64,000 nucleotides of DNA, taken from NCBI GenBank assembly GCA_949358305.1, contig OX442322.1:8494001-8558000 (forward strand), given 5' to 3'. Below the pieces are notes generated by a model. That model was not told the DNA's origin, did not search any database, and was given only the letters and a program-made list of their open reading frames with translations. Shown piece after piece: positions 1-64,000 of the stretch (the stretch's first letter is position 1; each line of letters starts with the position of its first letter). The position numbers were made by a program, and so were the translations under genes. The DNA is from Strigamia acuminata (taxonomy: Eukaryota > Arthropoda > Chilopoda > Geophilomorpha > Linotaeniidae).

Positions 1-766
1 TCCGCCATTGCTGTGGGCGTGGCTTAAGTGTCTCTGTAAAGATGTATTTAAAATTACCTTTTTGTGGGTTTTATGAGGTATTTGTGAGTAATTAGGCATT
101 TGTGTATTTAGCAATGTAATAGTCTTAAGTTTTATTGCATGATGATAATGCTTTCTGATGTAAATACTGCACTCACTGTAGAGCTGCAATTTGATTGGCA
201 GAAAACCTCTGTATTTATTCTTTTTCTTGTGTTTCATGAATATTTACTTGGATTTAATGCATTTCCAATGGGTTCTTGAATATAGCATCTAAAGATTGAT
301 TGTAAAACTGATTTATTACATTTAATGTAGGTTTTCAGTTGTTAGGCTTAAGCAAATGTACTTGATGCCCTGTACGGTAGTCTATTTGTATCAGATGGTT
401 TATTTCCTCCCTTTTTCAGGGACCTAAGGCTTCCTTACTTTCAAGTGCATATGTCCTTATACAATGCTTATGTGATTGCACTTGTTATAGTTTATTGTTT
501 TAAGTGTAACTGCTTTGTTTCTGCTCTCGCGCTGCATTGTATCTGTGTTATTCATGTTTTCAATGATATTAAACGATGTTTATTTTTACTCCCGTGGATT
601 TTAACAGAATGAGTGAGGAGTAAAAACTCCTTGTTTCCTCCAAAGTACCTGCTGTTCTGGATGCCTGACAGATGGACATTGAATCTTCAAAGCCACTATA
701 CAAAATCAGCGGTCAAAAAGAAGGTCCTTTGTTTCTTAATTGGCCCAGCCCAGGCCAGTTGCAACA
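1..766 (+). repeat. Family A 5' LTR, 3' half
   Basis: The right half of a BEL/Pao LTR that begins left of the window. It ends GCAACA at 766, four bases before a tRNA-His primer-binding site. The same sequence occurs inverted at 57308-58052, where the complete solo LTR (about 1.5 kb) shows that roughly 740 bases are missing here. The stretch 1-612 has no gene. Its last 29 bases are also found inverted at 42149-42176. Confidence 0.9.
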
Positions 767-3311
767 TTTTTGGTGCCGTGACCAGGATTATTTAGCAGGG
801 CTTCAACGAATTGAAGACATTAGAACCAGAGTAAATTTATTGAAGCAAAGAGCAAAAGTGTCTGGAAAAATGGCAGGGCAATTTGGTTCCCATCCGGGAC
901 AGAATTCCAGTTTAAACCAGACGTCCGCTTCATCCAGGAGAAACACGAGATTGCCGAAAACCGACATTGCTAAATTTAGTGGCGATGCAACTGAATATAG
1001 AGGCTTTGCGAATTTATTCGAATCAGCAGTTGATCAGAACACGGAGCTTTCGAACGTGGAAAAGCTTATATATCTGAGATCATGCTGCACTGGGGCTGCA
1101 GAATCCGCAATCAAGTCGTACCCAATAACTGATGACGCCTACCCATTAGCGAAAAATACATTGGAGAGTCTATTCGGTTCTGAAAACACGCAGAGAAATG
1201 CTATTTCAAAGATGATTAGGGAGTCGAAACCCGTTTTCGATCTCTACCCAATCGAACCACTCAAAGCTCTATTCACGTCATTGGCATCTGCTGTCCGGAC
1301 CATGGCGCAACTGTCTGTGTCAGTTGACACTACTGGAACGTACCTTATTCCAGAACTACTTAGAAAATTTCCACCGGAGATCTCCCAACGTTTTTACCGA
1401 AAGCATCAAGGAAAAGTTGATGATGTTAACGTTTTTCTGGACTTCGTAGCAACCGAGATACAACTGGCTGAATTGTCGGAAGAAAGCGTTCTCCTTAAGC
1501 GCGCTCATCTGAAGAAGTCAGAAAAATTTGAGAAAACTTCAAAGGAAACAAGAGAAAGACCAACTGGAACCATGTCCTCATTCGTGACTTCCGAGAATGG
1601 AAAATTGAGTATGAATTCCAAGTCAAATCCAAACCGCAAACCCGCCTGCGCTTATTGTGATGGTGATCACGCACACGCAAATTGTGATGCGGATCTCGAT
1701 GTACCAGCGAGGATCGAAATAGTGAAGAAGAAACGACTTTGTTTCAACTGCTTGAGATATAACCACACAGCCAAAGAATGTACCGTGAAGTTTTGTTGTC
1801 GCTTGTGTGGTGGAAGACATCATACATCAATCTGCAACAAAAACAACAAAGAAAAAGCGATTACACCAAAAGAAGAAAACGTGTCTACTAATGTATCGCT
1901 TACCGAGTCGGTGGAGATTCAACTGATGGTCTTCACTGCTCTTTTTGTGAAGAAAAATGGAGACATGTACCCCGTCCGCGGATTACTAGATCCAGGAAGC
2001 CATCGCTCCTACGTCACGAAGAGACTAGTAAATAAATTCCGGATGCAAAAGATCGAGACACTACACACGATGACACAGTGTCTGCTCAACAAAAAGCCAG
2101 TTCCGACGACACATGATGTCTTTAGATTCGAACTGCAATCAAGACACGGAACGGAAAAGACATCAATCCTTGCATTAGAAACCGACACGCTCCCGAAAGT
2201 CAAAGGGATAATTGGAGCAGAAGCCATAAAGCAGGTCCAATCACTCGGACTTGAGATGGCTGAGATACATCCGTCAGAATCGGAAGACATTGACGTCTTA
2301 TTAGGAAGCAACGCATGGTGGAAGATTTGTCAAGGTGGAAGCCGAAAAATCAACGACGAGTTGGGATTAATGCAGACAATTTTTGGGTGGATTCTAAACG
2401 GTCGACTGAAACCAAACAACCCGCTTGAAGAAAACATGGCAGCGTGCAACATTTCTTGCATGGCGGTCGAGTCCAAAGAAGAAGTGATCTCAAATCAACC
2501 TAAAAATGATGAAAACAAAATAGTCCAGTTAATTCCGAAATCACTGTCCGACATGAATGGCGAACCCGGTGTGAATAAACAGACAGACGTCACACCTTCT
2601 TGTTTTGCCGCGAGCCTCTCCAGTGGTCTGGAGAAAGAGGAACTGGACACCACCCTCCAAAAAACGAAAAAGTCGTTCAAGGATGGAGGATTGGTCAACA
2701 GAACTCCAAGCTCGGACATGAAGCCGGAATTACGAGGGCGAAATCAGTCGGAGTCACTGAGAAAGAAAGCAAACCAAGTGCCCAGTTTACCCAAATTGTG
2801 TGCAATCCTGAGATGGACCGGAGAATTGATTTTCAATTTCTGGAGAAAGAAAATTGATTTGTCAACCAATCAAAAGGGAATTCATCTCATCATTGGTCCA
2901 ATGTATGCCGGGAAAACAACCAAGTTATTGAAGATCTTAGAAAAGGAAGAGAAGACGTCGTCCTTGCTCATTAAGCACTCCAATGACGAACGTTACAGTA
3001 AAGCCGAAGTCGTGACCCACGATGGTCATCGACGAGAAGCAATCGCGACCAGTAGCCTAACCAATGCTGTGGAAAAAACGAAATTAATGAAGACAATCGG
3101 AATTGATGAAGGACAGTTTTTTCCCGACATTTTTACTTTTTCAAATGAAATGGCTGAGCAAAAGAAAAAGGTAATAGTCGCCGCATTAGACGTCGACTTC
3201 AAGAGGAAGCCATTTGATCAGATATCCAAGTTAGTTCCACTAGCCGAGTCTGTTGTGAAACTACAAGCAAAATGTTATTTTTGCGGAGTGAAACTTTATC
3301 GTCTTTCATAA
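672..3311 (+). CDS. Family A gag-protease fused to thymidine kinase domain
   Basis: An 879-residue open frame. The ATG at 672 lies in the LTR, and the frame crosses the primer-binding site into gag, whose first 80 or so residues and leader are missing. Residues about 90-270 match BEL/Pao gag (DUF1759). Three zinc knuckles follow at about 323-394 (CX2C, CFNC, CRLC with H and C). The DUF1758 protease starts at about 435, with LLDPGSHRS near 441. After the conserved IFGWILNG motif (about 573) the normal reverse transcriptase is absent. A lysine/serine-rich linker of about 120 residues with no recognisable domain leads to a thymidine kinase domain (about 738-876). RT, RNase H and integrase are absent, so it would need proteins in trans. 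Whether the LTR start is used is unknown. Confidence 0.85.
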   Translation: MDIESSKPLYKISGQKEGPLFLNWPSPGQLQHFWCRDQDYLAGLQRIEDIRTRVNLLKQRAKVSGKMAGQFGSHPGQNSSLNQTSASSRRNTRLPKTDIAKFSGDATEYRGFANLFESAVDQNTELSNVEKLIYLRSCCTGAAESAIKSYPITDDAYPLAKNTLESLFGSENTQRNAISKMIRESKPVFDLYPIEPLKALFTSLASAVRTMAQLSVSVDTTGTYLIPELLRKFPPEISQRFYRKHQGKVDDVNVFLDFVATEIQLAELSEESVLLKRAHLKKSEKFEKTSKETRERPTGTMSSFVTSENGKLSMNSKSNPNRKPACAYCDGDHAHANCDADLDVPARIEIVKKKRLCFNCLRYNHTAKECTVKFCCRLCGGRHHTSICNKNNKEKAITPKEENVSTNVSLTESVEIQLMVFTALFVKKNGDMYPVRGLLDPGSHRSYVTKRLVNKFRMQKIETLHTMTQCLLNKKPVPTTHDVFRFELQSRHGTEKTSILALETDTLPKVKGIIGAEAIKQVQSLGLEMAEIHPSESEDIDVLLGSNAWWKICQGGSRKINDELGLMQTIFGWILNGRLKPNNPLEENMAACNISCMAVESKEEVISNQPKNDENKIVQLIPKSLSDMNGEPGVNKQTDVTPSCFAASLSSGLEKEELDTTLQKTKKSFKDGGLVNRTPSSDMKPELRGRNQSESLRKKANQVPSLPKLCAILRWTGELIFNFWRKKIDLSTNQKGIHLIIGPMYAGKTTKLLKILEKEEKTSSLLIKHSNDERYSKAEVVTHDGHRREAIATSSLTNAVEKTKLMKTIGIDEGQFFPDIFTFSNEMAEQKKKVIVAALDVDFKRKPFDQISKLVPLAESVVKLQAKCYFCGVKLYRLS
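693..701 (+). promoter_or_regulatory. U5 site antisense to tRNA-His D-arm (A)
   Basis: CCACTATAC, followed after three bases by ATCA, lies 65-75 bases before the LTR end. It is complementary to GUAUAGUGG in the D-arm of animal tRNA-His (tRNA sequence from memory). It is the weakest but one of the seven U5 matches in this window. A role in primer annealing is inferred. Confidence 0.45.
771..788 (+). promoter_or_regulatory. Primer-binding site, tRNA-His (A)
   Basis: TGGTGCCGTGACCAGGAT is the exact complement of the 3' 18 bases of tRNA-His including CCA; the acceptor strand TCACGGCA is typical of tRNA-His. It lies four bases after the LTR. Gag coding sequence follows directly, so the normal leader is deleted. 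Confidence 0.9.
2880..3308 (+). other. Captured type II thymidine kinase domain
   Basis: Encoded residues about 738-876 of the family A frame. The P-loop GPMYAGKTT is at 742-750 and IDEGQFF at 811-817; the Glu of this motif (813) is the catalytic base in type II kinases. VAALD and RKPF follow, then LVPLAESVVKL, as in animal TK1. The first zinc pair, CYFC, is at 868-871. The frame then ends at LYRLS, so the second CXXC pair and the substrate-binding lasso region are missing. Type II TKs phosphorylate thymidine in the nucleotide salvage pathway. The absence of introns and of any frame break suggests capture through RNA. With the C-terminus missing, activity is doubtful. Confidence 0.88.
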
Positions 3312-4134
3312 ATCAAAGATGGCGCAGATTCGAATCTCGCGCTTGTGTGCAACCGAAAAGAAACACTCGTTCTTATTTACGAACAAATATAAACCGATGT
3401 TTAATCGTTCAAATCAGAACTATAACTGTTTTTACAATGTGTAAACTCGTGTCACGGTCTCTAACAACAATAAACGTCAACACGACAGCATTATTAATAA
3501 AATAGATAACAATATATCAAAAAGCCAATGTCTCAAAACGGCCTCCGTACAACAAAACAAGAACGGCCGTTGAGAGTTCAAATTACACCAAAAAACTTAT
3601 CTTTAATATCGAAAATCGAGCATATAAATAACTCAAACCCTAATGATTATTTAATACAGCGAAAATGAAATGAAAGAAGGTGCAAACCTTCAAAATTAAA
3701 ACCTCAACGAACATTGAATGGAAATCTCGAAAACCCGAAAACTGCTACATTTCGCCACGAGACGTCGCCTAATCAATGTCAACGAAAACTTAATCTAATC
3801 AATCGTAATTCTCGCATCCCGAACATGGCCACTGTCTTAATACGAATAAAGAACCCAAATAATGCATCCTCGACACTCGTTGTGCGCATTTAATAAATCC
3901 CTTGCATTGCACGGAATTAAATTCCCATCGCCCGCACTAAACCCAATGCTATTCGCGGGCGAGTTATAAAACCCGAACTCGACCGAATAGATGCACGATG
4001 CGCCAAATCACGTGACACCCGACCAAACGATTGAATCTTATCCGAAACACAAAACAACGAAAAAATAACCAACTAATCAATTCGAAATCGCATTAAATCA
4101 CACAATAAAAACTTAAGTCGAACAAATCTTATTC
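3312..4134 (+). other. Non-coding spacer between A and F
   Basis: AT-rich sequence with several AATAAA-like signals and no open frame of note. It does not resemble any LTR or leader in the window. It could be the untranslated tail of the captured kinase transcript, or unrelated DNA at a recombination junction. No LTR separates A from F. Confidence 0.4.
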
Positions 4135-4140
4135 TTATCA

Positions 4141-7100
4141 AGTCACGATTGAAATAATCTTTACTGCAAATCTTATCAGGAATTCCGGGGAGCCGTACGT
4201 AGTACGCGGACTTATCGATACCGGAAGTCACCGGTCATACATTACTCGTGCCCTCGCGTCTCACCTGAAATTAAAGAAAAAAGGTTCGATTTCTACTTCA
4301 ATTCAAAGAGTAGATGATGTGAATCCTCAAGCCACATTTCACGACATATTCAAGATTGATTTGAAGTCAAGACATGGTCCGCAAAGAGTCAAGCTGGACA
4401 TTCTTTGTGCTAATACGCTACCTGCCATTCGTTCAACTAACAATCCAAAGGTCATTGCACAAGTCCAAAAAATGGGACTTGATTTGGCTGAAGAACTCCC
4501 ATCTAGTACAAGCGATATCGATATTATTCTGGGAGAAGATTGTTGGTTTGATGTTGCGTTAGCAGGCCGGAAGAAAGTCAATGAAAAACTCGAATTATTT
4601 CAAACGATATTCGGTTGGGTTTTACATGGAAAGACGGGAAATGTCGACCTTTTCGAAGAATCACAACAAGTATCTGGTTGCTACGTCTCGTGTTTGGCAG
4701 TCGGGGATCCCTTGGAGAAGATTTGGTCACTTGAGTCCATTGGGATCAATCCAGGAGAGAAGACAACCGACTTCATACGTGACAGATTCGAGAATAGTTC
4801 CAAACGATTGGAAGACGGTCGTTATGAAGTTGTCTTACCGTTCAATGACCACATCAACGAGCTCGATTCCAATTGGTCCAATGCACTTCATCAATTAGCT
4901 GCTACTCTAAGGAGATTGGATGGTCATCCAGATCTTCAGAAGAGATATGATGATGCGATGAATGCTTACCTCGAAGCCAACCATGCCGAGGTGGTTCCTG
5001 TTGACGAGATTAACCAAGAATTATTGTATTATATCCCTCACCAACCCGTAATTCGTGAAGACCGCGAAACCACAAAATTTCGTGTGGTTTTTAATGCGTC
5101 ATCATCAAAGAAGGGCTATAGGTCCCTCAACGAGTGTCTGTATCCCGGGCCGTCGTTAAATCCAGACCTGATTGTCGTGCTCATCCGATTCCGCTTGCAT
5201 TTCATAGTAGTGATAGCCGACATAAAACAAGCCTTCTTGCAAATAGCCATTGCCTTAGGTCATAGAGATGTACTTCGATTCCTTTGGGTTAAGCCGGAAT
5301 TTTTCCAACAACCATTCAGTTGGGCCAACCTATGGAAGAATCTGATCGTATTAAGGATGAAAGTTGTACCTTTTGGCGTCATTTCATCGCCTTTTCTACT
5401 TTGCGCTTCCATTGGACAACAGGCCAAGCGATTCCAAAACGAATATCCCAAGGAAGCTGAAGCATTGGACAAAGCCACTTATATGGACGACCTTACAAGT
5501 GGGGCAGGTACTCCTGACGACACAGTTGATCATTGCGAGAAGCTCAAGACCATCTTGGATGATGCACAGATGCCCTTAGTCAAGTGGGCTACTGGAAACG
5601 ACAATGTTCACACACAGTTGAAAGAGAAAGGATTCCACATGCGCTATGAAAGAATAGAAGACGCAGAGTATATTAAAATGCTCGGAGTCAAGTGGGGCGT
5701 TATTGAAGATAACATCATGTTTGCGATTGTAGATCGTCAGACTAAGGTTCAAACGATGCGGGAAATTCTATCTGCGGTTGCATCGGTATTCGATCCGTTG
5801 GGACTTTTAGCACCCATCATACTGCCAATGAAGTTGCTGCTTCAGAAATTATGGAAAGAATCTGCCAAATGGGATGTACCACTTTCCGAAGAGGATGGAA
5901 ACGTTGCCGCCCAATGGATCCAAGACATCCAAAGCCTGAACACATTGAAAGTCGAGAGATGGATGCAAACTCATTCCGGACAGGAAGTTACCGTACACAT
6001 CTACTGCGATGCTAGTCCGTTAGCATACGGTTGTGCGGTCTATTTTGTCGACGATGTCGGATTTCGAAGGCTTTTGATGAGTAAATGCCGAGTAGCACCT
6101 GTAAAGAAAATAACGTTGCCGAGATTAGAACTAACTGCTGCCGTTTTAGGAGCTCGTATTGGGAAATACATCAGAGATAATATGAGCACAGAATTTCCAA
6201 TTAAGGAGATTTCTTACTTTTCTGACTCCATGATTACTTTAGCGTGGATACATTCTCTTAAGAACCAATGGAAGCCCTATGTGTCAAATCGAATCTATGA
6301 AATAAATAGTCTGTCAAAACCAGAAAAGTGGCATTACGTATCGACACAAAACAATCCAGCTGACGCGCTAACTCGACCAATGACTTCTGAGGATTTGATA
6401 AGTCACCCTCTTTGGTGGAGTGGAAAGATATCAGAGATTGAAGGGATCACAAGTGATGTTGTTTTTCCTGCAGAAGAATACAAGGCCGATAACGTCAATC
6501 TAGCCACCATAGACACAGGACAGCTGCATATTTCCAATTTCATTCGGAAATTTAGCTCTTTCCAAAAACTCAAGCGAGTCGTCTCTTACATAATGAAGTG
6601 GAAAACACGAAACTTTCGCGCGGGAGAGATCTCGACTGACGAGTTGGAGTGTAGCGAAGCTGTATTACTCCATCTATCTCAAGAATTTTATTTTAAAGAC
6701 GAAATAACCGAGTTGAAAGGCGGAAGAGTAATTGCAAGGAAATCATTGATCAGCAATCTAAATCCGTTTCTTGATGACAAAGGATTTCTTCGACTAGGTG
6801 GTAGACTCAAACAGTCGTTCTTAACCTATGAAGAAACCCATCCGATAATTTTACATCCGGATTGTTGGATTTCTCGATTAATTATTCGTTCCGTACATGA
6901 AACTCTCAAACACGGAGACCAGAGTGAGACATTGTATCGAATCAGAGATCGTTTTTGGTTGCTGCGAGCCAGACGGACGATCAAGTCTGTAATCCGGAAC
7001 TGTCCGATATGCCGAATCGCTAAGTTGGAAAGGAATCAACCTATGACTGGAGACTTACCTGAGGAAAGAATGAAACCATCCAGTCCTTTTACTCATACGG

Positions 7101-7993
7101 GTATGGACTATATGGGTCCTATTTATGTCACAAAGGAAAAGAAGCAACTTAAAACATACATCCTTCTTTTCACATGTCTTGTCACAAGAGCATTGCATCT
7201 GGAGGTTACCGAGGATTTATCAGTACCTAAGTTTCTGATGGCGTTCCGTCGCTTTGGCGCCCGATATGGTTATCCTACTCTATTATGTTCTGACAACGCT
7301 CGAACGTTTGAACGTGGTAACATAGAGTTGGAATCCTGGGGTCAATTTTTGAAACATTCAGACGTGAAGACGCTGTTTGCAGATCGGAAGATTGTCTGGA
7401 AGTTCATACCGCCCAGATCGCCCTGGATGGGAGGTGCCTGGGAACGTCTTGTGAGATCTGTAAAAGACAAGTTACGTCGCATATTCCAAAAAAGGAAAGT
7501 CGATCTTGAAACCCTTCAAACTGTGACATTGGAGATCAGCTCCGTGCTAAACTCTCGTCCGCTCTCATACGTGTCAGAAACACCAGACGGCGGTTATGTC
7601 TTATCTCCAGAACATTTCCTCACGGGTGGAATGTCGAAGATCTTGCTGAACGAGAACCCAGAGGCGATAAAACGACGCGACCTCGTCAAGCTAGAAAAAT
7701 CAAGAAGAAAGTTGATTTCAGATTTCTGGGAGGTCTGGAAGAACAGCTATCTGAAACAACTGAGAAACGTACACGAAGTCAACGGAGATCCTTCTTATCA
7801 AAATGTCAAGCAAGGACAAGTCGTACTACTCGAAAGGGTAGGCCAGAATCCATATTTTTGGCCCATGGCAAGAATAACCGAAGTCTTTCCCGGCGAAGAT
7901 GGTTTAGTACGTGTGGTTAAGGTGGTCGATCCACAGGGAAAAGTTTTGGTTAGGTCGGCACGTCATGTGCGTGTCCTAGAAATGGATTTGTAA
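4141..7993 (+). CDS. Family F pol, 5'-truncated
   Basis: Protease to integrase of a BEL/Pao element. Coding similarity begins near 4141 (matching the residues just before the protease in A, B and D); the first ATG, at 4319, is downstream of the protease active site. The active site is LIDTGSHRS (about 4210), with the canonical DTG where A, B and D have DPG. Reverse transcriptase carries IADIKQAFLQ (about 5215) and YMDDL (about 5481). RNase H carries IYCDAS (about 6000). The integrase zinc domain ends in NCPICR, and the catalytic Asp, Asp and Glu lie in MDYMGP, SDNARTF and WERLVRS (about 7106-7450). DUF5641 runs to the stop. Gag and all of the 5' end are gone, so it cannot act as an element, although the pol frame is unbroken. 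Confidence 0.9.
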
Positions 7994-8050
7994 ACGATGC
8001 TAAGTGTTCTCGTTAAGTGAAAGCTGTAGAAAGCATCTGTTACGCGGGAA

Positions 8051-8994
8051 CGCTGTTTCCAGCAACATGGAGTGTCATGAGCCAGTCACTTGTCTGGACG
8101 TTAAATCATTAGTTCCTAGAAAATAAAATTCATTGTTTTTAATTTACAATCTTAAATTAGATTTAAAAAGGGCTCTTATCTGACACAGTCCAGTTGCAAT
8201 CCCAGTGATTCTTTAAGTCTCTCAGGTTTTCCTCATGAGTTAATTTTATAATTAACTAACCAATTAATTTGTATTAATTGAGGAAGCCATTTTGGTGTGA
8301 TACAGTCCTGATGATTGTTTGCATTTGAAATTAGACAAATACCAAGGGTTTTAGTATTGGATAATTAATTTGTTATTAATAAGAAAATATTGGAACTGAT
8401 TACAAAAGTTTTTACTTAGATTTGAGTTTTTAACTATTCATTTGTCTAATTAGTACCGGTTGTAATGGAGTGATGCTTTCCTATTGGCTGGCTTCATTTC
8501 CAAATGCTTTGAGGATGTTTTAAAAGGATTAAAACATTCCTGTTATCTGTTGAGTTAACTGTTAATTTAAAATACCTTTTGTGGTCATTATGAATCACTT
8601 CATTTTAAGTTATCTGTAGTTTCTCTTGTGTAATTCTCTTTGGAATTTCTGTGCACCTTATACGGTAGCCTATAGTGTCTATCTGTTTGGTTAAAAATAC
8701 TGATGTATGGAAGTTCATGAGAGCTTTTCTGAATTCTTCTCTATTTAGTTGATTGTTCAGGAGCACACAAGATTGTTGTGAGTGTGCTCTCTGCTTGTTA
8801 CAAAGAAAATGGATGATTAAACACCTTTTTTATATCGCTGCTGCTTTTATTATGCTCGAGGAGTAAAACAACTCGCTTTCCCACCGGTGCGTTGTTGGCC
8901 CAGCTGGATGTTGTCTCGATTTTGGATCCCAAGCCACTCGTAATTTTTCACCACTATACGATCAGCCATCGCTCAACCATCATGACAGCAACAC
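8051..8994 (+). repeat. Family F 3' LTR
   Basis: Begins TGTTTCCAGCAACATGGAG 57 bases after the pol stop and ends GACAGCAACA, 944 bases. Its first and last parts resemble the A LTR (both start TGTT..AGCAACA..TGGAG and share a TACGGTAG stretch and a GAGGAGTAAAA stretch), but the lengths differ (944 against about 1500), so A and F are separate families. Confidence 0.8.
8951..8964 (+). promoter_or_regulatory. U5 site antisense to tRNA-His D-arm (F)
   Basis: CCACTATACGATCA, 30 bases before the LTR end, is a 14-base exact complement of UGAUCGUAUAGUGG, bases about 5-19 of animal tRNA-His as I recall it. It is one of the longest perfect matches of this kind in the window. Confidence 0.6.
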
Positions 8995-11410
8995 AAGGTT
9001 TATCTTATTGGTATACCAACACTAAAGCTTGGTATTATTCACTAATTCACTGGATATTCTCTAAATTCCACAAACTGGAATCGAGAATTTATTCAAATGG
9101 TTAAGACTTAAACCTCTACTCCTCCCAACTGCACCAGTTTCTAATCAAAAACCTTGATGTGAGAAAGGGCCAGGGATTCTATATTCTTTTCTCTTTTAGG
9201 CAGAGCCACGCGTTTTTTTTTGGTTTAGTTTCGTATACTTACTCAAGGTGCATGGGGTAAAGTTCTTGAGGGTCCTCGTCAGTCGGGGCATGGTTTCGGT
9301 CTCGCGGGGGATGGAACGGAACTGTTTTTTGGGCGTGTTGGTTCTCTGGTGGACACTCGTGTTATTGGACCCAATACACGAGGAGCTAATCGGTTTTAGA
9401 GGGTGAACTTCATCACCATACTTTAATTCCTGTTGCTCACGTTCTCCTGAGCTTCTGAGCACTGTTCAACTTTCGGTCTTGTCCATTGCTCGTCCGAGAT
9501 GGGCAGTAAACTTTGCCTTGGTACTTAGATTGTGCAAGGAAGTCTTCTCCTCCTTTGGATCCGGGTTTCTTTTTGCCTATGCATGAGATTGAGTCAGTTA
9601 ATTCGTCAGATGCGTCAAGCATTGGGAGATGTGCGATCAAAGTTGAGTGGATCGCAACTTGTTTTCACGCCCCCTCCTACCCAAAGTTTTGAGCAGAGAA
9701 GCACAAGTGTTTTTGGCTGAACACAGGTGCACAAGTTTTTTGGGGTTCATGAGAGAAAAGGGCAGAGGTTAGAAATGAAGAGTAAGTCGTGATTTCGAGT
9801 CCCCTTGGGCTAGCTTCCAATAGGAGAACGTAGAGGCGACGATATAGTAGAAATTAGTAATTAGCCTTTTTTGTTAGTGTTTGATTTCGGAGCTTTTTGC
9901 GACGAGTCTGACGGTCACACGACCATGGGGTTGAGGTTAGTGGCGTATCAGATACTCGCGGAAGTCTTCTGAGATAAAAGCTTAGTTAGTCAAAGGTTAG
10001 TTAATTCATAGTTTATACCTTTAAAAGGTGGGTTTCTCTCACAAAGAAATTCACAGATGTTGTTTTTTTTCGACCTTTTCTGGCTCCGGCATTAGTGGTT
10101 TAAACGCCGTGGCAGCATTCTTCTTCTGTCGGGAAGAAAATGGGTTATGATAGGAAGGAAGGTTTAGCTGAGATGTTAGCCAGAGAGAAGGTCGAATGAG
10201 GAGAAAGCATTGAGGATAATTCGCGGTGTCAGGGGATACCCCTAGTTTTTCGTTAAAAAAAGGAATTATGTGTTGTGCGCTCTTAGATTCAAATTTTTGG
10301 CTTGTCTTGTGTTAGTTTAGCAGAGCCCTGCTTGTAGTGGAAAAAAATTGAGAAAAGATTTTGTACTACTAGTCGGGTGGGGCACGATTGAAGTTACTTG
10401 TCTTAAATTTAAGTGGCCGCTTCTCGTTGTGAGAGTTCTAGAGAGGTTTGAATGAAGATTTCACTAAGGGAGGGGTTTCGTTTTCTGCAATGTCAACAGG
10501 TAACTGTTTTTTAAAAAGTGAGCACAGTTTTCTTGATTTTTCAGGTGTAGTTAGACTGGGGGTGTGTTCTTTGACATTGCGTATTATTGGTTCCAATTGT
10601 TATTTTGGTTCATTACACAGTTTAGTTTAGTTCTTTCTAGTGGAAGATATTTAGTTTAAAGGAAATTGGGCACGAGTTTATCTTTGCAGTGAGTTGCCGC
10701 CTGAGTGGACGGTCGCTGGCTTGGCTGGTTGTTTATCATCAAGTCGTGAGTTGATCGCCTGTTTAGGTTGGTCGCTTGGCGTCCCAACGATGAATTGGTT
10801 GTTTTTTGCTTAGTTAGATAGGAATCTGCTTTAGCTTTCTGCGGCATTTTCGTTTCAGTTTGATGTCAACTTTGGCAGGCTTCCTGAATGGATCAATGGC
10901 TGAGCTCAGGTGCTTGCGTAAGTCGGTGTCTTTAGGGGCGAATTTTGTCTGAGGATTCAAACTACCTCTTAAAGGAAGTGTATGAGAAGTCGGTTCGTTA
11001 GTTTAGCTTTAAGGTTATTTGTGGTTTAGTGGTGTCTTGTCGTTGACTGACCCCATTGGTTGGGGGTCTCAGTTTCCCAAAGTTGACTGCAGGTCAATCT
11101 CTATGGGAGAGACAAGCTCTTTTTTTTGTGATTGTTAGTCGTTTCTTTGTATTACGAGTTGCAGGTTAGAGTCCGGTTATTTTGCAGTATGTCTAGGATC
11201 TTCTCGTTTCAGGGGACCCGCTCCTGTTCATGTTAATGTATTGTTAACAGAAGAGTCAATATATTTTCGATTTGGGAAAAGGGGTTCTATGATTCGTTGT
11301 GGATTCTTGCCAAGGGATATAGGCATGGTGAAAGTCAGTATGCTCGGTCTTTTCTTCATGAATGCGGTTCCTTCAGGGCGGCTGCTCTCTTCTTTTTTGG
11401 CCGGCAGCGA
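8995..11410 (+). other. Non-coding internal region of element J, left end unclear
   Basis: 2.4 kb with no frame above about 100 codons and no similarity that I can see to gag or pol. Its right end (TTTTTTGGCCGGCAGCGA, then the LTR) matches the B element just before its 3' LTR (TTTTTCGGCTGGCAGCGA), so this is the 3' part of an LTR element with B-type ends and a coding-free interior. No left LTR, primer site or anticodon-type motif is found; the F LTR abuts it. Confidence 0.5.
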
Positions 11411-11707
11411 TGTTGCGAGCAAGAACGCAACAAAAAGGATCTGGAGATTTCACGTTGTTCATCTTCTGAAAGAAAGAAAAGGCTTTTTAATTTTGTTGTC
11501 AAGTTTAGATAGATTTTTAACACATATCTGACATGCCCAGTTGGTTTGCCGCTTTGTTGTCACGATCCTGGTAGTTCAAGAGGGTTGTCACTTCGCCTGC
11601 CACACCTGGAATGTTTGAAAGTTGTGTTTTTAGTCTTTTGTAATTAATTTATGTGTCTTTTTCACGTTTCTGAGTTATTTCTAGTATTTGTAAGTTCTCT
11701 CCTGTTT

Positions 11708-11773
11708 CCAGTTCACTTGCGAAGGAGATAGGCGTGCATCGGCAAGATGGCCGCCATAGCGCAAGTGAACTGG
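11708..11773 (+). repeat. Inverted repeat inside the B-type LTR
   Basis: CCAGTTCACTTGCG and its exact complement CGCAAGTGAACTGG are separated by 38 bases that include AAGATGGCCGCCAT, itself nearly palindromic and like a YY1 site. The B 3' LTR keeps the arms with several mismatches (about 21857-21920). Confidence 0.75.
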
Positions 11774-12903
11774 GAGATGGGAAGAACCTGAAATAAGCAC
11801 AATTGTAGTTTTTGGTGCTTATTTTGCTTGTGATTTAATTTATACTAACTTGTATTGGTGTTTAAGGTAGTCCACAGGTGTCTTGGGTCGCTGGATGGGC
11901 GTTGGACATCGTTTGTGAGCGTTTGCGAGCGTCGGGCGTGAGCGTACGCCTTGCGACGCCTCTCGTGGTCGTGTGGGTCCTGCAAATGAGTTGAATTGGT
12001 CGGGTTTCAATGCCCAAGCACTGGGAAAGCTGTACTGACCGTTCTAAGACGAAGATCCATCGTTGAGAAGGCCTGTGAGTCGCTCGCGACCTTGTTTGGC
12101 TCCATTCACGTCATTTTAGCAGTTGCATGGTCGCCATCTTGGATTTGGTGCTGCACTGTTGCCCTGTTATTATTTCTTTTGGGGTTTTGAGGAGACCTGG
12201 ACATAGGGAATATTTACTAGTTATTGTTTGTATAAATTACCAATATTAAGGGTTGTTAATCTAAGCTTTTACCTTTGTTATTGTATGGTTGTTACGGGTT
12301 AAGGTTTGTGACACTTTGCGCCCTCTTTTGGTGGCAATTGGGGTTTGGGCTCAGCATTGTGTTTTGAGTGCAGTTAATGTTAGTTTTAGCCTTTGAATTA
12401 TCTGTTAAGTTTAAGTGAAGTGCTGTTTGCACAGGTCATACTGTTTTCAAGGTGTTAGGTTAAGTTTTGCCTTTATTTATGTTAAGTTTGACATCTGTTG
12501 TCTATATACGGAAACCTTGTTGGCACTATTGTTATTATTCAAATCTGTATTGTTTGGTCACTGACATTTATTGTAATCAGGTGACCAGTTGTTAAGAGTA
12601 GGTTGCTAAAGAAGCAACTCAGTTGTTATCAGTTGTTAAGTATTAAAGCCAGTTGATGTTTTTCCTCCTTCTTTGGATAAATTATTCCTGGGTTTATTTT
12701 ACTTCAATAAACAGGATGACTTGTGAGTAGAGAGCTTTGCCTGCTCTCCTCCTCCCTGGGAGCACAGAATTTTTACCCAGCAGCTAAAGAGGTTTTGCCA
12801 ATCACTTCATCTAAATGCAGTTAGGCCTAGTTTCATGCAGTCAGGCCTAATCCTTCTTCAAGTTAGGCTTGGGCTCAGAGAAAGGATTTCAGCTTGTTTC
12901 ATC

Positions 12904-12914
12904 AACCACTATAC
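12904..12914 (+). promoter_or_regulatory. U5 site antisense to tRNA-His D-arm (J)
   Basis: AACCACTATAC, 75 bases before the LTR end, is complementary to GUAUAGUGGUU of tRNA-His. The other B-type copies keep it. Confidence 0.5.
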
Positions 12915-12989
12915 AGTCTCGGGCGGTTTCCAGAGTTTGGTGACCAATTCGCCAGTCCTCCCCTGTGAGATCCAAGGTTGTTTGCTACA

Positions 12990-13252
12990 GGGAGCTGTTT
13001 TTTGCGATGTTGCGAGCAAGAACGCAACAAAAAGGATCTGGAGATTTCACGTTGTTCATCTTCTGAAAGAAAGAAAAGGCTTTTTAATTTTGTTGTCCGA
13101 AGATAAGATTCTTATCTTATCTTATCTTATCTTATCTTATCTTATTATTTCAATCGATTCTTATTCTTATTCTTATCTCGGTTTACTGTGTCCATTTGGT
13201 GTGCTGCTTTGTTGACACGATCCTAGAAGTTCAAGGGGGTTGCCACTTCGCT
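12990..13252 (+). repeat. Spacer plus broken second B-type LTR
   Basis: 18 bases (spacer GGGAGCTG(T)n joined to GCGA) separate the J LTR from another LTR start at 13008. This LTR is cut by a CTTAT microsatellite, resumes about 13190, and ends at about 13252 in a seven-base overlap (TCGCTTG) with inverted pol sequence. Confidence 0.75.
13108..13178 (+). repeat. CTTAT / CTTATT microsatellite
   Basis: About seven CTTAT units followed by a degenerate TTCTTA run replace roughly 90 bases of the LTR. It was probably expanded by slippage within the LTR. Confidence 0.85.
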
Positions 13253-13334
13253 TGAAAACCTCGCACATATGCGCTTCTCCATCTGACGCAACCAAAGCTA
13301 CCTTTTCCTTTTTTGCCTCTTCCATTGGGAGGTC
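13248..13334 (-). pseudogene. Inverted scrap of B pol
   Basis: The minus strand matches the B gag-pol gene at about 19980-20067 (encoding LPMEEAKKEKVALV and the following residues, between RNase H and integrase). It is joined through GACCTCCC to the tRNA-His copy and through TCGCTTG to the broken LTR; both joins share short homology, as expected for template switching. Confidence 0.85.
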
Positions 13335-13371
13335 CGCAATAACCCAGGTTCGAATCCTGGTCACGGCACCA
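13335..13371 (+). other. Copy of tRNA-His 3' half next to LTR
   Basis: 37 bases that fold as the 3' half of a tRNA: anticodon-stem strand CGCAA, four-base variable region TAAC, T-stem CCAGG, loop TTCGAAT, T-stem CCTGG, acceptor strand TCACGGC, A73 and CCA. The CCA shows it was copied from a mature tRNA, not a gene. Its last 18 bases (13354-13371) are the primer-binding site of the inverted LTR to its right. The copy stops at tRNA base 39 or 38. Confidence 0.88.
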
Positions 13372-13384
13372 AAAAACAGCTCCC

Positions 13385-14955
13385 TGTAGCAAACAACCTT
13401 GGATCTCACAGGAAAAAACTGGCGAATTGGTCACCAAACTCTGGAAACCGCCCGAGACTGTATAGTGGTTGAAGAGACAAGTTGAAATCCTCTCTCTGAG
13501 CATAAGCCTAACTTGAAGAAGTGTTAGGCCTGACTGCATGAAACTAGGCCTGACTGCATTTAGATAAAGTGATTGGCAAAACCTCTTTAGCTGCTGGGTA
13601 GAAATTCCGGGCTCCCAGGGAGGAGGAGAGCAGGCAAAGCTCTCTACTCACAAGTCATCATGTTTATTGAAGTAAAAGAAACCCAGGAATAAATTATCCA
13701 AAGAAGGAGGAAAAATATCAACTGGATTTAATACTTAACAAATGATAACAACTGTTGCTTCTTTAGCAACCACACAACAACTGGTCACCTGATTACAATA
13801 AATGTCAGTGACCAAACAATACAGATTTGAATAATAACAATAGTGCCAACAAGGTTTCCGTATATCTACAACAGATGTCAAACTTAACATAAGTAAAGAC
13901 AAAACTTAACCTAACACCTTGATAACAGTATGACCTGTGCAAACAGCACTTCACTTAAACTTAACAGATAATTCAAAGGCTAAAACTAACATTAGTTACA
14001 CTCAAAACACAATGCTGAGCCCAAACCCAATCACCACCAAATGAGGGCGCAACGTGTCACAGTTTTAACCCCTTAACAACCATGCAATAACAAAGGTAAA
14101 AGCTTAGATTAACAACAACTAATATTGGTAAATATACAAACAATAACTAGTAAATATTCCCTATGTCCAGGTTCCAATAAAACCCCAAAAGAAACAATAA
14201 CAGGGCACCAGTGCAGCACCAAATCTAAGATGGCGACCATGCAACTGCCAAAATGACGTGAATGGAGCCAAGCAAGGTCGCAAGCGACTCACAGGCCTTC
14301 TCAACGATGGATCTGCTTCCTAGAACGGTCAGTACAACTTTCCCAGTGCTTGGACATTGAAACCCGACCAATTCAACTCATTTGCAGAACCCACACGACC
14401 ACGAGAGGCGTCGCAAGGCGTGCGCTCACGCCCGACGCTCGCAAACGCTCACAAATGACGTCCAACGTCCATCCAGCGACCCAAGACACCTGTGGACTAC
14501 CTTAAACACCAATACAAGTTAGTATAAATTAAATTACAAGTAAAACAAGCACTAAAACTGCAATTGTGCTTATTTCAGGTTCTTCCCGTCTCCCAGTTCA
14601 CTTGCGCTATGGCGACCATCTTGCCGATGCACGCCTATCTCCTTCGCAAGTGAACTGGAAACAGGAGAGAACTTACAAATCCTATAAATAACACATAAAA
14701 GTGAAAAAGACACATAAGACAATTACAAAAGACTAAAAACACAACTTTCAAACATTCCAGGTGTGGCAGGCGAAGTGGCAACCCCCTTGAACTTCTAGGA
14801 TCGTGTCAACAAAGCAGCACACCAAATGGACATGTCAGATATGTGTAAAAACTCTATTCAAACTTGACAACAAAATTAAAAAGCCTTTTCTTTCTTTCCG
14901 AAGATGAACAACGTGAAATCTCTAGATCTTTTTTGTTGCGTTCTTGCTCGCAACA
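13385..14955 (-). repeat. B LTR, inverted
   Basis: 1571 bases, near-identical to 21561-23132 on the opposite strand, with both ends intact. The sequence to its left is a 13-base spacer, the primer-binding site and the tRNA-His copy; to its right is the 3' end of pol. GTATAGTGGTT at 13460-13470 is the U5 tRNA-His antisense site on this strand. Confidence 0.92.
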
Positions 14956-15007
14956 TCGCTGCCAGCCGAAAAAGAAGCGGACAGCCGGCCTAAGCGACTC
15001 GACCACG

Positions 15008-15590
15008 CTAGTCCAGCTCCAAAGCCCTTACGTGTTTGACCGAGCGTCGATATTCCTTTCCATTGGCTGTAACCACTCTCACGACGCGCACAAAACCATC
15101 TTCGCCTGGTAGGACTTCGATGACCCGTGCCAGCGGCCAGAAGTACGGATTGCAGCCGACCTTTTCTAGCAAGACTATCTGGTCGACTTCCGGATTCTTG
15201 AAACGGGAGTCGCCCTTGACTTCATGAAAATTTCTTAGCTGTTTCAGGTAACTCTCGCGCCAAATCCGCCAGAACTCCCAAACGAAAAGTCGTCTTTTTC
15301 TATCCAATCTCCGTAGGTCTTTCTTCTGTATCGCGTGCAGTGGACGGTTGATAACCCACTTGGGCATTCCTCCAGTGAGAAAGTTCTCAGGGCTGAGAAT
15401 TCTCCCGCCGTCAACCTCCTCATGTACGTAAGACAGGGGCCTTGAGTTAAGCACGGAGCTTATCTCGACGGCTAGCGTCTGAAGCGTCTCCAAGTCTACA
15501 GTCCTACGCAGCAGCATCTTACGTAGTTTATCTTTCACCGAACGCACAAGTCTCTCCCAGGCTCCTCCAGCCCAAGGTGACAATGGTGGT
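15008..15590 (-). pseudogene. B pol C-terminus, inverted fragment
   Basis: Encodes the end of integrase and DUF5641, from SPWAGGAWERLV (which holds the catalytic Glu) to the stop. It differs from the B copy at 20925-21508 by only about two residues in 191. It breaks at GGTGG, three bases before a degenerate primer-binding site on the plus strand. With the inverted LTR it forms a 2.2-kb inverted repeat against the B 3' end. Confidence 0.9.
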
Positions 15591-15708
15591 TTGGTGCGTG
15601 CCAGTTGGTTTGTTTGTACGGCTGGTTCCGTGAGCGACCGGCATCAAGTGCGCACGCCAGAGAGTCACGTGAGAGCGGCCATTGACGTCCTGAGTCTGCC
15701 AAGTCAAA

Positions 15709-15718
15709 CACAACGCAA
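15709..15718 (+). promoter_or_regulatory. Leader motif complementary to tRNA-His anticodon arm (B)
   Basis: CACAACGCAA is the exact complement of UUGCGUUGUG. This is bases 27-36 of tRNA-His when the 5' stem strand is derived from the CGCAA seen at 13335-13339 and the loop is the invariant UU-GUG. It lies about 115 bases after the primer site. Confidence 0.65.
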
Positions 15719-15870
15719 TGTGCAAGTTGAACAGCTACAGCCTGAAAGAAGAAGAACAGTTTTAGTTTTTAAAGTGTTTTTTGGTGGGCCGTTTTTTGGG
15801 TTTTTTGGTGTGTCCCTTCTGGGGGGAGGGGAAGTGTGCATTTTCGTGTTTAAGTTAAAGTTTAAGTTTT

Positions 15871-15900
15871 TCTCCACTATAACTGCTTAGGCAGGGGAGA
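15871..15900 (+). promoter_or_regulatory. Leader RNA hairpin (B)
   Basis: TCTCC / GGAGA form an outer stem and CTGC / GCAG an inner stem with loop TTAG; ACTATAA bulges on the 5' side. D and H leaders have the same shape with compensated base pairs. CCACTATA within it can pair with UAUAGUGG of the tRNA-His D-arm. Confidence 0.65.
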
Positions 15901-16231
15901 TTTAGATAGCCTAGTAGTTAAAAGAGTCTGCTTGACAGCTTAGAGTTTTTGGGTGTTGCATCACTCAAATCCTTAGGAATTTAGAGAGTTTAGCAGTTAA
16001 CAGGAATTAGTCTACTATAGGAATTAGAGACTGGGTGTTGCGCCACTCAGATCTTTAGTAGCATAGAGTTTACAGTGAGTCTGTCTGTATATCATTCAGA
16101 TCACTAGCGGTTTAGTTGAGCAGTTAGTGTATTTGGTCATTGTTTGTCCAAATATCACCTGTGTTTAGAGTTGTGTGTCTTTGGTTTTTGACTGACTGAT
16201 TGTCTTCACTTTCTGCCATTCCAGGTTTGAC

Positions 16232-19200
16232 ATGGCTACAGGAGGTGGATCAAGGTCAGGTTCAGGGAGAACAACGCCAACAACGGTTGAGCAACAACCG
16301 CCGGAAGAAATGGACGTGTTGTCTGGGAGGTTCACGACTTTGGGGATCTCTTTGGACGCGCTTTTGAGAAGGTCCTTGACACTAAAAGATACTGGCGAGC
16401 TGGAAGCTGTAGAAATGGCTGCAGATGAACAGATGATGAGAATGATAAACGACCTGAACACGATGCAGCCCAACCTGACAAGAGATCAGTACTTGGCAAA
16501 TCTAAGGGAAATCGAAGAGTTAGATACACCGATTTCAGTTCTTAAGCACAGAACCCGAATGTCCAAGAAGTTCGTGACGCATTGGTCAGCAAATCCAGCA
16601 AATGCTTCAGCGTTGACGACCAGTACGTCTCAGAGTTCGATTTTGAACCAGACCTTGTCGCAATCGACAAGAAGGCATAATAATGCAAAGCTTCCTAAGT
16701 TGGAAATGCGGAAATTCAATGGAGATGTGACGACATTTCGTCCCTTCCTAAGCAGCTTTGATTCTGCTGTTCACAGCAACCCTGATTTATCAGAAATTGA
16801 GAAGTTGCAATACTTGCAGTCGCTGTGCACGGGAGAAGCTGCCATGCTGATCTCTGCATTTCCGTTAGTGGACGGTAATTACAATTTGGCAAGAGAAGAG
16901 TTGGAACGTTCCTACGGGGACGATGAAGCCCAGAGAGTGGCATTGGTCAAGTCCATAAGGGATATGAAACAGGTTACGGAATTGCATCCGGTCAAAGCTG
17001 TCCGTACACAGTTGACCAAGGTGTCCACTGCTATCCGCTTGCTGGAGCAGTTGAGCGTTCCAGTACAGACTGCTGGTCTGCTTCTGGCACCCGACGTGCT
17101 GAGGAAATTTCCACCTGCCATGGTGATGAGGTTTTACCAGCAGCAAGGGGCTAAGACCTCAAATTTAGTGACAATCTTGAATTTCTTTGCGGCTGAAGTT
17201 CAGCTCTTGGAGCAGATGGAAGATGTCATGGGGGCAGGAGGTCTTGCAACTAAAAAAGACAAGTCTGGAAGTTCCGACAAGGATAAGGATCAACGCAAGG
17301 GCACGATGTCCACCTGCGCTACGTCCAAAAAAGCCAAAGAGTCTTTTTGCCCAAAGCTGACCGTGGGAAGCGCAATTTGCATTTTTTGCAAAGAAGGTCA
17401 TGCTAACGCTTTCTGTAGGAAAGAAATGAGCGTGGCAGAGAAGACCACGATTATTCAACAGAACCGACTTTGCTTCAATTGCCTGCAAGAGGGACACAGG
17501 GCAATGCGGTGCCAGGTTAAAACCAGCTGCAGGACTTGCGGCGGACGACATCATTCGTCCATCTGCAGGAAATTGAACACAGGAAGTGGAGGTGGGATAG
17601 AGAAGCCCAAGGACGTGAGCGCGAACGTTTCCTTGGCGATCTCCTCAACACTTCAGTTGATGATATTCACAGCGGAGTTAAAAACAAAGTCTGGAGGTTC
17701 GCACACGATCCGTGGCATGTTAGATCCGGGCAGCCATCGGTCCTACATTTTAAAGAGTGTAGCCGACCGGATACGGTTGAAGAGTTGTGGGTCAATCGAA
17801 GCCACAGCCCAACGCCTCAATGAAGAGGATAATGCTGGATCGACGTCTTACGACGTTTACAAGCTACTCCTTCAGTCTAGGCACGGAGCCAGAGAGCTCA
17901 AGGTGACGACTTTAAGTGCAAGAAGCCTACCGCATGTGTATGGGATAGCCAGCCCTGATACCATTCAGAAAGTTAAAGATTTGGGGTTCGAATTGGCTGA
18001 AGACTTACCTTCGACTGCAGGCAATGTTGATATCTTGCTTGGAGTTGATGTTTGGTGGGAAATCTGCCTTGACGGACGGAAACGTCTTGATAACCGCTTG
18101 GGTTTGGTCAATACCATTTTTGGTTGGGTGTTGTCAGGAGCCGCTGGGTCGACAGATGTCTTCTCAGAGAGCTCGCGTGACGTGTCTTGCTGCAACACCT
18201 GTGAAATTAAGACTGGCCATGATTTGGAAAAGCTTTGGAGTTTGGAGGCTGTTGGGATTACCGCTGGCGAACGCGATTCAGATTTTGTTCGAGATCGCTT
18301 TGAGAAGTCGCACAAGCGAATGGAGGATGGTCGCTACCAAGTTTGCTTGCCCTTTAACGATAAGATCGGGGCTTTGGAATCAAACTGGGAGTTGGCTCTG
18401 AACCAACTATCACATACGCTTAGGCGAATTGATAGTAACCGCGACCACAAGGAACGTTATAACAAAGCCATGTGGGACTACGTCAAGGAAGAGCACGCGG
18501 AAGTAGTACCTCTTGCAGAGAGATACAAGAAAACTGGAGTTTATGTTATCCCGCACCATCCAGTGATCAAGGAGGACCGGGAAACAACCAAGTTCCGTGT
18601 CGTTTTCAACGCGTCGTCGGCGAGGAAGGGGCTACCTTCGCTGAACGACTGTCTGTATCCTGGCCCTTCTTTAAATCCGGATATTGTCCCAGTTATGATC
18701 CGTTTCCGCCTTTTTTGTGTAGTGGCGATAGCAGACATCAAGCAGGCTTTCCTGCAAGTGCTGATTAATCCTGACCACTGCGATTTCTTGCGGTTCCTTT
18801 GGGTCTCAGAAGAATATTTCCAAGAAGGATATTCTTGGCAGAATTTGTGGGATCACCTGGTCGTTTTAAGAATGATAGTCGTCCCTTTCGGGGTGAATTC
18901 GTCGCCATTCTTGTTGTGCGCTGTCATCCGCGCGCAAGGGCGATTGTATTTGGTGCTTTTCCCCAAAGAGGCAGACGCCCTTGATAAGGGCATCTACATG
19001 GACGATTTGACGTCCGGGGCCGATGGAACCCAAGAGACAGTTAGGCACTGTGTCAATCTACGCAGGATCCTTGACGAGGGAAAGATGCCTCTCGTCAAGT
19101 GGGCAGCATCAAAGGCAGAAGTCTTTGATGCACTCAAAGACAAGGATTTCCACATGCGTGCAGACAAGTTTGAAGATCTAGGAGTTGTCAAGATGCTGGG

Positions 19201-21508
19201 CATCCTTTGGAGCGTCCAAGATGATACGCTAATGTTCAGGATCCCGACCGGTGTTGAGATTCCCCAGTCAAGGAGGGGCATTCTGTCATTATTGGCATCA
19301 GTCTTCGACCCCTTGGGGTTGATAGCTCCAGTCATTTTGCGGATGAAGCTACTTTTACAGAGTATGTGGGGTCGCGACATCAAATGGGACGACATAATCT
19401 CCGAAGAGAACCGAGAGATAGTGACAAAATGGTACGCCGATCTTCAGCGCCTCACCGAAGCCCGGGTGAAGCGTTGGATGGGGACGTACTCGGGCCAAGA
19501 AATGGACATTGACGTCTTTTGCGACGCAAGTCCACAAGCGTACGGGTGCGCGATCTACGTTCGAGCTGCGTCAGGCGCGACCCAACTGCTCTTGAGCAAA
19601 AGCAGAATTGCCCCCACCACCAAGTTGACTTTGCCACGCCTAGAATTGACCGCAACTGTTGTTGGAGTCCGGATGGTGGAGTACATCCTAGAGGATTTCC
19701 TACCAGGTTATCCAATCGGGAAGATAAGGTATTACTCGGACTCAATGGTTGCGCTCGGGTGGTTGAAGTCTGATAAGAACAGGTGGAAGCCCTATGTCTC
19801 CAACAGAGTGGCAGAAGTTCTTGAAAAGTCAAGTCCGAGTCAGTGGGCATACGTCCCGACGGACCGGAATCCAGCGGACGTATTGACACGCCCATGCGAG
19901 GCAAAGAACCTTTTGGCCAACCGTCTCTGGTGGGACGGGCCCGGTCAGTTGGAAGACCTCGCGGACGAACCTGAGGACGTTGACCTCCCAATGGAAGAGG
20001 CAAAAAAGGAAAAGGTAGCTTTGGTTGCGTCAGATGGAGAAGCGCATATGTGCGAGGTTTTCAAGCGATTTAGTAGTTTTAATCGCCTCGTGCGAGTTTT
20101 CGCGCTCATGCGGCGCTGGCTTCCTTTTTTCGCCCGCGGGAGGGACCTCGAGGTTCTCGAGATAGAAGTTGCCGAGGAAAGAGTCATCCGCTTGGCTCAG
20201 GTCTTGAGTTTTCCAGACGAAAGACAAGCCGCAATGTTGAAAGAGAAAGTGGCAAAGGGCTCTATCCTGAAAAATTTCGACATTTTTCTGGATGAGAGAG
20301 ATTTACTAAGACTAAGGAGCCGTCTAGGGAAGTCAGCGCTTCCCTTTGACGAGGTATTTCCCATCATTTTACACCCGGATAGTTGGGTAACAAGACTAAT
20401 CATCAAGAAGGTTCACTTGCAGCTCCTGCATGGTGAGCTAAGTGAGACGTTTTACCGGTTGAGAGACAAGTATTGGATTGTAAGAGGACGCCGAACGGTC
20501 AAGGCTGTGATCCGGAGTTGCTTGGTCTGCAAACGAGAGCGGTTGGAACGAAATAACCCAGCCACTGGTGACCCTCCTATGGAGCGCGTCACGCCGGCAG
20601 CCCCGTTCCAGCATACAGGAATTGACCACCTCGGCCCTCTCACAGTCAAGCATAAGGAGAAAGGAAGAAAAGTCTATATTCTGTTGTTTACCTGCCTAGT
20701 AACACGAGCGATCCATTTGGAAGTCTCTGAGAACCTTTCGGTGGAAAAGTTCCTTCTGGCCTTCCGTCGTTTCGGCGCCAGATTTGGGTACCCGGCGAAA
20801 GTGTTCTCCGACAACTCCAAAACTTTCGAGCGAGGAAGCCAGGAGATACAGTCGTGGGGTAAATTGCTGACCAAGGATGGGATCCGGACGTTCCTTTCGG
20901 AGAAGAGAGTGGTTTGGTCGTTCATCCCACCATTGTCACCTTGGGCTGGAGGAGCCTGGGAGAGACTTGTGCGTTCGGTGAAAGATAAACTACGTAAGAT
21001 GCTGCTGCGTAGGACTGTAGACTTGGAGACGCTTCAGACGCTAGCCGTCGAGATAAGCTCCGTGCTTAACTCAAGGCCCCTGTCTTACGTACATGAGGAG
21101 GTTGACGGCGGGAGAATTCTCAGCCCTGAGAACTTTCTCACTGGAGGAATGCCCAAGTGGGTTATCAACCGTCCACTGCACGCGATAGAGAAGAAAGACC
21201 TACGGAGATTGGATAGAAAAAGACGACTTTTCGTTTGGGAGTTCTGGCGGATTTGGCGCGAGAGTTACCTGAAACAGCTAAGAAATTTTCATGAAGTCAA
21301 GGGCGACTCCCGTTTCAAGAATCCGGAAGTCGACCAGATAGTCTTGCTAGAAAAGGTCGGCTGCAATCCGTACTTCTGGCCGCTGGCACGGGTCATCGAA
21401 GTCCTACCAGGCGAAGATGGTTTTGGGCGCGTCGTGAGAGTGGTTACAGCCAATGGAAAGGAATATCGACGCTCGGTCAAACACGTAAGGGCTTTGGAGC
21501 TGGACTAG
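16232..21508 (+). CDS. gag-pol: Family B gag-pol polyprotein, apparently intact
   Basis: 1758 residues in one frame. Gag: DUF1759 from about residue 150, zinc knuckles at about 383, 414 and 433 (CIFC, CFNC, CRTC). Protease: MLDPGSHRS at about 495, DPG instead of DTG. Reverse transcriptase: IADIKQAFLQ at about 833 and YMDDL at about 922. RNase H: VFCDAS at about 1095. Integrase: zinc domain ending in SCLVCK (about 1434), then the catalytic Asp, Asp and Glu near 1463, 1525 and 1567. DUF5641 runs to the stop. Length and order are those of a complete BEL/Pao polyprotein; there is no envelope frame. The ATG is the first in frame after the leader. Cutting of the polyprotein by its own protease is family knowledge. 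The copy lacks a sense 5' LTR. Confidence 0.95.
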   Translation: MATGGGSRSGSGRTTPTTVEQQPPEEMDVLSGRFTTLGISLDALLRRSLTLKDTGELEAVEMAADEQMMRMINDLNTMQPNLTRDQYLANLREIEELDTPISVLKHRTRMSKKFVTHWSANPANASALTTSTSQSSILNQTLSQSTRRHNNAKLPKLEMRKFNGDVTTFRPFLSSFDSAVHSNPDLSEIEKLQYLQSLCTGEAAMLISAFPLVDGNYNLAREELERSYGDDEAQRVALVKSIRDMKQVTELHPVKAVRTQLTKVSTAIRLLEQLSVPVQTAGLLLAPDVLRKFPPAMVMRFYQQQGAKTSNLVTILNFFAAEVQLLEQMEDVMGAGGLATKKDKSGSSDKDKDQRKGTMSTCATSKKAKESFCPKLTVGSAICIFCKEGHANAFCRKEMSVAEKTTIIQQNRLCFNCLQEGHRAMRCQVKTSCRTCGGRHHSSICRKLNTGSGGGIEKPKDVSANVSLAISSTLQLMIFTAELKTKSGGSHTIRGMLDPGSHRSYILKSVADRIRLKSCGSIEATAQRLNEEDNAGSTSYDVYKLLLQSRHGARELKVTTLSARSLPHVYGIASPDTIQKVKDLGFELAEDLPSTAGNVDILLGVDVWWEICLDGRKRLDNRLGLVNTIFGWVLSGAAGSTDVFSESSRDVSCCNTCEIKTGHDLEKLWSLEAVGITAGERDSDFVRDRFEKSHKRMEDGRYQVCLPFNDKIGALESNWELALNQLSHTLRRIDSNRDHKERYNKAMWDYVKEEHAEVVPLAERYKKTGVYVIPHHPVIKEDRETTKFRVVFNASSARKGLPSLNDCLYPGPSLNPDIVPVMIRFRLFCVVAIADIKQAFLQVLINPDHCDFLRFLWVSEEYFQEGYSWQNLWDHLVVLRMIVVPFGVNSSPFLLCAVIRAQGRLYLVLFPKEADALDKGIYMDDLTSGADGTQETVRHCVNLRRILDEGKMPLVKWAASKAEVFDALKDKDFHMRADKFEDLGVVKMLGILWSVQDDTLMFRIPTGVEIPQSRRGILSLLASVFDPLGLIAPVILRMKLLLQSMWGRDIKWDDIISEENREIVTKWYADLQRLTEARVKRWMGTYSGQEMDIDVFCDASPQAYGCAIYVRAASGATQLLLSKSRIAPTTKLTLPRLELTATVVGVRMVEYILEDFLPGYPIGKIRYYSDSMVALGWLKSDKNRWKPYVSNRVAEVLEKSSPSQWAYVPTDRNPADVLTRPCEAKNLLANRLWWDGPGQLEDLADEPEDVDLPMEEAKKEKVALVASDGEAHMCEVFKRFSSFNRLVRVFALMRRWLPFFARGRDLEVLEIEVAEERVIRLAQVLSFPDERQAAMLKEKVAKGSILKNFDIFLDERDLLRLRSRLGKSALPFDEVFPIILHPDSWVTRLIIKKVHLQLLHGELSETFYRLRDKYWIVRGRRTVKAVIRSCLVCKRERLERNNPATGDPPMERVTPAAPFQHTGIDHLGPLTVKHKEKGRKVYILLFTCLVTRAIHLEVSENLSVEKFLLAFRRFGARFGYPAKVFSDNSKTFERGSQEIQSWGKLLTKDGIRTFLSEKRVVWSFIPPLSPWAGGAWERLVRSVKDKLRKMLLRRTVDLETLQTLAVEISSVLNSRPLSYVHEEVDGGRILSPENFLTGGMPKWVINRPLHAIEKKDLRRLDRKRRLFVWEFWRIWRESYLKQLRNFHEVKGDSRFKNPEVDQIVLLEKVGCNPYFWPLARVIEVLPGEDGFGRVVRVVTANGKEYRRSVKHVRALELD

Positions 21509-21560
21509 CGTGGTCGAGTCGCTTAGGCCGGCTGTCCGCTTCTTTTTCGGCTGGCAGCGA

Positions 21561-23132
21561 TGTTGCGAGCAAGAACGCAACAAAAAGATCTGGAGATTTC
21601 ACGTTGTTTATCTTCGGAAAGAAAGAAAAGGCTTTTTAATTTTGTTGTCAAGTTTGAATGGATTTGCAACTCTTATCTGACATGTCCAGTTGGTTTGCTG
21701 CCTTGTTGTCACGATCCTGGAAGTTCAAGGGGGTTGTCACTTCGCTTGCCACACCTGGAATGTTTGGAGGTTGTGTTTTTAGTCTTTTGGCATTGTTTTA
21801 TGTGTCTTTTTCACTTGTTTGTGTTATTTCTAGTATTTATAAGTTTTCTCCTGTTTCCAGTTCACTTGTGAGAGAGATAGGCGTGCATCGGCAAGATGGC
21901 CGCCATAGCATAAGTGAGCTGGGAAACAGGAGAACTTGAAATAAGCACAATTGCAGTTTTAGTGCTTGTTTCACTGGTAATTTAATTTATACTAACTTGT
22001 ATTGGTGTTTAAGGTAGTCCACAGGTGTCTTGGGTCGCTGGATGGACGTTGGACATCGTTTGTGAGCGTTTGCGAGCGTCGGGCGTGAGCGCACGCCTTG
22101 CGACGCCTCTCGTGGTCGTATGGGTCCTGCAAATGAGTTGAATCGGTCGGGTTTCAATGTCCAAGCACTGGGAAAGCTGTACTAACCGTTCTAGGACGCA
22201 GATCCATCGTTGAGAAGGCCTGTGAGTCGCTCGCGACCTTGTCTGGCTCCATTCACGTCATTTTGGCAGTTGCATGGTCGCCATCTTAGATTTGGTGCTG
22301 CACTGGTGCCCTGTTATTGTTTCTTTTGGGGTTTTATTGGAACCTGGACGTAGGGAATATATACTAGTTATTGTTTGTATATTTACCAATATTAGTTGTT
22401 ATTAATCTAAGCTTTTACCTTTGTTATTGCATGGTTGTTAAGGGGTTAAAACTGTGACACGTTGCGCCCTCTGTTGGTGGTGATTGGGTTTGGGCTAAGC
22501 ATTGTGTTTTGAGTGTAACTAATGTTAGTTTTAGCCTTTGAATTATCTGTTAAGTTTAAGTGAAGTGCTGTTTGCACAGGTCATAATGTTATCAAGGTGT
22601 TAGGTTAAGTTTTGCCTTTACTTATGTTAAGTTTGACATCTGTTGTAGAAATACGGAAACCTTGTTGGCACTATTGTTATTATTCAAATCTGTATTGTTT
22701 GGTCACTGACATTTATTGTAATCAGGTGACCAGTTGTTAAGAGTAGGTTGCTAAAGAAGCAACAGTTGTTATCAGTTGTTAAGTATTAAATCCAGTTGAT
22801 ATTTTTCCTCCTTCTTTGGATAATTTATTCCTGGGTTTCTTTTACTTCAATAAACATGATGGCTTGTGAGTAGAGAGCTTTGCCTGCTCTCCTCCTCCCT
22901 GGGAGCCCGGAATTTCTACCCAGCAGCTAAAGAGGTTTTGCCAATCACTTTATCTAAATGCAGTCAGGCCTAGTTTCATGCAGTCAGGCCTAACACTTCT
23001 TCAAGTTAGGCTTATGCTCAGAGAGAGGATTTCAACTTGTCTCTTCAACCACTATACAGTCTCGGGCGGTTTCCAGAGTTTGGTGACCAATTCGCCAGTT
23101 TTTTCCTGTGAGATCCAAGGTTGTTTGCTACA
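21561..23132 (+). repeat. Family B 3' LTR
   Basis: Begins TGTTGCGAGC 52 bases after the pol stop and ends TTTGCTACA. The right flank is E1 pol, beginning CTGG; no matching duplication exists on the left because that side is rearranged. A CAATAAA signal lies at about 22848. The U5 antisense site AACCACTATAC is at 23047-23057. Confidence 0.92.
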
Positions 23133-24028
23133 CTGGAATTGATCATCTTGGACCCATTTATGTTGGCAACAACAAAAAAGAACGGAAAAAGGTTTATATT
23201 CTTTTATTCACGTGTATGGTGACAAGAAGCCTACATTTAGAAGTGTCCGAAGACCTTTCTGTTCCCAAGTTTTTGTTAGCAATGCGAAGATTTGGAGCTC
23301 GCTTTGGATATCCTGCCAAAATATTCTCAGATAATAGCAAAACATTCGAACGTGGTAGTGTGGAGTTACAATCATGGGGCAAGCTCATTGGCCACAAGGA
23401 CATACAGACTTTCCTATCGGAAAAAAGAGTGTTATGGACTTTTATTCCACCACTGTCCCCCTGGATGGGAGGGGCATGGGAACGCCTTGTCCGTTCAGTT
23501 AAAGATAAACTTCGAAAAACTTTGCTTCGATATACCGTTGATTTGGAGACTCTTCAAACCTTAGCTTTGGAAATTAGTTCCGTATTAAATTCAAGACCTT
23601 TATCCTACGTTCCCGACAGTGTTGATGGAGGCAGAATTTTGGCACCTGAAAATTTTTTAACCGGTGGTTTACCAAAATACCTTATAAACAAAAAATTGAG
23701 TGCCATCAAAAAGACAGATTTAAGAAAATTAGACATTAAACGAAGACAGTTCATTTGGGAATTTTGGAGAGTGTGGAGAAAAAGTTACCTTATGCAATTG
23801 CGAAATTTTTACGAGACCAAAGGCGATAAAAATTTCAAAAACCCCAAAGTGAATCAGATCGTGTTGTTAGAAAAAATAGGAACAAATCCCTATTTTTGGC
23901 CACTTGCCCGGATAAAGGAGATTTTTCCAGGTGAGGATGGTTTTACTCGAGTCATTAAAGTAGTGCTACCAGATGGACGTGAACTGAAAAGATCAGTTAA
24001 GCATGTGAGAGCTCTTGAACTGGACTGA
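23133..24028 (+). pseudogene. Family E1 integrase and DUF5641, truncated by B
   Basis: About 298 residues from TGIDHLGPIYV (first catalytic Asp) through SDNSKTFERG and WERLVRS (second Asp and Glu) to ALELD. All upstream parts of E1 are missing because the B LTR cuts in at 23132. An ATG exists in the B LTR end in frame, but this is chance. E1 is closer to D and E2 than to B. Confidence 0.9.
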
Positions 24029-24081
24029 TTTGTTTGAGCTCGTTGTGTTTTCTCTTCTCTGTTCTCTCGCCGGCAATTCGC

Positions 24082-25595
24082 TGTTGCAAGACAGCGTGGA
24101 AGAATTGTTGTGCTGAGATTGTGTCAATAAATATTACTAATTTGCTTTGATTTGTTTAATTTTCCTTTAGTGTTTTATTTTTCATAATTAAATGATATTT
24201 TTCACTTTACAGGAATTTTGACTTATTAAACTTTTTCAATGTTATTTAGTGTTTTAGTGTTGTGAAATGGGATAATTCAATTTATTGTCACTTATTTTCA
24301 GTATTTTATTGCGTATTTTGTTTTATTTTATCAATTCTAATGCATTTTTCTAGTTGTACGGCATTTTTGAGTGCATTCGTCGAAATGCAGCACAGTTACG
24401 CTATACGCGTGACGTCATTTTTCAATTCCTAGTCTTATTATTTCAGAACTTCTAACGTTTCGTTTTCACCTTTTTATGGTAGTTTTGTTGTGTTTTAGTA
24501 TTGTTTTGTACTAATTCCGGTGTGCTCTTTCGTTTGGTGTGCTCAGATTTTGTCATAGAGTTTTCGTTTCGTCGTTACGAACGTTCGTCGTCGGCCACCA
24601 TATGGGCGCGGCCGACGATGTTCGTTTCGTTCGTGTTACGATCCATTTCTGTGTAGTTTTGATTAAATAGTGTGATTTTGTTCGGGAAATTATATTTCCT
24701 ATATTTATTTCAACATTGTCAGGTGTTTTTATTCAAATCTTAAACTTGTATTTTCAAACTGTGTTGCTTTGCCGCCGATTAGGTGACCGTTGGGCGCCAT
24801 GTTGATTTATCGGCAATTTTGATGATGTAATCGTTTGCTTTGAATTTATTATACTATTATACTTATTTATTATTTCATTTCGAAGTGTTTTCACCTGTAT
24901 TCTTTGCTATTTTTGCATTTTTATTCCGTTCGGAATTCAAATGTTTTGATGACATCATTTTGCTTGACGCTGATTGGCTGTCTCGATCGTCTGCTTGACG
25001 ATCATTGTTTTTGCTCCGTTTGCACTGTTTTACTTTTCAGATCTTATTGTTGTGATTAGATTAAATATTCCTGGTATTCTTGTGATCATTTTAGTATGTC
25101 ACAATCTTTATTTCGTGCAGTTTTTATGTAACTACAACTTTGCTGTGATTTCGTTTCCTCCGTTGCTATGACAACGGAGTTTCTTTTGTTAATGTATTTC
25201 GCCGCTATCGGCTTGGCGCGTGCCGTAATGGTTACTGCGCATGTGCGGTTCCAAAAGAACCAATGTAATTGATGTATTTTCTTCACTCTTCTGTTTAACT
25301 TAGATTAAAGAAGTTGTTTTTAATTTTACTCCCGTTTCATGTTATTTAAGCAATGTGGCGCGAGTAGTTAAGCCTTTCCCTGGATTAGCCATTGATTCAG
25401 CACTCCATTGGATATTAATCAACGGTGTTCCCATCAATGCTCCATGCATTCAACAATAGTTTTCAGTGCGGATTTGTGTTCTCAGCGCGGTTTTCGTACG
25501 AATTTAACAATACGATCACTTGAGTTTTTTAGAGGCGGGAAATTCAAATAGCCCCAACCCCATTCCTAGCTGTTTGGTGTTGACAGACCGCAACA
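24082..25595 (+). repeat. Family E1 3' LTR
   Basis: Begins TGTTGCAAGACAGCG and ends GACAGACCGCAACA, 1514 bases. It contains a CRE palindrome TGACGTCA at 24410-24417, a GTTGCTATGACAAC X-box palindrome within 25158-25179, GCGCATGTGCGG, and a GATTAAAG signal. ATACGATCA at 25510-25518 is the short E1 form of the tRNA-His antisense site. The right flank is H leader. Confidence 0.85.
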
Positions 25596-25952
25596 ACTAC
25601 GGTCACCTTACACCAACACACAACACACACGTTAAACTTAAGACGAACCTTTAGAATCTGAGTGCTTTAACACCCAAACTCTCTGCTATACAGACAAACT
25701 CCAAAAGGATTTCTAAAATAATTTGAGTGGTTGAATCACAGACTCACTCAAAATCTCAACTAAAACCTTTTTAGAATAAATCCCTAACAATTCTGAGAAT
25801 GTAAATACTCAGACTGACTAACTCTCTTCTAAAATTACAAGTAAACTTCCTCTGTTTACAAATAAATGCTCTACGAGAACTTAAATAATCCCTGTTCACA
25901 AGAATTCCACTAAAAATCATGCAAACTATAGACTATTCTAGCTAAATCTGTT

Positions 25953-25982
25953 GCTCTCCTGCTTATGCAGTTATAGTAGAGC
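25953..25982 (-). promoter_or_regulatory. Leader RNA hairpin (H)
   Basis: On the minus strand GCTCT / AGAGC form the outer stem and CTGC / GCAG the inner stem with loop ATAA and bulge ACTATAA. The outer stem differs from B on both sides and still pairs. Confidence 0.65.
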
Positions 25983-26129
25983 CAAAACTTAATTTATATC
26001 ACTTAAAATGCAATAGCAAGACTCATATCTCCCCCAAAAGGACACAAATAAAAACCCAAAGCAAAACCCATCAAAATCACAAAGAAACAACTGAATGTCA
26101 TCTTCAAAAACATGGCGAACTGCTGCACA

Positions 26130-26139
26130 TTGCGTTGTG
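26130..26139 (-). promoter_or_regulatory. Leader motif complementary to tRNA-His anticodon arm (H)
   Basis: The minus strand reads CACAACGCAA, identical to B, about 185-205 bases after the primer site. Confidence 0.65.
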
Positions 26140-26323
26140 TCACTTGAACTGGACCCCTGGCATTGATGGTCGCTTCTAGACGATTCTCAGCTGCACAAAC
26201 TTGATCGGAAATACATGCGGAACCAGCCGCTAACTGCACAAACCGTCCTGTTGGCACAAATCCCCTGAATCGTCTGTGAAGTGGCCAAACTCTAGCTTCA
26301 CGCACGGTGATCAAACGCGCACG

Positions 26324-26343
26324 AATCCGGGTCACAGGCACCA
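26324..26343 (-). promoter_or_regulatory. Primer-binding site, tRNA-His, degenerate (H)
   Basis: The minus strand TGGTGCCTGTGACCCGGAT matches the 18-base tRNA-His site with one added base and one substitution. The 16-base gap to the LTR resembles the B spacer. Confidence 0.75.
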
Positions 26344-26359
26344 AAAAACAAACTTCCCC

Positions 26360-27632
26360 TGTTGCAAACAGACATGTCGAACTCGGAAGTTGCGTGGTAC
26401 ATTCATAGGCAACTGTCCTGTTGCGCATCCATGATCGTATAGTAGAAATTCCAGCAGCAGAAAGCGTTAGGCCTAGCATTAGGCCTAGTTCTCAACCAGT
26501 AGATCAAATGGGAAAAACATCTCAGCTAATGGGCAAGCAAATGTGTCTTCAAGGAGGAGGAGAGTCAGCTTGGCTCTCTACTCACTCATTCTCTGGGAAC
26601 TCATTTCAGAAATAATCCAAAGGAAAAACATCAGAGAAAGAGAAAAGAATAACAACTTATTTATTCTAAATCAACCATAACAAGCTTCTTCTAGCAACAG
26701 CTAGTAACAACAGTAACTCACTCTTTACCTAGCAACAACAAGCGCCTAGCAACCGTGAACAATGGCGCTAAAATAGACTTATTTACAAATGACAATTACT
26801 CATTATAAGTAACTTATTGCCTCCAAAGAGGGCGCTACTTGTCTCAAACTTAACCCTTTTACATCAAAATTGATAATAAGTAATAAAAGCTTAAACTTAA
26901 CATCTATTAGAGGCATAAAATACATAAATAAACAAGTATTAACAATTCCCATTCTTAGTTCCAGAGGAAAGCCAACTTTCCTTCTCAAAGACAAAAGCCA
27001 ACCGCTCATCATGCAAGATGGCGGCACAGCAACTTGCTAACAGCTGTGCAGGCGAACAGGAGCGAGCCAGACAGACCTCCATAGCCGCCCTTGACCAGAC
27101 ATCGACGCAAGGACCTTCCAAACAGCGTGGGGACTCGAACGATTTTTCAAACCAAGGCGTATCGACGCCGCTCTAAACACACACGCGGATCTGATGCGTC
27201 CAAATGCCGTCAACTGTCACGGGAGCTTTACGCCGCTCGCCACCTGCTGCCTCACGTCTAGGAAAGTCGCTGACCCCCTAAAACATCAAGCAAAAGGTAA
27301 ACAACAATCAAATAAAATATGCCTATCTCAAAACAACTCTAATAATTCTTAAACTAATACACAGAATTACTAAACCACTAAAACGATCACATCAAAACGA
27401 CCACAAGTGACCGACAACACATCTCCCGACCAATCCAGGTGCGACTGGCAGCATGACGATCGTCAAGGACATCACCAAACAAGACCGCTGGTCAGCCAAA
27501 CAACCGGACATCTCAGATATGTCTCCAACTTGTGTCAAAAACTAAAAAGCAAATTAAAAAGTCAAATCTTCTTTTCAGAAGCCAAAACGTGGAAAACTTC
27601 TAAATCTTTTTGTTGCGTTCCTGCTCGCAACA
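26360..27632 (-). repeat. Family H 5' LTR
   Basis: 1273 bases; on the minus strand it begins TGTTGCGAGCAGGAACGCAACAA, very like B, and ends GTTTGCAACA. Its outer edge joins the 140-bp satellite. It contains CAAGATGGCGGC (YY1-like) at about 27014. TGATCGTATAGTAG at 26432-26445 is the sense of tRNA-His bases about 5-18, so the element RNA carries the complement. Confidence 0.85.
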
Positions 27633-28176
27633 AGACTTTTGATCTCATCACAGTTGACTTAGCACAAACACCACAAGACCAATGTCTCTGAATGTTCAGA
27701 AATAGTGTTTAAACCTTAGTAGAAGGCTCCAATGTAAGTTTTAGCAACATCCAAGCAATGATTTGGGAGAATAGACTTTTGATCTCATCACAGTTGACTT
27801 AGCACAAACACCACAAGACCAATGTCTCTGAATGTTCAGAAATAGTGTTTAAACCTTAGTAGAAGGCTCCAATGTAAGTTTTAGCAACATCCAAGCAATG
27901 ATTTGGGAGAATAGACTTTTGATCTCATCACAGTTGACTTAGCACAAACACCACAAGTCCAATGTCTCTGAATGTTCAGAAATAGTGTTTAAACCTTAGT
28001 AGAAGCCTTCAATGTAAGTTTTAGCAACATCCAAGCAATGATTTGCGAGAATAGACTTTTGATCTCATCACAGTTGACTTAGCACAAACACCACAAGACC
28101 AATGTCTCTGAATGTTCAGAAATAGTGTTTAAACCTTAGTAGAAGGCTCCAATGTAAGTTTTAGCAACATCCAAGC
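27633..28176. repeat. 140-bp satellite array, left part
   Basis: Unit starts (GACTTTTGATCTC) recur at 27634, 27774, 27914 and 28054, exactly 140 apart. Units differ at few sites (GGCTCC or CCTTC; GGGAG or GCGAG; AGACC or AGTCC). The array is cut by D1 within CCAAGC and continues at 60228. Confidence 0.95.
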
Positions 28177-29687
28177 TGTTGCAAACAACGTGGAAGTATT
28201 TTAGAAATTGCATTTATTACTGTGTTTTATGTCATAATAAATATTCATAGTGTAGTGGAATTTTTGCCTAATATTTTCATTTATTGCATTTCAGGTTTTA
28301 TCTTATTAAAACATTTTCTAGTGTTTTCAGTATTTTTAGTGTCTTTTGTGTTGATATTACATTTTAATTTACTGTTATTTCAAGTGTTTTTGAAGCTTTG
28401 TGTCATTTCTCATTGTTTTCTTATGCATTTTCATGATTTTCGGCAATTTTAGGTACATTCGTCGAAGTGCAGTTCAGTTACGCTACACGCGTGACGTCAT
28501 TTTTCCATTACTAGTCTCGTTTCGTTAGAACTTCTAACGTTTCGTTCTATACTTTCCGAGTTGTTAAGAATTCTATTCACAATTGCTTTCTACTAATTAT
28601 TGTCTGCTCTTTCGACTGGTGTGCTTTATTATTGCCCAAGTGTTTTCGTTTCGTCAGTGCGAACGTTCGTTGTCGGCCACCGCATGGGCGCGGCCGATAA
28701 TGTTCGGTTCGTGCGGCTTACGATCTATTTCTAAGTGTTGTGTTGAATAAATAGTGTGATTTTGTGCAGGAAATAACATTTCCTAACTTTATTTAACATT
28801 CCTATGTGGTTTTTATAAACATTCTGTGTATCTAATTTCAAATGTACTGGTTTTACCGCCAATATGACGTTCGAGGCCGCCATGTTGGAATTTATCGGTA
28901 ATTCGTTTTTATTTCAATTTGTTTACGATGTATATTGATTGAATTGATTTTACTATTTGTTTACGATGTTTTTTAACCTGAATTCTTATGTTATTTTGTG
29001 TTTTAAAGCCATTTTAAATTCAAATCTTACGGTTACGTCATCATACTTGCCTGTGATTGGCTATTGCGATCGTCTGCTACACGATCATTGTTTTGTGCTT
29101 CGTTTTCATTGTTTTACTTATTGAATCGAATTGTTATGATTAGCTTTTTTATTCACTGCATTCTTGCGGTCATTTTGATATATTACAAACTGTAATCCGT
29201 GCTAATTTCACAATTTGTCAACTTTGCCTGTATTTCGTTTTCCTCCGTTGCCATGACAACGGAGAATTTTGTGTCTGTATTTCGCCGCTAATCGGCTTGG
29301 CGCGTGCCATTTTCGGTATTGCGCATGTGCGGCTCCCTTGAGGGCCAATTACATTCGTGTATTTTATTCAGTTTTCATCTAACCGTTCATTAAAGAAGTT
29401 GTTGAATTTTAGCTCGTGTTTAACTTTATTTCCGCCATCTTTTCCAATGTGTCGGGAGTAGTTAATCTCTTTTCCCCGCTGGCTTATGGATAAACAAGCA
29501 CTCGGATACCTTTCAACAGTGCTCTCGTTTGCTTTCTCCTCATGCAACAATGGATTCGGGAGTGATTATTGTGGTTTCCAGCACGGTTTATGTACGTACT
29601 TTGCTATACGATCATCTAATCTTAGTGGCGGGAATTTCAAACCGCAAATGCCCATTTCTTCTATATTCGTGTTGACCGACCGCAACA
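28177..29687 (+). repeat. D1 5' LTR
   Basis: 1511 bases, TGTTGCAAACAACG to GACCGCAACA, flanked on the left by target duplication CAAGC (28172-28176; partner 60228-60232). It contains CRE TGACGTCA at 28492-28499, an X-box palindrome within 29243-29264, GCGCATGTGCGG, and an ATTAAA signal near 29388. CTATACGATCA at 29604-29614 is the U5 tRNA-His antisense site. Confidence 0.95.
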
Positions 29688-30493
29688 TCGAATATCTAGT
29701 TTTGGTAGCCGTGACCAGGATAGCCGTTGCATTCTTTCTGTGTTTTTGTCGTGACGTCAGTGCAACGTCCGATCGTGCGTTTGGTGCGATCAACGGAATA
29801 ATTTACGTTCGCGATTCGTCGTCTGCTACAAGTAGTGTCAACGTTCAACGTGACTTCAGCCACAACGAGGACAGGTACGGCGTCGAATTTGAACAATCGT
29901 GTGCAAGCAACGGGATCTTCCGGTCGCCATATTTGGATACACAACGCGCTGCGCTGGGAAGACGATTTGCTCCTGGATTATTTGCATTTTCTTGTTTTTG
30001 GAGTTCTGTGTTTTCATTTTGGGGATTTTTATTGCATGAGGGTATTGTTTTGGGTATTCCATTGGTGTTTTTGTTGTTTCATTTGCTAGTTTTGGGGAAA
30101 ATTTTAGTAAAAGTGTTTTCATACCAAATTTTGAAGTGTTTTTTCATTGCATGTTTAGTTCTCCATTATAACCGCCATAAGCGGGGGAGATTAGATTTAT
30201 TTCGAGTAGAACTGACTAGTTTCAAGTTGAATGAGCTGTCAGTAGAGTCAAAATTTAATGTTAGGAGATATTGGCGTGTTTTGTTGCAAAACGAACCGTC
30301 AATTGTTTTCAAAAGAGTTTATTGGCGTGCTTTGTTGCAAAACAAACCGTCAATTATTTTCAAACTGTGCAGGGTAATTGTGTCACGTTTTATTTACGTA
30401 CACAAAAACCGCTCAAATTTTTGGTCATCCTCGATTGGCCAAACATTTGATATTCTAAAATTCTCACGTGTCACCAAGGACCGTGAAAATTGA
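29486..30493 (+). CDS. Possible leader frame upstream of gag (D1)
   Basis: 335 codons beginning in the LTR and ending 200 bases before the gag ATG; D2 keeps the same length (43486-44493). The middle (about residues 158-215) is strongly hydrophobic and could span a membrane one or more times; the end is basic. No known domain is recognised. The T-rich sequence makes hydrophobic residues likely in any frame, and D1 and D2 are too alike to show selection, so I regard it as unproven. Confidence 0.25.
   Translation: MDKQALGYLSTVLSFAFSSCNNGFGSDYCGFQHGLCTYFAIRSSNLSGGNFKPQMPISSIFVLTDRNIEYLVLVAVTRIAVAFFLCFCRDVSATSDRAFGAINGIIYVRDSSSATSSVNVQRDFSHNEDRYGVEFEQSCASNGIFRSPYLDTQRAALGRRFAPGLFAFSCFWSSVFSFWGFLLHEGIVLGIPLVFLLFHLLVLGKILVKVFSYQILKCFFIACLVLHYNRHKRGRLDLFRVELTSFKLNELSVESKFNVRRYWRVLLQNEPSIVFKRVYWRALLQNKPSIIFKLCRVIVSRFIYVHKNRSNFWSSSIGQTFDILKFSRVTKDREN
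29703..29721 (+). promoter_or_regulatory. Primer-binding site, tRNA-His (D1)
   Basis: TGGTAGCCGTGACCAGGAT is the tRNA-His site with one extra A, 15 bases after the LTR. D2 has the identical form (43703-43721), so it is a family trait and not damage. Confidence 0.8.
29940..29947 (+). promoter_or_regulatory. Leader motif complementary to tRNA-His anticodon arm (D1)
   Basis: CACAACGC pairs with GCGUUGUG, tRNA-His bases 29-36, including the anticodon. It lies about 220 bases after the primer site. The D family lacks the final AA of the ten-base form. D2 copy at 43940-43947. Confidence 0.55.
30160..30190 (+). promoter_or_regulatory. Leader RNA hairpin (D1)
   Basis: TCTCC / GGAGA outer stem, CCGC / GCGG inner stem, loop CATAA and bulge ATTATAA. 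The inner stem differs from B and H (CTGC / GCAG) by a compensated pair. D2 copy at 44160-44190. Confidence 0.65.
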
Positions 30494-30612
30494 GTGCTTT
30501 TTGGGGGATAAAATAAAAACGTTTATTCTCTTTAAAGTTAAAACAAAAACCGTGAAAATTGAGAAATTTTTGGGGGATAAAATTACAAGGTTTATTCTCT
30601 TAAAAATTAAAA
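30270..30612 (+). repeat. Leader duplications (D1)
   Basis: Two copies of a unit of about 55 bases (TATTGGCGTG.TTTGTTGCAA to TTTTCAAA) lie at about 30270-30365. A second unit of about 69 bases starting ACCGTGAAAATTGAG is present twice in D1 (about 30480 and 30550) but once in D2. This is recent slippage or template switching. Confidence 0.75.
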
Positions 30613-30693
30613 CAAAGTTGAATTGTCATGCCCGTTTTTATCTGTTCTTTCCAAATTTCACAGCCGAATTTTTTGTGAGAGAGGACAGAGAGA

Positions 30694-33097
30694 ATGGCGG
30701 AACCTACAATGAGAGATCTTCTAACTGAGGATCAAATCGAAGTGCAACAACAACGTTGGGAGTCGCAAGTCACTGCAATGAATCATTTGTTGTCTATATC
30801 GGAGAAGACAGCAGATCCAGGTGAACTGAAAGCGCGGGTGCAAACTGCGACCCCGAAAGAAACGAGAATAGTCGGTGCGCTGAATGATCTACAGGAATAT
30901 TCGGACCACGGCTATTATCTAGAATGCATTGACAAGCTTGAGACTATGCAAGCAAGAGTGGATCTTCTTCGCACGAGATACAAAATTTCAAAGCGATCAC
31001 TTCCAACTTTGGGAGGAAGATTAAATACGTCGACAAGCTCAAACCAGAATACAACCTTGAACGCGACAGCAACGTTTAGAAAAAATTTGAAGCTGCCCAA
31101 ACTGGATTCCGTAAAATTCGACGGAGATATTTTGAAGTACAGAACATTCAAAAGCAACTTCGAGACCTCCGTACACAAGGATCCAGACCTGAGTAACATT
31201 GAAAAACTCCAGTATTTACAAACTATGTGTACTGGAGAAGCGGCAATTCTCATCTCAACTTTTCCCCTGATCGAGGAATCCTACGACCTTGCAAGAGAAG
31301 AACTCGAAAGACATTTTGGTGATGAGGATGCCCAACAAACTGCGTTAATAAAATCAATTCGAGAATTAAAAGCTGTTTCAAGTGTATATCCAACTAAAGC
31401 GATAAAAACAAATTTGACAAAGATTTCTGCGACTATTAGACTTCTCGAGCAACTAAAAATTCCTATTCAGACTTCCGGAGCTTTCTTATTGCCCGACATA
31501 ATTAGCAAGTTTCCAACTTCAATGGCATTAAGATTTTACCAAGTTCACGGAATTCAAAATAAGAACATTGTTACGTTGCTCAATTTCTTTGTGAATGAAG
31601 TTGCGATGGCCGAACGAACTGAAAACGTCTCGGAAAAATCGAAAAAAGACAAGAATGAAAAATCGGACGTAGAGAAAACGAAAGTGAAAGGTTCAATGAC
31701 CACGTGCGCAACTACTCAAGACGCCAAGCAGTCTACTAGTGCAAAAACGAAGAGTGAACCGAAATCTGAAAGCAAGAATACGCCTTTCAAGACAAACAAG
31801 TGCATTTTTTGTGAAGATGAACATTTAAACGGCGCTTGTAAAAAGGATTTCGAAATTAACGCGAAAATCGAAATAGTTAAGAAAAACCGACTGTGTTTTA
31901 ATTGTTTCAGAACTGGGCATAGAGTGGGAGACTGCAAGGTCAAATTTTCTTGTAAACATTGTGGTGGGCGACACCATTCCACAATATGCAAAAAATCCGA
32001 GGTGAAAAATTCAACAAGCGCTGCGGAGAAGCCGAAGGAGCCACAAGTAACAACACATGTTTCATGCGCAATCTCGACGACTCTACAACTAATGATCTTC
32101 ACCGCGGACCTCAAAACAAAATCAGGAGGAACTCACAGCATTCGAGGGATGATTGATCCGGGAAGCCATCGATCGTTCATCACAAAAGAATTTGTTGAAA
32201 GACTGAAACTTAAAAAGTGCGGCAGTGTTTCTGCCACCACACAACGTTTTAATGATTCGTCTCCAGCAGCTACGGACTACGATGTGTTCAATGTCACACT
32301 GCAGAGTAAAAATGACACTCAAGATTTGAAACTTTCCATGCTTTCTGTGGAAGATTTGCCACGAGTGCAAGGCATTCTGAACTCATCAATGATTGACAAA
32401 GTGAAGAAACTAAATCTCGAACTTGCTGAAGACCTACCAGCTAAGACTGCTCAAATTGATGTGCTTTTAGGAGTCGACGTGTGGTGGAAGGTCGTTAAGG
32501 ATGGCAAGAAAAAGGTAAACGCCGACCTTGGACTCATTAACACAATTTTTGGATGGGTCTTGGCTGGAGCGGCTGGAAACACCAATTTGTTTGAGGATGA
32601 GGAAGGAATGACAACATGTTGTAATACATGCGACTTAGACATCCAAGAAAAATTGGACAAACTGTGGAACTTGGAAGCAATCGGAATAAATGCGGGAGAA
32701 AAAGAATCCGACTTTATTCGCGATCGATTCAAATCAACTACAAAGCGTCTAGACGATGGACGTTATGAAGTCATGCTGCCATTCAATGGTCAGGAAGTCG
32801 ACTTGGAGTCCAATTGGGAATTGGCCATGAATCAACTGGCCAACACGCTCAAAAGAATAGATGCCAACGAAGACTACAAAAAACGTTACGACGAGTCCAT
32901 GTGGCAATATATTCACGAAAATCACGCGGAGGAAGTCCCAAAAGAAGAGCGTTTTTTGAAGAAAGGAACCTACAATATACCTCACCACCCTGTAATCAAG
33001 GAGGATCGAGACACGACGAAATTTCGAGTAGTGTTCAACGCGTCTTCATCCAAGAAGGGGAAACTTTCCCTCAATGACTGTTTATTTCCGGGACCTT
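30694..33097 (+). CDS. gag-pol: D1 gag-pol, first part (gag to start of RT)
   Basis: The frame starts MAEPTMRDLLTEDQ, just after GAGAGAGGACAGAGAGA. DUF1759 gag spans about residues 125-310. Three zinc knuckles begin at about 370, 400 and 420 (CIFC, CFNC, CKHC). The protease has MIDPGSHRS at about 486. Reverse transcriptase begins at about 760 and is cut after LFPGP by element C, with duplication CCTT. Coding continues at 39175, and the two parts (2404 and 2837 bases) give the same total length as D2. The last 70 residues of the frame running into C are LTR sequence. Confidence 0.95.
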
Positions 33098-34005
33098 TGT
33101 TGCTAGCAACCGCGATGGATTTAATTTTAGCTGTTTTATCTTACCGAAATGATTTGTTTCTTCTCGTAAGTCGTTATTCGATCGCCTCTTCTCTTGGGAT
33201 AATGATTGCTTGTTTAACGTTTTGTAGCTGCGTGTTTAGTGTTTTAGCAAGGTTTCAGGTCTTAAAAAGCCTTGATTTGTGTCCAGCACACTTTCTCGTT
33301 GTTTAGTTCTGACTGTTTCGTTGTCGTGTTTGCTGCACCACGGTGTAGGCAAGTCGGTGATGCGTTATCGGTCACTTCCGGTTTGGGTTTTTTAGTTGTC
33401 TGGTTAGGATTCGGATATGATTTATGTTTTATATAGTTTAAGTTCTTACACTAAGCTTGTATTAGTTGTTAGTACGTTCAATGCTGACATTTACTGATTT
33501 TGTTAGCATTAAGTTGAGTTTTGGCCTTGCCTCCTGCGTGAGACATCTAGTGGCAAGGAGACAAAGTCTGTATTTTTCATTAAGTGTTGTTTTACAAGTT
33601 TTTATTCGGATTCGATTGTTCACGAGATGTTTTGCTCGTGAACTATATACAGTTACATTGTTTAAGTCAGTTTATGTTGACATTTTGAAGTAAAGACATC
33701 GTTTGTTTTTAATGTCTCGTTTTGTTTTCGTTTGAGCTGGCCGCGCGCGCGTTATTTGATGTTCGATCGCAAATAGGCCTCGCCATGCCAGCAGTGTTTT
33801 CTCTTGAGCGTGAGCTCTTTTACAAACAGGTCAGCCACGTTCAGGCCATTAGAGTGGCCAAGTTGATGTCAGGCGCGAACGTCAAGATCACGAAACGATC
33901 CGTCTCGTCGTTCGTTGATCTCGAGGACGGTTTGGGCGGGCCGCGCCGACATTTCTCCCGCCTTCCGGCGCCTTCTTTCACGGTTTTCTGGTGGCGCCGG
34001 AAACA
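33098..34005 (+). repeat. Element C 5' LTR
   Basis: 908 bases, TGTTGCTAGCAACCGCGATG to GGCGCCGGAAACA. It differs from the 3' copy at only about three sites that I noticed, so insertion is recent. Target duplication CCTT at 33094-33097 and 39171-39174. It lacks a clear U5 D-arm complement; only GATCACG (about 33895) fits. Confidence 0.95.
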
Positions 34006-34008
34006 TTT

Positions 34009-34026
34009 TGGTGCCGTGACCAGGAT
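34009..34026 (+). promoter_or_regulatory. Primer-binding site, tRNA-His (C)
   Basis: TGGTGCCGTGACCAGGAT, an exact 18-base match, three bases after the LTR. Confidence 0.92.
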
Positions 34027-34294
34027 GGTCAAGGATCGAGTCGTCCGGACGAAGCAAAGTCGTTTGTGCGCTCAGTGGGTCGTTCGAATCGCGAAAAGGT
34101 TAGGAAGTCGTATTTTCGTCGTAATGGCGTCGTGTTTGCATCGAGTCGAGCCGCCATGAAGCCAGTATCGTGTCGTCGCCGAGTGAGGATTCGAAGGAGC
34201 CCAGCTGGTCGTTCGGGACGTGGTGAACGAGGTCGTCGTAGTCGTCTGGTGCCCCGCTGCTTGGACGGGTTGAACAACGTCGTCAAGCAAGTGG

Positions 34295-34417
34295 ATGTCC
34301 GCCAGGGGTCGTCTGCGCGTACCCGAAGATATCCGTAGTACACAACGCAATAGACTCTCATCTGAACTTTTCGTGTTTTTTATTTTGATTAAGTTATTTG
34401 TTTTTTGTCGTATTTAA
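34295..34417 (+). CDS. Tiny leader frame (C), doubtful
   Basis: 40 codons. They contain STQRN, encoded by the anticodon motif, followed by a hydrophobic stretch (LFVFFILIKLFVF). G, H and B leaders also read TQRN in one frame, followed by hydrophobic residues. The shared peptide may simply follow from the RNA motif and T-rich sequence. Confidence 0.15.
   Translation: MSARGRLRVPEDIRSTQRNRLSSELFVFFILIKLFVFCRI
34341..34350 (+). promoter_or_regulatory. Leader motif complementary to tRNA-His anticodon arm (C)
   Basis: CACAACGCAA, identical to B, G and H, about 315 bases after the primer site, in an element that codes for nothing. That argues for a role in the RNA. Confidence 0.68.
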
Positions 34418-37400
34418 TGCTTTATTCCGATGTTATTTAGTTTTGATTTTTTGTAAAGTCGCAATATCTTTTCTGGTTGAGATACGAGCTTACGTTAACG
34501 TTAGTGATGTTGCCCTCTGGTGGCAGTCTACGGGAATTTCGCTTGCAAGCGGTTCTGAGGTGAATTTAGATAATTTTGATTAGTTTTTCGTATTTTTGGG
34601 CTTCTAAAGCCAAGAGTTCGTTCGTTTCTCGACGAGATTTATTGTGACTGGTGCCAAGCGCCGCTGTCTATTTGTTTTTGTTATGAAAGTGCGTTTTTGA
34701 ATGTTTTCTAAGTATCTGAATAATTTGTTTGTTAAGATTAAGGGTGTTTTCTGCTGAGTGAAATTGATTGGTCGTGACCGTTTCTTTCTCGTTAGTCGAG
34801 TAGTTTCTTGTCGAGTTCCTCTTGCAAGAGAGTTTGAACCGAGTAGTTAGCAGTCACCTTGTCAGTGTGGGCGCTCGCCTGCACGGTTTGACTAAATTTG
34901 TCGTGCCGGTCAAGGCGAGAAAGGGGGTCCGATAGCCATCAGTTTTGTTCAGAATTTTCTTTTTGGAGGGAAAGGTGAAGGGAAACCAATTTATCCCTTT
35001 TCATAGTTTCTTTCGAAGTTGAGTTTGCACGCCACGTGCTAAGGTTTGGGAGAATTATTTAATTTTCTCCTGCATATAGTTGATAAAGAGTTTGTCTGTT
35101 TTTAGTCTGTCTTGTTCTTGTCTTGTGATATGCTCAGGTCCCGTCTTCTATAAGGGATTCTGTCTCTCGTTTACGGTTACTTGGCTAGAAAGTATGTCCA
35201 AGTATTTTCACTTGATGTTTGAATCGATTGGGGGTTTCCGGGGGCCGGTGTCTCGCGAACGTCGATTCGGAGACGGGCAAGACGGTGAAGCCCGACGATT
35301 GTCAGAACGTTCTCCCTAGTTATTCGGGTAGGGAAGCGCTGGTCATTTCCTTGAGTTTGACCTGGAAGAAGTCCCGACGCGACTTCAATGGCTTTCTGGT
35401 TTGTTCTTGAGAATAACCGAATTTCGCCACGCTGAGCTTTAGCGCTCAAAAGATAAGAAGCTCTCTTTCATTACGGGTTGCTTAGCAACTTACCTCTACA
35501 TTTACGCAATTAGACGAGTTGGTGAGTTCATGTCCAACACGGGGTAAGCCAAGTGCAATTGTCAGGTAGTCCCTTTTTCTGAGACTTCAAGTTTTAGTTA
35601 AAATACTGCTATTTCTCTCTTCCTTCTGAACGGAATCCTGTTGCTCCTGAAGGGTTTGGAGACGTCCATTCCTGGGTCAACGGGGGTTGTCCTTCTCTTA
35701 CGGCTCGATAAGCCTGACGTGGGTCCACCGATCCCACAATTTTTCCTCGTGCTAAGTGGAAAAACACATTACAATAGGGCCTCTCGCCTGTAGTTCCCTC
35801 TAGTTTGGTCATGCGTCTGTCCATAGAATACGGTGAAAGCTGGGGGTGGGAAACTAATTTAGGTGCCCTTCGATTCGTGGCGATTCAGTGCCATTTCCTT
35901 CACAAGGGATGGGCAGGATGCGGCCGGATCGTGTAGTGGCTCGCTACTAAAGCGAGTTAATCAATGCTTCTTCTTTTCTCTTTACGGGTGTCGCGACCAG
36001 CGAAAGGTTGGCTGGTAGGCATGCATGATCGTCTCTCTTCTTTCTATTTCCTATCGTCTTGATGGTTCTTGTTGCCATTGTTACGCACAACTGATCAACG
36101 TTGATGCCTTTCTCTTGATTCGTCTTGTCCTTTGTCCAGCAAGTCGGGGTTTATCATTTAAGCGGGTAATAGGTGCTTTTCTTCTCTCAATTTTCTCCTA
36201 TTCAAAGAAATGCAAGTGGTACACAATTCTAGAGTCTTTAGACTTGCAACGACATAAGTCATGATTGGTTGAGCTTGGTGTGATAGGTCCGGGGGTGTGT
36301 TTGGTTTCTCCTCTGCGACTCATTTTGGTTGGAGATTTGAATGCTCTTCCTTCTACCGGCAGCGGTCAAGGTCAAGTAGCTGATATGTTGGGGGTAGTCG
36401 AGATGTTGAGTCTGCACGATGTTCTTCCTCCCATGGTGATGGTTCCACGTCATTTGGGAGAACCCGGGGTTTAGATGACGTAGACATACAAAAGGTAACA
36501 GGTTATAAATTTCTTCTATTTTTCATAAGGCTTTTCTCTATCTGGGTAAAGATGCAATGCGCTTTGGTATAAGATTTCCTTTCCGTCATCTTTTGAACAA
36601 ATTGTACTCTTTCATCAACCCTGATTTAAGTTGGTAAACGACCATGCAGGTTACCCCAAATAATCCTTGCGATACTCTCTTGTTGAAATAGTTATAAGTT
36701 GTCTCTTTCTCTTCTTGCCGCGCATAGTGCGCTGGCGGTTCCTGCAGCCAACGGTCGTGCTTTGACCAATGGCGACGATGTCGGCTTTTTCTGAGCTCAC
36801 ATCGATCAAGAATTCTATTTCTACATCATTAATCCTTTGCAAGCTATACAAAAGCATCCTTGTCATTCTTATACTTCTTATTTGAAATAGTTAGGTTTTT
36901 TGGGTTCATTTCCTCGTGGGTGGGGTCGATATAGATCTTCCATTTTATATCCTTAGTCGCCCGAATTGGGGGTGCATATGGAGTTGATCAAGTCAATAAA
37001 CAGCCCAGGTGCTCCTTCAACCACTCTTTCCTTTTTTTTCTCGTGGGTAGGAATTCCTGCGGTTGAAATTATGGCGGAATATTTCAGTGGGTTGGGTAAC
37101 AGCAACAACGATCTCCCCCATGAAAAACAAAAACAAAAAGGGTTTGGTCTCTGAGGTTCCAGGGAGTTAGTCTAACAAAAGCTTCATTTTTCTTTCTACG
37201 ATAAAAGGCGCTTTCTAGAGTCATGGGCGTCGATGTCGAGGTCAATGGATTCATACAAGCTATTCTTTGACATTTTTAAACAGGTAATAAACAGTATGGC
37301 CTACGGTTCTATATTGATGACGGGATGTCTTCTTGCTTGACAGATGGTAACCTGAGGAAGGGCTACTGAGGTGACTCGGTGGACTACTGGATGGGTTCAG

Positions 37401-38262
37401 GGTTGTGGCTGGTCGGCTCGAGCTTTCGGCGAAGTGCACGTCGTCCGGGGGCAGGGTTGATTTCTGTAGCTCTCTTTCTGTGCAGCTTTACTTCCGTCTC
37501 TTTTCTGTGGTGGCTTCCCAGGAGTCTTTCTTCTTTTCTTTTTAATGTCCTCTTTCTTTTATTTGTTAATCATACTTAGGTTAATGTGAATGTCGGTATC
37601 AAGTTAGTCGCTAAGTACTCTAGTACGTCTATCCTTTGATGGTCCGGGTGCCAGGGATCTAGGTTTACTCGGCGGAGGTGATTCATGTCGGTGTCGGCAA
37701 TTGAGTGCATCTGACCTTCAATGCCTACTCGCCGAGCTCTGGTTTTCCTTTTCTCAATTCAACAGTTGTGTGAAGCTAGTGCGCGCTTGTTGTCATAGAA
37801 CGCCGGGCGCTGAAGCATCGAAGAATGGCTGAGCAACGGAATTGCTTTCTTGATTTTTGTAATTTTGGAATGGTCTTGCGGGTCAGTTGGTCTGACGGAC
37901 GCTGTGTGTTTCTGTCTTTGTGGACATGATGTCACAGTCGACTCACACTAGTCTCGAACAAGGTCTTTTTTGTCATTTCTCTTTTTATTTGATTCAGATA
38001 AATCCTCTTAGGTCTGGGTTGCGCATTTCGCTTTTGCGCAATGGTGCTGAGACTAGCTCGCGTCACATGGAGAGCTAGCCTGCTCTGCTAGTTGTTCGTA
38101 TTTTTTTTAGTTGAGTTTTCGTGTATCGCTTGATCGGCGTCTGCCTTCATTGCGCTATGCTCTTGTAATTAGTAGTCTTTGTGCTCGACCGGCCGGGACA
38201 CGTGATGGTGCCTGTTGGTCAAGCGAGTCTTTGTTGCTTTCTTTTTCTCGCTGGCAATACGC

Positions 38263-39170
38263 TGTTGCTAGCAACCGCGATGGATTTAATTTTAGCTGTT
38301 TTATCTTACCGAAATGATTTGTTTCTTCTCGTAAGTCGTTATTCGATCGCCTCTTCTCTTGGGATAATGATTGCTTGTTTAACGTTTTGTAGCTGCGTGT
38401 TTAGTGTTTTAGCAAGGTTTCAGGTCTTAAAAAGCCTTGATTTGTGTCCAGCACACTTTCTCGTTGTTTAGTTCTGACCGTTTCGTTGTCGTGTTTGCTG
38501 CACCACGGTGTAGGCAAGTCGGTGATGCGTTATCGGTCACTTCCGGTTTGGGTTTTTTAGTTGTCTGGTTAGGATTCGGATATGATTTATGTTTTATATA
38601 GTTTAAGTTCTTACACTAAGCTTGTATTAGTTGTTAGTACGTTCAATGCTGACATTTACTGATTTTGTTAGCATTAAGTTGAGTTTTGGCCTTGCCTCCT
38701 GCGTGAGACATCTAGTGGCAAGGAGACGAAGTCTGTATTTTTCATTAAGTGTTGTTTTACAAGTTTTTATTCGGATTCGATTGTTCACGAGATGTTTTGC
38801 TCGTGAACTATATACAGTTACATTGTTTAAGTCAGTTTATGTTGACATTTTGAAGTAAAGACATCGTTTGTTTTTAATGTCTCGTTTTGTTTTCGTTTGA
38901 GCTGGCCGCGCGCGCGCTATTTGATGTTCGATCGCAAATAGGCCTCGCCATGCCAGCAGTGTTTTCTCTTGAGCGTGAGCTCTTTTACAAACAGGTCAGC
39001 CACGTTCAGGCCATTAGAGTGGCCAAGTTGATGTCAGGCGCGAACGTCAAGATCACGAAACGATCCGTCTCGTCGTTCGTTGATCTCGAGGACGGTTTGG
39101 GCGGGCCGCGCCGACATTTCTCCCGCCTTCCGGCGCCTTCTTTCACGGTTTTCTGGTGGCGCCGGAAACA
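38263..39170 (+). repeat. Element C 3' LTR
   Basis: 908 bases, nearly identical to 33098-34005. It is followed by the second CCTT and then D1 pol. Confidence 0.95.
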
Positions 39171-42011
39171 CCTTCCCTTAATCCAGACTTAATACTCGTT
39201 ATTGTGAGATTCCGTCTCTATTGTATTCCAATAATAGCAGACATTAAGCAAGGGTTTCTCCAAGTAATGATCAACCCTACTCAAACAAACTTTCTACGTT
39301 TTTTGTGGGTCGCTCGTGACTATTTCAAAGAGCCATACTCATGGCAAAATTTGTGGAATAATCTAATGGTTCTGCGAATGATTGTCGTGCCATTTGGCGT
39401 CATTTCTTCTCCATTCCTCTTGTGTGCGACGATTAGGAAACAAGCGAAACAATTTGAAGAAACTCATGCAAAAGAAGTCGACGCACTCGATGATGGAATC
39501 TTCATGGATGATTTGACGTCAGGAGGAGATTTTACAGCCGACACAACATCACATTGCGAGAAACTGAAAATGATATTAGACGACGGAAAGCTTCCCCTCG
39601 TAAAGTGGGCGACCTCAAGCAAGGACGTCTTCAACAATTTGAAAAAAGAAGGTTTTCATATGCGAGGAGAGGAGTTTTTGGACTTAGGAATTATAAAAAT
39701 GCTTGGAATATTGTGGAACACGGCAGAAGATGTCATGATGTTTAACATTCCGACCATTGAAAAAATTCCGAATACAAAGCGAGAAGTTGTTTCATTAATG
39801 GCTTCCATATTCGATCCAATGGGACTCATTGCTCCTGTTGTGCTTCAAATGAAACTGCTAGTTCAAGCAATCTGGATTAGGACAAAAAACTGGGATGAAA
39901 AGATTCTTGACTCAGAGAAAAAAGAAGTCGAAGAGTGGAGTCAAGACATACAAAAATTAAAAGAATTGAAAGTACAACGTTGGCTGCAGACTTATTCCGG
40001 TCAAGACATCACTTTAGAAGTTTTCTGTGACGCAAGCACAAAGGCATTTGGCTGTTCAATTTTTGTCGTCAATCTAGAGGGCAAAAGAACTTTATTGTTG
40101 AGTAAATGTCGTATTGCGCCGACGAAAAAAGTGACTCTTCCTCGGCTTGAATTAACTGCAGCAGTGGTTGGAGTGCGAATGACCAAGTACCTGTTAGAAA
40201 ACTTTCTTCCCGGTTACCCGGTCACTGAGGTGAAATACTACTCGGACTCCACCATAACTCTAGCCTGGATAAATTCGGACAAGAACGTATGGAAGCCATA
40301 CGTCTCAAACCGTGTTCAAGAAATTATTTCTTCAACTAAGCCCGAACAATGGTCTCATGTACCAACAGAATTTAACCCAGCAGATTTATTAACTCGACCA
40401 CATAACTCAAAAACATTGATGCAAAATAAACTTTGGTGGTTTGGAGTTGATGTCTCGAAACTGGAAAAAAGAGAAATTATACAAGAGGATCTTCCAGAAG
40501 AAGAACGAAAAATCGTTGTGATGACAATTCAAGTGACAGAAAGCTTTATTGGTCGATTCTTCAAACGATTCCGAAATTACAACCGACTTTTGAGAGTTTT
40601 CTCATACATTTTGCGATGGAAAAACAAACTTTTGCGCGGTGAGCCTCTCTCGCCACTCGAGTTAGAGGACAACCAATTGAAGATCCTGCAATTTTCCCAG
40701 AAGCTACATTTTTCTGAGGAGATTGATGATGTGAAAAACAAAAGAGAACTGTCTAAACATTCCACCCTACGCAATTTCGAGTTCTTCATTGACGAGGACG
40801 GATTACTTCGACTTCGTAGCCGCTTGAAAAAATCTTTATTGACATTTGATGAGGTTTATCCAATTATCTTGCATTATGATAGTTGGATAACAAGACTGTT
40901 AATTAAAAAAGTGCATTTGGAGTTGCTTCATGGTGACATAAGCGAAACCTTGTATCACCTACGCGAACGATTTTGGATTATTAGAGGAAGAAGAACAATT
41001 CAGACAGTTATGAGAGAATGTGAAATTTGCAGACGAGGAAAACTTGCACTCAACAACCCTTCAACGGGTGACCTTTCTGCTGAACGTGTGACGCCAGCGG
41101 CGCCATTCCAAAACACAGGAGTGGACCACTTGGGTCCCATTTATGTCGGCAGCAACAAGAAGGAAAAGAAAAAAGTTTACATCTTGCTTTTCACGTGTAT
41201 GGTGACCCGTTCCATACATTTAGAAGTTTCAGAGGACCTTTCTGTGCCAAAGTTTTTGCTTGCAATGAGAAGATTTGGGGCACGCCACGGATACCCCGGG
41301 AAGATTTTCTCTGACAACAGTAAGACGTTTGAGCGCGGAAGCCTCGAATTACAATCATGGGGGAAACTCATCGGTCATAATGACGTGAAAACATTCCTAT
41401 CTGAAAAAAGGGTGCTCTGGACATTCATCCCACCGCTTTCTCCATGGATGGGCGGAGCGTGGGAGCGTCTAGTCCGCTCTGTCAAAGATAAACTTCGAAA
41501 GACATTGTTGCGCAGCACCGTAGACTTAGAAACTCTCCAAACTTTGGCTCTGGAAATTAGTTCAGTGCTAAATTCACGACCCTTAAGTTATGTCCCCGAC
41601 AGTGTTGATGGTGGTAGAATTTTGGCACCTGAAAACTTTCTAACCGGAGGTATGCCTAAATACGTAATAAACAAACAATTGAGTGCAATTAAAAAATCAG
41701 ATTTAAGAAAACTGGACATTAAACGACGCCAATTTATTTGGGAGTTCTGGAAAATTTGGAAAAAAAGTTACCTCATGCAATTGAGGAATTTTTATGAATC
41801 CAAAGGTGATAAGTTCTTCAAAAACCCTAAAGTAGACCAAATCGTGTTGCTAGAGAAAATGGGTACTAACCCATATTTTTGGCCCCTTGCTAGGATAAAG
41901 GAAATTTTTCCCGGTGAGGATGGTCAAATCCGTGTTATAAAAGTTGTGCTACCCGATGGACGTGAGTTGAAAAGGTCAGTCAAGCATGTGAGAGCCCTAG
42001 AACTTGAGTGA
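39171..42011 (+). CDS. gag-pol: D1 gag-pol, second part (RT to integrase)
   Basis: Continues D1 after C. Reverse transcriptase motif A reads IADIKQGFLQ, where D2, B and F have IADIKQAFLQ; FMDDL is at about 39503. RNase H has VFCDAS (about 40020). The integrase zinc domain ends ECEICRR, followed by VDHLGP, SDNSKTF and WERLVRS with the catalytic Asp, Asp and Glu. DUF5641 runs to the stop at 42011. There are no stops or frameshifts, so the insertion of C and the Ala-to-Gly change are the only faults I see. The ATG at 39156 lies in the C LTR and is chance. Confidence 0.93.
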   Translation, partial: PSLNPDLILVIVRFRLYCIPIIADIKQGFLQVMINPTQTNFLRFLWVARDYFKEPYSWQNLWNNLMVLRMIVVPFGVISSPFLLCATIRKQAKQFEETHAKEVDALDDGIFMDDLTSGGDFTADTTSHCEKLKMILDDGKLPLVKWATSSKDVFNNLKKEGFHMRGEEFLDLGIIKMLGILWNTAEDVMMFNIPTIEKIPNTKREVVSLMASIFDPMGLIAPVVLQMKLLVQAIWIRTKNWDEKILDSEKKEVEEWSQDIQKLKELKVQRWLQTYSGQDITLEVFCDASTKAFGCSIFVVNLEGKRTLLLSKCRIAPTKKVTLPRLELTAAVVGVRMTKYLLENFLPGYPVTEVKYYSDSTITLAWINSDKNVWKPYVSNRVQEIISSTKPEQWSHVPTEFNPADLLTRPHNSKTLMQNKLWWFGVDVSKLEKREIIQEDLPEEERKIVVMTIQVTESFIGRFFKRFRNYNRLLRVFSYILRWKNKLLRGEPLSPLELEDNQLKILQFSQKLHFSEEIDDVKNKRELSKHSTLRNFEFFIDEDGLLRLRSRLKKSLLTFDEVYPIILHYDSWITRLLIKKVHLELLHGDISETLYHLRERFWIIRGRRTIQTVMRECEICRRGKLALNNPSTGDLSAERVTPAAPFQNTGVDHLGPIYVGSNKKEKKKVYILLFTCMVTRSIHLEVSEDLSVPKFLLAMRRFGARHGYPGKIFSDNSKTFERGSLELQSWGKLIGHNDVKTFLSEKRVLWTFIPPLSPWMGGAWERLVRSVKDKLRKTLLRSTVDLETLQTLALEISSVLNSRPLSYVPDSVDGGRILAPENFLTGGMPKYVINKQLSAIKKSDLRKLDIKRRQFIWEFWKIWKKSYLMQLRNFYESKGDKFFKNPKVDQIVLLEKMGTNPYFWPLARIKEIFPGEDGQIRVIKVVLPDGRELKRSVKHVRALELE

Positions 42012-42071
42012 TTTTTCTTTTGTGAATTTTTTGTGTGGTTCTCCTTCTCTGTCCTTTCGCCGGCAATTCGT

Positions 42072-42148
42072 TGTTGCAAACAACGTGGAAGTATTTTAGA
42101 AATTGCATTTATTACTGTGTTTTATGTCATAATAAATATTCATAGTGT
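42072..42148 (+). repeat. D1 3' LTR, first 77 bases
   Basis: TGTTGCAAACAACGTGGAAG to CATAGTGT, then broken by the family A solo LTR. GTGT at 42145-42148 is repeated at 58790-58793 where the D1 LTR resumes. The GGAAG form matches the D1 5' LTR and not D2 (GGAAA). Confidence 0.95.
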
Positions 42149-42176
42149 TGTTGCAACTGGCCTGGGCTGGGCCAAT
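42149..42176 (-). repeat. Family A solo LTR, first 28 bases
   Basis: TGTTGCAACTGGCCTGGG onward is the inverse of 739-766, the end of the A LTR. D2 cuts it at CAAT. It resumes at 57308. Confidence 0.93.
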
Positions 42177-43687
42177 TGTTGCAAACAACGTGGAAATATT
42201 TTAGAAATTGCATTTATTACTGTGTTTTATGTCATAATAAATATTCATAGTGTAATTGAGTTTTTGCCTAATATTTTCATCTATTGCTTTTCAGGTTTTT
42301 TCTTATTAAAACATTTTCTAGTGTTTTCAGTATTTTTAGTGTCTTTTGTGTTGATATTACATTTTAATTTACTGTTATTTCAAGTGTTTTCAAAGCTTTG
42401 TGTCATTTCTCATTGTTTTCTTATGCATTTTCATGATTTTCGGCAATTTTAGGTACATTTGTCGAAGTGCAGTTCAGTTACGCTACACGCGTGACGTCAT
42501 TTTTCCATTACTAGTCTCGTTTCGTTAGAACTTCTAACGTTTCGTTCTATACTTTCCGAGTTGTTAAGAATTCTATTCACAATTGCTTTCTACTAATTAT
42601 TGTCTGCTCTTTCGACTGGTGTGCTTTATTATTGCCCAAGTGTTTTTGTTTCGTCAGTGCGAACGTTCGTTGTCGGCCACCGCATGGGCGCGGCCGATAA
42701 TGTTCGGTTCGTGCGGCTTACGATCTATTTCAAAGTGTTGTGTTGAATAAATAGTGTGATTTTGTGCAGGAAATAACATTTCCTAATTTTATTTAACATT
42801 CCTTTGTGGTTTTTATAAACATTCTGTGTATCTAATTTCAAATGTACTGGTTTTACCGCCAATATGACGTTCGAGGCCGCCATGTTGGAATTTATCGGTA
42901 ATTCGTTTTTATTTCAATTTGTTTACGATGTATATTGATTGAATTGATTTTACTATTTGTTTACAATGTTTTTTAACCTGAATTCTTATGTTATTTTGTG
43001 TTTTAAAGCCATTTTAAATTCAAATCTTACGGTTTCGTCATCATACTTGTTTGTGATTGGCTATCGCGATCGTCTGCTACACGATCATTGTTTTGTGCTT
43101 CGTTTTCATTGTTTTACTTATTGAATCGAATTGTTATGATTAGCTTTTTTATTCACTGCATTCTTGCGGTCATTTTGATATATTACAAACTGTAATCCGT
43201 GCTAATTTCACAATTTGTCAACTTTGCCTGTATTTCGTTTTCCTCCGTTGCCATGACAACGGAGAATTTTGTGTCTGTATTTCACCGCTAATCGGCTTGG
43301 CGCGTGCCATTTTCGGTATTGCGCATGTGCGGCTCCCTTGAGGGCCAATTACATTCGTGTATTTTATTCAGTTTTCATCTAACCGTTCATTAAAGAAGTT
43401 GTTGAATTTTAGCTCGTGTTTAACTTTATTTCCGCCATCTTTTCCAATGTGTCGGGAGTAGTTAATCTCTTTTCCCCGCTGGCTTATGGATAAACAAGCA
43501 CTCGGATACCTTTCAACAGTGCTCTCGATTGCTTTCTCCTCATGCAACAATGGATTCGGGAGTGATTATTGTGGTTTCCAGCACGGTTTATGTACGTACT
43601 TTGCTATACGATCATCAAATCTTAGTGGCGGGAATTTCAAACCGCAAATGCCCATTTCTTCTATATTCGTGTTGACCGACCGCAACA
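42177..43687 (+). repeat. D2 5' LTR
   Basis: 1511 bases, same ends as D1. Target duplication CAAT at 42173-42176 and 57308-57311. X-box palindrome within 43243-43264; U5 tRNA-His antisense site CTATACGATCA at 43604-43614. Confidence 0.95.
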
Positions 43688-44624
43688 TCGAATATCTAGT
43701 TTTGGTAGCCGTGACCAGGATAGCCGTTGCATTCTTTCTGTGTTTTCGTCGTGACGTCAGTGCAACGTCCGATCGTGCGTTTGGTGCGATCAACGGAATA
43801 ATTTACGTTCGCGATTCGTCGTCTGCTACAAGTAGTGTCAACGTTCAACGTGACTTCAGCCACAACGAGGACAGGTACGGCGTCGAATTTGAACAATCGT
43901 GTGCAAGCAACGGGATCTTCCGGTCGCCATATTTGGATACACAACGCGCTGCGCTGGGAAGACGATTTGCCCCTGGATTATTTGCATTTTCTTGTTTTTG
44001 GAGTTCTGTGTTTTCATTTTGGGGATTTTTATTGCATGAGGGTATTGTTTTGGGTATTCCATTGGTGTTTTTGTTGTTTCATTTGCTAGTTTTGGGGAAA
44101 ATTTTAGTAAAAGTGTTTTCATACCAAATTTTGAAGTGTTTTTTCATTGCATGTTTAGTTCTCCATTATAACCGCCATAAGCGGGGGAGATTAGATTTAT
44201 TTCGAGCAGAACTGACTAGTTTCAAGTTGAATGAGCTGTCAGTAGAGTCAAAATTTAATGTTAAGAGTTATTGGCGTGTTTTGTTGCAAAACGAACCGTC
44301 AATTGTTTTCAAAAGAGTTTATTGGCGTGCTTTGTTGCAAAACAAACCGTCAATTATTTTCAAACTGTGCAGGGTAATTGTGTCACGTTTTATTTACGTA
44401 CACAAAAACCGCTCAAATTTTTGGTCATCCTCGATTGGCCAAACATTTGATATTCTAAAATTCTCACGTGTCACCAAGGACCGTGAAAATTGAGAAATTT
44501 TTGGGGGATAAAATTACAAGGTTTATTCTCTTAAAAATTAAAACAAAGTTGAATTGTCATGCCCGTTTTTATCTGTTCTTTCCAAATTTCACAGCCGAAT
44601 TTTTTGTGAGAGAGGACAGAGAGA
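43688..44624 (+). other. D2 leader
   Basis: Holds the primer site TGGTAGCCGTGACCAGGAT (43703-43721), the anticodon motif (43940-43947), the hairpin (44160-44190) and a 335-codon frame (43486-44493) as in D1, but only one copy of the 69-base unit near its end. Confidence 0.85.
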
Positions 44625-47600
44625 ATGGCGGAACCTACAATGAGAGATCTTCTAACTGAGGATCAAATCGAAGTGCAACAACAACGTTGGGAGTCGCAAG
44701 TTACTGCAATGAATCATTTGTTGTCTATATCGGAGAAGACAGCAGATCCAGGTGAACTGGAAGCGCTGGTGCAAACTGCGACCCCGAAAGAAACGAGAAT
44801 AGTCGGTGCTCTGAATGATCTACAGGAATATTCGGACCACGGCTATTATCTAGAATGCATTGACAAGCTTGAGACTATGCAAGCAAGAGTGGATCTTCTT
44901 CGCACGAGATACGAAATTTCAAAGCGATCACTTCCAACTTTGGGAGGAAGATTAAATACGTCGACAAGCTCAAACCAGAATACAACCTTGAACGCGACAG
45001 CAACGTTTAGAAAAAATTCGAAGCTGCCCAAACTGGATTCCGTAAAATTTGACGGAGATATTTTGAAGTATAGAACATTCAAAAGCAACTTCGAGACCTC
45101 CGTACACAAGGATCCAGACCTGAGTAACATTGAAAAACTCCAGTATTTACAAACTATGTGTACTGGAGAAGCGGCAATTCTCATCTCAACTTTTCCCCTG
45201 ATTGAGGAATCCTACGACCTTGCAAGAGAAGAACTCGAAAGACATTTTGGTGATGAGGATGCCCAACAAACTGCGTTAATAAAATCAATTCGAGAATTAA
45301 AAGCTGTTTCAAGTGTATATCCAACTAAAGCGATAAAAACAAATTTGACAAAGATTTCTGCGACTATTAGACTTCTCGAGCAACTAAAAATTCCTATTCA
45401 GACTTCCGGAGCTTTCTTATTGCCCGACATAATTAGCAAGTTTCCAACTTCAATGGCATTAAGATTTTACCAAGTTCACGGAATTCAAAATAAGAACATT
45501 GTTACGTTGCTCAATTTCTTTGTGAATGAAGTTGCGATGGCCGAACGAACTGAAAACGTCTCGGAAAAATCGAAAAAAGACAAGAATGAAAAATCGGACG
45601 TAGAGAAAACGAAAGTGAAAGGTTCAATGACCATGTGCGCAACTACTCAAGACGCCAAGCAGTCTACTAGTGCAAAAACGAAGAGTGAACCGAAATCTGA
45701 AAGCAAGAATACGCCTTTCAAGACAAACAAGTGCATTTTTTGTGAAGATGAACATTTAAACGGCGCTTGTAAAAAGGATTTCGAAATTAACGCGAAAATC
45801 GAAATAGTTAAGAAAAACCGACTGTGTTTTAATTGTTTCAGAACTGGGCATAGAGTGGGAGACTGCAAGGTCAAATTTTCTTGTAAACATTGTGGTGGGC
45901 AACACCATTCCACAATATGCAAAAAATCCGAGGTGAAGAATTCAACGAGCGCTGCGGAGAAGCCGAAGGAGCCACAAGTAACAACACATGTTTCATGCGC
46001 AATCTCGACGACTCTACAACTAATGATCTTCACCGCGGACCTCAAAACAAAATCAGGAAAAACTCACAGCATTCGAGGGATGATTGATCCGGGAAGCCAT
46101 CGATCGTTCATCACAAAAGAATTTGTTGAAAGACTGAAACTTAAAAAGTGCGGCAGTGTTTCTGCCACCACACAACGTTTTAATGATTCGTCTCCAGCAG
46201 CTACGGACTACGATGTGTTCAATGTCACACTGCAGAGTAAAAATGACACTCAAGATTTGAAACTTTCCATGCTTTCTGTGGAAGATTTGCCACGAGTGCA
46301 AGGCATTCTGAACTCATCAATGATTGACAAAGTGAAGAAACTAAATCTCGAACTTGCTGAAGACCTACCAGCTAAGACTGCTCAAATTGATGTGCTTTTA
46401 GGAGTCGACGTGTGGTGGAAGGTCGTTAAGGATGGCAAGAAAAAGGTAAACGCCGACCTTGGACTCATTAACACAATTTTTGGATGGGTCTTGGCTGGAG
46501 CGGCTGGAAACACCAATTTGTTTGAGGATGAGGAAGGAATGACAACATGTTGCAACACATGCGACTTAGACATCCAAGAAAAATTGGACAAACTGTGGAA
46601 CTTGGAAGCAATCGGAATAAATGCAGGAGAAAAAGAATCCGACTTTATTCGCGATCGATTCGAATCAACTACAAAGCGTCTAGACGATGGACGTTATGAA
46701 GTCATGCTGCCATTCAATGGACAGGAAGTCGACTTGGAGTCTAATTGGGAATTGGCCATGAATCAACTGGCCAACACGCTCAAAAGAATAGATGCCAACG
46801 AAGACTACAAAAAACGTTACGACGAGTCCATGTGGCAATATATTCACGAAAATCACGCGGAGGAAGTCCCAAAAGAAGAGCGTTTTTTGAAGAAAGGAAC
46901 CTACAATATACCTCACCACCCTGTAATCAAGGAGGATCGAGACACGACGAAATTTCGAGTAGTGTTCAACGCGTCTTCATCCAAGAAGGGGAAACTTTCC
47001 CTCAATGACTGTTTATTTCCGGGACCTTCCCTTAATCCAGACTTAATACTCGTTATTGTGAGATTCCGTCTCTATTGTATTCCAATAATAGCAGACATTA
47101 AGCAAGCGTTTCTCCAAGTTATGATCAACCCTACTCAAACAAACTTTCTACGTTTTTTGTGGGTCGCTCGTGACTATTTCAAAGAGCCATACTCATGGCA
47201 AAATTTGTGGAATAATCTAATGGTTCTGCGAATGATTGTCGTGCCATTTGGCGTCATTTCTTCTCCATTCCTCTTGTGTGCGACGATTAGGAAACAAGCG
47301 AAACAATTTGAAGAAACTCATGCAAAAGAAGTCGACGCACTCGATGATGGAATCTTCATGGATGATTTGACGTCAGGAGGAGATTTTACAGCCGACACAA
47401 CATCACATTGCGAGAAACTGAAAATGATATTAGACGACGGAAAGCTTCCCCTCGTAAAGTGGGCGACCTCAAGCAAGGACGTCTTCAACAATTTGAAAAA
47501 AGAAGGTTTTCATATGCGAGGAGAGGAGTTTTTGGACTTAGGAATTATAAAAATGCTTGGAATATTGTGGAACACGGCAGAAGATGTCATGATGTTTAAC

Positions 47601-48042
47601 ATTCCGACCATTGAAAAAATTCCGAATACAAAGCGAGAAGTTGTTTCATTAATGGCTTCCATATTCGATCCAATGGGACTCATTGCTCCTGTTGTGCTTC
47701 AAATGAAACTGCTAGTTCAAGCAATCTGGATTAGGACAAAAAACTGGGATGAAAAGATTCTTGACTCAGAGAAAAAAGAAGTCGAAGAGTGGAGTCAAGA
47801 CATACAAAAATTAAAAGAATTGAAAGTACAACGTTGGCTGCAGACTTATTCCGGTCAAGACATCACTTTAGAAGTTTTCTGTGACGCAAGCACAAAGGCA
47901 TTTGGCTGTTCAATTTTTGTCGTCAATCTAGAGGGCAAAAGAACTTTATTGTTGAGTAAATGTCGTATTGCGCCGACGAAAAAAGTGACTCTTCCTCGAC
48001 TTGAATTAACTGCAGCAGTGGTTGGAGTGCGAATGACCAAGT
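44625..48042 (+). CDS. gag-pol: D2 gag-pol, first part (gag to RNase H)
   Basis: Close to D1 throughout, with scattered substitutions. One alters the third zinc knuckle region (CKHCGGQHH for CKHCGGRHH). The protease has MIDPGSHRS; reverse transcriptase has IADIKQAFLQ (about 47092) and FMDDL (about 47357); RNase H starts with VFCDAS (about 47878). Element G breaks it after VGVRMTK with duplication AAGT. The two D2 parts together have 5241 coding bases, as in D1. The dozen residues after the break are G LTR sequence. Confidence 0.95.
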
Positions 48043-48815
48043 TGTTTCTAGCAGTGCTTGAAGACCGTGTTGCACTCTAGAAGACATTTGAAAATGGTTA
48101 AAATAAATAACCCTATTTACCAGAACTTGTGAAGAATCCCAAAGAAGAAAGTCCATTACAGGAAAAAACCTTGATGTGAAACCTGTAAAGTGAGCTGTGA
48201 ACATGTTGGGACAATTCAATACTATTGTGCTCAAGTTAGCACACAAAAACGAATTTATTGTAAGGTTAAAATCTATCAAAACATTACACATAAGAGAGGA
48301 GAAAATCAACGTTACTTAGGACTAGAAAAAACATATATCAAGTCAGAGTAGTTGCTGCGCAACCTACAACAATTAGAGCAGCGGCTCTTAGCAACGAGTG
48401 GCAACAATCACTCGCAAGAGGCGAATTGTCCCTCTAGTGACAAAATGATAAAGCGTATACAAGAAAATACACAGTTTCGAGTATAAAATCATTACAAAAG
48501 GCACAAAAACGTAATAAATTAAGACAAAGTGTTTCAAATAAACGAACTAACTTAGGAACTAACAGCAGCAACTCTTTGGACGAATCCAAGCAGTAAAACT
48601 CCAAAGAATCAAAGAAAAGATACAAGATTACCTTAAAAAAGACAGCTTAAATCAGGTAAAACATAACTCCCACGTCACAAACTACACGAAATTCATTTAA
48701 CCTTTAGCCAAAACTTAAGCTGCACTATTAACTAAACACAAACTTAAATTAATGATTAATCAAAGCAAATCCGCTATTGCGATAGCAAAAATCCATGTTG
48801 CGCGTGCTCGCAACA
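48043..48815 (-). repeat. Element G 3' LTR (minus strand)
   Basis: 773 bases, on the minus strand TGTTGCGAGCACGCGCAACA to GCTAGAAACA. Target duplication AAGT at 48039-48042 and 53910-53913. Confidence 0.95.
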
Positions 48816-51800
48816 GCGTTGCCGGCCAAAGAAGAAGGAAAGGCAAGGTAGAAAACCGTTGAAGGAATTCCCCATCAAAACCAAGAGAACGGGAAGAAAA
48901 AGTATCGAAGCCAAGCTCGACCTTGTAAAAGTCGCGAAGGCAAAACCATAGACACGAAGGCAAAAAGCTGTAACCTAAACATCCGAGACCTCTAGGAGCG
49001 TCCCAGGGTCAAGGGCATCGAAGTCGGATCGCGGCCCAAAAACACCGGAGAGACGAAAGAAAAGAGAAGGGCCGTGCCACGATGACCTAGTCCAGACACC
49101 GAGGGGCTACGACGTCGCCAATAGACACGTGGCACACACACAAAATACTTTTAGAAAATCTGACTGAACGGGTTTTCTAACCGGAACAACGTGAGAACAT
49201 TGCGGGAGCTTCTCAGAAAGCTCAGTCTGTCAACCCGTAGACAGACGATTAAACTAATGAAAGCTAAAAACAGGAAAACGAGAATCCTCGTCAAAGAGGA
49301 AGGAAAACTGTCACAAAAGCTCTTGAACGAGCATGGTCTCGCAAAGAACAAGACATGCATGAAGACTAGAAAGAAAACTTGGAACGCAAAAAGAGAACGG
49401 ACTTGAGACACGGCAGGCTTCACCGCCTCGTTGTCCTCGAGCCAGCGCTCAAGTGACAGCGTACCACGGAAACCTGCATCCGCACTAAAACACGAGCTGC
49501 GAACTTAAACTTATTAAACTATTAAAGACGACCCTTTTCTAGAAAACAAGAAAAATGCAAACTAAGGGAATGAATGCGTTGACCCAGACCTATCGTCTGA
49601 CCAACCACCCAGCATTCGTACGAAGAACTAGAAAATGCCGTCAAGACCTAGGCACCACTCTTTCGCAAAGAGTGACTAACTAACCACTTACCCAAAGCCA
49701 TGACCACCTAGCTAACATGATCACGCCAGAAGAAGGAAAAAGAGAACGAGAAAGCATGAAGCTCAGGCAATGCGAACCATTCACCGCAACTGCCACGCAA
49801 AGGCGTTGACCGCACCCTGACTTGACATGAACCCACGAAACCGCTAAGAGCGAAGAATAACGAAAAAAGGAAAAGACTTAGTCAGATGACTGTGCAAGCC
49901 AACTGCGACCTCTTGTCCACAGCGACAAGGAAACACGCGCACGCTGACCCATCGACCAAAACTTTAACTAACTAATAAAAGAAAAACGGTTCAATTATCT
50001 AAAAAAAAACGAACACGTTCCGTGCAAATAAATACCGGCAAAAACGTCAATATTATCACTAAAGCTATTGGCCAAGTATGGCCTCACAAGGGAAACTAAA
50101 AAACTGGAACTGTGAAAACCAGCAAGAATTCCAAAACACTAAACTTTCTGCTTTTTTTTCGAAGAGAGAATAAGTCCGTACCCAAATAATCAATCCATTT
50201 CCTCCCCACAAGAAAAGAAAGGAAAGGGACCTGCTTCTTTTTGAAGATCAACAGGTGTCAAACGATACTGAAAAACGTTGGAAGCAGTGCAACTGCAACC
50301 AAATGAAGCGAAGCTACACTTCCTGCACGAAAACTAATCACGTCGTTGAAAAGAAATTAAAACCGGTGGCTTTCTTTCAACCGAGCTGCGCTTTACGAAT
50401 GCGCCTTGAACAAGGAGGTACCCGATGGACTGCACGTCCGCACTCGGGCCACCGTGTAGCCTGTTGTGAGCAGACTACCACGAAGACTGAAACTTCTTTA
50501 ACCGAGAGGGAAATAGAAACTAGATCTAGTTAAAACCCCATGCTCCAATAAGGAGGCTACTGTATGAACGCTTGGCCCACCCCGAGTCGGAACCAATATG
50601 ATTGAACCGAGAAACGAGAGAAGAGGGGGGGTTGCTTGACGTCCCTGATTGCGAGGGGCGTCACACATAGACATGAGCAGAAGGACTTGCCAGTTGCCAA
50701 CCGCATTACTGGAACCGGTAAGCAACTGCAAGTCGACAATTGACTCGCTCACATACCCATTGACCACATCGTCGATCAGCAAGCCGACTTCCGGAAATCG
50801 CCACTCTACTGAAAGCACGTGTTGTCCAATGACTAAAACGTGTTGCCGAGTGCCGGCGCCAAGAAGGCCGCACACACACGTCCTTCGACCCATCCTAGAG
50901 TGGGCTCCCTGCCTAGTGCATGTCTGCCTCACTGCAGAGCTAGGGATGAAAGACTAACAACAACTACTCAGTCGCGGGAAGCAAACGTAGAAATAGGGGC
51001 CGCCAAAAGGCGCAGGGACTTTGTCTCGGACACGACATCTAACAGAGTATGGCAGTGCAAACCTGCCCTCTGTAACACATCGAATGGCAGTCCTTGCTGT
51101 GCACAGCAAAAACGACCATCCAAAACAAGTACCTATACCCTAACGCCACGCTAGCTAGCCGCAACCCAAAAATAGCAAGCAAGCTATTTCCTAAACGAAT
51201 AAGCTAAAATGTCCAAATTCTAAGGTTGCCCCAAAGAACTAGAATAACTAAACTCCCTTTTTTAAACGATAAAAGGCGAGACTAATCACTAATGAAGACT
51301 CATGAAACGCTACGGACGTTTCCACGAAGAGAAAGCGAAAATGCAGAACGTACATCACCAGCGGTAGACACTGGGTGCAGCGGACAACAACAGAAACTGG
51401 ACTTGCCCAGTGGGCGGTGCGGATCGGCTGCTCTAAACTTCCAGCACCGACAGAAGTCACACGCCTATCTAAATCCAAACCCACTTGCAAACAAGTCGTA
51501 TAACAATCTAACCGAACAGAAATTGACGGACAGATAAGAACCGACTGACCTCACGGGCCAGCGCTCGCTCAGCTAGACATGAGCAGCAAAAGAACGAATC
51601 TCGTTCTAAAAACAAGAAACGTTCTACAAACACTCGAATACAAACGGGTGTGCCCTCTCCCAAAGCGGAGAGATGATCGACACCAGAGCTCACGAGGAAA
51701 CTCGTGCGGCACACGAAAAACATTGGACACAAAACGTAAAGACTAGAGGTCGTCCACATTCCAAACACAAGAGCAGGCTCACATGACGAGAAGAAGCCAG

Positions 51801-52564
51801 ATCACTCAAGGACCCCCCTGACCGCCGCTCTGATAGGCGGGAAGGACGAGGAGAAGGAACTGGTTGGCTCACAATAGCTAGTAATTTAACTTTAGCGTAG
51901 GGCAGAAAGCTAAAAGCGGGAGTTAATCGACCCCGAGCTGACGACTAACTGGCCAACACCACTAAAAATTTGCAAATGTGACGACGCTCCTGTCATTAAG
52001 CCTAAAAATTTCTTAAAAAGACTACACGAAAAAGGGAAAAACCCCGGGAGATCAAAGAACTCAAGTCCAAAGAGCTAATAACGTGGTAAATTGGCAAACT
52101 CGATTAAAAAGGGAAACTTGGAAACAAGTAGCTTTGCTTCTCACATATTAAACCAAAAATTCTTACCAAAAACGTGAGTGAACAAAGAATAAAGCTATTA
52201 ACCAGCACAGGCATAAATGCGATCAGAAAATTGGACTCCCTTATTAAATCCAGACACAGAAAGCCAATAAATACGTACAAATCATTCTTTGGCACTTAAA
52301 CAATGAACTGAGGACAATAGCAACCTAACCGTAAGCGAGGAGGGCAAAAACAGAAGTTTAGGGTTTAAGGGGACTCCAAACAAGGCGCAAATAGGCGTGG
52401 AAACTAGCTACACTTGCACAACGACGTATGCAGAAGCATGAAACAGAACTAACGCCCCAAAACTCCCAAAACAACCACAATTTCCCCCAAAAACCTTAAA
52501 ATTAACATTTGATGAAAACGAGAAAATATAATCGACAAAAAAACGAAATCTTCATTGCCGACTC

Positions 52565-52581
52565 TAGTACATTGCGTTGTG
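52565..52581 (-). promoter_or_regulatory. Leader motif complementary to tRNA-His anticodon and D-arm (G)
   Basis: The plus strand here reads TAGTACATTGCGTTGTG. This equals tRNA-His bases 20-36 of the human sequence (from memory) except at 26 and 27, and base 27 is T as required by the tRNA copy at 13335. The element RNA therefore carries a 17-base complement, the longest in the window, about 530-550 bases after the primer site. Confidence 0.72.
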
Positions 52582-53107
52582 TATAACTGGCGGCCGACTG
52601 ACGCTTGAAGAGTGACTCTTCCAAACTCGGTGACCATTCTGTGTGCGCTGACGGCACGAATCTTTTGGCGGGACTGTCCGGTACAACTGAGAGAACTCGC
52701 TCTGCTGCTGAAGAAACAACTCGACTGGAATCTTGACCGCGTCGCTTGTGAGACGACGCACGTCTGTGTGGACACAGCCTCGTACTGTCCAACGAACTGG
52801 GCACACGAAATCCTGGAAAATCTTGCCGAAACTCTCTCCATCGACGATCCCGAAGTGGTCGCTGCATTCCGCCATACGACGCACTCGTACTGGGCGAATC
52901 TGAGACGAATTTCGCCATCCCGAGCAGCAATTCTCGATTTGACCGACAGCCACACGCATTGCGCTTGTAAATGCGCTGGCTTCACACGATGCGTCTGTCG
53001 TCACTAAGCGCTGGCAGCCTCCACTGCAATTACCGATCTTGTTTCCGAAAATGGCGGCGATGTCACCCATTTTCGAACTCACGGCAACCTGACGACACTT
53101 GGCTAGC

Positions 53108-53132
53108 ATCCTGGTCAAGCAAAACGGCACCA
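53108..53132 (-). promoter_or_regulatory. Split primer-binding site (G)
   Basis: The two halves of the tRNA-His site, ATCCTGGTCA and CGGCACCA on the plus strand, are separated by seven extra bases AGCAAAA. The remaining perfect run next to the LTR is only eight bases. Confidence 0.75.
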
Positions 53133-53136
53133 ACTT

Positions 53137-53909
53137 TGTTTCTAGCAGTGCTTGAAGACCGTGTTGCACTCTAGAAGACATTTGAAAACGGTTAAAATAA
53201 ATAACCCTATTTACCAGAACTTGTGAAGAATCCCAAAGAAGAAAGTCCATTACAGGAAAAAACCTTGATGTGAAACCTGTAAAGTGAGCTGTGAACATGT
53301 TGGGACAATTCAATACTATTGTGCTCAAGTTAGCACACAAAAACGAATTTATTGTAAGGTTAAAATCTATCAAAACATTACACATAAGAGAGGAGAAAAT
53401 CAACGTTACTTAGGACTAGAAAAAACATATATCAAGTCAGAGTAGTTGCTGCGCAACCTACAACAATTAGAGCAGCGGCTCTTAGCAACGAGTGGCAACA
53501 ATCACTCGCAAGAGGCGAATTGTCCCTCTAGTGACAAAATGATAAAGCGTATACAAGAAAATACACAGTTTCGAGTATAAAATCATTACAAAAGGCACAA
53601 AAACGTAATAAATTAAGACAAAGTGTTTCAAATAAACGAACTAACTTAGGAACTAACAGCAGCAACTCTTTGGACGAATCCAAGCAGTAAAACTCCAAAG
53701 AATCAAAGAAAAGATACAAGATTACCTTAAAAAAGACAGCTTAAATCAGGTAAAACATAACTCCCACGTCACAAACTACACGAAATTCATTTAACCTTTA
53801 GCCAAAACTTAAGCTGCACTATTAACTAAACACAAACTTAAATTAATGATTAATCAAAGCAAATCCGCTATTGCGATAGCAAAAATCCATGTTGCGCGTG
53901 CTCGCAACA
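53137..53909 (-). repeat. Element G 5' LTR (minus strand)
   Basis: 773 bases, almost identical to 48043-48815 (I noticed one difference near the start), so insertion is very recent. AAGT follows, then D2 pol. Confidence 0.95.
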
Positions 53910-55736
53910 AAGTACCTGTTAGAAAACTTTCTTCCCGGTTACCCGGTCACTGAGGTGAAATACTACTCGGACTCCACCATAACTCTAGCCTGGATAAATT
54001 CGGACAAGAACGTATGGAAGCCATACGTCTCAAACCGTGTTCAAGAAATTATTTCTTCAACTAAGCCCGAACAATGGTCTCATGTACCAACAGAATTTAA
54101 CCCAGCAGATTTATTAACTCGACCACATAACTCAAAAACATTGATGCAAAATAAACTTTGGTGGTTTGGAGTTGATGTCTCGAAACTGGAAAAAAGAGAA
54201 ATTATACAAGAGGATCTTCCAGAAGAAGAACGAAAAATCGTTGTGATGACAATTCAAGTGACAGAAAGCTTTATTGGTCGATTCTTCAAACGATTCCGAA
54301 ATTACAACCGACTTTTGAGAGTTTTCTCATACATTTTGCGATGGAAAAACAAACTTTTGCGCGGTGAGCCTCTCTCGCCACTCGAGTTAGAGGACAACCA
54401 ATTGAAGATCCTGCAGTTTTCCCAGAAGCTACATTTTTCTGAGGAGATTGATGATGTGAAAAACAAAAGAGAACTGTCTAAACATTCCACCCTACGCAAT
54501 TTCGAGCTCTTCATTGACGAGGACGGATTACTTCGACTTCGTAGCCGCTTGAAAAAATCTTTATTGACATTTGATGAGGTTTATCCAATTATCTTGCATT
54601 ATGATAGTTGGATAACAAGACTGTTAATTAAAAAAGTGCATTTGGAGTTGCTTCATGGTGACATAAGCGAAACCTTGTATCACCTACGCGAACGATTTTG
54701 GATTATTAGAGGAAGAAGAACAATTCAGACAGTTATAAGAGAATGTGAAATTTGCAGACGAGGAAAACTTGCACGCAACAACCCTTCAACGGGTGACCTT
54801 CCTGCTGAACGTGTGACGCCAGCGGCGCCATTCCAAAACACAGGAGTGGACCACTTGGGTCCCATTTATGTCGGCAGCAACAAGAAGGAAAAGAAAAAAG
54901 TTTACATCTTGCTTTTCACGTGTATGGTGACCCGTTCCATACATTTAGAAGTTTCAGAGGACCTTTCTGTGCCAAAGTTTTTGCTTGCAATGAGAAGATT
55001 TGGGGCACGCCACGGATACCCCGGGAAGATTTTCTCTGACAACAGTAAGACGTTTGAGCGCGGAAGCCTCGAATTACAATCATGGGGGAAACTCATCGGT
55101 CATAATGACGTGAAAACATTCCTATCTGAAAAAAGGGTGCTCTGGACATTCATCCCACCGCTTTCTCCATGGATGGGCGGAGCGTGGGAGCGTCTAGTCC
55201 GCTCTGTCAAAGATAAACTTCGAAAGACATTGTTGCGCAGCACCGTAGACTTAGAAACTCTCCAAACTTTGGCTCTGGAAATTAGTTCAGTGCTAAATTC
55301 ACGACCCTTAAGTTATGTCCCCGACAGTGTTGATGGTGGTAGAATTTTGGCACCTGAAAACTTTCTAACCGGAGGTATGCCTAAATACGTAATAAACAAA
55401 CAATTGAGTGCAATTAAAAAATCCGATTTGAGAAAACTGGACATTAAACGACGCCAATTCATTTGGGAGTTCTGGAAAATTTGGAAAAAGAGTTACCTCA
55501 TGCAATTGAGGAATTTTTATGAATCCAAAGGTGATAAGTTCTTCAAAAACCCTAAAGTAGACCAAATAGTGCTTCTAGAAAAAATGGGTACAAACCCATA
55601 TTTTTGGCCACTTGCCAGGATAAAAGAAATTTTTCCCGGTGAGGATGGTCAAATCCGTGTGATAAAAGTTGTGCTACCCGATGGACGTGAGTTAAAAAGG
55701 TCAGTCAAGCATGTGAGAGCCCTAGAACTTGAGTGA
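53910..55736 (+). CDS. gag-pol: D2 gag-pol, second part (RNase H to integrase)
   Basis: Continues at KYLLENFLPGYPV. The RNase H remainder, integrase zinc domain (ECEICRRGKLARN), catalytic Asp, Asp and Glu in VDHLGP, SDNSKTF and WERLVRS, and DUF5641 are all intact to ALELE and stop. D1 differs at a few residues (for example LALNN for LARNN). The ATG at 53889 lies in the G LTR. Confidence 0.93.
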   Translation, partial: KYLLENFLPGYPVTEVKYYSDSTITLAWINSDKNVWKPYVSNRVQEIISSTKPEQWSHVPTEFNPADLLTRPHNSKTLMQNKLWWFGVDVSKLEKREIIQEDLPEEERKIVVMTIQVTESFIGRFFKRFRNYNRLLRVFSYILRWKNKLLRGEPLSPLELEDNQLKILQFSQKLHFSEEIDDVKNKRELSKHSTLRNFELFIDEDGLLRLRSRLKKSLLTFDEVYPIILHYDSWITRLLIKKVHLELLHGDISETLYHLRERFWIIRGRRTIQTVIRECEICRRGKLARNNPSTGDLPAERVTPAAPFQNTGVDHLGPIYVGSNKKEKKKVYILLFTCMVTRSIHLEVSEDLSVPKFLLAMRRFGARHGYPGKIFSDNSKTFERGSLELQSWGKLIGHNDVKTFLSEKRVLWTFIPPLSPWMGGAWERLVRSVKDKLRKTLLRSTVDLETLQTLALEISSVLNSRPLSYVPDSVDGGRILAPENFLTGGMPKYVINKQLSAIKKSDLRKLDIKRRQFIWEFWKIWKKSYLMQLRNFYESKGDKFFKNPKVDQIVLLEKMGTNPYFWPLARIKEIFPGEDGQIRVIKVVLPDGRELKRSVKHVRALELE

Positions 55737-55796
55737 TTTTTCTTTTGTGAATTTTTTGTGTGGTTCTCCTTCTCTGTCCTTTCGCCGGCAATTCGT

Positions 55797-57307
55797 TGTT
55801 GCAAACAACGTGGAAATATTTTAGAAATTGCATTTATTACTGTGTTTTATGTCATAATAAATATTCATAGTGTAATTGAGTTTTTGCCTAATATTTTCAT
55901 CTATTGCTTTTCAGGTTTTTTCTTATTAAAACATTTTCTAGTGTTTTCAGTATTTTTAGTGTCTTTTGTGTTGATATTACATTTTAATTTACTGTTATTT
56001 CAAGTGTTTTCAAAGCTTTGTGTCATTTCTCATTGTTTTCTTATGCATTTTTATGATTTTCGGCAATTTTAGGTACATTCGTCGAAGTGCAGTTCAGTTA
56101 CGCTACACGCGTGACGTCATTTTTCCATTACTAGTCTTGTTTCGTTAGAACTTCTAACGTTTCGTTCTATACTTTCCGAGTTGTTAAGAATTCTATTCAC
56201 AATTGCTTTCTACTAATTATTGTCTGCTCTTTCGACTGGTGTGCTTTATTATTGCCCAAGTGTTTTCGTTTCGTCAGTGCGAACGTTCGTTGTCGGCCAC
56301 CGCATGGGCGCGGCCGATAATGTTCGGTTCGTGCGGCTTACGATCTATTTCAAAGTGTTGTGTTGAATAAATAGTGTGATTTTGTGCAGGAAATAACATT
56401 TCCTAATTTTATTTAACATTCCTTTGTGGTTTTTATAAACATTCTGTGTATCTAATTTCAAATGTACTGGTTTTACCGCCAATATGACGTTCGAGGCCGC
56501 CATGTTGGAATTTATCGGTAATTCGTTTTTATTTCAATTTGTTTACGATGTATATTGATTGAATTGATTTTACTATTTGTTTACGATGTTTTTTAACCTG
56601 AATTCTTATGTTATTTTGTGTTTTAAAGCCATTTTAAATTCAAATCTTACGGTTTCGTCATCATACTTGTTTGTGATTGGCTATCGCGATCGTCTGCTAC
56701 ACGATCATTGTTTTGTGCTTCGTTTTCATTGTTTTACTTATTGAATCGAATTGTTATGATTAGCTTTTTTATTCACTGCATTCTTGCGGTCATTTTGATA
56801 TATTACAAACTGTAATCCGTGCTAATTTCACAATTTGTCAACTTTGCCTGTATTTCGTTTTCCTCCGTTGCCATGACAACGGAGAATTTTGTGTCTGTAT
56901 TTCACCGCTAATCGGCTTGGCGCGTGCCATTTTCGGTATTGCGCATGTGCGGCTCCCTTGAGGGCCAATTACATTCGTGTATTTTATTCAGTTTTCATCT
57001 AACCGTTCATTAAAGAAGTTGTTGAATTTTAGCTCGTGTTTAACTTTATTTCCGCCATCTTTTCCAATGTGTCGGGAGTAGTTAATCTCTTTTCCCCGCT
57101 GGCTTATGGATAAACAAGCACTCGGATACCTTTCAACAGTGCTCTCGTTTGCTTTCTCCTCATGCAACAATGGATTCGGGAGTGATTATTGTGGTTTCCA
57201 GCACGGTTTATGTACGTACTTTGCTATACGATCATCAAATCTTAGTGGCGGGAATTTCAAACCGCAAATGCCCATTTCTTCTATATTCGTGTTGACCGAC
57301 CGCAACA
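55797..57307 (+). repeat. D2 3' LTR
   Basis: 1511 bases, differing from the D2 5' LTR at about six sites that I noticed. Second CAAT follows. U5 antisense site at 57224-57234. Confidence 0.95.
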
Positions 57308-58789
57308 CAATTAAGAAACAAAGGACCTTCTTTTTGACCGCTGATTTGTTATAGTGGCTTTGAAGATTCAATGTCCATCTGTCAGGCATCCAGAACAGCA
57401 GGTACTTTGGAGGAAACAAGGTGTTTTTACTCCTCACTCATTCTGCTAATAAAATCCACGGAAGTAAAAATAAAAATCGTTTAATATCATTGAAAACATG
57501 AATAACACAGATACAATGCAGCGCGAGAGCAGAAACAAAGCAGTTACACTTAAAACAATAAACTATAACAAGTGCAATCACATAAGCATTGTATAAGGAC
57601 ATATGCACTTGAAAGTAAGGAAGCCTTAGGTCCCTAAAAAAGGGAGGAAATAAACCATCTGATACAAATAGACTACCGTACAGGGCATCAAGTACATTTG
57701 CTTAAGCCTAACAACTGAAAACCTACATTAAATGTAATAAATCAGTTTTACAATCAATCTTTAGATGCTATATTCAAGAACCCATTAGAAATGCATTAAA
57801 TCCTAGTAAATATTCATGAAACACAAGAAAAAGAATAAATATAGAGGTTTTCTACCAATCAAATTGCAGCTCTACAGTGAGTGCAGTATTTACATCAGAA
57901 AGCATTATCATCATGCAATAAAACTTAAGACTATTACATTGCTAAATACACAAATGCCCAATTACTCACAAATACCTCATAAAACCCACAAAAAGGTAAT
58001 TTTAAATACATCTTTACAGAGACACTTAAGCCACGCCCACAGCAATGGCGGACAATGAGAGAGAGATTGCTCATATGAGCACAAAAGCAATCCAATTAAC
58101 CTTCCAGGACAAGTGAGAGGCATTTTAAGGTAACAAATTAATTAATAGGCATACAAACAACTAATATAGGTGGTTTTTAATCCGTGACAGGACCTGGAAC
58201 ATTTCTACCAGCTGTCCAGAGGCGGACACGCATAGGAGGCGATCATTTGCACGCATTTTGGACGTTTTCACACCTGAAACGAGCGGTGTTGAACTCACAT
58301 GCGCACAATAGACACACAGGACATTAAACAAGGTAGGAAAATTGCTAATAAACTGATAAAATGCACTGAATGCATTTAAACATTAATAATAACAGTTAGA
58401 TCTCTTCCAGTCCACATTTGAATTGAGCGAGATGCATCCAGCTTGTCATACTGCTTACACTAATGAACTGGAAATAGATAACACTCAAGAAACAGGTAAA
58501 AATTGCACAAAACGTTAATAAGTGACAACAAAAACTTACAAAGCAATATTTTGACATTTCAGATAATTAATTCACATGGCAAACGTTCACGGCAATGACA
58601 CTAGTACACATGTGCTATGAAAACATTGATTTCAGACACGGAAATATTCAGATAATTGACAAATTCAAACTCAAACACACAAGAATGTTATTAAAAACGT
58701 TTTGTCTGTATTTCCAGGAAATTGCCACATGTATAGATTTTCTTCCTAGCCGGTAAACGTTTTGACAACTCCATTTGTTGCTAGCAACA
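57308..58789 (-). repeat. Family A solo LTR, main part
   Basis: Minus-strand A LTR from AATTAAGAAACAAAGG to the LTR start (TGTTGCTAGCAACAAATGG on the minus strand). With 42149-42176 it makes about 1.5 kb. No internal A sequence is attached and the D1 duplication GTGT flanks both ends, so this is a solo LTR left by recombination between two LTRs before D2 arrived. 57308-58052 is inverse to 1-738. Confidence 0.93.
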
Positions 58790-60227
58790 GTGTAGTGGAA
58801 TTTTTGCCTAATATTTTCATTTATTGCATTTCAGGTTTTATCTTATTAAAACATTTTCTAGTGTTTTCAGTATTTTTAGTGTCTTTTGTGTTGATATTAC
58901 ATTTTAATTTACTGTTATTTCAAGTGTTTTTGAAGCTTTGTGTCATTTCTCATTGTTTTCTTATGCATTTTCATAATTTTCGGCAATTTTAGGTACATTC
59001 GTCGAAGTGCAGTTCAGTTACGCTACACGCGTGACGTCATTTTTCCATTACTAGTCTCGTTTCGTTAGAACTTCTAACGTTTCGTTCTATACTTTCCGAG
59101 TTGTTAAGAATTCTATTCACAATTGCTTTCTACTAATTATTGTCTGCTCTTTCGACTGGTGTGCTGTATTATTGCCCAAGTGTTTTCGTTTCGTCAGTGC
59201 GAACGTTCGTTGTCGGCCACCGCATGGGCGCGGCCGATAATGTTCGGTTCGTGCGGCTTACGATCTATTTCTAAGTGTTGTGTTGAATAAATAGTGTGAT
59301 TTTGTGCAGGAAATAACATTTCCTAATTTTATTTAACATTCCTATGTGGTTTTTATAAACATTCTGTGTATCTAATTTCAAATGTACTGGTTTTACCGCC
59401 AATATGACGTTCGAGGCCGCCATGTTGGAATTTATCGGTAATTCGTTTTTATTTCAATTTGTTTACGATGTATATTGATTGAATTGATTTTACTATTTGT
59501 TTACGATGTTTTTTAACCTGAATTATTATGTTATTTTGTGTTTTAAAGCCATTTTAATTTCAAATCTTACGGTTACGTCATCATACTTGCCTGTGATTGG
59601 CTATTGCGATCGTCTGCTACACGATCATTGTTTTGTGCTTCGTTTTCATTGTTTTACTTATTGAATCGAATTGTTATGATTAGCTTTTTTATTCACTGCA
59701 TTCTTGCGGTCATTTTGATATATTACAAACTGTAATCCGTGCTAATTTCACAATTTGTCAACTTTGCCTGTATTTCGTTTTCCTCCGTTGCCATGACAAC
59801 GGAGAATTTTGTGTCTGTATTTCGCCGCTAATCGGCTTGGCGCGTGCCATTTTCGGTATTGCGCATGTGCGGCTCCCTTGAGGGCCAATTACATTCGTGT
59901 ATTTTATTCAGTTTTCATCTAACCGTTCATTAAAGAAGTTGTTGAATTTTAGCTCGTGTTTAACTTTATTTCCGCCATCTTTTCCAATGTGTCGGGAGTA
60001 GTTAATCTCTTTTCCCCGCTGGCTTATGGATAAACAAGCACTCGGATACCTTTCAACAGTGCTCTCGTTTGCTTTCTTCTCATGCAACAATGGATTCGGG
60101 AGTGATTATTGTGGTTTCCAGCACGGTTTATGTACGTACTTTGCTATACGATCATCTAATCTTAGTGGCGGGAATTTCAAACCGCAAATGCCCATTTCTT
60201 CTATATTCGTGTTGACCGACCGCAACA
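58790..60227 (+). repeat. D1 3' LTR, remainder
   Basis: Resumes with GTGTAGTGGAATTTTTG and ends GACCGCAACA, completing 1511 bases. It differs from the D1 5' LTR at about six sites. CAAGC follows at 60228-60232. U5 antisense site at 60144-60154. Confidence 0.95.
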
Positions 60228-61143
60228 CAAGCAATGATTTGGAGAATAGACTTTTGATCTCATCACAGTTGACTTAGCACAAACACCACAAGACCAATGT
60301 CTCTGAATGTTCAGAAATAGTGTTTAAACCTTAGTAGAAGCCTTCAATGTAAGTTTTAGCAACATCCAAGCAATGATTTGCGAGAATAGACTTTTGATCT
60401 CATCACAGTTGACTTAGCACAAACACCACAAGACCAATGTCTCTGAATGTTCAGAAATAGTGTTTAAACCTTAGTAGAAGGCTCCAATGTAAGTTTTAGC
60501 AACATCCAAGCAATGATTTGGGAGAATAGACTTTTGATCTCATCACAGTTGACTTAGCACAAACACCAGAAGACCAATGTCTCTGAATGTTCAGAAATAG
60601 TGTTTAAACCTTAGTAGAAGGCTCCAATGTAAGTTTTAGCAACATCCAAGCAATGATTTGGGAGAATAGACTTTTGATCTCATCACAGTTGACTTAGCAC
60701 AAACACCACAAGTCCAATGTCTCTGAATGTTCAGAAATAGTGTTTAAACCTTAGTAGAAGCCTTCAATGTAAGTTTTAGCAACATCCAAGCAATGATTTG
60801 CGAGAATAGACTTTTGATCTCATCACAGTTGACTTAGCACAAACACCACAAGACCAATGTCTCTGAATGTTCAGAAATAGTGTTTAAACCTTAGTAGAAG
60901 GCTCCAATGTAAGTTTTAGCAACATCCAAGCAATGATTTGGGAGAATAGACTTTTGATCTCATCACAGTTGACTTAGCACAAACACCAGAAGACCAATGT
61001 CTCTGAATGTTCAGAAATAGTGTTTAAACTTTAGTAGAAGGCTCCAATGTAAGTTTTAGCAACATCCAAGCAATGATTTGGGAGAATAGACTTTTGATCT
61101 CATCACAGTTGACTTAGCACAAACACCACAAGACCAATGTCTC
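60228..61143. repeat. 140-bp satellite array, right part
   Basis: Unit starts recur at 60249, 60389, 60529, 60669, 60809, 60949 and 61089. Variants alternate with a 420-base period: the CACAAG/CAGAAG, AGACC/AGTCC and GGCTCC/CCTTC types repeat every three units over much of this part. The array ends at the E2 LTR. Confidence 0.95.
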
Positions 61144-62774
61144 TGTAGCGGTCAATCACACAGGACAGAAAAGAACTGAGCCATGGCGTTTTGAATCTCC
61201 CGCCAATCCACTCAAACGATCGTATAGTGAGGTTAGTACGTATACCGTGTGGAAACAGATTTAATTTGTCCCGAAATGCATTGGAGAATGAAGGAATCCC
61301 TGTAGAAACTACTGTTGAATGGTATCCAAGTGTCCGCTTAACCATTGACCAGTCTGGGAAAATGTTTGGCTACTCCCGACACATTGTAATGGCGACGAAA
61401 GTAAAAACTCCAGGAGATAACATAAAACAACTTATTTATTCGGAAGTAGAATGATAACTGACCAAATACACGAATGTACGTTGGCTAACAAAGAAAATGC
61501 ACGTGCAAAACAATGGTCACGGCACGCGCCAAGGTAAAAAACACAATTGAGAAATTCCGTTGCTATGACAACGGAGAAAAATGAAATACATTGAAGTGAG
61601 CGATTGCTCAAAAATGCATTAAAATCAAATTGCAATATGTCAAAATGACCACAAAGATGTCAGGAACATAAAAGTAAATGGTAACAATGCTCAAAAACAC
61701 TTAAAACAATGAGAAAATACAGAAAGAATCAATCGGGAAGCAGACGATCGGCTCAGCCAATCAGAATACAGCAAAGTTACGTAATGCAAAGATTTGAATT
61801 TAAAACCTCACAAAATCACTGAAATGGTAAATAATATGCACTAAAATACAATGAAATGAAATAGTAAATGCAAAAGAAGTATTAATAATACAATAGAATC
61901 GATTTAATAACGAAATTAGCGAATAAATCCAACATGGCGCCCGTACAACTCAATAAGAGCGGCAAAACACGACATTTGAATTCTGACACAAGAATATAGC
62001 AAATACTAGGTAATGTTACTAATAAATACACTTAGGAAAAGTAATTTCCTTCAAAATAAAGCACTTTTAATAAGAATACACATGAAAATTAGTCTTGAAA
62101 GAAAAGAAACGATCGCGGACGGCAACGCATATGCGAGGTCCGTCACGATCGTTCGTACAGACAAAACGGCTGCTCCGGGAAAGAAACTAAGTGCACAGAT
62201 CGACAGATCACCCCTGAATTAGTCTAAAACAATATTAGGATCAATTCTAACGACAAGAATTCAATGAAAACGAAAGGTTAGAAGTTGGAGTCAAAACCGA
62301 ACTAGATTTCGAAATATGACGTCACTCCAATTACACTAGTGAACTGTTTGACGACGGATGCACCCAATTTCACACGGAAACACACAAAATGAATAGGAAT
62401 TGATAATATAAGACAAATTCTTATAAATAACACTTGAAATGAATGCAATAGACAATGAAATATCATATTTTAATAAACAACAGTATCATAAAACACTTTA
62501 ATAGTTTTAATAATGCAAAAAATCCTGTAAAATAAGATTAAAATGTTATGCAAAATAAAACACACTAGAATAAGTCTATTTAAACACACAATACCCAAAA
62601 TTCATGACAATATAAGAAAATAATGAACTAAAAGCTTTAATATGACACAAAAAACACCTGAAATGTAAGTCAAACTATTAGAAGCAAAATTTAACAACAC
62701 TTTGAATATTTAATAGGACAATAAAATGGCAAATAAAAAGCAGTATCAATTTATATTCCACTCTGTTTGCAACA
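61144..62774 (-). repeat. Family E2 3' LTR (minus strand)
   Basis: 1631 bases, on the minus strand TGTTGCAAACAGAGTGG to GACCGCTACA. Contains CRE TGACGTCA at 62317-62324 and X-box palindrome GTTGCTATGACAAC within 61556-61575. It is related to but distinct from the E1 and D LTRs. The outer edge is in the satellite. Confidence 0.85.
61218..61239 (-). promoter_or_regulatory. U5 site antisense to tRNA-His 5' half (E2)
   Basis: The plus strand reads GATCGTATAGTG, then AG, then GTTAGTAC. This is tRNA-His bases about 6-25 with a two-base insertion, so the E2 RNA carries the complement. It is the longest U5 match in the window. Confidence 0.65.
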
Positions 62775-62829
62775 GAGAATTGCCGGCGAAAGGAGAGAGA
62801 AGAGAGAACCACACACAAAGTCTTATTAG

Positions 62830-64000
62830 TCACTCTAGTTCAAGAGCTCTCACATGTTTCACTGATCTTTTTAACTCTCTTCCATCGGGTAACACTACTT
62901 TGACAATTCTGATAAGACCATCATCACCGGGAAAAATTTCTTTTATCCTGGCAAGGGGCCAAAAATAGGGATTTGTTCCTATTTTTTCTAGTAGCACAAT
63001 TTGATCCACTTTAGGATTTTTGAAGAACTTATCACCTTTGGTTTCGTAAAAGTTTCTCAATTGCATGAGATAACTCTGTTTCCAGATCTGCCAGAAATCC
63101 CATATAAATTTTCGTCGTTTTGTATCAAGTTTTCTCAAATCTGATTTTTTAATTGCACTAAGTTTTTTGTTTATTAAGTACTTTGGCATGCCTCCTGTTA
63201 AAAAGTTTTCAGGTGCCAAAATTCTACCACCATCAACACTGTCTGGGACGTAAGATAAGGGTCTTGAATTTAACACTGAACTAATTTCTAAAGCCAAAGT
63301 TTGGAGAGTTTCCAAGTCAACTGTATAGCGAAGTAATGTTTTTCGAAGTTTATCCTTAACTGACCGGACGAGGCGTTCCCATGCCCCGCCCATCCAGGGG
63401 GACAGTGGTGGGATAAAAGTCCAAATCACTCTTTTTTCAGATAGGAAAGTCTGTATGTCCTTGTGTCCAATTAGTTTTCCCCACGATTGTAACTCCACGC
63501 TGCCGCGCTCGAAGGTTTTGCTATTATCGGAGAATATTTTAGCAGGATAGCCAAAACGTGCTCCGAATCGTCTCATTGCAAGTAGAAACTTTTGAACAGA
63601 AAGGTCATCGGAAACCTCTAAATGTAGGGATCGGGTCACCATACATGTGAATAAAAGAATATAAACCTTTTTGCGTTCTTTCTTGTTAGTTCCGACGTAA
63701 ATTGGCCCAAGATGGTCAATTCCCGTGTGTTGGAATGGAGCGGCTGGAGTTATACGTTCAGAAGGAAGGTCACCTGTAGAAGGGTTGTTTCGTGCAAGTT
63801 TTCCACGTCTGCAAATTGCACATTCTCGAATAACTGTCTGAATTGTTCTCCTTCCTTTTACGATCCAATATTGCTCACGTAAACGGTATAATGTTTCGCT
63901 TATATCACCATGAAATAGTTCCAGATGCACTTTTTTGATCAACAATCTTGTTAACCAACTATCGTAAGGTAGAATAATTGGATAAACCTCATCAAAAGTC
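62830..64000 (-). CDS. pol: Family E2 pol, integrase end, runs off the window
   Basis: On the minus strand the open frame enters at the right edge (TFDEVYPIILP) and ends ALELE at 62830; the first ATG is at 63945, but coding clearly continues upstream. The integrase zinc domain ends ECAICRRGKLARN, the catalytic Asp, Asp and Glu lie in IDHLGP, SDNSKTF and WERLVRS, and DUF5641 follows. It is close to E1 (23133-24028) and unbroken, so a complete E2 may lie to the right. Confidence 0.93.
   Translation of the reverse strand, partial: TFDEVYPIILPYDSWLTRLLIKKVHLELFHGDISETLYRLREQYWIVKGRRTIQTVIRECAICRRGKLARNNPSTGDLPSERITPAAPFQHTGIDHLGPIYVGTNKKERKKVYILLFTCMVTRSLHLEVSDDLSVQKFLLAMRRFGARFGYPAKIFSDNSKTFERGSVELQSWGKLIGHKDIQTFLSEKRVIWTFIPPLSPWMGGAWERLVRSVKDKLRKTLLRYTVDLETLQTLALEISSVLNSRPLSYVPDSVDGGRILAPENFLTGGMPKYLINKKLSAIKKSDLRKLDTKRRKFIWDFWQIWKQSYLMQLRNFYETKGDKFFKNPKVDQIVLLEKIGTNPYFWPLARIKEIFPGDDGLIRIVKVVLPDGRELKRSVKHVRALELE

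What the first reader, a model, noticed from the sequence alone, without database searches (positions are those of the whole stretch)
15709..52581. Leader motif CACAACGC(AA) complementary to the tRNA-His anticodon arm in five families
B (15709), C (34341), G (52572-52581, minus) and H (26130, minus) share CACAACGCAA exactly; D1 and D2 share CACAACGC. Distances from the primer site vary from about 115 to 550 bases, so it is not just shared neighbouring sequence, and it persists in C and G, which encode no proteins. It complements anticodon bases 34-36 and the 5' stem. The stem sequence UUGCG was derived independently from the tRNA copy at 13335, and in G the match extends to 17 bases. Together with the primer site the order is antiparallel and colinear with tRNA-His (76-59, then 36-27), like the box elements of Ty1.
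Basis: partly seen in the sequence, partly recalled or inferred. Interest (0 to 1): 0.9.

Follow-up and report, generated by a model that had tools for sequence, protein, structure and literature searches.

The report
Retrotransposon leaders matching primer tRNA's anticodon
Many otherwise dissimilar leaders of one kind of jumping gene in this animal genome share a short sequence that can pair with the anticodon arm of the same histidine tRNA they use to start copying themselves, which suggests a second grip on the primer beyond the usual one.

Summary
Host tRNA-His genes show that the motif is the complement of tRNA bases 36 back to 22-20. Of 50 exact His primer sites read, 37 have CACAACGC downstream (one through). 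All 17 of 30 longer loci with a BEL/Pao gag behind the site have it. It lies 176-551 bases from the site in 17 leader clusters that blastn does not link. Behind the core, the commonest tail AATGTAC is the tRNA complement, best of 16,384 heptamers. None of 38 BEL loci with another primer site has it in the stretch read. Corrections: window element B has lost its own primer site; window element A has lost its leader. New: prevailing primer sites of several His families are imperfect, with family-specific insertions. Best reading: a second contact that helps choose, hold or place the primer tRNA, as Ty1 boxes and the HIV A-loop do, but on the anticodon arm and far downstream. Function is inferred, not shown; no primer-switch family was found, so the decisive comparison is open.

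The parts
15709..15721 (+). Motif of B, CACAACGCAATGT, complement of tRNA-His 36-24
   Evidence: B copy is 5'-truncated
15592..15604 (+). Supposed primer site of B: internal leader, not a primer site
   Evidence: aligned with L023 leader
13385..15589 (-). Inverted copy of B's own 3' end (96.9% to 20927-23132), in place of the 5' LTR and primer site
13334..13371 (+). Copy of mature tRNA-His from base 38 to the CCA end; begins just after G37
34009..34026 (+). Primer site of C, exact 18 bases
34341..34351 (+). Motif of C, complement of tRNA-His 36-26
29703..29721 (+). Primer site of D1 with one inserted A
29940..29947 (+). Motif of D1, core only
43703..43721 (+). Primer site of D2 with one inserted A
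43940..43947 (+). Motif of D2, core only
53108..53132 (-). Primer site of G with a seven-base insertion
52565..52581 (-). Motif of G, 17 bases complementary to tRNA-His 36-20
26325..26343 (-). Primer site of H with one inserted T and one mismatch
26127..26139 (-). Motif of H, complement of tRNA-His 36-24
771..788 (+). Primer site of A, exact; leader and motif missing in this copy
   Evidence: family copy L024

Best explanation
In the long-leader, His-primed BEL/Pao families of this genome the genomic RNA holds its primer tRNA at two places. The primer site after the LTR pairs with the 3' end of tRNA-His. A second site 176-551 bases further on, usually ACACAACGC followed by all or part of AATGTAC, pairs with anticodon bases 36-34, loop bases 33-32, the 5' anticodon stem 31-27 and, in the best families, on to 22 or 20. 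The anticodon stem and part of the D arm would have to open, and pairing stops at G37. The second contact would help the RNA select or package tRNA-His and anneal it, or steady the initiation complex, and may let the primer site itself be imperfect. Shown: sequences, complementarity, conservation, position, primer-site variants. Inferred: that the pairing forms, that it acts in priming or packaging, and that it relaxes the primer site.
For: Complement of the host tRNA-His genes. 37 of 50 exact primer sites read have the core downstream (L220 through); 17 of 17 loci with gag, plus 5 without gag. 17 of 30 leader clusters, 176-551 bases away. Commonest 8-mer of the leaders in a search that did not use the tRNA, 14 of 28 clusters against at most 9 for any 8-mer in 200 shuffles. 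Tail agrees with the tRNA in 79 of 119 cells, top of 16,384 heptamers. Sharp edge at G37: the pairing C in 0 of 17, and a tRNA copy in the window that begins at base 38. Non-coding C and G keep it. Reading frame around it differs between families. Precedents: Ty1 boxes, HIV A-loop.
Against: No primer switch seen, so compensatory change is untested. The base opposite G37 is A in 16 of 17 clusters, which pairing does not explain. Clusters led by L016, L020, L025 and L037 keep the core but little of the tail. L021 groups with a motif family but lacks the core. Thirteen of 50 primer sites lack it. Predicted accessibility is mixed, mean percentile 0.78, range 0.23-0.97, 15 leaders. The other-primer families do without it. 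The anticodon and D stems must open.
Confidence: 0.72

Rival explanations
1. The motif is a binding site for Gag, a host protein or a partner RNA (packaging, dimerisation, insulator), and its match to tRNA-His is a coincidence.
For: It is kept in non-coding elements, lies where packaging signals lie, and its conserved A opposite G37 does not pair.
Against: A free 8-base site would match this one tRNA by chance in about 1 case in 1,000 (my estimate, 65 of 65,536), and the tail, not used to find the sites, again gives the tRNA complement as best of 16,384. Enrichment falls off stepwise along tRNA 36 to 20.
Confidence: 0.14
2. The motif is aimed at 5' halves of tRNA-His, as an alternative primer site (copia uses a tRNA half, recalled) or as a sponge or regulator.
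For: The complement ends at base 36, near where 5' halves end (recalled); the 5' half alone carries the bases matched.
Against: The LTR ends at the ordinary primer site, 176-551 bases upstream, so priming at the motif is not the standard start.
Confidence: 0.07
3. The motif is a relic of antisense tRNA copied during reverse transcription.
For: tRNA copies beyond the usual 18 bases exist: 38 bases at 13334-13371, and longer primer-site copies in L206 and L207.
Against: Leaders around it no longer align between clusters while the 8-base core is what all 17 share; relics would lie beside the primer site, and the window's copy stops short of the part the motif matches.
Confidence: 0.03

Closest known systems
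Ty1 primer site with Box 0, Box 1, Box 2.1 (passages of PMC5454406 and PMC4974528)
   Same: Short leader segments downstream of the primer site complementary to other parts of the primer tRNA, in antiparallel order.
   Different: Ty1 boxes pair with T and D arms of initiator tRNA-Met, are 6-7 bases and lie within some 70 bases; here the anticodon arm of tRNA-His, 8-17 bases, 176-551 bases away.
HIV-1 A-loop and tRNA anticodon (abstract of PMC1785369; passages of PMC7793103)
   Same: Pairing of leader RNA with the primer's anticodon; complementarity to the tRNA-His anticodon mattered for stable use of that primer in engineered HIV.
   Different: The A-loop lies upstream of the primer site and natural HIV uses tRNA-Lys3; here it is natural, downstream, longer, and in BEL/Pao elements.
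Ty3 bipartite primer site (passages of PMC4974528)
   Same: Primer tRNA contacts separate segments of the RNA.
   Different: Ty3 segments lie at opposite ends of the RNA and match initiator tRNA-Met.
Mouse ERVs with imperfect common primer sites (passages of PMC7472051)
   Same: Commonest primer sites of a family mismatch the tRNA while some copies are perfect; tRNA-fragment silencing was proposed as the reason.
   Different: The passages describe mismatches in families where no anticodon contact is mentioned (0 occurrences of 'anticodon'); here many variants are insertions of 1-7 bases, in families with the second site.

Membership tests
BEL/Pao LTR retrotransposons (carriers) | Pao peptidase A17, DUF1759, RT and integrase zinc domains, LTRs | tested here: met
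   A and B: A17, DUF1759, RVT_1, H2C2; D: A17, DUF1759, H2C2 in pieces. C and G have LTRs but no such ORF; they belong by primer site and leader only.
Extended primer-tRNA contact (Ty1-box-like, HIV-A-loop-like) | Leader segment complementary to the element's own primer tRNA outside its 3' end | tested here: met
   host tRNA genes and leaders
Extended primer-tRNA contact (Ty1-box-like, HIV-A-loop-like) | Segment changes with the primer when related families switch tRNA | tested here: inconclusive
   0 of 38 loci with another primer site keep it, but they have short leaders and other lineages; no switch inside the long-leader families was found
Extended primer-tRNA contact (Ty1-box-like, HIV-A-loop-like) | Mutation of the segment harms tRNA annealing, packaging or priming | not testable with these tools
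   needs a bench assay
Ty1 boxes proper | Complementarity to T and D arms, close behind the primer site | tested here: not met
   Matches lie at tRNA 36-20, the T arm shows no more than 2 of 28 clusters for any 8-mer; distance 176-551

The most novel reading that the evidence does not exclude
A group of BEL/Pao families recognises its primer mainly by the anticodon arm: the anticodon contact gives tRNA-His identity, while the primer site is kept imperfect by family-specific bulges, perhaps to escape silencing by 3' tRNA fragments. That would be a split way of choosing a primer, with a methylated G37 as its natural boundary.
Probability: 0.3. Interest if true: 0.87.

Novelty: new variant of a known kind. 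Interest (0 to 1): 0.74.

Why it matters
How retroelements pick one tRNA out of the cell is an old question, known in detail for few systems. Here one genome offers 17 leader clusters that keep the same anticodon-arm complement while the sequence around it changed, beside other BEL loci with a different primer and mostly perfect primer sites (36 of 38). This makes the role of a second contact, and a possible trade-off with primer-site perfection, testable by comparison and by cell-free annealing. Ten paper searches listed no paper whose title or shown abstract start reports such a motif in BEL/Pao; most hits were seen only as listings, and the library lacks most subscription papers.

Tried and rejected
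Protein-coding explanation: in 21 leaders the longest open frame around the motif falls in all three phases. Splice donor or start codon: the letters behind the core differ. Neighbouring homology: leaders were grouped by blastn (E 1e-3, 40 bases) and one representative per cluster counted; for two clusters I took as representative a member other than the first, wG because L220 was cut short and L031 because L021 lacks the motif. Relatives elsewhere: viral contigs gave no encoded relative of the pol piece, no His primer site, and 120 or more stretches with the 15-mer that I did not analyse. Long-leader families with another primer: none recognised among eight gag-chosen loci; L230/L234 stays open. 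Anticodon complement in the other-primer loci: none of eight or more bases in 30 loci with a recalled animal tRNA-Phe; the intact host gene was not found, only a degenerate copy. A match to tRNA-Phe T-arm bases (GAACCAG, about 33 bases after the site) recurs in close kin among them; I give it no weight. L019 and L041 look like inverted repeats around an 18-base copy of the primer site (by eye). The eight three-kilobase loci without motif were compared with other upstream regions and matched only short shared repeats; they are unresolved.

Full report
Setting. The window is part of a 237.5 Mb genome in 157 contigs. It holds nested LTR retrotransposons; A, B and D are BEL/Pao by Pfam. C and G have LTRs; of ORFs of 200 codons or more none lies in C's interior, and G has one, which spans its LTR end and leader.

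The observation. All stated matches are there. The host tRNA-His gene was found at seven places, six identical over the stretch compared and one (L009) with C instead of A at base 26. Its complement read from base 36 is CACAACGCAATGTACTAACC. G matches 17 bases of it, B and H 13 (15 with a G-U pair), C 11, D 8.

Is it general? The 18-base primer site, up to one mismatch, occurs 157 times; 100 exact places were listed. I read the first 30 in contig order and 20 more picked for spread over contigs, before seeing their sequence. CACAACGC follows within the stretch read in 22 of 30 and 14 of 20. L220, cut short by my fetch, has it too: the 15-mer at C11:20981-20995 lies 544 bases behind its primer site. 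That makes 37 of 50; 13 lack it. Among the 30 longer loci each of the 17 with a match to BEL gag pieces has the motif; 5 have motif and no gag match, like C; the 8 without motif have no gag match. One of these eight, L021, groups with a motif family by leader similarity.

The other direction is weaker. CACAACGCAA occurs 1,152 times against 461 for its reversed control, so many copies are chance. Of the first eight places on contig C1, none has a His primer site within two edits in the 700 bases before it; a looser search shows one in L004. The longer CACAACGCAATGTAC is far from chance: 240 against 0.

Is it more than kinship? Over 63 leaders (50 sites, 6 from the window, 7 found through gag) blastn linkage gave 30 clusters; 17 carry the motif, 176 to 551 bases from the primer site. 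In a count that did not use the tRNA, over one leader for each of 28 clusters, the core was the commonest 8-mer, in 14 (15 after L031 replaced L021 as representative); over 200 shuffles the commonest 8-mer of any kind reached at most 9, and the core at most 2. Tiling the tRNA complement, the 8-mers from 36-29 down to 27-20 are in 15, 12, 11, 10, 9, 6, 4, 4, 2 and 2 of 28; no other 8-mer of the tRNA exceeds 2. Given the core, the seven letters behind it agree with the tRNA complement in 79 of 119 cells, the top score of all 16,384 heptamers. In each of 15 leaders the motif ranks within the best ten windows for pairing with the tRNA 5' half; predicted accessibility is mixed.

The edge at G37. 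No cluster has the pairing C opposite G37; 16 of 17 have A, one G. In the window a copy of the mature tRNA, CCA included, begins at base 38 beside an inverted B LTR (13334-13371). Copying of the primer thus ended at 37 in that event, as a methylated G37 would cause. That eukaryotes make m1G37 is in passages of PMC4033218; that tRNA-His carries it is recalled. It is one event, and the conserved A is not explained by pairing.

Other primers. The 30 loci cut out for the best gag-domain (DUF1759) hits, several of them near-identical copies, all have the site TGGTGCCGAAACCCGGGA; of 10 further hits 8 have it or a near form and 2 showed neither site. By recall it is that of tRNA-Phe. None of the 38 has CACAACGC in the stretch read, which for the last 8 ends some 100-250 bases behind the site. 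In six printed leaders the gag start codon lies some 50-100 bases behind the site (by eye). So the motif goes with His-primed, long-leader families; a switch of primer among these was not found. L230/L234, 77% like B in the gag domain, showed no primer site in the 3.4 kb fetched upstream; a CACAACGC about 2.9 kb from the domain may be chance.

Corrections in the window. B's supposed primer site is internal leader and its left end is an inverted copy of its 3' end, 96.9% identical over 2.2 kb. A has its primer site at 771 and its gag domain at 975, so no long leader; its family copy L024 has the motif at +287.

Imperfect primer sites. Copies reached through gag or the long motif, in part chosen because no exact site was listed there, show family-specific forms: A 5 of 5, B 5 of 6 (the sixth gave no site), D 4 of 4, H 3 of 3, a family I call E 2 of 2, all 19 with the motif; further L226-L229 and L231-L233. 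Most carry insertions of one to seven bases between pairing halves; predicted pairing falls from -37.0 to between -33.8 and -20.3 kcal/mol. On contigs for which, by its order, the list of exact sites is complete, an exact site stands at the expected place in 2 of 28 A and 3 of 40 B copies; copies with a lost leader count as without (coordinates typed). Of the 38 other-primer loci 36 are exact. G and E share the same seven-base insertion though their leaders did not cluster. In mouse ERVs, too, the commonest primer sites are imperfect, read there as escape from tRNA-fragment silencing (passages). My inference: a second contact lowers the demand on the primer site. The comparison is between lineages and does not prove it.

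Mechanism and standing. Closest in function are Ty1 boxes and the HIV A-loop. This would work like them but with the anticodon arm, far downstream, in BEL/Pao elements and across many families. Pairing in the particle, the step served, and any link to silencing are not shown.

Noticed in passing
window 669-3311, residues 738-874 of the frame: The gag-domain frame of element A also carries a thymidine kinase domain (PF00265, E 4.8e-42), an unexpected cargo for a BEL element.
   Followed up: no
window 53108-53132; L232, L233, L254, L255: Two families whose leaders do not cluster share the same or nearly the same seven-base insertion in the primer site.
   Followed up: partly
window 11371-15589 and 20927-23132: B is flanked on the left by a direct and an inverted copy of its LTR region, with a 38-base tRNA-His copy between them: it looks like an aberrant reverse-transcription product.
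   Followed up: partly
L206, L207: Primer-site copies that run on into tRNA-His well past the usual 18 bases, with no such leader behind.
   Followed up: partly
L040, L217: Two primer-site-like sequences in tandem behind an LTR-like end.
   Followed up: no
L230, L234 (C5:15614466-15617867): A family 77% like B in the gag domain, open frame 1,787 aa, with no recognised primer site in the 3.4 kb fetched upstream; it may use another primer.
   Followed up: partly
window 27493-28212 and 60108-61247: Tandem arrays of a 140-base unit at two places.
   Followed up: no
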